Position numbers and translations under genes: made by a program. Under the pieces are notes generated by a model. The model was not told the DNA's origin and ran no database searches. It saw only the letters and a list, made by a program, of their open reading frames with translations. This document shows positions 1 through 37,687 of a stretch of 37,687 nt of DNA, piece by piece. How positions within the stretch are numbered: the first letter of the stretch is position 1; every line of letters starts with the position of its first letter. Origin of the DNA: an uncultured Prevotella sp. Lineage in GTDB: Bacteria > Bacteroidota > Bacteroidia > Bacteroidales > Bacteroidaceae. The stretch is from positions 1 through 37,687 of the forward strand of contig CALUFA010000022.1 of NCBI GenBank assembly GCA_944319795.1, written 5' to 3'.

Positions 1-137
1 ATTCAAAAACAATCAGAAGTGAATATTTTACTTTTGCATAAATCCTTGATATATCGACAGATAAGCAGATTTCGGATATATTGAGCAACAACAAACATTC
101 ACTTATAGGTGAATATCGCTATTTTTGAATATTTTGC

Positions 138-207
138 AGGTGCGGAGTGCGAAGTGCGGAATCGAAATTCTCTAAATTGGAAAAGTGAGAAAAGAAACTC
201 CGCACCT
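138..207 (-). terminator. Inverted repeat downstream of the replication gene
   Basis: An 11-bp perfect inverted repeat (AGGTGCGGAGT at 138-148, ACTCCGCACCT at 197-207) encloses an AT-rich loop of 48 nt. It lies just past the stop codon of the leftward replication gene. It could be a terminator or a structural site of the element. There is no clean T-run, so the terminator reading is weak. Confidence 0.3.
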
Positions 208-221
208 CCGCATTTCCGCAG

Positions 222-1163
222 TCATACCATACTTATTAGCTCTTGTATTTTTACATCAGGATATGCAGAACGGTTCAAGTCATTTAGAAGTTGTCTGTAT
301 GGTTGCATAGCTCTGCTGATCGCTGTATTCTTTGAAGATAAAGACCTAATTTTTGCCTCAACTTCTATCATATTGAATTTACAATCTTTCAAAAGTAAAT
401 ATCGCAGATAGTTCGATACATTCTTTACGCACGGAGTTTTCTCTATTCCTCTTACGGCTTCATTAAGAACTGTAGCCAACGGATTAGCTGTTGAGGCCAA
501 TATATCTTCTAATGTATTGTTTTGTACTTCAAGCAAGGCGCGAATTTGTACCTTTGTGTTGATATTTAGCTCAAAACGGATTTTACCTTTAAAGTAATCA
601 AGTAATGCTTTTTGATCGGACAAAAGCCCAAGAAATTCTTTGTTTCCGCTAAGACCAAGTTCATGTTCTTTGTTATAAATGGTAAGACGTTTACGGTGTC
701 GAGGTGTATCGGCAGAGTTTTCTAGCACTATTCCATTTTGCTTTTCTTTGGGAATCCATTTCTTGTAATTGCTGAGGTTCTGTTTGATATAAGAAACAAG
801 GTTATCAAGTTCGCTGTAACATACATCTTTCGTAACATCGCATTTTACTACCTCTGATTTTTGAATAATGTCATTAATGGCAAGTGTACAGATTCCTAAT
901 CGGTTAATTTCTTCAAAGCACTTTTTGATATTGGTTTGATTTATAAGATTGATGTATTCATCTCTTAGGATTTTCCCTGTAAACTCTATGGACAGTTCAC
1001 TGTGTTGGTAATTAGCGATGATGCACAACTGATACGGCTTATCAATGCTGTACTTATGATACAAAAGAAGACCTCCGATGCTTTGAGCGGTAAATGCTTT
1101 CTCATCTATATTGCTAATATGGTTTATGTCAGTAACAATCTTGAGTTTATCAAAACGAATCAT
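222..1163 (-). CDS. Phage/plasmid replication initiator, gene II/X (Phage_CRI-like) family
   Basis: The 313-residue protein resembles the gene II/X replication proteins of filamentous phages and related Bacteroidetes cryptic elements, which nick DNA to start rolling-circle replication. Family-like features seen here are MIRFDKLKIVTD at the N-terminus, VVKCDVTKDV (a D-x-T strand) near residue 110, RLTIYNKEHEL near residue 165 (the Y-x-K region), and IRFELNINTKVQIRALL followed by ...TANPL near residues 195-230. The C-terminal part is Lys/Arg-rich. No capsid, Zot-like or integrase gene is visible, so the element is either partial or continues left of the window. Base composition is AT-rich, unlike the genes to the right, which suggests transfer. 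The assignment rests on recognised motifs rather than a search; a related HUH-type Rep is the alternative. Confidence 0.6.
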   Translation of the reverse strand: MIRFDKLKIVTDINHISNIDEKAFTAQSIGGLLLYHKYSIDKPYQLCIIANYQHSELSIEFTGKILRDEYINLINQTNIKKCFEEINRLGICTLAINDIIQKSEVVKCDVTKDVCYSELDNLVSYIKQNLSNYKKWIPKEKQNGIVLENSADTPRHRKRLTIYNKEHELGLSGNKEFLGLLSDQKALLDYFKGKIRFELNINTKVQIRALLEVQNNTLEDILASTANPLATVLNEAVRGIEKTPCVKNVSNYLRYLLLKDCKFNMIEVEAKIRSLSSKNTAISRAMQPYRQLLNDLNRSAYPDVKIQELISMV

Positions 1164-1269
1164 TTATATATTTATGTATAGCTTTATTTTGCTTGCTGAT
1201 TGACAAGTTTTGTCACCTTGACAAGTAGTAATGAAAGGTAGGGAGTTATACCTCCCCACCTCATTATTT

Positions 1270-1425
1270 TCAGTCTGCTGTCGGCTTATGAGGGATATTC
1301 TTCCAATAGGATTTCAGGCCGTTTGAAATAGCCTCTTTGTGTGTGAATGATTTGCTTTTCCCTCTCATACTTTGGCTAATCTTAGCCCTTGTTTCATCAG
1401 ATAATTCTCTGTACTGTCTTTTCAT
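1270..1425 (-). CDS. NUMOD3-like 51-residue DNA-binding microprotein
   Basis: A 51-codon frame starts at ATG (1425-1423) and ends at TGA (1272-1270). It reads MKRQYRELSDETRAKISQSM and continues with RGKSKSFTHKEAISNGLKSY. The pattern 'LSDETRAKIS..MRGKS.S..HKEAIS.GL..YW' closely resembles the NUMOD3 helix-turn-helix repeat that GIY-YIG and HNH homing endonucleases use to bind DNA, but no nuclease domain is attached. It sits about 105 bp upstream of the replication gene on the same strand, so the two may form one transcription unit. Possible roles are copy control, origin binding or an accessory DNA-binding factor for the initiator; these are inferences. It is short, but its strong family-like pattern supports a real gene. 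Confidence 0.6.
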   Translation of the reverse strand: MKRQYRELSDETRAKISQSMRGKSKSFTHKEAISNGLKSYWKNIPHKPTAD

Positions 1426-1858
1426 TGCTTATGTGTTTATGCTATTATTATATATATAAATATGGTGTACATTGGAAAGTTTATCAAGAGTAATAAGTTT
1501 AATGCGCAAATTTTCTGAAGATTTTTTTGAGAGACACGGCAAATCGACAACTTCCTACTGTACTTATCACTAATAAGCATAATAAGAGCCAGGATACGGC
1601 AGTTAAGGCGTACATTTACAAGAGGATACGACTTATAAGATGGGGTGATTTGCTACTTAAAGTAATATGAGGTATTTAGGGGTAAAAAAAGGAGGGCAAA
1701 AAATTAGATAGAATTTTTTTGTTGAAAATCGGCATAAGTCGGTGATATATAGGCACAACAAGAAAAATAGTACTGTACCCTATAATTGTACCCTACAAAT
1801 TATATATACCATATATATTGCTTATAATCAGTATATAATAAAAATCGAGTGGGAGTGA
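1426..1858. other. AT-rich gene-free stretch upstream of the replication gene
   Basis: I see no convincing coding frame. A 22-codon frame from 1502 (MRKFSEDFFERHGKSTTSYC...) stops early and is not supported. The stretch is rich in TATATA runs (around 1450 and 1800-1840) and in A/G runs, and probably holds promoter or control sequence for the leftward replication genes. Confidence 0.35.
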
Positions 1859-1963
1859 GGCGATACGCCGTTAGCTTCCGGCAAAATAAAAAAACTATTT
1901 GTTGCAAACAAATGGTTTTAAGCCGCTGTTTGCGCGACGCATTAGCCGCCAAAACAGCGGCTT
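1859..1963. other. Cluster of three hairpins, candidate replication origin or recombination site
   Basis: Three hairpins lie in 105 bp: GGCG-ATA-CGCC (1859-1869), ATTTGTT-GCA-AACAAAT (1897-1913, perfect 7-bp stem) and AAGCCGCTGTTT paired with AAACAGCGGCTT (1920-1931 with 1952-1963, perfect 12-bp stem, 20-nt loop). Local GC content rises sharply relative to the flanks. Rolling-circle replicons carry such hairpin groups at double- and single-strand origins, and the site is 0.7 kb upstream of the initiator gene. The third hairpin is followed by TTTCAATTATT and could instead be a terminator. Confidence 0.4.
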
Positions 1964-2090
1964 TCAATTATTCTAACAATGATTAACGGGGAACGTTTTT
2001 ATAAAATACGCAAGTTCGATATAAGGATTATTTCACAAAAGTATCGTTGTTGTATTAACGTCAATTCGGTATGAGAAGTATGTAATCATT

Positions 2091-2240
2091 CTAAGCCGTA
2101 AGAAGTCTGTGGCATACCGTCATTCCGGGTTTAGACCCGGAATCCAGTATAAAATGCAACCACTTAATTTGCAAAATATTTTCCTGGATTCCGGGTCTAA
2201 ACCCGGAATGACGGTATGCCACAGACTTCTTACGGTTTAG
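2091..2240. repeat. REPIN-like 150-bp long palindrome
   Basis: Two 57-bp arms (2091-2147 and 2184-2240) are reverse complements at 56 of 57 positions, with a 36-nt AT-rich loop. Each arm contains its own small dyad, CATTCCGGGT then TT then AGACCCGGAATC. This core looks like the REP-type palindromes scattered in many bacterial genomes and mobilised in trans by RAYT transposases. Near-perfect arms suggest recent origin or maintained structure. No protein-coding signal is credible inside it. Confidence 0.75.
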
Positions 2241-2273
2241 TTGGTATCTGTCTGCGTAGTTATCATTCATGGT

Positions 2274-2491
2274 TTTTACCTTCACAATGTCACACTATAC
2301 GTTATCATGTTGAAAAACAGCGTTTTATGTTGTGATATTAGTGTTGTCTGACTGTCACTAATGTCACAGCGTAAGGTACAGGGAATGGTTGGCGGCGTGT
2401 GAATGTAGTGACGGTGAATACGTTTTAATGTCACATGCTAAATATATGATATTAAATGTTTTATGCGAGATGTGACATTGTGAAGGTAAAA
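2274..2491. mobile_element. 218-bp MITE-like element with 21-bp terminal inverted repeats
   Basis: Perfect 21-bp inverted termini lie at 2274-2294 (TTTTACCTTCACAATGTCAC then A) and 2471-2491. The inner motif AATGTCACA recurs at about 2286, 2360 and 2428, with its complement at the right end. The interior has no open frame of note. The element begins 33 bp after the long palindrome at 2240. It may be a non-autonomous insertion or a multi-site protein-binding region. I could not identify a target-site duplication. Confidence 0.55.
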
Positions 2492-2675
2492 TAATGGAGC
2501 GAAAACTATATGATCAGATGTTTATTGGGGAATTTATACAGAACTGACGTAACCCATGTCCTTGTCAGCATGTAACGGCCTTATAATCAATCGTATGCAT
2601 GGAAATTTGACATACTAATGGATTATTTGCAAAGATTTTTTCAGCAGTATCGCAATTCGTAGTGTTTTGTTGTGT

Positions 2676-2734
2676 CGGATGTGGCATATTAGGGTGTAAA
2701 AGGCATCATATTAGTGCGTAAAAAGACGGCTTTT
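2676..2734. repeat. 22-bp-period dyad array E (degenerate)
   Basis: Units start at 2676 (CGGATGTGGCATATT, degenerate), 2698 (AAAAGGCATCATATT) and 2720 (AAAAAGACGGCTTTT), exactly 22 bp apart. The spacers AGGGTGT and AGTGCGT match the GY-ending spacers of the other four arrays in the window. It lies at the junction between the AT-rich foreign stretch and the GC-rich genes. Confidence 0.6.
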
Positions 2735-2872
2735 GGTGAGGATGTGGATTCCGAGGCTCTTTGCCTGGAAATCCCGAACAGCCGTTAAGGCAATGCAAAT
2801 GCAATGGGCTTATTGCCGGTTGGGCGGTTCGCTTTTCGTGCCTTTCTTATCCCCGAGCCGTCGTAACAAAAC

Positions 2873-2916
2873 GGAAAAACTCCGCAAAATGCTACGGGCG
2901 CTTTGCGGAGTTTTCC
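2873..2916 (-). terminator. Intrinsic terminator of the leftward secreted-protein gene
   Basis: AAAACTCCGCAAA (2876-2888) pairs with TTTGCGGAGTTTT (2902-2914), a 13-bp stem with a 13-nt loop. On the minus strand the hairpin is followed by a T-rich tail (TTTTTCCGTTTTGTT). It begins 36 bp past the stop codon at 2952. Confidence 0.75.
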
Positions 2917-2951
2917 TGTTATAGGCGTTGATTAAGAAGCCGTGGGGGATG

Positions 2952-3596
2952 TTACTTGTTGACGAATTTCTTTCCGTTCATAATCAGTATGCCCTTGGCG
3001 TCTTTGTTTGTGCGCCGGCCCGACATGTCGTAAACGGGGGCGTTGTCGCCGGTTGCAGTAGCGGCGGCGTTGTCGATGCCGGTCGTGCCCGTGTAGTTTA
3101 CCTCTATGTAGTAAATGTTCACGCCCGACTTGGGGCTGTAAAGGTAAACGGTAGCAGGCTCGCTACCTTCATACGTGTACGATTGCTCTTGGGCCGGCGA
3201 TCCTAACGCCTCGAGCTCGGCCGCAACGTTGTCGAACGTTCCCGTGGCTACGTTGAGCGTGCGGTCTGAGCTGCTGCTCGACGATATCAGTCCTACGTTG
3301 ATGGTGCAGGGGCCGCTTACCTCGAAGTTTACGTTGCGGTAGCCGGCGTTGCCCGTACCGCTGAGCTTCAGGCGTTTGGTGCATTCGTAGGTGTTGTTGG
3401 CCCCCTCGATGGTCTTGTTGTTCCCGTCGATAACGACGCTGTTGTCGGCGTCTGCCATTACGGTCAGCCCGTCTACGGTGGCGGTAGCCTTGAATTCCTG
3501 CTCGTCCCATTCCGAGAAGTTCCATACTTTCCGTTCTTGCGCGTTTGCGCATACGGCCATGAGCGCCACGGCCGCCAGGGTAAATAACTTTTTCAT
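2952..3596 (-). CDS. Secreted protein of unknown function with Bacteroidetes C-terminal tail
   Basis: The 214-residue protein starts with a signal peptide (MKKLFTLAAVALMAVCANAQ, cleavage after AQ). The mature part begins KVWNFSEWD and is Ser/Thr/Asn-rich and probably all-beta, with a run of five serines near residue 110. It ends TGIDNA... then PVYDMSGRRTNKDAKG and IMNGKKFVNK, a tail seen on many Prevotella secreted proteins. The N-terminal 'FSEW' segment resembles the start of the mature pectinesterase encoded divergently at 3947, so both may share a polysaccharide-related or cell-surface role; that link is inference. The start is set at ATG 3596 because the longer frame begins with TTG at 3602. 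A -7 element lies 45 bp upstream. Confidence 0.8.
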   Translation of the reverse strand: MKKLFTLAAVALMAVCANAQERKVWNFSEWDEQEFKATATVDGLTVMADADNSVVIDGNNKTIEGANNTYECTKRLKLSGTGNAGYRNVNFEVSGPCTINVGLISSSSSSDRTLNVATGTFDNVAAELEALGSPAQEQSYTYEGSEPATVYLYSPKSGVNIYYIEVNYTGTTGIDNAAATATGDNAPVYDMSGRRTNKDAKGILIMNGKKFVNK

Positions 3597-3640
3597 AATC
3601 AAACTGTTTTTAATAATTTGTTTTAATAAGTAATCGGTTG

Positions 3641-3648
3641 CAAAGATA
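3641..3648 (-). promoter_or_regulatory. Bacteroidetes -7 element for the secreted-protein gene
   Basis: TATCTTTG on the minus strand matches TAnnTTTG and lies 45 bp upstream of the ATG at 3596. No good TTTG lies at the expected -33 distance. Confidence 0.5.
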
Positions 3649-3769
3649 CGTTTTTTTATGTAACGGCGGCGTTTTGTTAATGTAAAAAATCAAAAAAACA
3701 TGCCGCCGCTTCTGTTGCCGCGTATTGCGCCGCCTTGGCATGCCGGTATGTTTTTATTTCCGCTTTTTG

Positions 3770-3800
3770 TTGGCGTTGTATGCTTTTTTGCGTATCTTTG
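3770..3800 (+). promoter_or_regulatory. Promoter for the pectinesterase gene
   Basis: TTGG (3770-3773), 19 bp, then TATCTTTG (3793-3800). The -7 box fits the Bacteroidetes consensus and the -33 box is one base off TTTG. It implies an untranslated leader of about 140 nt before the ATG at 3947. Nothing else of note was found in 3649-3946. Confidence 0.55.
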
Positions 3801-3946
3801 TAGCCGTGGAATCTTTACTTGGCCGTAATAATCTGCCGCCGGGCGGATTTGTCAGGCGGCTTTGCGCCATGCGCCCATACGGCGCAAGGCGGCGTGGTTG
3901 GAAAACGATTTACTAAAAACAATTTTTGACTAATTAATTTAAAGAC

Positions 3947-6793
3947 ATGAAGACAAACCGATTATTCAGACGGGGCTTATTGTGCCTCGCCGCCCTTGCC
4001 GCGTGTACGGCTTGGGCCCAGGACGCCGGCCCAGGCTCCGCCGGCATCCAGGAGAAGGAGCTTTACGCTACCGACTTCTCCGAGTGGAACAACCTTAGCG
4101 CGACGGCCGCCGAGACCGTCGCCCATACGGCCGGTACGAAGTACAGCCATGAGAACATTGCGTTTACGGTTTACAACACGGCCGTAGCCCCCGATCCGAA
4201 CACGCTCGGGATAGACTGGAACAAGTTCGACGACGGCTTGGTGGGCGGCACGCTGCGCGCCGAGAAGAACGGCGGCTCTTACGTCGTTACGTCGGTTTTG
4301 GCCTCGGTCACCAGGGTTACGTTCGTCCACGGGGCCACCGGCGGCAACCGCGGTTGGGCCCTTTGGGCCAAGGGCGACGGCGACGCCGACTGGGTGCAGA
4401 TAACGAAGTCGGTGGCCGACCCGGCCGGATGGTGCGAGGTTTCGGCCGACGTAGACCGCACCAACTGCCAATTGAAGTTCACCAACATCGACGACGCGCA
4501 GAATGCTTACATGTTTCGCTTGAATATTTACGGCGACGTCGACATGTCGCTTGCGCCCGCCCTCGGCACGTTTACTTACAACGGCGTTACTTACCAGGCC
4601 GGAGAGATATTCGAAGAGGTGGAGCCCGGGGTGCAGCAGGCTACCATCGAGCTGTCTAACTCGGTGGAGCTGCCTTCCGAGGCCAATCCCGTTACCGGCA
4701 TTACGTGCGACAACGGCGAGCTTGACGGCAACGTGGCCTACACGGCCAACGGCGACGGCTCGGTAACGGTGACGATGAAGGTGGCGGCCAACGGCTCCGT
4801 GACGGCTTACAATGCCGTATTCGTGCATAAGCCGTATTTCACCTTATATTATATAGATACCGACGGTAAGACCGTGCTCGACTCGTCGCAGAAGGTAGAG
4901 AAGGATGCCGCGATAGGCACTCTGCGCGGATACGACGGCGTAACCGTGGCCGAGGGCAAGGCCGTGCGCGGATGGTTCGCCGGGGCCGACGGCGGCGAGA
5001 AGTACGCCGCGGACTACGTAGTGACGGCGGACTTGAACCTCTATGCCGTGGCTACCGACATAGAGACGGCCAACGGCACGTCGCGCTACACGTTCGACCT
5101 TACCGATAAATATTTCTACGACGAGGACCACGAGGCGTTCAACGCCGAGGGCGCCCAGTTCCACGACACCACGCACGGCTGGACCCTCGAGTCAGACGGC
5201 AAGATCGACCTGCTCGTGGGCGGCCACGCCTACATCATTGCCACGCTCTGCCGTTACAGCAAGCAGGACGCCGTGCTGACCCTGGCCGACGCCTCGGGCA
5301 ACGAGGTGGCAACGGCCAGCGGATACAGCTCGACCGACGGCAAGACCGTCATGATGGAGTACACCGGCGGCGCAGGCACGGTGACCCTTACCGCGAGCAA
5401 CGAGGTTTACCTGCATAAGCTCGTGATAGCCAACGTCGAAGACGCTCCCGTAGAGAAGAACGGACAGGGCTATTACGTAGTAAGGCAGGGCGACGGCGGC
5501 AACCTGCTTACCGTGCTCGACATCGTGAACTCGCAGGCTTCGGCCGACGAACGCACGTTCGTCTTCCTGCCCGACGGCACATACGACCTCGGCAACGAGG
5601 TGCTTACCCCCATTTCAGGCGACAACATCTCGATAATCGGGCAGAGCATGGACAACACGGTCATCGTGAACGAAGCTCCCGAAGAGGGCATCGGCGTGTC
5701 GGCAACGTTCCTTATTACGGGTAAGAATACCTACTTCCAAGACCTTACGCTTAAGAACGCTTACGACTATTACCAGCCGGGCTTCGCCGGGCGCGCCGTC
5801 GTAATACAGGACAAGGGCGACCGCACGATCTGCAAGAACGTCAGGCTGCTGTCATACCAGGATACGTATTATTCGAACAATAAGGCCAAGTTCTATTTTG
5901 AAGATTCAGACATACACGGAACGGTAGACTTCATCTGCGGCGGCGGCGACGTGTTCTTCAACAACTGTACGCTCACCGTTGAGCCCCGCTCGGCCGACGG
6001 CAGCGGCGAATGCACGCTTACGGCACCGTCGACCGACGTGGCCGGCGGCAACCAGTGGGGCTACGTGTTCAGCGGATGTACGATAGACAGCAAGGCCGAA
6101 CGGTTCAACTACGGCCGCGCGTGGAACGACCGTCCGCGCTGCGCATACATCAACACTACGCTGCTGCAGCCCGAAAGGCTCAACGCCAACCGCTGGACGT
6201 TGGGCGGCATGAACGTCGTGGCCGATAAGTTCGTTGAGTACAATACGATGGATGCCGACGGCAAGGTGGTTTCTCCCGAGTCGTGGGTGCTCACGTTTAC
6301 GAAAGGCGACAAGAGCAACACCTACGAGACGATACTTTCGGACGAGGAAGCTGCCGAGTACGACATAGACAACGTGTTCAAGACTTGGACGCCCGACGAG
6401 TATGCCGCGCAGAAGCAGATGGGCGCCCTCCGCGTGGAAGGCTCAACCTTATCTTGGGACGCCGTTGACGGCGCGAAGGCTTACGCAGTGTTCTTCAACG
6501 GTCAGTTCATAGGCATGCAGACCGAAACCTCGATTACGACAACGGCCGAAGTGCTTAATCCTTCGTTTGAAGGCTACTCGGTGCGCGCTGCGAACGAGCA
6601 TGGAGGCTTCGGCGAAGCTGCCAGCGTAACCTCTACCGGCATAACCAATGCTGAGGTCGAAGGCGACGGCATTGCGGCCACTACGTATTACAGCTTGCAG
6701 GGAACTCGCGTCAGTAATGCCTATTCAGGCGTTGTCATCAAGGTTGACACGATGACCGACGGAAGCGTTAAAACCACTAAAATGGTAAAGTGA
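3947..6793 (+). CDS. Large modular secreted pectinesterase (CE8 family)
   Basis: The 948-residue protein is predicted to remove methyl groups from pectin. After a signal peptide (to about residue 25, ...AAWAQ-like end) comes a beta-rich module (about 39-200), an Ig-like stretch, an InlB/Listeria-Bacteroides type repeat (about 297-374), a carbohydrate-binding-like module (about 378-495), the pectinesterase beta-helix (about 509-785), a fibronectin-like piece and a sorting-type tail (YYSLQGTRVS...). Catalytic landmarks are QDTYY (Q638, D639), GTVDFICGGG (D661) and YGRAW (R724), with spacings typical of the family. The usual first glutamine of QAVAL is replaced by Arg in GRAVVI (R616). Length is two to three times that of a single-domain enzyme. 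It probably acts outside the cell or at the surface. Confidence 0.88.
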   Translation: MKTNRLFRRGLLCLAALAACTAWAQDAGPGSAGIQEKELYATDFSEWNNLSATAAETVAHTAGTKYSHENIAFTVYNTAVAPDPNTLGIDWNKFDDGLVGGTLRAEKNGGSYVVTSVLASVTRVTFVHGATGGNRGWALWAKGDGDADWVQITKSVADPAGWCEVSADVDRTNCQLKFTNIDDAQNAYMFRLNIYGDVDMSLAPALGTFTYNGVTYQAGEIFEEVEPGVQQATIELSNSVELPSEANPVTGITCDNGELDGNVAYTANGDGSVTVTMKVAANGSVTAYNAVFVHKPYFTLYYIDTDGKTVLDSSQKVEKDAAIGTLRGYDGVTVAEGKAVRGWFAGADGGEKYAADYVVTADLNLYAVATDIETANGTSRYTFDLTDKYFYDEDHEAFNAEGAQFHDTTHGWTLESDGKIDLLVGGHAYIIATLCRYSKQDAVLTLADASGNEVATASGYSSTDGKTVMMEYTGGAGTVTLTASNEVYLHKLVIANVEDAPVEKNGQGYYVVRQGDGGNLLTVLDIVNSQASADERTFVFLPDGTYDLGNEVLTPISGDNISIIGQSMDNTVIVNEAPEEGIGVSATFLITGKNTYFQDLTLKNAYDYYQPGFAGRAVVIQDKGDRTICKNVRLLSYQDTYYSNNKAKFYFEDSDIHGTVDFICGGGDVFFNNCTLTVEPRSADGSGECTLTAPSTDVAGGNQWGYVFSGCTIDSKAERFNYGRAWNDRPRCAYINTTLLQPERLNANRWTLGGMNVVADKFVEYNTMDADGKVVSPESWVLTFTKGDKSNTYETILSDEEAAEYDIDNVFKTWTPDEYAAQKQMGALRVEGSTLSWDAVDGAKAYAVFFNGQFIGMQTETSITTTAEVLNPSFEGYSVRAANEHGGFGEAASVTSTGITNAEVEGDGIAATTYYSLQGTRVSNAYSGVVIKVDTMTDGSVKTTKMVK

Positions 6794-6822
6794 CAGGCTA
6801 ACGGCAACGCCGTAACATAATG

Positions 6823-6860
6823 TGAAGGCCGTCTTTCAGAACCCTGAAAGACGGCCTTTG
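6823..6860. terminator. Bidirectional terminator, two-unit relative of the 22-bp dyads
   Basis: AAGGCCGTCTTTCA (6825-6838) pairs perfectly with TGAAAGACGGCCTT (6845-6858) around a 6-nt loop, between two convergent genes. The two halves resemble two array units (GAAGGCCGTCTTTC, GAAAGACGGCCTTTG) placed 23 bp apart in inverse orientation, like the last pair of the 11.0-kb array. Confidence 0.75.
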
Positions 6861-6862
6861 CG

Positions 6863-7528
6863 TTACTTGTATATGAAATAACCGCCGTTGTTTCCTTGGG
6901 CGTATTTGTTTAATAGGCTCAAGATATATTCGGCGTTGGCCCTTACTTGCGCCTCGTCGCCGTCGTATCCGTTTACGAGGATGAGCACCCTGCGCGTGCC
7001 GAGGTCTATCTTCGTGCGCTCGTTGTCGCTTGTCGGCGTGCCCACTCCGCCCGAGGCGTCGCGGTAGACGGGCAGTCCGGCAATGTTCAGCGTGCCCCGT
7101 CCTATGCCTTCGTAAGGCTCACCTTCGCGCCCGATGCCTAAGGTCAGCGTGTCGCCGTCGAACTTGTCGGCGTCGAATCCGCCTATGCTGTAACCGTAGG
7201 CGATGCTGGCGAGGTTGACAAGGTCGACGAGCGTGTCGATTTGGTACAGCTTCTTGCCTTGCAGCATGCGCCTTATCAGCGCCTCGGCAGCGGGGCGGTA
7301 GCGGCTCGGATCTTTTCCGCATGCGCGGTAGACACGGCGTGTGGCCTCGATACCGGATATTTGTTTTATCGTCTCGGTAGTGTATCCGGCCTTGAGCTTT
7401 TCGCCCAAGGTCTCTATTTCAGCCCAAAGCCCGGCGCTGTATTCGCTGTTTGCAACGTCTGCTCCAACCGCCGCGCCGACGAAACACGGGCATACTTGTT
7501 CGATTTCTTGTGATACGATGATGTTCAT
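6863..7528 (-). CDS. B3/B4 tRNA-binding-domain protein
   Basis: The 221-residue protein matches the stand-alone B3/B4 domain family, which resembles part of the phenylalanyl-tRNA synthetase beta chain. Recognisable segments are the GIEATRRVYRACGKDPSRYRP stretch, LYQIDTLVDLVNLASI, GYSIGGFDADK, and RTKIDLGTRRVLILVNGYDG near the C-terminus. Stand-alone members are thought to act on tRNA or misacylated tRNA, but this one's substrate is unknown. No signal peptide is seen, so it is probably cytosolic. It follows the sulfur-transfer flavoprotein by 29 bp on the same strand and probably shares its transcript. It ends at a bidirectional terminator. Confidence 0.8.
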   Translation of the reverse strand: MNIIVSQEIEQVCPCFVGAAVGADVANSEYSAGLWAEIETLGEKLKAGYTTETIKQISGIEATRRVYRACGKDPSRYRPAAEALIRRMLQGKKLYQIDTLVDLVNLASIAYGYSIGGFDADKFDGDTLTLGIGREGEPYEGIGRGTLNIAGLPVYRDASGGVGTPTSDNERTKIDLGTRRVLILVNGYDGDEAQVRANAEYILSLLNKYAQGNNGGYFIYK

Positions 7529-7557
7529 TTTCGTGTTATTTTAATGTCGGTAGAGTG

Positions 7558-9993
7558 TCAGATGAACAAGTTCAGCCCGGCTTCTTCGGCCTTTTGCATG
7601 TATGTTGCTACGCCGCCTACGGTCACGCAGTCGAGCAGTTCCTCGCGTTTTACGCCCATAACGTCCATAGACATCTGGCAGGCGATGAACTCAACGCCGT
7701 TGTCTGCCGCTTGCCGGCGGAGTTTCTCGAGCGAGTCGACGCCTTTCTTGTCCATTATGTTGCGCATCATCTTCGACCCTATTCCGCCCATGTTCATTTT
7801 AGACAGTTTCAGCTTGCGCGAATCTGACGGCATCATCAGGCCGAACATTTTGCCGAAAAAGTCTTTTCCAACCTTCGGTTTCCGTTCTTTCTTTATCACG
7901 TTGAGCCCCCAAAAAGTGAAGAATATGGTTACTTTTCCGCCTGCGGCGGCCGCTCCGTTGGCAAGGACGAAGGTTGCTAAAGCCTTGTCGAGGTCGTCGC
8001 TGAAGAGAATGAACGTCTTGTTCGGTTTGCCTACCTGCGTATGCTGTTGCGGTGTTTTTACGCATCCGGCTCCTTTGCTTACTACGATCGAGTAGACGCC
8101 GTCGGCAGTATTCGATGAAACAAGGGTGTTACCGGTCATCTTGCACCATGCTTCAGCGTCGCGCGGAAAGCCCGCGTCGGTTGCGCGCATCTCAAGGCTG
8201 CGCCCCGGCTCGAGCTTGTCCACTTCCTGTTTAAGCCTCATAATCGGGCCGGGGCATTGCAGTCCGCATGCGTCGACAACTGTTGCGCCTTTGCTGTCGG
8301 CGCTCGGCGCAACCGTGCTTGGACTCTTTTCGTCGGGATTCCCGATCGGGGTTGTGGCGGCCCTGTATGTCTTTAATCCGCCGATAAGGTTGTGAACGTC
8401 TTCGAAGCCGTTGTCCTTAAGTATGTTGGAAGCAAGGTAGCCGCGCAGTCCCACGCCGCAATAAACCCAAACGGGTTTGTCTTTCGGTATCCGGCAGATG
8501 CTGTCGCGTATGTCGTCGAGCGGTATGTTTACGGCTCCGTCGATAGCGCCGAGGGCGTATTCTTCAGGAGTGCGCACGTCGATAAGCGTCACCTTATTGA
8601 GGTCGGTCTCCCTAAGTTCGCGCCAATATAGTGGGAACATCTTGCCGCTCAATATGTTTGCGGCCACATAACCGGATACGGCCACGGGGTCTTTCGCCGA
8701 CGAGAACGGCGGAGCATACGCGTGCTCGGTGCGTGTAAGGTCGTAAACCGTGCCGCCGTTTTTTATTACTTGGGCGTACTCGTCCACGCGCTTGTCAACG
8801 CCGTCGCGGCCTACTATCTGTGCGCCATATAGTTTGCCGTCGTCGGGCGAGAAGGTTATCTTGATTGACATCAGGGTGGCTCCGGGGTAATATCCGGCGT
8901 GCGACGTCGGATGTATCGTGGCCGAAAGGCACGGTATGTTCATTTGCTTGAGGCGTTTGGCCGGCAGTCCGGTAGAAGCGACGGTCATGTCGAACACCTT
9001 GGCGATGGAAGTTCCGATAGAACCTTCGTACTTCACCTTGTTGCCGAACACGATGTTGTCGGCAACGATGCGCGCCTGCCTGTTGGCCGGGCCGGCAAGA
9101 AAGTTCAGCCAAGGGCGTTTGGTGACGGGGTGGGGATACTCGACGGCGTCGCCCACGGCGTAGATGTCTTTGGCTGAAGTTTGCATGTATTCGTTTACGT
9201 ATATGCCGTTGGCCTCGCCTATTTTCAGTCCTGCGTCCTTGGCCAGTCCGGTTTCGGCACGCACGCCGATGGATAACACCACCAAGTCGGCCTGGAGTTT
9301 CAGCCCTGATTTTGTCTTTACGGTAAGCGTATTGCCGTTTTTTACGAACGATTCTACGGCCTGTCCGAGGTGCAGCGCCACTCCGTTCTGCAACAAGTGT
9401 TCGTGGACGAGGGCGGCCATAGAGTAGTCGATCGGTGCCATAACTTGGTCGGCCAAGTCGATTACAGACACTCTCGCGCCGGCGTGTACAAGGTTTTCAG
9501 CCATTTCGAGACCGATGAAGCCTCCGCCTACGACTACGGCTTTCCTTACGGCATGCGACTGCATGTAAGACTTTATCTTGTCGGTATCGTCGACGTTGCG
9601 CAGCGTGAATATGCCGTTGCTGTCTATTCCGGGTAACGGCGGACGCACGGGCGACGCTCCGGGCGATAGCAACAGCTTGTCGAACGTTTCGGTGTAAGTG
9701 CGTCCGTCGCGGCTGCGCACGGTCACTTTTTTTGCGTTCGGGTCCAACGCCGTAACTTCATGACCGGTGCGGACGTCTATGTTGAAGCGCCTTGCGAAAG
9801 CTGCCGGCGTTTGCACGAACAACCGTTCGCGGTCTGTTATCACGCCTCCTATATAATAAGGTAAACCACAATTGGCGTATGAGATGTAGCCGCCTTTCTC
9901 GAATAATATTATTTCCGCCTTCTCCGTATTCCTGCGTATGCGCGCCGCCGCGGTTGCTCCGCCGGCCACGCCTCCTACAATCAGTATCTTCAT
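7558..9993 (-). CDS. Four-domain CoA-disulfide reductase / rhodanese / TusA / DsrE fusion
   Basis: The 811-residue protein links four sulfur-handling modules. Residues 1-450 form a FAD/NAD(P) disulfide oxidoreductase of the CoA-disulfide or polysulfide reductase type: GGVAGGATAAARIRR binds FAD, C42 in YANCGLPY is the redox cysteine, and VVVGGGFIGLEMAE binds NAD(P). Residues about 460-555 are a rhodanese domain with active loop CGVGLR (C512). Residues about 571-640 are TusA-like with CGLQCPGP (C580). Residues about 655-811 are DsrE/DsrF/DrsH-like. The protein probably passes sulfane sulfur between cysteine sites in the cytosol, coupled to NAD(P)H. The start at ATG 9993 (MKILIVGGVAGG) is preferred to the longer frame from 10098, whose extra N-terminus would precede the FAD motif and looks non-coding. 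Confidence 0.9.
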   Translation of the reverse strand: MKILIVGGVAGGATAAARIRRNTEKAEIILFEKGGYISYANCGLPYYIGGVITDRERLFVQTPAAFARRFNIDVRTGHEVTALDPNAKKVTVRSRDGRTYTETFDKLLLSPGASPVRPPLPGIDSNGIFTLRNVDDTDKIKSYMQSHAVRKAVVVGGGFIGLEMAENLVHAGARVSVIDLADQVMAPIDYSMAALVHEHLLQNGVALHLGQAVESFVKNGNTLTVKTKSGLKLQADLVVLSIGVRAETGLAKDAGLKIGEANGIYVNEYMQTSAKDIYAVGDAVEYPHPVTKRPWLNFLAGPANRQARIVADNIVFGNKVKYEGSIGTSIAKVFDMTVASTGLPAKRLKQMNIPCLSATIHPTSHAGYYPGATLMSIKITFSPDDGKLYGAQIVGRDGVDKRVDEYAQVIKNGGTVYDLTRTEHAYAPPFSSAKDPVAVSGYVAANILSGKMFPLYWRELRETDLNKVTLIDVRTPEEYALGAIDGAVNIPLDDIRDSICRIPKDKPVWVYCGVGLRGYLASNILKDNGFEDVHNLIGGLKTYRAATTPIGNPDEKSPSTVAPSADSKGATVVDACGLQCPGPIMRLKQEVDKLEPGRSLEMRATDAGFPRDAEAWCKMTGNTLVSSNTADGVYSIVVSKGAGCVKTPQQHTQVGKPNKTFILFSDDLDKALATFVLANGAAAAGGKVTIFFTFWGLNVIKKERKPKVGKDFFGKMFGLMMPSDSRKLKLSKMNMGGIGSKMMRNIMDKKGVDSLEKLRRQAADNGVEFIACQMSMDVMGVKREELLDCVTVGGVATYMQKAEEAGLNLFI

Positions 9994-10286
9994 ATATCCA
10001 GTCGTTGTGTTTAAGGTTTCATATTTTGATAGACAAGCATCTGCGGCGTTCAGGCCGGATGCGCAGAGGAATGTATCTGCGCTGCGTCTGTCAGTCAACA
10101 GGAATATGCGTGCCCGTTACTTGCAAAGTAAGCATTTTATTTTTAATTAACGAAATTCCAAACCTGTTTAAACCGCATTTTTCCATTTTATTAATAATAA
10201 TTTTCACTCCGGCCTAATGATAGTATGCGCCGCCTAACGTAAGTTTGGCTACTAAAATATAACGAAACGAAAAAAAGTTTGACATA
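9994..10286. other. Divergent intergenic region with no gene
   Basis: The region between the leftward flavoprotein and the rightward nitroreductase has only frames that extend the flavoprotein upstream without homology. It becomes AT-rich near 10130-10280. No tRNA, hairpin or clear leftward promoter was found; TTACTTTG on the minus strand near 10124 is one base short of the -7 consensus. Confidence 0.4.
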
Positions 10287-10318
10287 TTGGGCTGTCTTGC
10301 AATAATGTGATAAATTTG
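10287..10318 (+). promoter_or_regulatory. Promoter for the exported nitroreductase gene
   Basis: TTGG (10287-10290), 20 bp, then TAAATTTG (10311-10318), a good Bacteroidetes -7 box, 42 bp before the ATG. Confidence 0.6.
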
Positions 10319-10360
10319 CATCACATCATTTTAATAACGTGAACTTAAATCGAACGAAAG

Positions 10361-10993
10361 ATGAAAAAGAACAGAATCTTAACAACGGCGTTGGCCGCTT
10401 TTACCGCGTTCACATTCTTCAACTGCAACGTATCGGCCCAAGACATGGCTTTGCCGGCACCGACGAAGACCGACGTTGCCGGCAGTTTGAACAAAGCATT
10501 GCAAGACCGTCGCTCTACGCGCACGTTCACCGACAAGGCTGTGTCTGACCAAGTGCTGGCCGACTTGCTGTGGGCGGCCGACGGCGTGAACCGCACCGAC
10601 GGGCGGCGCACAGCTCCATCGGCGCGCAACAAGCAAGACATAACAATCTATGTTGGCAAGGCCGACGGAACGTTCAGGTACGACCCGAATGCCAACAAGC
10701 TGGTAAAGATAGGCGGAGGCGACCTTCGCAAGGCCGTTGCAGGGCGCAACAAGTTTATTGCTACGGCGCCGTTGGTGCTTGTCCTTGCCACCGACACGGT
10801 GCTGATGGACGGCAACATGGCCTTGAGCGGCATCGACGCAGGCACGGTAGTGCAGAACGTCTACCTCTATTGCGCGGCCAACGGACTCGGCACGGTTTGT
10901 TGTTATGCCGGCGAGAATACCGACGACGTACAGAAATTCCTCGGTGTGAAACCGCAAGTAAAGCCCCTCGTCTACATGCCCGTAGGCTATTGA
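10361..10993 (+). CDS. Exported nitroreductase-family protein (SagB-like)
   Basis: The 210-residue protein has an N-terminal signal (MKKNRILTTALAAFTAFTFF...VSAQ) followed by a compact nitroreductase fold. Visible are LNKALQDRRSTRTFTDKAVS (FMN phosphate-binding region with paired Arg), LADLLWAADGVNR, RTAPSARNKQD, and the C-terminal GIDAGTVVQNVYLYCAANGLGTVC helix. Family members use FMN to reduce small electron acceptors with NAD(P)H. A periplasmic location is unusual because FMN and NAD(P)H are cytosolic, so the electron donor is unknown. The Cys in FFNCNVSAQ is not a clean lipobox. It is a single-gene unit with its own promoter and ends at the dyad array at 11.0 kb. Confidence 0.85.
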   Translation: MKKNRILTTALAAFTAFTFFNCNVSAQDMALPAPTKTDVAGSLNKALQDRRSTRTFTDKAVSDQVLADLLWAADGVNRTDGRRTAPSARNKQDITIYVGKADGTFRYDPNANKLVKIGGGDLRKAVAGRNKFIATAPLVLVLATDTVLMDGNMALSGIDAGTVVQNVYLYCAANGLGTVCCYAGENTDDVQKFLGVKPQVKPLVYMPVGY

Positions 10994-11021
10994 CGTTGCG
11001 GAAGTGGCCTGATTGTTTTGT

Positions 11022-11124
11022 AAAAAGTTGCCTTACATGTTGTGAAAGGCAACTTTTTGCTGTATAAAAGGTAACCTTTTGCAACGCAAAAGGCCGTCTC
11101 TTGCAATACAAAAGACGGCCTTTT
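11022..11124. repeat. 22-bp-period dyad array A, five units
   Basis: Units start at 11022, about 11044, 11066, 11088 and 11110: AAAAAGTTGCCTT, AAAGGCAACTTTTT, AAAAGGTAACCTTTT, AAAAGGCCGTCTCTT and AAAAGACGGCCTTTT. Spacers include GCTGTAT, GCAACGC and GCAATAC (7 bp each). Units 1 and 2 are inverse complements, as are units 4 and 5, so each pair can also fold as a hairpin. It lies between convergent genes and probably also terminates transcription. Confidence 0.8.
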
Positions 11125-11173
11125 ACAATGTATTGGTTATCAGTATGTTACGGATGTGGTTTTGACCGGTTGT

Positions 11174-12157
11174 TCAACGTATCAGGTTCTTGGAGTATAA
11201 TTGCCCTTGGTATGCGCCGGTCTGCCGCATGTGGTTGGCAAGAAGGTTGGCGAACTCATGGTTCTTCAGCCCCCAGCGTGGCGCGACGAGCATGTCGCCG
11301 GGCGACTGTGAGGTGAAGCGGTCGAGCACTATTGTTGGCCGTAAGCGGCGTATGTATTCGGTCAGCATGGTAGCGTATTCTTCGGGGGTGTACAGCTTGA
11401 ACGGGTGTTCGGCGTATTCGGCGGCAAGGCGTGTGCCTTTGATGATTTGCAGTTGGTGGATTTTCAGGATGTCGAGCTTCGTTTCGGATATTATTTCCGC
11501 CTGGCGCAGATTGTCGCTTTCGTCTTCTCCGGGTAGGCCGACGATGACGTGGCCGCCCGTCGTGATACCCCGGCCGGCAGTCTCTTCAATCGCGCGCCGC
11601 GAGCATTCGAACGTGTGGCCGCGGTTGATGCGTGCCAAGGTGGCGTCGTTTACGCTCTCGATGCCGTATTCAACGATGACGAACGCCTGTCGGGCCAACG
11701 CCTCGAGGTAGTCGAGCGTCTTGCCGTCTACGCAGTCGGGGCGCGTGCCGATTACCAATCCTACCACGTTGTCGACCGATAACGCCTCTTCGTATCTCCT
11801 CTTTAACGTGTCGAGCGGAGCATAAGTATTTGTATATGCTTGGAAATAAGCGAGATAGCGCATGTCGGGATACTTCCTTGCGAAAAAGCGCTTGCCGGCA
11901 TCAAGTTGTCCGGTTATCGACTTGCGGCTGTCGCAGTAGGCAGGGTTGAACGTGTTGTTGTCGCAAAACGAGCATCCGCCGAAACTTATGCGGCCGTCGC
12001 GGTTGGGGCACGAGAAGCCTGCGTTTACTGAAATCTTTTGCACCTTGTAAGGGAAACGGCTGTTCAACCATGTGCCGAAGTCGTTGTATGGCAATTGTTT
12101 TTTTGCAAATATGTTTGCGCCGCCGCCGTTTGCGCCGCCGTTTTGTATGCCCGTCAT
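11174..12157 (-). CDS. Radical SAM protein, TIGR01212/YhcC family
   Basis: The 327-residue protein carries an iron-sulfur motif of the YhcC type in its N-terminal region: SCPNRDGRISFGGCSFCDN, with cysteines spaced for a [4Fe-4S] cluster that cleaves S-adenosylmethionine. It is followed by YFQAYTNTYAPLDTLKRRYE, IGTRPDCVDG, EYGIESVNDATLARINRGH and GGHVIVGLPGEDE, all characteristic of the family. The natural substrate is not established. The start at ATG 12157 (MTGIQNGGANGG) is chosen because the upstream extension of 59 residues looks non-coding and covers the divergent promoter. It is divergent from the DPP IV gene with an 82-bp gap. Confidence 0.88.
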   Translation of the reverse strand: MTGIQNGGANGGGANIFAKKQLPYNDFGTWLNSRFPYKVQKISVNAGFSCPNRDGRISFGGCSFCDNNTFNPAYCDSRKSITGQLDAGKRFFARKYPDMRYLAYFQAYTNTYAPLDTLKRRYEEALSVDNVVGLVIGTRPDCVDGKTLDYLEALARQAFVIVEYGIESVNDATLARINRGHTFECSRRAIEETAGRGITTGGHVIVGLPGEDESDNLRQAEIISETKLDILKIHQLQIIKGTRLAAEYAEHPFKLYTPEEYATMLTEYIRRLRPTIVLDRFTSQSPGDMLVAPRWGLKNHEFANLLANHMRQTGAYQGQLYSKNLIR

Positions 12158-12205
12158 ATTAATATCTTTTAAATCTAATGTGATGCAAATGTAATGAAAA
12201 TTAAT

Positions 12206-12213
12206 TATCTTTG
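12206..12213 (+). promoter_or_regulatory. -7 element for the DPP IV gene
   Basis: TATCTTTG fits TAnnTTTG and ends 26 bp before the ATG at 12240. The -33 box is degenerate. Confidence 0.55.
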
Positions 12214-12239
12214 CCCGGAAATAAACATTAAAAAGAACG

Positions 12240-14444
12240 ATGAGGAAATTTTTTGTTATGTGTGCGGCGCTGCTCCTTGCCGTAAGTATGGGCAAGGCCG
12301 GCGAAACGCTCTCTCTTAAAGACATAGCCGGCAATAAGTTTGCCGCCGAACGTCTTAGTGCCGTAACGCCTTTGGCAGACGGCGAAAGTTACGCAATGAT
12401 AAGCAAGGACGGCAAGCAGGTTGTAAGGTATTCTTACAAGACCGGTAAGCAGACGGGCGTGCTTTTCGACGCAGACAATACGGTCGGCGAGAAAGTTGAC
12501 AAACTTGACAATTTCATAATGAGTCCGGACGGCAAGAGGATGCTGATACAGACTGGTACGAAGCCTGTTTACCGCCGCTCGTTTACCGCCACATATTATA
12601 TTTACGACATAGCCGACAGGCAAATGGAACGCCTGTCAGACAACGGCCCGCAGCAGTCGCCCGTATGGTCGCCCGACGGCCTGAAGGTGGCTTTCGTCAG
12701 GGATAACAACATATATTTGATAAAACTTCTTTACGGAAATTCAGAGAGCCAGGTGACCAAGGACGGTAAGCGCAACGAGATTATAAACGGCGTGCCCGAC
12801 TGGGTGTACGAGGAGGAGTTCGCGTTCAACAGCGCGCTGACGTTCAACGCTGACGGTTCGATGCTCTGCTGGATAAGGTTCGACGAAAGCAAAGTGTCCT
12901 CGTTCTCGTTGCAGAGATACAAGGGACTTGAGCCTGAGAATAAGGAATATGCCGAGTATCCGGGGCTTTACACGTATAAATACCCTAAGGCAGGGGCGCA
13001 AAATTCGACAGTGTCGGTAATGAGTTTCGACATACAGGCGCGCCAGACGCGCACAATGCAGCTGCCTCTCGACGCCGACGGCTATATACCGAGGATAAAG
13101 GCGACGAAAGACCCGGCTAAGATCATCGTTTACACGATGAACCGCCATCAGGACAAGCTACGCCTGTATTCGGCCAACCCGCGCAGCACGGTGTGCAAGC
13201 TGCTGATCGACGAAAGCGTGCCTAAATACGTTAAGCTCGAAGCAATGGACGGGATCATGGTAACAGACAACCACATACTCGTGCCAAGCGACCGCAGCGG
13301 ATACATGCAGCTTTACCTTTACAGCCAGACCGGACAGCTGCAACGCAGGCTGACCAACGGCGATTACGACGTAACAGCCGTTTACGGCTACGACGAACGC
13401 ACGGGCAGCGTGTATTACCAGGCCGCCGGTAAGAACGCTATGAACCGCGAGGTGTATGTTACGGGCAGGAACGGCAAGACCGAATGCCTGGCCGGACGCG
13501 AAGGCTGGAACGGCGCCGTGTTCAGCGACGGATGCAAGTATTTCGTGAACGTGTGGAGCGATACGAACACTCCTTACGAATATTCGATTTACACCAACGC
13601 AGGAAAGAAGGTGGCTTCGCTTATAAACAATGATGCGTTGAAGCAGAAACTTGCGGCTTACAATCTGCCCAAGAAGGAGTTTTTCACCTTTAAGACATCA
13701 GAGGGCGTTCAACTCAACGGCGTCATGATCAAGCCTGCCGGTTTTGATGCGAACAAGAAATATCCGGTCATAATGTGGCAGTACAGCGGTCCCGGTAGCC
13801 AGCAGGTGGTCAATTCATGGAACATCGGCTCGATGGGGCAGGGCGCCATGCTCGACGAATATATGGCTCAGCAGGGCTTCGTGGTTGTTTGCGTCGACGG
13901 GCGGGGCACTGGCGGACGCGGCTCTGAGTTTGAGAAGTGTACATATTTGAAACTTGGCGACCTCGAGTCGAAAGACCAGGTGGAAGCCGCCATGTATCTT
14001 GGTTCGCTGCCATACGTTGATAAAAACAACATCGGAATATGGGGTTGGAGTTACGGCGGCTTTAACACGCTGATGAGCATGAGCGAAGGACGGGGCGTAT
14101 TCAAGGCCGGCGTAGCCGTAGCTCCGCCTACGGACTGGCGTTATTACGACTCAGTTTACACCGAAAGGTATATGCGCACGCCAAAAGAGAATCCGTCGGG
14201 ATATGACGTGAACCCGATAAAGCGTGCCGCCGACCTTCACGGGGCGTTGCTTATTTGCCACGGCTTGGCCGACGACAACGTGCATCCGCAAAACACGTTT
14301 GAATACACCGAGGCACTCGTACAGGCAGACAAGGACTTTAAGATGAACGTTTACACGAACCGCAATCACAGCATTTACGGAGGTAATACTCGGAATCATA
14401 TTTACAGGCAGATAATACAATTCTTCACGGAAAACCTGAAATGA
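12240..14444 (+). CDS. Secreted dipeptidyl peptidase IV-type serine peptidase (S9)
   Basis: The 734-residue protein has a signal peptide (to about residue 20), an N-terminal beta-propeller (DPP IV N domain, about 40-450) containing SPVWSPDGLKVAFVRDNNIY and GVPDWVYEEEF, the conserved Glu-rich site that holds the peptide amino terminus. The C-terminal alpha/beta-hydrolase domain has the catalytic triad Ser604 (GIWGWSYGGF), Asp678 (HGLADDNVHPQNT) and His710 (NRNHSIYGG). It should cleave dipeptides, usually after proline, from peptide N-termini in the periplasm, feeding amino-acid uptake. It is divergent from a radical SAM gene. A second, distinct member of the family is encoded at 22538. Confidence 0.92.
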   Translation: MRKFFVMCAALLLAVSMGKAGETLSLKDIAGNKFAAERLSAVTPLADGESYAMISKDGKQVVRYSYKTGKQTGVLFDADNTVGEKVDKLDNFIMSPDGKRMLIQTGTKPVYRRSFTATYYIYDIADRQMERLSDNGPQQSPVWSPDGLKVAFVRDNNIYLIKLLYGNSESQVTKDGKRNEIINGVPDWVYEEEFAFNSALTFNADGSMLCWIRFDESKVSSFSLQRYKGLEPENKEYAEYPGLYTYKYPKAGAQNSTVSVMSFDIQARQTRTMQLPLDADGYIPRIKATKDPAKIIVYTMNRHQDKLRLYSANPRSTVCKLLIDESVPKYVKLEAMDGIMVTDNHILVPSDRSGYMQLYLYSQTGQLQRRLTNGDYDVTAVYGYDERTGSVYYQAAGKNAMNREVYVTGRNGKTECLAGREGWNGAVFSDGCKYFVNVWSDTNTPYEYSIYTNAGKKVASLINNDALKQKLAAYNLPKKEFFTFKTSEGVQLNGVMIKPAGFDANKKYPVIMWQYSGPGSQQVVNSWNIGSMGQGAMLDEYMAQQGFVVVCVDGRGTGGRGSEFEKCTYLKLGDLESKDQVEAAMYLGSLPYVDKNNIGIWGWSYGGFNTLMSMSEGRGVFKAGVAVAPPTDWRYYDSVYTERYMRTPKENPSGYDVNPIKRAADLHGALLICHGLADDNVHPQNTFEYTEALVQADKDFKMNVYTNRNHSIYGGNTRNHIYRQIIQFFTENLK

Positions 14445-14523
14445 GTTGGCCGTTCAGTGCCTGACTGCGGCACTACCGTATCATCCAAATGTCTTTAAAA
14501 TATATTTTAACATATAAACAGAT

Positions 14524-15747
14524 ATGAACAAATCAAAAATCTTTTACGCTTTGGCGTTCGGCTTGATGCTTGCGCCATTCTCGGCAAATGCCGCAGACGT
14601 AACGGTCACGGTATCGAACAACGACAAAGTGCAGCGTCAGGAACTTGTAGAAGTTCCTGTCAAAGACGTTTACGCAAAGCTCGGAATCAAGGACGGCGAC
14701 AAGTTCATCGTAAGGAACGCTTTGGGGCAACAAGTCGCTTACCAAGTGACGTATGACGGAAAACTGCTTATCGATGCGAGCGTGCGCCCCGGAGGAACGG
14801 CGGATTTCACAATTACCCCCGGTGAACCGAAACCAATGAAAACCTATGTATGCGGCAAGCAATACCCTGAACGTGTAGACGACATCGCATGGGAGAACGA
14901 CCGCACTGCTTACCGTGTTTACGGGCCGGCTCTTCAGCGTACCGGTGAGAAAGCGTTTGGAGTGGATGTTTGGGTAAAGAACACTCCAGACCTTGAGGTC
15001 GAAAAACGTTATACGACCGAGTTGTCTAACCATCATAAGATAGCGGAACTTAAGAAAGCAGGCAAGACTGCCGAGGCTCTTGAGATGGAACAGGAAACGA
15101 CTTACCACTTCGACCACGGCTATGGCCTGGATTGTTACAAGGTGGGGCCAACACTCGGCTGCGGTACTCCGGCTTTGATGGACGGCGACGAGATGGTAAT
15201 GCCTTATTGCTACAAAACTTATAAGATTCTCGACAACGGGCCGTTGCGCTTCACTGTACAGTTGGATTACAACCAATTCAATATCGGTGAGGACAAGAAC
15301 GTTGTGGAACATCGAATCATTAGTTGCGATAAGGGAAGCAACTTCAACAAAATGACCGTATGGTTTGAAGGTCTGACTAAGCCGCGTGACATGGTTGCCG
15401 GAGTTGTTATCCATAGCGAGGACACCAAGAGCGTGGTTTGCGGAGACAATTATGTAATTTATGCCGATCCGACGGACAACCCTGCGAAGCAAAATTTCCA
15501 GATTTATGTAGGCGTGCTGTTCCCAAACGGTGTGAAGTCGACAAAGACCATGATGTATGACACTCCGTCTAACGGCAACGCCGGACACGGTGTCGGAGTG
15601 ATAACATACCAGCCGAATGAGAAATACACTTATTATTTCGGTTCGGCGTGGAGCAAGAACGATGTGCGCACCATGAACGAATGGAAACTGCGTTCTGAAG
15701 AAACGCTCAATGCATTGCAAGTTCCCCTGAAAGTCACTGTAAAGTGA
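14524..15747 (+). CDS. Secreted DUF4861 protein
   Basis: The 407-residue protein has a clear signal peptide (MNKSKIFYALAFGLMLAPFS...ANA) and a beta-rich body matching DUF4861: RQELVEVPVKDVYAKLGI, DDIAWENDRTAYRVYGPALQ, YHFDHGYGLDCYKVGPTLG, MPYCYKTYKILDNGPLRFTV and YYFGSAWSKNDV. In Bacteroidetes, DUF4861 proteins are often found in gene clusters for pectic or other uronic polysaccharides, so a link with the pectinesterase at 3947 is possible. They are 8 kb apart, however, and no activity is shown here. It follows the DPP IV gene by 79 bp, with a weak hairpin (AGTGCC/GGCACT, 14456-14474) between them. Localisation is probably periplasmic or surface. Confidence 0.8.
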   Translation: MNKSKIFYALAFGLMLAPFSANAADVTVTVSNNDKVQRQELVEVPVKDVYAKLGIKDGDKFIVRNALGQQVAYQVTYDGKLLIDASVRPGGTADFTITPGEPKPMKTYVCGKQYPERVDDIAWENDRTAYRVYGPALQRTGEKAFGVDVWVKNTPDLEVEKRYTTELSNHHKIAELKKAGKTAEALEMEQETTYHFDHGYGLDCYKVGPTLGCGTPALMDGDEMVMPYCYKTYKILDNGPLRFTVQLDYNQFNIGEDKNVVEHRIISCDKGSNFNKMTVWFEGLTKPRDMVAGVVIHSEDTKSVVCGDNYVIYADPTDNPAKQNFQIYVGVLFPNGVKSTKTMMYDTPSNGNAGHGVGVITYQPNEKYTYYFGSAWSKNDVRTMNEWKLRSEETLNALQVPLKVTVK

Positions 15748-15761
15748 TGATCAGCAATATT

Positions 15762-15805
15762 TTGGTTTGCCTGGGGCACGAGTAAGCCGCTCTCGGGCAA
15801 ACCAA
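15762..15805 (+). terminator. Hairpin between DUF4861 gene and iorA
   Basis: TTGGTTTGCC (15762-15771) pairs with GGCAAACCAA (15796-15805), a perfect 10-bp stem with a 24-nt loop, 15 bp after the stop codon. No T-run follows, so the terminator assignment is tentative. Confidence 0.4.
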
Positions 15806-15863
15806 CATTCCATAATTCTCTGAAAAACATATAGACAATTAATCGTTATTGTTAAAATCTAAT

Positions 15864-17480
15864 ATGATGAAAAAATTATTATTAGGAGATGAAGCTATTG
15901 CGCAAGCTGCCATCGATGCCGGATTGAGCGGAGTTTATGCTTATCCGGGCACACCGTCGACCGAAATCACGGAGTACATCCAAAACTCACCGGTCGCAAA
16001 AGAGCGTAACATCCACAGAAGGTGGTCGACTAATGAGAAAACGGCAATGGAGGAAGCCCTCGGTATGTCGTTCATGGGCAAGCGTGCATTGGTTTGCATG
16101 AAGCATGTCGGACTTAATGTCTGTGCCGACCCGTTCGTGAATTCAGCAATGACAGGAACCAACGGCGGTATTATCGTGCTTGTGGCCGACGACCCTTCAA
16201 TGCACTCGTCACAGAATGAGCAAGACAGCCGCTTTTATGCCAAATTCGCAATGATTCCATGCTTCGAGCCGTCAAGTCAGCAAGAGGCTTACGACATGGT
16301 TCATTATGCGTTTGATTACAGCGAACGCATCCATCTGCCTGTACTTATGCGTGTTACGACAAGAATGGCGCATAGCCGTGCCGTCGTTGAAATTAATGAA
16401 ACGGCGAGGGAACAGAATAAGATGAACTTTGACGCCAAGGCTGGCGAGTGGGTTTTGTTGCCGGCAATGGCGCGCAGACGTAACGACATCGTAACCGCAC
16501 AGCAAGCCGAGCTTGAGGCAGATGCCGTTGAAAGCTGCTTCAACCGTTATGAAGACGGCAATGATCATTCGCTTGGAATAATCACGGGCGGCATAGGCAT
16601 CAACTATTTGAACGAGTGTTATCCGGACGGTTGTCCTTATCCGGTCTTGAAAATCAGCCATTACCCGTTGCCGAAAGCATTGATGCGGAAGCTCACGGAA
16701 GAGTGTGACAACGTTCTCGTAATCGAGGAAGGCCAACCTTTCATCGAGGATATTCTCAACGGAGTGATGCCCGGCAACGCCGTAATCAAGGGTAAACTCA
16801 CAGGCGACCTGCCTCGCACAGGTGAACTTACGCCTGATATTGTCAAGAAGGCGCTTAATATTTCTTTGGGCGAATGTTACGCTCCGAGCGAGAATATAGT
16901 TCCACGTCCGCCTGCGCTTTGTCAAGGTTGCGGCCACAGGGACGTATATGCAGCCTTGAACGACGTATTGAAGGATTATCCAGACGCAAGGGTTTTCGGC
17001 GACATAGGGTGCTACACTCTTGGTGCCTTGCCGCCTTACAGGGCTTTGCATTCAACCGTCGACATGGGCGCGAGCATTACGATGGCCAAAGGTGCGGCCG
17101 ATGCAGGGCTTTGGCCCGCCGTTGCCGTAATCGGCGATTCTACGTTCACGCATTCTGGTATGACCGGATTGCTCGACGCAATCAACGAGAACGCAGACAT
17201 AACCGTCATAATCAGCGACAACCTGACGACGGCCATGACCGGCGGACAAGACTCTGCCGGAACAAACAAACTTGAGGCAATATGCCGTGGATTAGGATTG
17301 GACGGGGAACATTTGAAGACGGTCGTCCCGTTGCCTAAGAACATGCCTGAGATTGAAAAACTATTGCGTGACGAGATAAACTACCACGGAGTCAGCGTGA
17401 TAATCCCATGCCGCGAGTGCATGCAGACGTTGCAAAGACACCTTAGACAAAAGAAACAGAAAGGAGAGCAAGCAAAATGA
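15864..17480 (+). CDS. iorA: Indolepyruvate:ferredoxin oxidoreductase, alpha subunit
   Basis: The 538-residue protein is the thiamine-diphosphate subunit that oxidatively decarboxylates aryl-2-oxoacids (from Trp, Phe, Tyr) to aryl-acetyl-CoA, or runs the reaction in reverse with reduced ferredoxin. The N-terminal part (LLLGDEAIAQAAIDAGLSG, YPGTPSTEI) and the ThDP-binding part (PPALCQGCGHRDVYAALNDV, GDIGCYTLGALPP, GDSTFTHSGMTGLLDA) are intact. The C-terminal two-cluster ferredoxin domain found in archaeal IorA is absent; the protein ends in a Lys-rich tail. Start is at ATG 15864 because the longer frame starts at TTG 15849. It overlaps iorB by 4 bp (ATGA), which indicates translational coupling. 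Confidence 0.92.
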   Translation: MMKKLLLGDEAIAQAAIDAGLSGVYAYPGTPSTEITEYIQNSPVAKERNIHRRWSTNEKTAMEEALGMSFMGKRALVCMKHVGLNVCADPFVNSAMTGTNGGIIVLVADDPSMHSSQNEQDSRFYAKFAMIPCFEPSSQQEAYDMVHYAFDYSERIHLPVLMRVTTRMAHSRAVVEINETAREQNKMNFDAKAGEWVLLPAMARRRNDIVTAQQAELEADAVESCFNRYEDGNDHSLGIITGGIGINYLNECYPDGCPYPVLKISHYPLPKALMRKLTEECDNVLVIEEGQPFIEDILNGVMPGNAVIKGKLTGDLPRTGELTPDIVKKALNISLGECYAPSENIVPRPPALCQGCGHRDVYAALNDVLKDYPDARVFGDIGCYTLGALPPYRALHSTVDMGASITMAKGAADAGLWPAVAVIGDSTFTHSGMTGLLDAINENADITVIISDNLTTAMTGGQDSAGTNKLEAICRGLGLDGEHLKTVVPLPKNMPEIEKLLRDEINYHGVSVIIPCRECMQTLQRHLRQKKQKGEQAK

Positions 17481-18052
17481 AAACAGACATCATATTATGC
17501 GGAGTCGGAGGACAAGGCATCCTCTCTATCGCAACCATAATAGGTGAAGCCGCAATGAAAGAAGGGCTTTACATAAAGCAGGCCGAAGTGCATGGAATGT
17601 CACAGCGCGGAGGCGACGTGCAGAGCAACCTGCGCATATCGTCAACGCCGATACACAGCGACCTTATCGGCGACGGACAGGCCGACGTGATAATATCGAT
17701 GGAGCCGATGGAGGCATTGCGCTACCTACCGTACCTCAATAAGGAAAACGGGTGGATAATAACGTCGAGCGTGCCGTTTGTGAACATTCCGAATTATCCC
17801 GACATGGAGCTTATCAAGTCGGAGTACGCGAAGATGAAAAACACCATATCAATCGATATTGAAAAGATGGCGAAAGACAACGGCATTGCCCGTTCGGCCA
17901 ACGTAATATTGCTCGGGGCTGCCTTGAAAGCCATAGGCATAGAGCGCGACAAGGTTGAGAACGCCATACGGACGGTGTTCGGACGCAAGGGCGAAAACGT
18001 CGTCGAGGCCAACATCAAGGCACTTGCCATAGGCATAGAGGCCGGAAAGTGA
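17477..18052 (+). CDS. iorB: Indolepyruvate:ferredoxin oxidoreductase, beta subunit
   Basis: The 191-residue protein is the gamma-type partner subunit of the complex. Visible are the N-terminal DIILCGVGGQGILSIATIIG motif, KQAEVHGMSQRGGDVQSNLRIS, and DVIISMEPMEALRYLPYL, all diagnostic of the pyruvate/ketoisovalerate oxidoreductase gamma domain. Length is normal for the family. It is translationally coupled to iorA and followed after 68 bp by an aminotransferase gene in the same direction, consistent with a three-gene aromatic amino-acid unit. Confidence 0.92.
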   Translation: MKTDIILCGVGGQGILSIATIIGEAAMKEGLYIKQAEVHGMSQRGGDVQSNLRISSTPIHSDLIGDGQADVIISMEPMEALRYLPYLNKENGWIITSSVPFVNIPNYPDMELIKSEYAKMKNTISIDIEKMAKDNGIARSANVILLGAALKAIGIERDKVENAIRTVFGRKGENVVEANIKALAIGIEAGK

Positions 18053-18066
18053 GCATATAAACGAAA

Positions 18067-18096
18067 TGCGGCGTGCCGTGAAAACGGCACACCGCA
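18067..18096 (+). terminator. Hairpin between iorB and the aminotransferase gene
   Basis: TGCGGCGTGCCGT (18067-18079) pairs with ACGGCACACCGCA (18084-18096) with one mismatch and a 4-nt loop. It is not followed by T residues, so it may stabilise the upstream message or partly attenuate readthrough rather than stop it. Confidence 0.4.
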
Positions 18097-18120
18097 ATCA
18101 TTAAAAACACAGAATCAACC

Positions 18121-19434
18121 ATGCAACAAACACCTATAAGCAAGGAACTTGTGGACAATGCCATACGCGATTTCGGCATACAGGACTTCGAACATGCCAC
18201 GATACGTGAAGTAAAGTCTGTCGCGGCATACGCAGAGAAGGAATCCGGCGTAGAGTTCATCAAGCTCGAAATGGGCATTCCTGGACTGCCTGCATCTGAA
18301 ATCGGCGTTAATGCGCAGATAAAAGCCCTGCAAGACGGAATAGCACATTCGTATCCGGACATCCAAGGATACCCTGAACTTAAGAACGAGGCGTCGCGCT
18401 TTGTCAAGGCGTTCATCGGCATAGACGTCGCGGCAGAGGGCTGTGTGCCTGTTTGCGGAAGCATGCAGGGCACGTTCGCAGCCTTCCTTACATGTTCGCA
18501 AAGTGACAAGAAGAAAGACACAATCCTGTTTATCGACCCAGGGTTTCCCGTACAGAAAATGCAGCTCCAGGTGCAGGGCGTAAAATACGAGACGTTCGAC
18601 GTTTACGACTACCGTGGCGACAAGCTCGCGCCGAAACTTGAAAGTTACCTGTGCAAAGGCAACATTTGCGCGATAGTTTACAGCAATCCGAACAATCCTT
18701 CGTGGATTTGCTTCAACGAGGACGAATTGCAGACCATCGGAACGCTTGCCACCAAATACGACACCATCATAATGGAAGACCTTGCTTATTTCGCAATGGA
18801 CTTCCGCAAGCAGCTAAGCACGCCGTTCCGTCCTCCTTACCAAGCTACCGTAGCGAGATATACCGACAATTACATGCTTTTCATTAGCGGCAGCAAGGCT
18901 TTCAGCTATGCCGGCGAACGCATAGGCGTGGTGTGCATATCCGACAAACTTTTCCACCGGCATTACGCCGATTTGGATTCGCGTTACGAGATGCTGCCGT
19001 TCGGACTTGTATTCTCGACACGTATGCTCTACGCCCTGTCGTCGGGCACAAGCCACAGCGCACAGTATGCAATGGCGGCGATGCTGAAGGCAGCTTCCGA
19101 CGGAACGTATGATTTCAGGAAAGACATCGGCATCTACGGCGAGCGTGCGCATAAGCTGAAGGACATATTCCGCAAGCATGGCTTTGTGATTGTTTACGAC
19201 AAGGATCTCGGCGAAGACATCGCCGACGGGTTCTATTTTACGATAGGTTATCCCGGGATGACCGGCGGACAGCTTGCCCACGAGCTGATGTATTACGGCG
19301 TTAGCGCAATATGCCTTACTACGACGGGTAGCGTTCAGCAGGGCTTACGTGTCTGCACGTCGTTCATAGAAGACAGGCAGATGGCCGTGCTCGACGGGCG
19401 TATGGCCGTATTCAGGGAGAACAATCCCCGTTGA
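18121..19434 (+). CDS. Class I/II aminotransferase (PLP)
   Basis: The 437-residue protein has the fold-type I aminotransferase hallmarks: substrate-loop start EMGIPGLPASEIG, YPDIQGYPELKNEASRFV, VCGSMQGTFAAFLTC, IVYSNPNNPSWICF (the NP motif), DLAYFAMDFRK, and the PLP lysine K259 in SGSKAFSYAGERIG. The C-terminal arginine region (QQGLRVCTSF) is present. Located just downstream of iorAB, it may convert aromatic amino acids to the arylpyruvates used by Ior, or run in reverse with reduced ferredoxin. Substrate specificity cannot be read from the sequence. A strong terminator follows. Confidence 0.88.
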   Translation: MQQTPISKELVDNAIRDFGIQDFEHATIREVKSVAAYAEKESGVEFIKLEMGIPGLPASEIGVNAQIKALQDGIAHSYPDIQGYPELKNEASRFVKAFIGIDVAAEGCVPVCGSMQGTFAAFLTCSQSDKKKDTILFIDPGFPVQKMQLQVQGVKYETFDVYDYRGDKLAPKLESYLCKGNICAIVYSNPNNPSWICFNEDELQTIGTLATKYDTIIMEDLAYFAMDFRKQLSTPFRPPYQATVARYTDNYMLFISGSKAFSYAGERIGVVCISDKLFHRHYADLDSRYEMLPFGLVFSTRMLYALSSGTSHSAQYAMAAMLKAASDGTYDFRKDIGIYGERAHKLKDIFRKHGFVIVYDKDLGEDIADGFYFTIGYPGMTGGQLAHELMYYGVSAICLTTTGSVQQGLRVCTSFIEDRQMAVLDGRMAVFRENNPR

Positions 19435-19456
19435 TTCGGCTTGTAGTTATTCATAG

Positions 19457-19497
19457 AAAAAGACGTGTTCCGCAAAGTGGTGCGGAGCACGTCTTTT
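19457..19497 (+). terminator. Intrinsic terminator of the ior/aminotransferase unit
   Basis: AAAAAGACGTGTTCCGCA (19457-19474) pairs with TGCGGAGCACGTCTTTT (19481-19497) around a 6-nt loop with one mismatch or bulge. The stem ends in a T-run, and it lies 22 bp after the stop codon. Confidence 0.8.
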
Positions 19498-19598
19498 CCA
19501 TTTGTCAAACGTCGTGAAGGCTATGTTGGCGTAGTGTCTTTGTCACGATTTGTTGTTCTATTTGAACGTACTTTCCATACAGAACTTTAGTTGTTTGC

Positions 19599-19679
19599 AA
19601 AAGGTTGCCTTTTGAACCGTAAAAGGTAGCCTTTCATGCGCTAATAGGCTGCCTTTTGCAGGGCGGAAGGATGCCTTTT
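19599..19679. repeat. 22-bp-period dyad array B, four units
   Basis: Units start at 19599, 19621, 19643 and 19665, exactly 22 bp apart: AAAAGGTTGCCTTTT, AAAAGGTAGCCTTTC, AATAGGCTGCCTTTT and GGAAGGATGCCTTTT. Spacers are GAACCGT, ATGCGCT and GCAGGGC. It lies between convergent genes but 100 bp beyond a full terminator, so termination is not its only possible role. Confidence 0.85.
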
Positions 19680-19695
19680 GCCCGGGCGTATTCCG

Positions 19696-20148
19696 TCAGA
19701 CGAAAATCTTTACTCCGAGTGCGAGCAGTGCATAGCGTGCGAACTTTCCAACGGTGACGCTGATAGCTGTAAGCGTCACGTTGGCCCTCATAAGGCCGAG
19801 GACGATCGTTATTGCTTCGCCTATTACCGGAAGGAAGGCGAAGAATCCAGTCAGTGCCCCCCGTCCGGCCATGAACCGTTTGGCACGGTCGAGCTCTTTT
19901 TGTTTTACGTGCAGGTATTTCTCAATCCAATCCATGCGTCCCAGCGTGCCTATCCAGTAATTCAGCATGCTGCCGAGGGTGTTGCCGATTGTGCCGTAGG
20001 CAACGAGCAGCCACGGGTCGAGCCCTGCGGCCATGAGCGCGAGCATGACAACCTCGCTGCTTAAAGGGAATATGCTGCCTGCGAGGAATCCCGACAGCAG
20101 CATCCCGATGTATCCGTAGTCGGTGAGAAATTCTATCAGAGACTCCAT
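19696..20148 (-). CDS. DedA/YqaA-family membrane protein
   Basis: The 150-residue protein has the short YqaA-type DedA (SNARE-associated/VTT) fold: N-terminal DYGYIGMLLSGFLAGSIFPL with a re-entrant loop, EVVMLALMAAGLDPWLLVAYGTIGNTLGSMLNYWIG, and the conserved G-x-F-A-F-LP-x-x-GE signature (GALTGFFAFLPVIGEAITIV), then two more membrane helices. DedA relatives include lipid flippases/scramblases of the inner membrane; the short YqaA form is not characterised. Its start overlaps the end of the preceding membrane-protein gene by 13 bp, which indicates coupling, and it is the last gene of the leftward run. Confidence 0.88.
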   Translation of the reverse strand: MESLIEFLTDYGYIGMLLSGFLAGSIFPLSSEVVMLALMAAGLDPWLLVAYGTIGNTLGSMLNYWIGTLGRMDWIEKYLHVKQKELDRAKRFMAGRGALTGFFAFLPVIGEAITIVLGLMRANVTLTAISVTVGKFARYALLALGVKIFV

Positions 20149-21092
20149 AGTGATAGATTGTTTGTCGTGGGTGTGCTGTTTAATATGTTGAACGCCGTAG
20201 CCGTCAAGGCCAGTATCGCGAGTACGATGAATGTTATGTTTGTCAGCCTTGTGTTAGTCATGGCGATGAAGTGCCCGATAAGGACGGATGCGTAGATGGC
20301 CAGTATGCCTGTCAGTTGTGCGCCGTGCATTGGTTGCGCCACGGCCAAGGCCGTAGTGAATAATGCCAGCGTGATCAGCATTTCGTAAATCATGCGTGTG
20401 CGTATTTTGTCCTTGTAACTGTTGCGCAGGAAGTGTATCGTGCCGATTGCCGTAACGAGAAGTATGAAGCCGAATGTTACTGCCATGTCTGTTGCGGTGT
20501 AGTCGCCATAATTGCAAGGTGTCCAAAATTCCATATTAAGTTGTCGGGCGATGATGCCGAAGTCGCCAATCATGGCGCAATATCCGCAGACGAACCAGTA
20601 AGGCACGGTCAGCCCGATGGCCGAAGCCCAAAAGTTGCGTCCGCTGAAGGCCATCAGGTTGGTGCCGATAAGCACCCATAATACCGGCGCGAAGAATAGC
20701 GACTGGGGATATATTATGCTTGCTGTGCCGATGAACATGAAGGCGTAAAACATCCGGCCTTGCGCGCGTTTGTCCTGATACGACGCGAATAGTAGGAGGA
20801 ATGCCGAGATAAAGCACAGTTGTACGGCGAGCACGTAGAGGCTTCCCGCCATTGGCGCGGTCATGGTTCCGAGCGCGAGGAACGAGCATGAAACCATGCG
20901 GCTGTACGTGCGTATCAGCGCATTGCGGTTGTTAAGCTCGGCCATGAGATAGGCCGACACCGCAAAAACTACAAGCTCGGCATGCGTCCTGCAATTCACG
21001 GCACACATTACGAGCCACACTGCCAGCGTATAAACAGCCGTTACGGGCAGGGCGAAACGGCTTTCTGCTATCCTGTTTTGTAATCGCTTCAC
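20136..21092 (-). CDS. Polytopic membrane protein of unknown function
   Basis: The 318-residue protein has about nine hydrophobic helices, beginning after a short basic N-terminus (MKRLQNRIAESRF). Notable parts are AVWLVMCAVNCRTHAELVVF, FASYQDKRAQGRMFYAFMFIG, LIGTNLMAFSGRNFWASAIG and HFLRNSYKDKIRTRMIYEML, a basic cytosolic loop. It resembles uncharacterised Bacteroidales inner-membrane proteins (DUF6427-like architecture), but I cannot name a function. It sits between purD and a DedA-type gene on the same strand and overlaps the latter by 13 bp. The gap to purD carries a 28-bp inverted repeat. Confidence 0.75.
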   Translation of the reverse strand: MKRLQNRIAESRFALPVTAVYTLAVWLVMCAVNCRTHAELVVFAVSAYLMAELNNRNALIRTYSRMVSCSFLALGTMTAPMAGSLYVLAVQLCFISAFLLLFASYQDKRAQGRMFYAFMFIGTASIIYPQSLFFAPVLWVLIGTNLMAFSGRNFWASAIGLTVPYWFVCGYCAMIGDFGIIARQLNMEFWTPCNYGDYTATDMAVTFGFILLVTAIGTIHFLRNSYKDKIRTRMIYEMLITLALFTTALAVAQPMHGAQLTGILAIYASVLIGHFIAMTNTRLTNITFIVLAILALTATAFNILNSTPTTNNLSLWSL

Positions 21093-21107
21093 TTTTATTC
21101 AATTCAT

Positions 21108-21205
21108 AATTCATAATTCATAATGCATAATTCACGGCCGGATGCCGTGCTTGTTGATTGTTTGGCGCAGCCTGATTGTGAATTATGCATTATGAATTAT
21201 GAATT
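21108..21205. repeat. 28-bp AT-rich inverted repeat of CATAATT units
   Basis: A perfect 28-bp inverted repeat (21108-21135 and 21178-21205), made of tandem heptamer-like ATTCATA units, encloses a GC-rich 42-nt loop that contains its own CGGCCGGATGCCG dyad. The right arm ends 1 bp from the purD stop codon. It may act as a leftward terminator or message-stabilising hairpin. Confidence 0.7.
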
Positions 21206-21206
21206 G

Positions 21207-22475
21207 TCAAAGGTCTTTCCCGATGTCGCTGCGGAAATATTTGTCGGTGAAATGTATCTTCTGTGCCTCGGCGAACGACTTGGCCAATGCTTCGTCCTTG
21301 TCCTTTCCGTAAGAGCTTACGGCTATGACGCGCCCGCCGGCGGTTACTACTTGGCCGTCTTTTAATGCCGTGCCAGAGTGGAATACGATGCTGCCTTCAA
21401 CGTCGTTTATGCCTGTTATCGGGTAGCCTTTGGCGTATTTCTCCGGATAGCCGCCGCTTACGAGCATTACGCATACGGCCGCACGCTCGTCGAACTCTAT
21501 CGTGCGGCTGTCGAGATTGCCTTCGGCCACGCCCTCGAACAGGTCTACGATGTCGCTCTTAAGCCGCAGCATGACGCTCTCGGTCTCGGGGTCGCCCATG
21601 CGGCAGTTGTATTCTATAACCATCGGGTCGCCCCCGACGTTTATAAGTCCGAAGAATATGAAACCCTTGTAGTCGAGCCCTTCCTCGGCAAGACCTTCCA
21701 CCGTCGGGCGGATTATGCGGTCTTCTACCTTTTGCATCCACTCCTCCGTGGCGAACGGAACTGGCGAAACGCTGCCCATGCCGCCCGTATTGAGGCCCGT
21801 GTCGTGCTCGCCGATGCGCTTGTAGTCCTTCGCTTCAGGCAGAATCTTGTAGTTCTTGCCGTCGGTAAGGATGAAAACGGAACATTCGATGCCGCTCAGG
21901 AACTCTTCGATGACGACGTTTGCCGAAGCGTTACCGAACATTCCACCGAGCATCTCGCGCAGTTCCTTCTTGGCTTCGTCGAGCGTCGGGAGTATCAGTA
22001 CGCCCTTACCGGCGCACAGTCCGTCGGCCTTGAGCACGTAAGGCGGCTGCAATGTTTTGAGGAAACGCAGCCCCTCGTCGAGTGTCGTACCGTTGAATGT
22101 CTTGTAACGTGCCGTCGGTATGTTGTGCCTTTGCATGAAACCTTTGGCGAAATCCTTTGAACCTTCAAGTTGTGCACCCTGTTTTGACGGGCCTATAACG
22201 GGGATGCCGGCCGTGCGTTGGTCGTTCTTGAAGTCGTCGTAGATGCCTTTCACCAACGGGTCTTCCGGCCCGACGACCACCATGTCGACGCCGTTTGCCA
22301 CGGCGAAGTCTTTCAAACGCTCGAAATCGTCGGCCTTTATGTCTACGTTTTCCCCGTTTTCGGCCGTTCCCGCGTTGCCCGGAGCTATGTAAAGTTTCTC
22401 TACTTTCGGGCTTTGGGCTATCTTCCAAGCCAATGCGTGCTCGCGTCCGCCGCTTCCTAATAGTAATATTTTCAT
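21207..22475 (-). CDS. purD: Phosphoribosylamine--glycine ligase
   Basis: The 422-residue protein catalyses the second step of purine synthesis, joining glycine to phosphoribosylamine with ATP. It begins [20 protein letters not shown], the invariant N-terminal motif. The ATP-grasp domain shows [48 protein letters not shown] and [18 protein letters not shown], and the C-terminal domain shows [15 protein letters not shown]. All family features and the length are normal. It lies in a leftward gene run after a DPP IV-like peptidase (62 bp upstream) and before a membrane protein. The start at ATG 22475 is fixed by the conserved N-terminus. Confidence 0.96.
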
Positions 22476-22495
22476 AGTTGAATGAGTATTTTAAG

Positions 22496-22525
22496 CCCAC
22501 CCCGAACCTTTTCCGAAGGGGTGGG
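22496..22525 (-). terminator. GC-rich hairpin between the peptidase gene and purD
   Basis: CCCACCCC (22496-22503) pairs with GGGGTGGG (22518-22525) around a 14-nt loop. On the minus strand it follows the peptidase stop by 12 bp and precedes CTTAAAATAC, a poor T-tract. It may attenuate readthrough into purD. Confidence 0.5.
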
Positions 22526-22537
22526 TGTTTGTTTGGT

Positions 22538-24751
22538 TTACTTCAAATAGTCCTCGAAATATTGCGTGATCTTTTCATGCAGGTGGACGCTTTGGTGTCC
22601 GGCCATGTTGTGTCCTTCGCCAGGATATACGTAGAAGTCGGGTTGTGTGCCCACCTCGTTGCACTTCTTGATGAACGACAGGGCGTGTTGCGGAACGACG
22701 GTCGGGTCGTCCGTGCCGATTATTATCTGCAGTTTGCCCTTCAGGTTCTTAGCTTTGTTGATGAGACTTGTCTCGGCATAGCCTTCAGGATTGGCCTGTG
22801 GGGTGTCCATGTAGCGTTCGCCGTACATCACTTCGTACCATTTCCAGTCGATCACCGGACCTCCGGCCACGCCGACTTTGAATACGTCGGGGTATGTAGT
22901 CATCAGCGACGTGGTCATGAATCCTCCGAAACTCCAGCCGTGAACGCCCATGCGTGTGGTGTCGACGTAGGCCAACGACTTAAGGTAATCAACGCCTTTC
23001 ATTTGGTCTTTCATCTCTTCCACGCCGAGGTGGCGGAACGTGGCCTGCTCGAAGTCGCGTCCGCGGTCGCACGAACCGCGGTTGTCGAGAATGAAGAGCA
23101 GGTATCCCTTCTGTGCCATGTACGTCTCCCAGCTGCGGCTTGCGTAGTGCCAGCGGGCTTCGACGTTGCGTATGCCGGGGCCGCCGTAGACGTAGACCAC
23201 TGTGGGATACTTCTTATTTGGGTCAAAGTTGACTGGTTTCACCATGCGGTAGTAAAGGTCTGTTACGCCGTCGGCTGCCTTTATCGTGCCGCATGTGTAT
23301 TCCGGAACGTTGTATCCAGTCCACGGGTCGGCGGCCTTAAAGTAGTTTGTGCGCTTCGCCTTTTCAACATCAATGATGTCGATGTTGCGCGGAACGTCGG
23401 GCGCTGTGTACCTGTCGTATGCGTAGCGGCCCGAAGCCGAGAGCATTGGGTGGCGGTGTCCGCCTGCGCCATACGTGTTGGCGTGTACTCCTTTGCCGTC
23501 GTCGAGCAACGTGCGTTCGCCCGTTTCGATGTCGACTTTATAGATGTTGTTCTGTATCGGGCTGCTTTCGGTCGAGACGATTATCGCCGTCTTTGCCTTG
23601 GCGTTGAAGCCTACGAGGTCTAATACTATCCATTTGCCGCTTGTAATCTGCTTCAGTTGTCCGCCTTTGGTGTTGAATAGGTACAAATGGTTGTAGCCGT
23701 CCTTCTCGCTTTGCAGGATGAACTTGCCGTCATCCCACGGCAGGAAGGTTATCGGGTTGACCGGATGCACGTACTTGTCGTGGTGCTCTTTGTACAACAC
23801 GGCTTGCTTTTCGCCGGTCGCGGCGTCGTAGCGTACAAGCTCCATGTCGGTTTGGTCGCGGTTGAGCTCAATCATGTAGACCGTCTTGCCGTCGGGTCCC
23901 CATGCTATGTTAGTGAAGTAACGGTCGGTCGGGTCGCCTGCTTTCAGGTATATGGTCTTGCCCGTTTTCAGGTCGTAAACGCCTACGGTGACTTTGTGGC
24001 TGGCCTCGCCTGCCATGGGATATTTTGTCGGCATCAGCGTGGCTATGCGTGTGTCAACATCTACGAGCGGATAATCTGGCACCATGCTTTGGTCCATTCG
24101 GTAGAAGGCGAGCCTCTGTCCGTCGGGACTCCAGAAAGTTCCTTTGTATATGCCGAACTCGTCGCGGTGGACGCTTTGTGCGTAAACTATGTCGTGGCTT
24201 CCGTCGGTTGTCAGTCGGCGTGTGTTCCCTTCGCCGTCGGTTACGTAGAGGTTGTCGTCCTTAACGAAAGCTACGGCGCGTGACGCCGGGCACCATTCGG
24301 CGTGGGTTTCGCCTTCGGTGCTTTGCCTCCAAACGGCTTCCTTCGCCTTGAAGTCAACCAAAAGCCGCTCGTTTTTCCTTTGTATTAGCATCAACGGCTC
24401 GCCGGGGTAGGGGAACGAGGCGTACATCAGGTTGTGAATCTTGTCGTTTCCGCCTTTCGTGCCGGCCCATTTGTTTACGTCGTCGAGCGTGAACAGCGGC
24501 GTTTCCTTGCCCGTTTTCTTGTCTACCGTGTAACATTCCTCCACGTCGAGGCGCACGAGTTGGTCGCCCCACCACGCCAGCGTCTTGTTCTTGGGCGTCA
24601 TGTTGTGGTAGTTCGTGCCGCCGAAGTTGAGGTCTTCGAGCGTGAATTCCCGTTGTTGGGCATCGGCCTTAGTCATAGGTAACATGGTTAGCAACGCCGC
24701 CAGCAGCAGTCCTGCGCGGCGTAGTATGATATTTTTGCCTTTAGTCGTCAT
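22538..24751 (-). CDS. Secreted DPP IV-like serine peptidase (S9), second member
   Basis: The 737-residue protein has a signal peptide (MTTKGKNIILRRAGLLLAAL...ADAQ), an eight-bladed propeller-like N-terminal domain (FWSPDGQRLAFYRMDQSMV, VDTRIATLMPTKYPMAGE) and a peptidase domain with Ser607 (GVHGWSFGGFMT), Asp681/682 (GTDDPTVVP) and His714 (GEGHNMAGHQ). It probably cleaves dipeptides or oligopeptides from peptide N-termini in the periplasm. It differs from the 12.2-kb member in its His loop and lacks that protein's GVPDWVYEEEF site in the same form. The start is ATG 24751, 11 bp inside the upstream methyltransferase frame; the longer frame from 24988 would read through that gene's Arg-rich tail. 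Confidence 0.9.
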   Translation of the reverse strand: MTTKGKNIILRRAGLLLAALLTMLPMTKADAQQREFTLEDLNFGGTNYHNMTPKNKTLAWWGDQLVRLDVEECYTVDKKTGKETPLFTLDDVNKWAGTKGGNDKIHNLMYASFPYPGEPLMLIQRKNERLLVDFKAKEAVWRQSTEGETHAEWCPASRAVAFVKDDNLYVTDGEGNTRRLTTDGSHDIVYAQSVHRDEFGIYKGTFWSPDGQRLAFYRMDQSMVPDYPLVDVDTRIATLMPTKYPMAGEASHKVTVGVYDLKTGKTIYLKAGDPTDRYFTNIAWGPDGKTVYMIELNRDQTDMELVRYDAATGEKQAVLYKEHHDKYVHPVNPITFLPWDDGKFILQSEKDGYNHLYLFNTKGGQLKQITSGKWIVLDLVGFNAKAKTAIIVSTESSPIQNNIYKVDIETGERTLLDDGKGVHANTYGAGGHRHPMLSASGRYAYDRYTAPDVPRNIDIIDVEKAKRTNYFKAADPWTGYNVPEYTCGTIKAADGVTDLYYRMVKPVNFDPNKKYPTVVYVYGGPGIRNVEARWHYASRSWETYMAQKGYLLFILDNRGSCDRGRDFEQATFRHLGVEEMKDQMKGVDYLKSLAYVDTTRMGVHGWSFGGFMTTSLMTTYPDVFKVGVAGGPVIDWKWYEVMYGERYMDTPQANPEGYAETSLINKAKNLKGKLQIIIGTDDPTVVPQHALSFIKKCNEVGTQPDFYVYPGEGHNMAGHQSVHLHEKITQYFEDYLK

Positions 24752-26225
24752 ACCGTCTTCCTTTCTTGTTGAAGTCGCGTTTGTCCCTGTTTCCCTTAAA
24801 GTCGCGTCCGCTACGGCGGTCATAACGGTCGCCACGGCGTTCGTCGCGTCCTCCGCGGTCATCAAATTCTCTGCGGTCGCGTCCGAAGCTCCGTCTGTCG
24901 CGGTCGCGTGAGCCACGGCTGTCACGGTCGAATTTATGGAATTTGAATGTCCGTATGTCGCCTTCTTCATTGTCTTCAACCTCTTCAAGGCGTTTTTTGA
25001 ATTCCCGGTTTTCCTTGAAGCGGTGCTTCTCAGACATTGCTTTCTTTTCTTCTTCGGTTTTGAGTATGTTGCCGGCTCCGCGGAAGTCGCTTAGCTTTCC
25101 CTCGAACATCTGGTATTTTCGGAACTCGCATTCGAGCGAGCCGTTGTACACCGGTATCTTGATTGACGGCTTAAGGCCGATTTGGTCGAAGCATTCCTCG
25201 CGGTAGCTGAGCACCCACGCGTCGTTGCCCTTGAACTGGTGCTTGAGCGTTTCGCCTATCATGCGGTACGTACCGAGTAGGTCGGGGGTGGATATTCGCT
25301 CGCCGTATGGCGGGTTGGTCACCATTATGGCCTTGTCGGAAGGTTGCTTGAAGTCCTTGAAGTCGGCCTGCTCTACGGTTATGTCTTTAGTCAGTCCGGC
25401 TGCGCGCACGTTCAGGCGGGCCTTGTTTACGGAGGCCATGTCGACGTCGTAGCCGTAGATGTGGTGGGTGAACTCGCGCTCCTGTGAGTCGTCGTTGTAG
25501 ATGCGGTCGAATAGTTCGGCGTCGAAGTCGGGCCATTTCTCGAAGGCGTATTCCTTGCGGAACACTCCCGGGGCCATGTTCCTTGCTATCAGCGCGGCCT
25601 CGACGAGCAGCGTGCCCGAGCCGCACATGGGGTCGATGAAGTCGGTCTCGCCATGCCATCCCGTCATCAGGATCATGCCGGCGGCGAGCACTTCGTTGAG
25701 CGGCGCCTCGACAGACTCCTGCCTGTAACCGCGGCGGTGCAGGCTTTCGCCGCTCGAGTCGAGCGATAGCGTGCAGCGGTCTTCGGCTATGTGCATGTTG
25801 AGGCGTATGTCGGGGTTGGCCACAGAAATGTTGGGGCGCTGCCCGGTCTTCTCGCGGAACTGGTCGACGATGGCGTCCTTGACCTTATATGATACGAACT
25901 TAGAGTGGCGGAACTCGTCGGAGAACACCACCGAGTCGACGGCGAAGCTCTTCTTCAGGTCTAAGTATTGGCTCCAGTCTATCTTCTTTACTTCCTCGTA
26001 CACGTCGTCGGCCGACTGCGCCTTGAAGTGCTTTATGGGCTTTATCACCCTTATTGCGGTGTGCAGGCTGAAGTTGGCGCGGTACATCATTTCCTTGTCG
26101 CCCGTGAACGACACCATGCGCCGTCCTATCTGCACGTTGTTAGCTCCTAATTGCGTAAGCTCCTTGGCCAAAACGGGCTCGAGGCCCATGAACGTTTTGG
26201 CGATGAGTTCAAATTCTTGTTCCAT
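24741..26225 (-). CDS. THUMP-domain class I rRNA methyltransferase with Arg/Gly/Asp-rich tail
   Basis: The 494-residue protein resembles the RlmL (23S rRNA m2G) type: an N-terminal THUMP domain (about 50-165), then the SAM methyltransferase domain with GAVEAPLNEVLAAGM-like region, FIDPMCGSGTLLVEAALIA (motif I), IYGYDVDMASVNKARLNVRA and VTNPPYGERIS (the catalytic N-P-P-Y). From about residue 430 the protein turns into a low-complexity tail dense in Arg, Asp, Gly and Phe (RDSRGSRDRDRRSFGRD, RGGRDERRGDRYDRRSGRD), resembling RGG-type RNA-binding tails. It heads the leftward gene run and has a near-consensus promoter 157 bp upstream. Its stop overlaps the next start by 11 bp. Confidence 0.9.
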   Translation of the reverse strand: MEQEFELIAKTFMGLEPVLAKELTQLGANNVQIGRRMVSFTGDKEMMYRANFSLHTAIRVIKPIKHFKAQSADDVYEEVKKIDWSQYLDLKKSFAVDSVVFSDEFRHSKFVSYKVKDAIVDQFREKTGQRPNISVANPDIRLNMHIAEDRCTLSLDSSGESLHRRGYRQESVEAPLNEVLAAGMILMTGWHGETDFIDPMCGSGTLLVEAALIARNMAPGVFRKEYAFEKWPDFDAELFDRIYNDDSQEREFTHHIYGYDVDMASVNKARLNVRAAGLTKDITVEQADFKDFKQPSDKAIMVTNPPYGERISTPDLLGTYRMIGETLKHQFKGNDAWVLSYREECFDQIGLKPSIKIPVYNGSLECEFRKYQMFEGKLSDFRGAGNILKTEEEKKAMSEKHRFKENREFKKRLEEVEDNEEGDIRTFKFHKFDRDSRGSRDRDRRSFGRDRREFDDRGGRDERRGDRYDRRSGRDFKGNRDKRDFNKKGRRYDD

Positions 26226-26381
26226 TAAATGTTATTGTGATTATGTGGTTTTACTGTATATGATTCCTTTCCGTTGGACAAATTTCCCAACGGCCCGTAT
26301 TGAGACAACTTTCCCGATTGTCCGTGTAAACCCATGCGTTAAGTTGCCGGTAGTCATCAGTGCGGTTCAGAATATTGTCTG

Positions 26382-26413
26382 CAAATTTAATCGTTTTATT
26401 GTTACGAGCCAAA
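26382..26413 (-). promoter_or_regulatory. Promoter for the leftward methyltransferase-peptidase-purD run
   Basis: On the minus strand TTTG (26413-26410), exactly 20 bp, then TAAATTTG (26389-26382): a full match to the Bacteroidetes -33/-7 consensus. It implies a leader of about 150 nt. Confidence 0.75.
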
Positions 26414-26479
26414 TTTTTTCCGTCTTTATTTTTGATTGCCTCCGGCATTCATGCGTCGGTCAGTTTTCTACCGTAGCGC

Positions 26480-26560
26480 GGCAGCATGCCTTCCGCCGTG
26501 TAAAAGGTTGCCTTTTATACTGCGGAAGGCCGTCTTTCGGGGTGTAAAAGGCCACATATT
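26480..26560. repeat. 22-bp-period dyad array C, four units, between divergent promoters
   Basis: Units start at 26480, 26502, 26524 and 26546, exactly 22 bp apart: GGCAGCATGCCTTCC, AAAAGGTTGCCTTTT, GGAAGGCCGTCTTTC and AAAAGGCCACATATT. Spacers are GCCGTGT, ATACTGC and GGGGTGT. The array sits upstream of both the leftward promoter at 26382-26413 and the rightward one at 26691-26721. Confidence 0.8.
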
Positions 26561-26690
26561 GCACGATGAAACGCGGCGTGATATTAACAGGCTGGTAATC
26601 AGTGAATTATAAAATACTGGGGTTCCGTGTGCGGAAGCGTGTATTATCTTCGCCTTAAATGTAAAGTTTTCTTAAATACATGAAGGCATA

Positions 26691-26721
26691 TTGGCATTCT
26701 CACGCAAAAGCGATATATTTG
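26691..26721 (+). promoter_or_regulatory. Promoter for the DsbD/TauE-like membrane-protein gene
   Basis: TTGG (26691-26694), 19 bp, then TATATTTG (26714-26721), a consensus -7 box, 23 bp before the ATG at 26745. Confidence 0.65.
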
Positions 26722-26744
26722 CATTCATTATTTTTTAAGGTAAG

Positions 26745-27443
26745 ATGGATTTTGTTCAGAGTATAATAGACTATAACGGTTTTCCAGTCCTTACGGCTTT
26801 CCTGCTCGGCCTGATCGTGGCCTTGCACCCTTGTCCGCTTGCCGCCAACGTGGCGGCGATGGGCTATTTGGCCCGTGACGTGAACGACCGCCGCCGCGTG
26901 TTCCTTAACGGTTTGGCTTATACCGCCGGGCGCATATTGGCTTATTCGCTGCTCGGCGTAGTGTTGGTGGGCGTGTTCCGCGGCAGCGGCGGCATCGAGG
27001 CCGTCGGCCGTTGGTTCGGCGAGTGGGGCGAAAAGTTGTTGTCACCGGTTCTGATGATAGTGGGCCTGTATTTCATTCTCGACCGTTTCCTCCACAAGCA
27101 CGAGCATTGCCCCGACGTGCCTGTGCGCGGCCGCAAGCTCCGCGGAGCGTGGGGCAGCCTGCTTTTGGGCGTGCTCCTTGCGTTGTCTTTCTGTCCGGAG
27201 AGCGCCATCGTGTATTTCGGCATGCTCATGCCCTTGTCCGCCGGTTCCGCTTGGGGCTGTTTCCTGCCTGTCGTGTTTTCGATAGCCACGTCGGTTCCGG
27301 CCGTAATCATGGCTTGGGCCGTTGCTTACGGGGTCGGCGGAACGCAGGCGGTAAAAAATAAGATGCACGCCGTACAGCGGTGGGTCAACACCGCCGTAGG
27401 CGTGCTGTTCATAGGAGCCGGAGCGTTCTGTCTGTTTAATTAA
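26745..27443 (+). CDS. DsbD/CcdA-like or TauE/SafE-like redox membrane protein
   Basis: The 232-residue protein has about six membrane helices. Conserved Cys-Pro pairs occur in helix 1 (VALHPCPLAANVAAMGYL) and helix 4 (LALSFCPESAIVYFGMLM), the arrangement that lets DsbD/CcdA proteins carry electrons across the inner membrane by disulfide exchange. Bacteroidetes members are often annotated 'sulfite exporter TauE/SafE'. A His-rich loop (DRFLHKHEHCPDVPV) near residue 115 adds a third cysteine and could bind metal. No thioredoxin-like partner lies next to it. It has its own promoter and converges on the DUF4230 pair through a 32-bp inverted repeat. Confidence 0.85.
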   Translation: MDFVQSIIDYNGFPVLTAFLLGLIVALHPCPLAANVAAMGYLARDVNDRRRVFLNGLAYTAGRILAYSLLGVVLVGVFRGSGGIEAVGRWFGEWGEKLLSPVLMIVGLYFILDRFLHKHEHCPDVPVRGRKLRGAWGSLLLGVLLALSFCPESAIVYFGMLMPLSAGSAWGCFLPVVFSIATSVPAVIMAWAVAYGVGGTQAVKNKMHAVQRWVNTAVGVLFIGAGAFCLFN

Positions 27444-27517
27444 GAATTAAGAGTTAAGAATTAAGAAAACATGTCTCGCTGGTAATTTTCTTAATTCTTA
27501 ACTCTTAATTCTTAATT
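27438..27517. terminator. 32-bp perfect AT-rich inverted repeat of TTAAGAA units
   Basis: Arms at 27438-27469 and 27486-27517 are perfect reverse complements over 32 bp. Each is a tandem of 7-bp units (TTAAGAA/TTAAGAG). The loop is 16 nt. The left arm includes the stop codon of the membrane-protein gene, and the repeat lies between two convergent genes, so it probably terminates both. Confidence 0.75.
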
Positions 27518-27526
27518 CAAAAAGAT

Positions 27527-28171
27527 TCAGCGTTCGAACCTCACCTCGATGTTCTCGAATCCCATAGCCTTGAACATTTGGAAGAACTGTTTCATGGCGT
27601 TGTCTTCGGCGCTGGCCATGTTCTCTTTCGTCAGGCACCGCGCCTTCATCTTAGCCTTGGCGCGGTGGTATAAGTCGTCGCGCGCCTTGTCGCTCCACGT
27701 CCCCGACTCGAAGAACGCCTGCGTCTTGGCCTCGTCGATGAAGTCCTCGTCTAAAAGTTTCACCCTCGGCAACGTCACATGAAGGGTGTCGCCACTGAGC
27801 TTCACCCAGTCGTCCTTGGCTTCGGCAAGGTCGATGCCGAGGCGCAGCGTGCCCTTGTAGATGCGTATCAGCTCGTCGCTCTTGAACAGGCGCTTCCTTA
27901 CCGTGTCGACCATTTCCTCGTCCTCGATCGCCAGGAACTCCCATTCGCCTATCTCTTTCATCTCCATCACCTGCGTCGGCGTAATGTCAATCTTGTCGTC
28001 TACATGCACCGTCAGGCTGTCGTCCTTACACGAACGCACCAAGTAAGCGGCCGAAACCAATGCCAATAAGGCTGCGGCGGCTATCGCGTACAGCCTCAGC
28101 CTGCCTGCCTTGGCCGCAAGGCTGCGCAGGCCTCCCGGGCCTTTCCCCTTGTTAAAATTATTGCCTTCCAT
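27527..28171 (-). CDS. DUF4230 protein, membrane-anchored
   Basis: The 214-residue protein has a basic N-terminus (FNKGKGPGGLRSLAAKAGRL), one transmembrane helix (about residues 27-46, LYAIAAAALLALVSAAYLV) and a periplasmic DUF4230 domain: DKIDITPTQVMEMKEIGEWEFLAIEDEEMVDTV, RIYKGTLRLGIDLAEAKDD, LHVTLPRVKLLDEDF and MGFENIEVRFE at the end. DUF4230 proteins are widespread in Bacteroidales but have no assigned function. It overlaps the upstream DUF4230 gene by 14 bp, so the two are probably co-translated and may form a pair. They are only distantly similar to each other. Confidence 0.85.
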   Translation of the reverse strand: MEGNNFNKGKGPGGLRSLAAKAGRLRLYAIAAAALLALVSAAYLVRSCKDDSLTVHVDDKIDITPTQVMEMKEIGEWEFLAIEDEEMVDTVRKRLFKSDELIRIYKGTLRLGIDLAEAKDDWVKLSGDTLHVTLPRVKLLDEDFIDEAKTQAFFESGTWSDKARDDLYHRAKAKMKARCLTKENMASAEDNAMKQFFQMFKAMGFENIEVRFER

Positions 28172-28835
28172 TTTCGATAGTCGTATTTTCGAGAAGCAAC
28201 GGCATGTCTTCTGCCGTGAACTCCTTGCGGAATGTTATCGTGATGTCCTCTTCCTTGAACCCGAGGCGCGCCAGCAGCGGCACCAAGGCGTGCGTGGCAC
28301 CGGCGCGCGCCATGTCGATGATGCCCGTCTGCGGTATGCTCTTGATTATCGCTTCGCGTCCCTGCCGCTCGTATCCGGCCATCTCGGCGTCGGTGAAGTT
28401 CGAGCGGATGAGCGGTACGTGCCTTCTTATCCCTTCGTGGTCGACGCGCGTAGAGGTAAGCTCCACCTTCGGGTCGGGCAGCGTTATTTCCACCTTGCCC
28501 TCTCTTACGCTTACGTTCTTCTCGGAAAAACCGCTGAAGTCCACATACGCCTTCAGCTTGGCGTCGACGGGTATGGCTATCTTACGCTCCGACATCGGCA
28601 CGGCGACGTTGAACTTGCGGTCGAACAGCGAGCCCTTAAGCTCTACCTTGTCGTCGTGGGTTATAATCTTACGCACTTGGTATTCGGCCGTGTACAGCCT
28701 CGAGCACTTCCTGATCTGCATCACCATTACGGGCACGGTGTCGGCCGGGGCGGCGGCCTCCTTCCCCGCATTTCCGCCCGTGCATGCCGCCGATACGAGC
28801 ACGGACGCAAGTAGATATAATGCCAATTTCTTCAT
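28158..28835 (-). CDS. DUF4230 lipoprotein, first of a tandem pair
   Basis: The 225-residue protein begins MKKLALYLLASVLVSAACTG, a lipoprotein signal with lipobox SAAC. The body shows the DUF4230 pattern: VMVMQIRKCSRLYTAEYQVRK, DDKVELKGSLFDRKFNVAVP, KLKAYVDFSGFSEKNVSVRE, KVEITLPDPKVELTSTRVDHE and a C-terminal ARLGFKEEDITITFRKEF. It is likely anchored to a membrane on the periplasmic side. Start ATG 28835 is preferred to the frame from 28880, whose first 15 residues fall in an intergenic repeat. The gene downstream is a second DUF4230 protein. Confidence 0.83.
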   Translation of the reverse strand: MKKLALYLLASVLVSAACTGGNAGKEAAAPADTVPVMVMQIRKCSRLYTAEYQVRKIITHDDKVELKGSLFDRKFNVAVPMSERKIAIPVDAKLKAYVDFSGFSEKNVSVREGKVEITLPDPKVELTSTRVDHEGIRRHVPLIRSNFTDAEMAGYERQGREAIIKSIPQTGIIDMARAGATHALVPLLARLGFKEEDITITFRKEFTAEDMPLLLENTTIENGRQ

Positions 28836-28850
28836 ATTCTCCGTTATTTT

Positions 28851-28980
28851 AGAATTTAAAGAATTTAGGGAAATTATCACTCAGCTAACGCTTCGTTAGA
28901 AGTTAAGGCCAAATGCCTTGCCTGTGTGTACAAGACTATCGGCTTTAATTTCTCTAACTTCTTTACCTTCTTTAAATTCT
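28851..28980. repeat. AT-rich inverted repeat of 9-bp units with unequal arms
   Basis: The left arm (28851-28876) and right arm (28946-28980) are reverse complements except that the right arm has one extra 9-bp unit (CTTCTTTAC) and two substitutions. The loop holds CTAACG-CTT-CGTTAG and AAGGC-CAAAT-GCCTT hairpins. The same AACTTCTTT/AACTTCTCT units recur at 36.3 kb. It lies between divergent genes, so it is not a simple terminator. Confidence 0.65.
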
Positions 28981-29103
28981 TTATTCCATATTCAGTTACA
29001 AAGTTAGTAAAAAAACGCCGACTCCGCTTCATTTTCGAGGCGGTTTTTCGGCACAACTTTCATCTTTAAACGTTTTTTGCTTCGCTCACTCAGAAAATTG
29101 CAT

Positions 29104-29111
29104 TACCTTTG
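29104..29111 (+). promoter_or_regulatory. -7 element for the small lipoprotein gene
   Basis: TACCTTTG fits TAnnTTTG, 24 bp before the ATG at 29136. A TTTG at 29076-29079 is 24 bp upstream, slightly far for a -33 box. Confidence 0.5.
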
Positions 29112-29135
29112 CGCCGTAATAAACCGAAAGCAGAC

Positions 29136-29681
29136 ATGAAGTTGATACGCACGTTGATCGCCGCCTCGGCCGCGGCGCTCGTTTTCGCCGCCTGCGGCGA
29201 GAAAAAGCAGAGCAAGGTCATTATAACCAAGAAACCCGAAGCCAAGGCCCCGGTGGCGCCGGTAAGGATGCAGGACTACGACCACCGCGACGCCGTAGAC
29301 TGGCTCGGCCGCCAATACTCCGTGGCCGTAAGCCGCAAGGCCGACACGTCGTTGCCGATAGTGGCCGACGACGCCGGCGGCAAGTATTACGACAACAGGA
29401 TAAGCGTAAGCGTTACACGGCCGGACGGCACGCTGTTCTTCGACCGCACCTTCACCAAGGCCGACTTCACGCAGCAAGTAGGCGCAAGCTACCTTGAAAA
29501 GAGCGCCCTTTTAGGCATCGTCGTCGACGGCGCCGAGGGCGACAACCTCGTACTGGCGGCCAGCGTAGGCGCCCCCGACGTGCTCAGCGACGACTACGTG
29601 CCCTTGCTGATCACCATTTCGCGCATGGGCGGCGTAAGCATCGAGAAAGACACAAGGCTCGACGGGGAAATTGAAGAATAA
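29136..29681 (+). CDS. Small lipoprotein of unknown function (DUF4738-like)
   Basis: The 181-residue protein begins MKLIRTLIAASAAALVFAAC, a lipoprotein signal with lipobox FAAC. The mature part has a Lys/Pro/Ala linker (IITKKPEAKAPVAPVR) and a compact domain with YDHRDAVDWLGRQYSVAVSR, VTRPDGTLFFDRTFTKADF and PLLITISRMGGVSIEKDTR. This resembles DUF4738 proteins of Bacteroidales, which have no known function. The start is moved from 29109 to ATG 29136 because the shorter form has a proper lipoprotein signal. It has its own -7 box and converges on an AraC-type regulator. Confidence 0.78.
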   Translation: MKLIRTLIAASAAALVFAACGEKKQSKVIITKKPEAKAPVAPVRMQDYDHRDAVDWLGRQYSVAVSRKADTSLPIVADDAGGKYYDNRISVSVTRPDGTLFFDRTFTKADFTQQVGASYLEKSALLGIVVDGAEGDNLVLAASVGAPDVLSDDYVPLLITISRMGGVSIEKDTRLDGEIEE

Positions 29682-29690
29682 GGAAGTGAA

Positions 29691-29792
29691 AAGTGAAGAG
29701 TGAAGAACGAAGAGTGAAGAATCTATTACATTGCTATTTGGATGACAATAAAGCAATTGGATTCTTCACTCTTCGTTCTTCGCCCTTCACTT
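29691..29792. terminator. 33-bp inverted repeat of GTGAAGA units between convergent genes
   Basis: Arms at 29691-29723 and 29760-29792 are reverse complements over 33 bp with about two mismatches. Each is a tandem of 7-bp GTGAAGA/GCGAAGA-like units. The loop contains ATTGCT...AGCAAT. The right arm touches the AraC-family stop codon. Confidence 0.7.
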
Positions 29793-30693
29793 ATTTCATC
29801 CTGTATTCCTGCGGCGTCAGGCCGGTCAGGTGCTTGAAATACTTGCAGAAGAAACTGACGTTGGGGAAGTCCATTGCGTATGCAATCTCGGCCACTTGCA
29901 TGCCCGTGTACCTCAGCATCACCTTCGCCCGGGTTACGGCGGCGCGGTCAATCCACTCCTTGGCGGTTATCCCGCTTGCCGATTTGACGGCCGTGCCGAG
30001 GTAGCGCGGCGTTACGCACATCTTGTCGGCATAAAACCCCAACTTGCGTTCGCGCCCGCCGTGAGTGTTTACAAGGCGTATGAACGAGTTGAAAAGCTCC
30101 TTGCCGCGCGACGTTCCGGGCCCGGCCGTATCCGATTCAGCGTTTTTCAGGTAACCGTAATAATGTATTATGGCGCGGATCAGGCCGTTGAGTGTCTCGT
30201 CGGGGAAACGCTCCATGCCCAGCAGATGCCACACAGAGGCGAACAGCCGCTTGACGGCCGCCGCGTCTTCCTCATGCGGATGCACGGTGAAAAACGGCGC
30301 GTAGCCGTTATACCATACGGGCGGCAAGCCGCCTAAGGCGGCGTTGAGCCGCTCGTTGCCCATCATCATGCCGCACAGGTCGAAGTCTTCCGACATATAG
30401 TTGATTTGCAGTATGCTGCCGGCATATATGAAGGCGAACGTGCCTTCGCCGTATTCGCGCTCAATGAGGTTTACCGTCAGCCTTATCCGCCCTTTCCTTA
30501 TGAAGCCCATGCGGCAGTCTTCCATTATGTAGGGCGTGTCGGGTTGCAGTATGTTTTGCAACGCCTTGTGCCCTTCTCCGAGCATGGCCAGCTCCTTACC
30601 GATGAACCTTACAGGCGCATGCCCGGCCTTCATGCCGCCCACCATGCTTCTCAGTTCGCCGAACGAGAAGCGTTCCGGCGATTTGTTTTTCAT
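29791..30693 (-). CDS. AraC-family transcriptional regulator
   Basis: The 300-residue protein has an N-terminal cupin-like effector part (about 30-180) and a C-terminal AraC DNA-binding domain with two helix-turn-helix motifs: KLGFYADKMCVTPRYLGTAV, then ...AKVMLRYTGMQVAEIAYAMD and FPNVSFFCKYFKHLTGLTPQEYR, the family signature. It is divergent from the efflux operon beginning at 30883 and is the obvious candidate regulator of it. The ligand is unknown. A minus-strand promoter lies 27 bp upstream of its start. Confidence 0.9.
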   Translation of the reverse strand: MKNKSPERFSFGELRSMVGGMKAGHAPVRFIGKELAMLGEGHKALQNILQPDTPYIMEDCRMGFIRKGRIRLTVNLIEREYGEGTFAFIYAGSILQINYMSEDFDLCGMMMGNERLNAALGGLPPVWYNGYAPFFTVHPHEEDAAAVKRLFASVWHLLGMERFPDETLNGLIRAIIHYYGYLKNAESDTAGPGTSRGKELFNSFIRLVNTHGGRERKLGFYADKMCVTPRYLGTAVKSASGITAKEWIDRAAVTRAKVMLRYTGMQVAEIAYAMDFPNVSFFCKYFKHLTGLTPQEYRMK

Positions 30694-30719
30694 CTTCTTT
30701 TTGTATGATTTTTATTGTG

Positions 30720-30750
30720 CAAAAATACAAAAATATCACTTATAGACAAT
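30720..30750 (-). promoter_or_regulatory. Promoter for the AraC-family gene
   Basis: On the minus strand ATTG (30750-30747), 19 bp, then TATTTTTG (30727-30720). A loose dyad ACAATGTTTT...AAAACAGCGTTGT (30746-30774) overlaps it and could be an operator. Confidence 0.5.
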
Positions 30751-30845
30751 GTTTTATGTCGAAAACAGCGTTGTGCGGAGCCAACACGGTACAAAAAGAA
30801 CATTTAATGGTTGTATAAGATAACATTGCGGACGTATTGTAGCAT

Positions 30846-30853
30846 TATCTTTG
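30846..30853 (+). promoter_or_regulatory. -7 element for the efflux operon
   Basis: TATCTTTG fits TAnnTTTG, 30 bp before the ATG at 30883. The -33 box is degenerate, as expected for an activator-dependent promoter. Confidence 0.55.
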
Positions 30854-30882
30854 CAAGCGGAAACAATAATAATCAGATTTAT

Positions 30883-32136
30883 ATGAAGCACTATTTAGTT
30901 TGCATGCTTATACTCTTTTGCGTTGGGACAAGTCGTGCGCAACTAACTTTGGAGCAGTGCAAGGCGTGGGCGAGAGACAATTATCCCGTCATACGGCAGT
31001 ACGACTTAGTGCGGCAGAGCCGCCGGCTCACCGTGGAAAACGCCGCTAAAGCGTGGCTGCCGCAAGTCAGCTTGAGCGGCACGGCGGGCTACCAGAGCGA
31101 CGTTACGACCATTCCCGCCAGCATTCCGGGCGTTGACATCCCGGCTATCGGCAAGGACCAGTATGACGTAAACCTGACGGTGAGCCAGCAGGTGTACGAC
31201 GGCGGAGCCGCAGCCTCGGCCAAGCGGACGGCCGAGGCGCAGGGCGACGTTGGGCTTGAACAAGTCAGCGTTGCCATGTATGACGTTGGCCGGCGCGTCG
31301 ACCAGATGTTTTTCGGCGTGCTCGTGCTCGACGAAAAGATAGCGCAAGTGCGCATATTAAAAGACGACTTGCGGTTGACGCTGGCCTCGGTTGAGGCTAT
31401 GGTTAAGGGCGGGGTGGCCAATCAGGCCGACGTAGACGCCGTAATGGTGGAACAGGTGAAGGCACACCAGAGGGAAACGAGTATGCTAACGCAGCGCGCC
31501 ATTTACCTGAAAATGCTCTCAACATTCACAGGCAAGGACATAAGCGAGGGCGACTCGCTTGTTAAACCGGCACCCCCAGTCGTGCGAAACGGCGCAAACA
31601 GCCGGCCGGAACTGGCTCTTTACGCTGCGCAAGACCGCTTGCTCGACACCCGGCTGAAGTCTCTCGATGTGGGGTTGCGTCCCCGTGTCGGCCTGTTTGC
31701 GCGCGGCGGATACGGCAATCCGGGGCTGAACATGCTGAAAGACGACTTTGACGCTTATTATAAAGTAGGCGTTACGCTGTCGTGGAACTTCGGTTCGCTG
31801 TACACCCGGGCCAACGACCGTCGCAAGATAGAGGCCGAGCGGCTGACCGTGCAGTCGGAGCGTGACGCGTTTCTGTTCGACACACGCCTGCAAACAGAGC
31901 TTAAAAGCGGAGCGGTCGGCAGTCTGAGAAAGCAGATTGAGCAAGACGACGAGATAATAAAGTTGCGTAAGCGCATACGCGAAAAGGCCGAGCTGCGCGT
32001 TGCCAACGGCACGGAGACCGTGAACGAGATGCTCCGCGACATCAACGCAGTAAGCGACGCGCAGCTCGTCAAACGGCTGCATGAAATCCAGCTCTTGCAA
32101 GAAATGTATGAAATCAAACACTTGAACAACTTTTAG
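30883..32136 (+). CDS. TolC-family outer-membrane efflux protein
   Basis: The 417-residue protein has a signal peptide (MKHYLVCMLILFCVGTSRAQ) and two TolC-like repeats of long alpha-helices: LTLEQCKAWARDNYPVIRQYDL, WLPQVSLSGTAGYQ, LTVSQQVYDGGAAASAKRTAEAQ, then NSRPELALYAAQDRL, KVGVTLSWNFGSLYTR and ELRVANGTETVNEMLRDINA. It should form the outer-membrane tunnel of a tripartite pump. Start ATG 30883 gives a proper signal peptide; the longer frame from 30811 runs through the promoter. First gene of a six-gene operon, followed by the adaptor after 91 bp. Confidence 0.9.
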   Translation: MKHYLVCMLILFCVGTSRAQLTLEQCKAWARDNYPVIRQYDLVRQSRRLTVENAAKAWLPQVSLSGTAGYQSDVTTIPASIPGVDIPAIGKDQYDVNLTVSQQVYDGGAAASAKRTAEAQGDVGLEQVSVAMYDVGRRVDQMFFGVLVLDEKIAQVRILKDDLRLTLASVEAMVKGGVANQADVDAVMVEQVKAHQRETSMLTQRAIYLKMLSTFTGKDISEGDSLVKPAPPVVRNGANSRPELALYAAQDRLLDTRLKSLDVGLRPRVGLFARGGYGNPGLNMLKDDFDAYYKVGVTLSWNFGSLYTRANDRRKIEAERLTVQSERDAFLFDTRLQTELKSGAVGSLRKQIEQDDEIIKLRKRIREKAELRVANGTETVNEMLRDINAVSDAQLVKRLHEIQLLQEMYEIKHLNNF

Positions 32137-32227
32137 GGCTATCGTGTATTGAGATTGTAAGGTTGTGCGGCCGCAAAGGTTGTACGGTAAATATATCTAA
32201 GGAAATGAACATTTAAACTGTAAGGAT

Positions 32228-33118
32228 ATGAAGAACATGATATTTGCATTGGCGGTTTTGTCATTGGTGGCGTGTAACAAAGGCGGCATGGAGCACGACG
32301 CGATGGGAACATTTGAGGCCACCGAAGTTATAGTGTCGGCCGAGCAGGCGGGCAGGCTGATGTATTTCAACATAGAAGAAGGCGCAAATGTCGACAGCGG
32401 CCAGCATGTGGCACTCATCGACACTGTGCAACTGCAACTGCAGGCGCTGCAGCTCGGGGCGACGAAAGAGGCTTATGCTGTCAGCCGTCCCGACATGGCA
32501 AAGCAGATAGCGGTGACGAAACAGCAGCTGGCCAAGGCCGAGCACGAACGTAAAAGGTATGAAGCCCTTGTACGCGGCAATGCCGCCAACCGCAAGCTGC
32601 TTGACGACGCAGAGAACGAAGTGCGCATGTTACGCCGCCAGTTGGATGCCCAGGTGTCACAATTAAGCAATACTACGGGTAGCCTGAACCGCCAGATGGA
32701 TGCTGCGGAGATACAGCGCCGCCAGGTAATAGACCGCTTGGAGAAGTGCCGCGTCAAGTCGCCGATAAGTGGAACCGTGCTCGAAAAGTATGCCGAAGCC
32801 GGGGAATACGCCACGCCGGGCAAGCCGCTGTTCAAGGTTGCCGACATAACCGATATGGTGTTGAGGGCGTATGTAACGGCACCTCAGTTGACTTCGCTTA
32901 AGATAGGGCAACAGGTGAAGGTTTATGCAGACTCGGGCGATGACTCAATGCGCGAGTATGAGGGCGTGGTGTCATGGATTTCAGACAAGGCAGAGTTTAC
33001 TCCAAAGACCATACAGACGCGCGACGAGCGCGCCAACCTTGTCTATGCGGTTAAGATAAGGGTAAGGAATACTGACGGGCTGATTAAGATAGGGATGTAC
33101 GGCGAGGCTGACTTTTAA
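32228..33118 (+). CDS. HlyD/YbhG-type periplasmic adaptor lipoprotein
   Basis: The 296-residue protein begins MKNMIFALAVLSLVACNKG, a lipoprotein signal with lipobox LVAC. It has two halves of a biotinyl-lipoyl-like domain (ATEVIVSAEQAGRLMYFNIE...GQHVALID and VKSPISGTVLEKYAEAGEYA), separated by a long alpha-helical hairpin (about 70-165, rich in Lys/Gln/Arg), then a beta-barrel (PLFKVADITDMVLRAYVTAP, IGQQVKVYAD). It should bridge the inner-membrane ABC transporter and the TolC-like tunnel. A T-rich, repeat-bearing gap of 122 bp separates it from the first ATPase gene. Confidence 0.9.
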   Translation: MKNMIFALAVLSLVACNKGGMEHDAMGTFEATEVIVSAEQAGRLMYFNIEEGANVDSGQHVALIDTVQLQLQALQLGATKEAYAVSRPDMAKQIAVTKQQLAKAEHERKRYEALVRGNAANRKLLDDAENEVRMLRRQLDAQVSQLSNTTGSLNRQMDAAEIQRRQVIDRLEKCRVKSPISGTVLEKYAEAGEYATPGKPLFKVADITDMVLRAYVTAPQLTSLKIGQQVKVYADSGDDSMREYEGVVSWISDKAEFTPKTIQTRDERANLVYAVKIRVRNTDGLIKIGMYGEADF

Positions 33119-33240
33119 GTGAAGAACGATGAGTGAAGAGCGAAGAATCCCAATGCATAGCGGCTTTACTTTTTTACCTTTTTACTTTTTTACCTTTCCG
33201 TCCCACCTTCTAACTTTTTCACCTTCTCACTTTTAATATT

Positions 33241-34176
33241 ATGATTTCAGTTTCAGATTTACGAAAGAAATACGGCAAGACTGAGGCCCTCGCCGGCCTG
33301 ACCTTCAACGTAAACGAGGGCGAGATATACGGTATGATAGGCCCTGACGGGGCCGGCAAGACCACGCTTTTCCACATATTGGCGAGCCTGATGCTGCCCG
33401 ACGGCGGGCGGGCTGAGGTAGACGGGCTCGACGTGGTTGGCGATTACCGCGAACTGCGCCGACGCATAGGCTACATGCCCGGTAGGTTTTCACTCTACCA
33501 AGACCTTTCGGTTGAAGAAAACCTGAGGTTTTTCGCATCGGTGTTCGGCACCACCGTCGAGCGGAATTACGACCTCGTAAAGCCGATATACTCTCAGTTG
33601 GAGCCGTTCAGGAAGCGTAGGGCTGGCAAGCTGTCGGGTGGAATGAAGCAGAAGCTGGCCCTTTCGTGTGCGCTGATACACGCCCCGAGGGTGCTGTTGC
33701 TCGACGAACCGACAACAGGCGTAGACCCCGTGTCGCGCAAGGAGTTTTGGCAGATGCTGCTGAAGTTGAGGGATGCCCACGGCATTACGGTTCTCGTGTC
33801 GACGCCTTACATGGACGAAGCCTCGTGGTGCGACCGCATCTCCCTCATAGAAAACGGCCGGCTGCTCCAGACCGATACGCCCGACGGTATATGCCGGGCT
33901 TATTCCGGCAGTTTGTATGCAGTGAGATGTGACGACATGCGCCGCCTGATGGACGCTCTTAAGGATTGCGTCGAAGTGGAATCGGCGTTCTCTTTCGGCG
34001 ACAGCTTCCACGTAACGTTGAGGCATGGGGCCTCGGCGGATACATTGCGCTGCGGTTTGGCTGCAGGCGGATTCGGGCGGGTGGATATACATGGGATAAG
34101 CCCATCGGTAGAAGATTGCTTCATGTCGCTTATGGGAAACCAAGCAACGGCAGCGCGCAGGAATGCGGATATTTGA
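33241..34176 (+). CDS. ABC transporter ATPase 1 (YbhF N-half-like)
   Basis: The 311-residue protein has a full nucleotide-binding domain: Walker A GPDGAGKTT, Q-loop region IGYMPGRFSLYQDLSVEEN, signature LSGGMKQKLALS, Walker B RVLLLDEPTTGVDP and a switch region in which the usual His is not obvious (VLVSTPYMDEA). A C-terminal extension of about 90 residues follows. It corresponds to the first ATPase half of the E. coli fused YbhF. The next gene encodes the other half. The 192-bp gap between the two ATPase genes holds dyad array D. Confidence 0.92.
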   Translation: MISVSDLRKKYGKTEALAGLTFNVNEGEIYGMIGPDGAGKTTLFHILASLMLPDGGRAEVDGLDVVGDYRELRRRIGYMPGRFSLYQDLSVEENLRFFASVFGTTVERNYDLVKPIYSQLEPFRKRRAGKLSGGMKQKLALSCALIHAPRVLLLDEPTTGVDPVSRKEFWQMLLKLRDAHGITVLVSTPYMDEASWCDRISLIENGRLLQTDTPDGICRAYSGSLYAVRCDDMRRLMDALKDCVEVESAFSFGDSFHVTLRHGASADTLRCGLAAGGFGRVDIHGISPSVEDCFMSLMGNQATAARRNADI

Positions 34177-34222
34177 TACGGACGTAATTTGTTGATGTTC
34201 AGCTGCTTGCCGATTGTGTCGC

Positions 34223-34303
34223 AAAACGAGGCTTACGGCCTTGCAAAAGGTAGCCTTTGAGGCTGTAAAAGGTAACCTTTCAGCGTGTGAAAGGATGCTT
34301 TTC
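34223..34303. repeat. 22-bp-period dyad array D, inside the efflux operon
   Basis: Units start at 34223, 34245, 34267 and 34289, exactly 22 bp apart: AAAACGAGGCTTACG, AAAAGGTAGCCTTTG, AAAAGGTAACCTTTC and GAAAGGATGCTTTTC. Spacers are GCCTTGC, AGGCTGT and AGCGTGT. It lies between two co-oriented genes of one operon. Confidence 0.85.
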
Positions 34304-34368
34304 GCAAACCCGGATATTTGATACGGCTTTTCGGCCGGCTGACGCTCTAATGAAAATATACGATAGAT

Positions 34369-35109
34369 ATGGACACGGAACATGTAATTAAGGCGGAAGA
34401 ACTGACAAAGCGGTTCGGCGGTTTCGTCGCCGTAGACCGCATAACGTTCGGCGTGCGCCGCGGCGAGATATTCGGTTTTCTCGGCGCAAACGGGGCCGGC
34501 AAGACTACGGCCATGCGCATGCTGTGCGGATTGAGCCGTCCGTCGGGTGGTCGTGCGGTTGTGGCCGGATACGACGTCGGCCGCCAGCCCGAGCAGGTAA
34601 AGCGCCACATTGGATACATGAGCCAAAAGTTTTCGCTTTACGACGACCTTACGGTAATAGAGAACATGCGGCTTTTCGGCGGCATATACGGCATGGGCAA
34701 GAAGGAAATAAAAGAAAAGACAAGCGAATGCCTGAGAGGACTCGGACTTGAAAACGGGCGCTCGTCGCTCGTAGGTTCGCTTCCCCTCGGCATTAAGCAG
34801 AAGCTGGCCTTCGCCGTTTCAACTTTCCACGAGCCCGAGATAGTATTCCTCGACGAGCCTACGGGAGGAGTCGACCCCGTGACGCGCAGGCGCTTTTGGG
34901 AGCAGATATACAAGGCCGCCGCCGGCGGAACTACGGTGTTCGTGACGACGCACTACATGGACGAGGCCGAGTATTGCGACCGCGTGTCGGTAATGGTCGA
35001 CGGACGCATAGCTGCGCTCGATACGCCTAAGGCGCTGAAAGCCCGTTTCCATGCCGGCTCGTTGTATGACGTTTTTTACCATATTGCCCGAGGGGCGGAA
35101 AGGAGTTGA
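34369..35109 (+). CDS. ABC transporter ATPase 2 with degenerate signature (YbhF C-half-like)
   Basis: The 246-residue protein has Walker A GANGAGKTT, GYMSQKFSLYDDLTVIEN, Walker B EIVFLDEPTGGVDPVTRRRF and switch His in VFVTTHYMDEAEYCD. The signature loop reads VGSLPLGIKQKLAF, so the canonical LSGG is LPLG. The same LPLG form occurs in the second ATPase half of E. coli YbhF (from memory), which supports the split-YbhF reading. The two ATPases probably pair as an asymmetric heterodimer. The next gene, a permease, starts 4 bp after the stop. Confidence 0.9.
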   Translation: MDTEHVIKAEELTKRFGGFVAVDRITFGVRRGEIFGFLGANGAGKTTAMRMLCGLSRPSGGRAVVAGYDVGRQPEQVKRHIGYMSQKFSLYDDLTVIENMRLFGGIYGMGKKEIKEKTSECLRGLGLENGRSSLVGSLPLGIKQKLAFAVSTFHEPEIVFLDEPTGGVDPVTRRRFWEQIYKAAAGGTTVFVTTHYMDEAEYCDRVSVMVDGRIAALDTPKALKARFHAGSLYDVFYHIARGAERS

Positions 35110-35112
35110 CGC

Positions 35113-36219
35113 ATGAACCGTTACGTTTCTTTTATTATTAAGGAATTCATGCACATGCTGCGCGACGGCCGCAGCATGCTCATACTGCTCGGCATGCCCG
35201 TGGTGTTGCTTCTGTTGTTCGGCTACGCCGTTACGACCGAGGTTAAGAACGTGCGCGTGGCGGTGCTCGACATGTCGCACGACGGGCTGACTCAGAAGGC
35301 GTGCGAACGTATAGCGGCGAATCCGTACATGATTCTGACCGAATGCGCTACCGACATGCGCCGCATTGAAGATGTGTTGCGCCGGGGCGGGGCCGACGTA
35401 GCCGTAGTGTTCGGCAGCGGTTTCGCCGCCGATATTGTTCACGAGGGTGGGGCCGAAGTGCAGGTGCTCGTCGACGGGACGGAGCCTAACCAGGCCGTGA
35501 TGCGCCTGCAATACGTCAGCCAAACACTTGCATCAATGGGCACGGAGCTTGCCTCCGGCGGCACGGGCCGTGGCGCTACGGGCATTGTCCCCGTAACGCG
35601 CATGCTTTATAATCCGCAGCAAAAGAGCGAATACAACTTCGTTCCGGGCGTGGTCGGCATGATCCTCATGCTCGTTTGCGTGCTGATGGGCAGCGTTGCG
35701 ATAGTACGCGAGAAGGAAACGGGCACTATGGAGCTGCTTCTTGCGTCGCCGCTGTCGCCGGCGTGCATAGTATTGTCGAAGCTCGTGCCTTATTTCGCCG
35801 TCTCTGTTTTCAACGTGGCTACCGTGCTGCTGCTGTCGCGTTATGTCCTCGGAGTGCCGGTGGCCGGCAGCCTGTGGGCGTTGCTCGGCGTAACGCTGCT
35901 TTACATCCTCGTTGCCCTTACGCTCGGATTGTTCGTTTCTAACATAGTGCGCACGCAGTTGGCGGCGATGGTGGTCTCGGTGTTGTTCATCATCCCTACG
36001 GTATATCTGTCAGGTCTGGCATTTCCGATAGAGAGCATGCCCGGGGTGCTGCAATACATTTCAGCCGCCGTTCCGGCGCGCTGGTACATCGACGCGGCCC
36101 GCCGCCTGATGATACAGGGTGTCGACGCGCGCTTCGTAGCGCAAGACGTTGCAGTGATGCTGGTTATGGAGATCGTGCTGCTCGCTGTCGCGCTGAAGAC
36201 GTTTAAGATAAGAATTTAG
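35113..36219 (+). CDS. ABC-2 type permease 1 (YbhS-like)
   Basis: The 368-residue protein has an N-terminal membrane helix (SMLILLGMPVVLLLLFGYAV), a periplasmic domain of about 140 residues (VKNVRVAVLDMSHDGLTQKAC...), then five C-terminal helices with MGSVAIVREKETGTMELLLASPLSPACIVLSKLVPYF, the ABC-2 signature, and VYLSGLAFPIESMPGVLQYISAAVPARWYIDAARRLMIQG. It should form half of the transport channel for ATPases 1 and 2. It starts 4 bp after ATPase 2 and is followed after a repeat-rich 160-bp gap by a paralogous permease. Confidence 0.92.
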   Translation: MNRYVSFIIKEFMHMLRDGRSMLILLGMPVVLLLLFGYAVTTEVKNVRVAVLDMSHDGLTQKACERIAANPYMILTECATDMRRIEDVLRRGGADVAVVFGSGFAADIVHEGGAEVQVLVDGTEPNQAVMRLQYVSQTLASMGTELASGGTGRGATGIVPVTRMLYNPQQKSEYNFVPGVVGMILMLVCVLMGSVAIVREKETGTMELLLASPLSPACIVLSKLVPYFAVSVFNVATVLLLSRYVLGVPVAGSLWALLGVTLLYILVALTLGLFVSNIVRTQLAAMVVSVLFIIPTVYLSGLAFPIESMPGVLQYISAAVPARWYIDAARRLMIQGVDARFVAQDVAVMLVMEIVLLAVALKTFKIRI

Positions 36220-36224
36220 AGAAT

Positions 36225-36370
36225 TTAAAGAAGTTATAGAAGTTAAAGCCAATACCATCGCTGATGGTAATTAACTTTCATAACTTCTCTAACTTCTTTA
36301 ATTTTCAAATAAAACATCAGCGTATGCAAATGGCTTTAACTTCTCTAACTTCTTTAACTTCTCTAACTTC
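36225..36370. repeat. AT-rich 9-bp tandem repeats with a 21-bp inverted repeat between permeases
   Basis: Arms at 36225-36245 and 36281-36301 are reverse complements over 21 bp with one mismatch. The loop holds TACCATC-GCT-GATGGTA. A further tandem of TTAACTTCT/CTAACTTCT nonamers runs at 36335-36370. The units match those of the 28.9-kb repeat. Confidence 0.7.
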
Positions 36371-36379
36371 ATAAAAATA

Positions 36380-37498
36380 ATGACTATAATATATTTAATC
36401 CGCAAAGAATTCCTGCAGATCGGTCGTAATGCTTTTCTTCCGAAAGTGTTCGTCGTGCTGCCTGTCGTAATGCTCCTGGTCGTGCCTTACGCGGCCAACC
36501 AAGAGGTTAAGAACCTGAAGTTTTGCGTGGTCGACAACGACCGCAGCCAACTTTCGCGCCGCCTGATAGGGCGTATAGACGCCTCGTCTTATTTTGACCT
36601 GGCGTCGGTCCAACGTGATTACCGCAGTGCTTTGGAATGCGTTGACAACGGCACGGCCGACGTGATACTGGAGGTACCTGAACGTTTCGCATCGGATTTT
36701 GTGCGCGAAGGTACGGCGAAGGTCAACGTGCACGCCAACGCCGTAAACGGCGTGAAGGGGGCGTTAGGGCAGGCTTACATGGCCAACATCATATCTGATT
36801 TTGCTTCGCCGCCCAGTTCCGGGCGGGGCATGGGCGCGGCGTTGGTCGGGGTCGGAGGCGTCGAAGTGCGCCCGCGCTTCTTGTTCAACGGCCGTATGGA
36901 TTATAGGGTGTTCATGGTTCCGGGCATCATCGCCATGCTGCTGACGCTGCTGATAGGTTTCCTGCCGGCCTTGAACATCGTAGGCGAGAAGGAGAAGGGC
37001 TCTATCGAGCAAATCAACGTAACGCCGGTAAGCCGCCGCGACTTCGTGCTCTCAAAGCTCGTGCCTTACTGGGTTGTCGGCCTGTTCATGCTCTTTTGGT
37101 CGATGTTGTGGGCATACGTGTTCTACGGCATGGAGCCGACGGGCAGCGTCGGGCTTACAGTCTTATCCTCACTGCTGTTCTTCTCGATAATGTCGAGCCT
37201 CGGGTTGGTTGTGTCAAACTATTCTTCAACCATGCGGCAGGCCGCCCTGCTGATGTTCTTCTTCTTGGTAATCTTCGTCCTGATGAGCGGTCTGCTCACT
37301 CCGATAGCGGGCATGCCGCGCTGGGCGCAGGCGCTTACTTACGTCAATCCGCTGCGTTATTATATAGAGTGCCTGCGCGCGTTGTACCTTAAGGGAGCAA
37401 CGTTTGCCGACCTGGGGCCGCAGTTGGGCGTCATGGCCGTTTGCTCGGCGGCGTCATGGGCGGCGTCTGTTTACGGTTACCGTAAGACGGGGGCGTAG
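36380..37498 (+). CDS. ABC-2 type permease 2 (YbhR-like)
   Basis: The 372-residue protein shares the layout of the first permease: N-terminal helix (FVVLPVVMLLVVPYAANQEV), periplasmic domain (KFCVVDNDRSQLSRRLIGRI...), five C-terminal helices with FLPALNIVGEKEKGSIEQINVTPVSRRDFVLSKLVPYW, and MSGLLTPIAGMPRWAQALTYVNPLRYYIECLRALYL near the end. It should pair with permease 1 as the membrane part of the pump. It is the last gene of the operon; a GC hairpin follows. Confidence 0.92.
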   Translation: MTIIYLIRKEFLQIGRNAFLPKVFVVLPVVMLLVVPYAANQEVKNLKFCVVDNDRSQLSRRLIGRIDASSYFDLASVQRDYRSALECVDNGTADVILEVPERFASDFVREGTAKVNVHANAVNGVKGALGQAYMANIISDFASPPSSGRGMGAALVGVGGVEVRPRFLFNGRMDYRVFMVPGIIAMLLTLLIGFLPALNIVGEKEKGSIEQINVTPVSRRDFVLSKLVPYWVVGLFMLFWSMLWAYVFYGMEPTGSVGLTVLSSLLFFSIMSSLGLVVSNYSSTMRQAALLMFFFLVIFVLMSGLLTPIAGMPRWAQALTYVNPLRYYIECLRALYLKGATFADLGPQLGVMAVCSAASWAASVYGYRKTGA

Positions 37499-37505
37499 GC
37501 CGCGT

Positions 37506-37527
37506 GCGGCGGCCCGTGTGCCGCCGC
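37506..37527 (+). terminator. GC hairpin after the efflux operon
   Basis: GCGGCGGC (37506-37513) pairs perfectly with GCCGCCGC (37520-37527) around a 6-nt loop, 7 bp after the stop codon. No T-run follows. Confidence 0.45.
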
Positions 37528-37595
37528 CGTAGTCCGCATAAGTTAAATATCTATAAAACGGGCTGCGGCCCTGCGTGCTTGTATAAAGTTTTTAT

Positions 37596-37603
37596 TACCT
37601 TTG
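37596..37603 (+). promoter_or_regulatory. -7 element for the SRP RNA gene
   Basis: TACCTTTG fits TAnnTTTG and lies directly upstream of the RNA; TGCG at 37572 is a poor -33 box. Confidence 0.55.
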
Positions 37604-37687
37604 CAGCCGCTAAGACGGGCAAGTCTTGCACGGCCAGCTCCCTTCGAATCCTCCAGGACGGGAACGTAGCAAAGGTAGTTGGTTGTA
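37604..37687 (+). ncRNA. ffs: Signal recognition particle RNA, small bacterial type, 3' end beyond window
   Basis: The stretch 37650-37680 (CCAGGACGGGAACGTAGCAA then AGGTA) is the conserved domain IV tip of SRP RNA, which binds the Ffh protein for co-translational targeting of membrane proteins. The upstream side (CAGCTCCCTTCGAATCCT) supplies the 5' strand of the stem. The window ends before the 3' strand is complete. The 5' end is estimated from the -7 box. Confidence 0.8.

Follow-up and report, generated by a model that had tools for sequence, protein, structure and literature searches.

A 22-bp lattice of paired inverted units as a candidate nucleoid-architecture element in Prevotella

What kind of element places short arrays between genes, with the same period each time and a different sequence in each? 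The question was raised by an earlier note on a 37,687-nt stretch of Prevotella DNA (the window), which pointed to five intergenic loci with a strict 22-bp period. All five loci were found to exist, the one at 2676-2734 being weak (profile score of 28 vs 60-75 for the other arrays of the window). The period was also confirmed, with 16 matches to AAAAGGNNNCCTTTT at no more than 2 mismatches against a mean of 1.97 and a maximum of 6 in 100 shuffles, and with eight unit pairs exactly 22 bp apart against none in 100 block shuffles. The features of the window are as follows:

2654..2734, no strand: array A, weak; four lattice slots, units 2698 and 2720 with 2 mismatches each
11022..11124, no strand: array B; five units between convergent gene ends
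11138..11150, plus strand: match to the IHF consensus (WATCARNNNNTTR) 13 bp beyond array B
19599..19679, no strand: array C; four units between convergent gene ends
26502..26560, no strand: array D; three units by profile, between divergent genes, with degenerate slots at 26480 and 26568
26597..26609, plus strand: match to the IHF consensus (WATCARNNNNTTR) 36 bp beyond array D
34185..34197, minus strand: IHF-like site (one mismatch) noted by eye, 25 bp beyond array E; absent from the exact consensus matches
34223..34303, no strand: array E; four units, flanked by two co-directional ABC transporter genes

In array B, two inverted pairs (11022-11058 and 11088-11124, each with 14 of 15 bases complementary) surround a middle unit at 11066-11080, and the IHF-consensus match beside them sits within TTGGTTATCAG-N3-GTTAC. 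The place matching array C also holds an array in L075-L079, with weak scores in L076 and L078; a separate terminator-like hairpin, read by eye, lies at 19456-19500 between the upstream gene and this array. The place matching array D has an array in L077 and L079, and probably in L076 and L089 too. Array positions can persist between species while their sequences turn over. No Rfam family matched at the arrays of the window.

The scan was extended to 838 kb of the genome (G000), where 284 unit matches were obtained. Their pairwise spacings fell at 22 bp (140 pairs), 44 bp (74) and 66 bp (28), and no other spacing was represented by more than 2 pairs. Genome-wide, the two-unit pattern gave 575 and 590 matches at up to 3 mismatches, vs 41 and 53 with the reversed pattern. 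The many intergenic arrays that the note had predicted were recovered by a trained profile, which detected 100 in G000, 75 of them with exactly four units; the profiles were trained on the same arrays that they counted, and sequence read backwards as the null yielded 2, 1 and 1 arrays. The element consists of 15-bp units on a strict 22-bp period, mostly in intergenic DNA, with A/T tracts that alternate with an 11-bp period. In a scan of further double-hairpin geometries (stem 13, loops 3-19, gaps 0-19), none stood out but those on the 22-bp lattice. The four-unit arrays of G000 have on average little common sequence outside the array. Selection on architecture, not recent copying, had been suggested from the window, and this view was upheld, since the cores differ and direct identity between the units of an array is at chance level.

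The symmetry of the arrays proved to be placed otherwise than the note had it. The conserved symmetry joins neighbouring units 1-2 and 3-4, not the halves of one unit. For these pairs, 151 double-changed cells were counted vs 69 after shuffling, a level reached in 0 of 500 shuffles, in an alignment of 58 arrays (52 of the 75 four-unit arrays of G000 and six from relatives); this selection was made by hand, followed no written rule and left out the other 23 four-unit arrays. The test was repeated on all 75 four-unit arrays, giving z = 4.7 and 6.8 for pairs 1-2 and 3-4 and -0.4 for 2-3. Units 2-3 showed no covariation (34 cells vs 35.5 shuffled), and neither did the dyad within a unit (23 vs 24.6), so that compensatory change was borne out between units but not inside them. 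Covariation in the spacers did not go beyond the shuffles, and spacer 2 was less palindromic than every one of 500 shuffles. A second dyad, TTTTGC-NNN-GCAAAA, which the note had seen interleaved with the first, occurred six times in the window vs 3.3 by chance, a count reached in 10 of 100 shuffles, and was not retained. The four-unit arrays of G000 are thus two side-by-side inverted repeats in which changes in the variable cores compensate each other; perfectly complementary 15-base arms were found in 9 of 50 cases for pair 1-2 and 4 of 50 for pair 3-4. In G010 this pairing signal was weak; the five-unit arrays of G012 had none, or a negative one.

On one flank, many arrays carry a motif of the IHF consensus, TTGATWATCAA-N3-GTTAC, which lies 13/14, 25 or 36 bp from the array and hence in helical (11-bp) phase. 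The motif WATCARNNNNTTR, here a putative binding site, is the IHF consensus as printed in PMC9519438. Within 60 bp outside the arrays, the consensus was found at 20 of the 100 G000 arrays (20 sites vs 0.8 expected from whole-genome density, distant flank windows having at most 0.4% matches) and at 10 of 53, 14 of 43, 7 of 46 and 12 of 31 arrays in four other genomes. The control motifs in five genomes gave 0, 0, 0, 2 and 0 sites when reversed and 2, 0, 0, 2 and 2 when permuted. An IHF-like site above the profile threshold accompanied 41 of 98, 25 of 52, 24 of 42, 10 of 46 and 2 of 31 arrays in five genomes; as only part of the arrays have it, the site is not universal or has diverged. A looser dyad was present in 32 of 200 array flanks vs 41 of 1395 intergenic windows. 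The motif was never two-sided (0 of 195 arrays vs 10.8 expected), and its orientation relative to neighbouring genes was unbiased (13 vs 11). Four matches to the HU/IHF family (PF00216) were obtained in this genome.

The arrays are over-dispersed along the chromosome, typically 6-20 kb apart depending on the species. The 88 inter-array gaps of G000 had a minimum of 3,034 bp and a CV of 0.43 vs 0.83 under random intergenic placement, and in G012 the CV was 0.50 vs 0.91. In the relative G010 the minimum gap was 10.1 kb vs at most 5.2 kb simulated; its CV of 0.80 was not below the null (P 0.24), the effect of a single 120-kb gap without which it was 0.40. The CVs of 0.45 in G077 and 0.43 in G089 stand without a null. 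The minimum is not absolute, as 5 of 44 gaps in G077 and 2 of 33 in G089 were below 3 kb, and single gaps of 789 bp and 1,582 bp were seen in G012 and P. nigrescens. With gene calls from simple custom callers (77-89% coding), 93 arrays were placed: 20 in convergent gaps (of 43), 49 in tandem (of 227) and 24 in divergent ones (of 76), the frequency per convergent gap being about twice that per tandem gap. An adjacent gene end was present for 69 of the 93, and the median distance from the array was 88 bp to the adjacent stop codon vs 280 bp to the start codon. The excess in convergent gaps also fits a role at transcript ends.

Clear array sets were found only within the genus and patchily there, in 63 of 150 genomes; the other 87 had no array match, so the element is not essential to the genus. 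Order-wide presence was rejected, as 8 of 197 other genomes gave one or two weak matches each. Conserved adjacent gene pairs with gaps of at least 100 bp had no array in either genome in 31 of 31 cases for G000-G010 and 9 of 9 for G000-G012; for G010-G012 this held for 5 of 6 conserved pairs, the sixth having an array in G012 only. Because conserved gene pairs hold practically no arrays, positional orthology at large distance is uninformative.

The note knew of no named element of this form. However, PINSR, a named 188-bp intergenic repeat of the P. intermedia/nigrescens group (Naito et al., PMC4755523), very likely includes an array of this kind. In the available part of that account, PINSR is judged non-coding, has 177 and 184 copies in two strains with about three quarters of positions common to strains, is absent from most CTn/MTn, and was found by PCR in one clade only; the same part mentions no lattice, pairing, IHF-type site or spacing. 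An element of G107 agrees with that of P. nigrescens, a stated PINSR carrier, at 83% over 193 bp, contains four units of the 22-bp lattice and is 188-190 bp long by nhmmer in 6 of 7 copies (100 kb); the ends of the G107 and P. nigrescens element are TGTAAAGATAATTC and GAAAAATATTTACA. The P. nigrescens array very probably lies within PINSR, the consensus of which is published as a figure. The arrays of the window have the architecture and the flank motif in common with this element but not the end sequences, and PINSR-type ends were not enriched beside G000 arrays (13 matches less than 75 bp away, 15 farther). A PINSR-like avoidance of conjugative elements was seen in one case, a 120-kb stretch with a TraG gene and no array, in G010 and not in the window genome, 10 of its 93 ORFs being typed.

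Other known systems were also compared. E. coli BIME-1/RIB (REP pairs with an IHF site) are likewise intergenic inverted-repeat modules, their IHF site recalling the putative one here; they are described as numbering hundreds per genome, and a BIME impedes supercoil diffusion according to PMC6907758. They differ from the present element in its 22-bp lattice, mostly four units, variable compensating cores and over-dispersed spacing, and their IHF site lies between the palindromes, whereas the IHF-type motif here lies outside the array, in phase. RAYT/REP mobility was rejected, as the genome has no match to the RAYT (Y1) transposase (PF01797), for which 5 of 14 control genomes were positive. Phased A-tract clusters and 11-bp AT periodicity, with a proposed packaging role (PMC4132750), are similar in that their A/T tracts keep helical phase for about 80 bp; the present element is instead a discrete one that has inverted pairs, a flank site and a preferred number of units. 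The BrickBuilt MITE of Porphyromonas gingivalis, also of the Bacteroidales, is built of short tandem units that, at 23 bp, are similar in length, and has 19 copies in ATCC 33277 and ends resembling IS5-family elements (PMC4596501); identity with it was rejected, its unit AGAYCATARTATCCTCTCRTRTG being unrelated and its period different.

We give an even chance to the reading of the array as the core of a composite nucleoid-architecture element that marks or pins supercoil domains, with protein binding and function both putative. The flank would be bent by an HU/IHF-family protein, and phased tracts together with inverted repeats would produce a curved module prone to form hairpins or cruciforms; the complete element would fix the position of a supercoil loop or loop boundary, so that selection would maintain an element at intervals of several kilobases. 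According to PMC9519438, plectonemes are pinned by IHF, and bridges divide topological domains; DNA curvature also pins plectonemes (PMC6301789). Such an element would work like E. coli BIME/RIB but be unrelated to them. Against it stand the 87 of 150 genomes of the genus without a match, the pairing signal with its weakness in G010 and its absence or negative sign in G012, the flank site present at only part of the arrays, the gaps below 3 kb, the CV of G010 and the excess in convergent gaps. Of the earlier interpretation, the period, the many arrays and the architecture were kept; the symmetry had to be moved between neighbouring units, and the one-sided flank motif, unit number and kilobase spacing had been missed.

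The nearness of stop codons and the over-represented convergent gaps (20 of 43) would also be expected of bidirectional intrinsic terminators, the inverted pairs being hairpins with A-rich and T-rich ends downstream of genes, and the RNA folding energy of -32.6 kcal/mol vs -27.9 when units were reshuffled among arrays points the same way. We nevertheless consider terminators unlikely: 24 of the 93 placed arrays lie between divergent genes, no minimum spacing is predicted, and array C already has its separate terminator-like hairpin toward the upstream gene. Moreover, in 44 gene-oriented tandem arrays the core mismatches were about equally G-U (63) and A-C (67), giving no sign of selection on sense RNA, which was rejected. 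The same lack of G-U bias, together with the missing Rfam match and the unoriented flank site, makes a structured non-coding RNA, or hairpin RNAs acting on the nucleoid, highly improbable, despite the two-hairpin covariation and the E. coli precedent of REP325/naRNA4 (PMC6907758).

An unlikely alternative is a miniature mobile repeat of MITE- or REP-like type, without host function and propagated by a transposase that shows target immunity. The high copy number and the G107/P. nigrescens element of about 190 bp, with ends that are inverse-similar by eye, speak for it, and target immunity could give rise to a minimum spacing. Yet the genome has no Y1/RAYT transposase, the arrays within it are far from identical while positions are common to species, none was detected in the G010 stretch with conjugative-element genes, and a decayed mobile element does not readily account for compensatory pairing or for a phased flank site on one side only; PINSR itself is stated by Naito et al. 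(PMC4755523) to lack terminal inverted repeats. The pairing could also result from mutation instead of selection, through template switching in hairpins that makes adjacent units complementary. Template switching is a recognised mutational route for quasi-palindromes, and the perfect 15-base arms agree with it, but units 2-3 should be affected too and were not, and spacing, unit number and flank site are left unexplained; we hold this to be improbable.

Returning to the nucleoid-architecture element, its even spacing and architecture suggest a built-in scaffold for chromosome folding. Tentatively, it may act as a sequence-encoded ruler: a module of conserved architecture but fast-evolving sequence, recurring at intervals of 6-20 kb that differ between species, as does the number of units, would determine how large supercoil loops are. 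The limits of supercoil domains are an old open question, and candidate boundaries have mostly been thought irregular or transient. With a defined element that can be counted and is over-dispersed, in a genus abundant in gut and mouth, this question would become directly testable and, if the proposal is true, loop positions would be predictable from sequence. The unexplained repeat of oral Prevotella would become one member of a genus-wide family, and the ruler, if true, would correspond in bacteria to evenly spaced chromatin anchors, selected for position and shape, not for sequence.

The earlier note had proposed repeats with a strict 22-bp period, and these were found to be real: 16 unit matches were obtained in the window against 1.97 expected, and eight unit pairs lay exactly 22 bp apart (0/100 shuffles). 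The surrounding genome (G000) comprises 2.61 Mb in 77 contigs, the window being contig 22; by purD protein its closest titled relatives, with the genome's own records possibly omitted, were an uncultured Prevotella (98%) and Marseilla massiliensis (94%). A scan of 838 kb of G000, window included, yielded 284 units spaced by 22, 44 or 66 bp, any other spacing occurring at most twice. When a profile trained on the units of this same sample was applied, 100 arrays were detected, against two at the same threshold in the same sequence read backwards. Exactly four units were present in 75 arrays, three in 22 and five in 3.

Each unit had also been taken for a conserved dyad, a view that did not hold up. 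A set of 58 four-unit arrays without gaps was examined, 52 picked by hand among the 75 of G000 and six taken from relatives. No covariation was observed within the unit, with 23 double-changed cells against 24.6 after shuffling. It was the pairing of units 1 with 2 and 3 with 4 that covaried in this set (83.9% paired against 77.2%; 151 against 69 double-changed cells; 0/500 shuffles), and no signal was obtained between units 2 and 3. Across all 75 four-unit G000 arrays the pairing z-scores were 4.7 (1-2), 6.8 (3-4) and -0.4 (2-3), and direct identity between units was at chance level. Perfectly complementary 7-base cores, scored in 50 arrays, occurred 13 times in pair 1-2 and 8 times in pair 3-4, where 1.3 and 0.9 were expected. 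The middle spacer was less palindromic than in all 500 shuffles and looks as though it avoids an alternative 2-3 hairpin. The same two-pair plan was seen with different cores in other species, for example CGCGCCG/CGGCGCG and CGTGCCG/CGGCACG at the related locus L090. Since the pairing signal was weak in the related genome G010, and neighbouring units in the five-unit arrays of another, G012, were if anything less complementary than chance, the two-pair rule is established for four-unit arrays of the G000 type only.

A motif, TTGATWATCAA-N3-GTTAC, recurred beside the arrays and includes the IHF consensus, WATCARNNNNTTR in an excerpt of PMC9519438. Exact WATCAANNNNTTR matches within 60 bp outside the arrays were counted: 20 of the 100 G000 arrays carried one, against 0.8 sites expected, and these made up 20 of the 55 matches in the sample. 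The relatives G077, G089, G010 and G012 gave 10/53, 14/43, 7/46 and 12/31 arrays. Control motifs gave, for G000 and these four in the same order, 0, 0, 0, 2 and 0 flank sites (reversed) and 2, 0, 0, 2 and 2 (permuted). In G000, G077 and G089 the offsets clustered at 13/14, 25 and 36 bp, that is, in 11-bp steps, and the orientation was mostly outward. With a profile trained on 38 sites, the five genomes had the motif scored at 41/98, 25/52, 24/42, 10/46 and 2/31 arrays, in no case on both flanks; in G000, G077 and G089 together, 0/195 arrays were two-sided against 10.8 expected under independent sides. The element therefore has polarity, and its direction was unrelated to that of the neighbouring gene (13 against 11). 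No flank site was noticed at window arrays A (2654..2734) and C (19599..19679).

Features noted in the window
Offset 13 from array B (11022..11124): IHF-consensus site, exact motif match
Offset 36 from array D (26502..26560): IHF-consensus site, exact motif match
Offset 25 from array E (34223..34303): IHF-like site with one mismatch, identified by eye
37610-37687: Bacteroidales small SRP RNA (RF04183), Rfam match, truncated at the window end

As to genomic position, 91 of the 100 G000 arrays lay inside intergenic gaps measuring 120 bp or more, no gap holding two; of the remaining nine, five overlapped called ORFs. The 93 placeable arrays were distributed over convergent (20; 43 gaps), divergent (24; 76 gaps) and tandem (49; 227 gaps) positions, the median distance being 88 bp to a stop and 280 bp to a start. 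The 88 neighbour distances had a median of 8.0 kb and a CV of 0.43, against a CV of 0.83 for random intergenic placement (lowest 0.60 in 3,000 simulations); the shortest was 3,034 bp. Random placement would leave 20.7 distances below 3 kb (lowest simulated 10), where none was observed. Raising the gap requirement to 200, 250 or 300 bp altered this little. The 35 loci of G010 were at least 10.1 kb apart, against a largest simulated minimum of 5.2 kb (2,000 simulations); the CV of 0.80, no lower than the null (P 0.24), is due to a single 120-kb gap containing conjugative-element genes, and falls to 0.40 when that gap is removed. G012 gave a CV of 0.50 against 0.91 (P 0.0005), with one gap of 789 bp. 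For G077 (CV 0.45, minimum 1,255 bp) and G089 (CV 0.43, minimum 2,441 bp) the values stand without a simulated null. Spacing was looser in P. nigrescens (21 nhmmer elements in 200 kb, many partial; one 1,582-bp gap).

The array-free G010 stretch (C3, 452-572 kb; L177-L183) encodes TraG, an N6 methylase and an EF-G-like GTPase resembling ribosomal-protection resistance proteins. Three gene pairs in it share the lengths 529 and 262 aa and resemble IS21 genes, with one gene typed by Pfam. The same contig holds a second, longer array class (for example at 40824, 58587, 583072, 606211, 692931, 715620, 781843 and 798143), in which a conserved AT-only centre (AAAATAATTTATTTT, TTTTTAATTTATTTT, AAAATAAATTAAAAA) lies between two lattice blocks in a single shared 22-bp phase. 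At G000 C9:11956 and C9:15032 a GTCTGCTT minisatellite directly abuts two similar arrays, perhaps a local duplication. In the window, intergenic long inverted or direct repeats at 21101-21205, 27435-27520, 29680-29800, 33165-33234 and 36210-36370 consist of tandem 7-9-bp words, such as AATTAAG x4 facing TTCTTAA x4; several gave microRNA matches under the Rfam gathering score.

The window was compared with eleven related loci. An array occupied the place of C in L075-L079 (with weak scores for L076 and L078) and possibly also in L089 and L090; L080-L083 had none there. For D, both L077 and L079 had one at the matching place, as did probably L076 and L089, and in L078 and L080 an array sat in a different gap instead. 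Arrays at matching places were widely divergent in sequence. Of 36 gaps collinear with G077, three held arrays in both genomes, one in G000 alone, one in G077 alone and 31 in neither; the 24 shared with G089 gave two, one (G000 only) and 21 in neither. A covariance model matched 63 of 150 genus genomes, the window's own included, with at least 31 matches in 12 of the 63, and beyond the genus gave one or two weak matches in each of 8/197 genomes.

In the titles and abstract openings of the open-licence PMC papers retrieved by literature searches, no description of the lattice or its spacing was found. In the genome G107, of the same genus, the lattice is embedded in a repeat of ~190 bp: among 40 scored of 298 candidates, one was the query and 39 matched over 187-213 bp, 24 of these stopping at query position 190-193. 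This repeat was 83% identical to P. nigrescens over 193 bp, and it is very probably PINSR, the consensus of which is published as a figure only. Naito et al. (PMC4755523), who named PINSR, describe it as a 188-bp intergenic repeat without terminal inverted repeats. One P. intermedia strain has 177 copies and a second 184, and P. nigrescens, P. falsenii and P. disiens are further carriers. The window arrays have the lattice and flank motif in common with the G107/P. nigrescens repeat, but not its end sequences. The P. nigrescens record NZ_CP082843.1 (L260-L263; 568 kb, 'plasmid unnamed') carries rpsA, proS, ileS and nuo genes and so appears to be a second chromosome deposited under a plasmid label; near 122 kb it has two similar repeats 1.58 kb apart.

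The lattice, paired units, flank motif, its phase and one-sidedness, the spacing and the positional conservation are established. A role as a sense RNA is less favoured than one at the DNA level, since G-U (63) and A-C (67) mismatches in the cores were about equal. Parallels exist in E. coli, where, in excerpts of the two papers, REP pairs are described with IHF (PMC2817692) and BIMEs as supercoil barriers (PMC6907758). In our model, an HU/IHF-family protein, for which the genome offers four PF00216 matches as candidates, would bend the flank, and the phased tracts with their inverted repeats would form a curved or extrudable module. Module and bent flank together may position or bound a supercoil loop.
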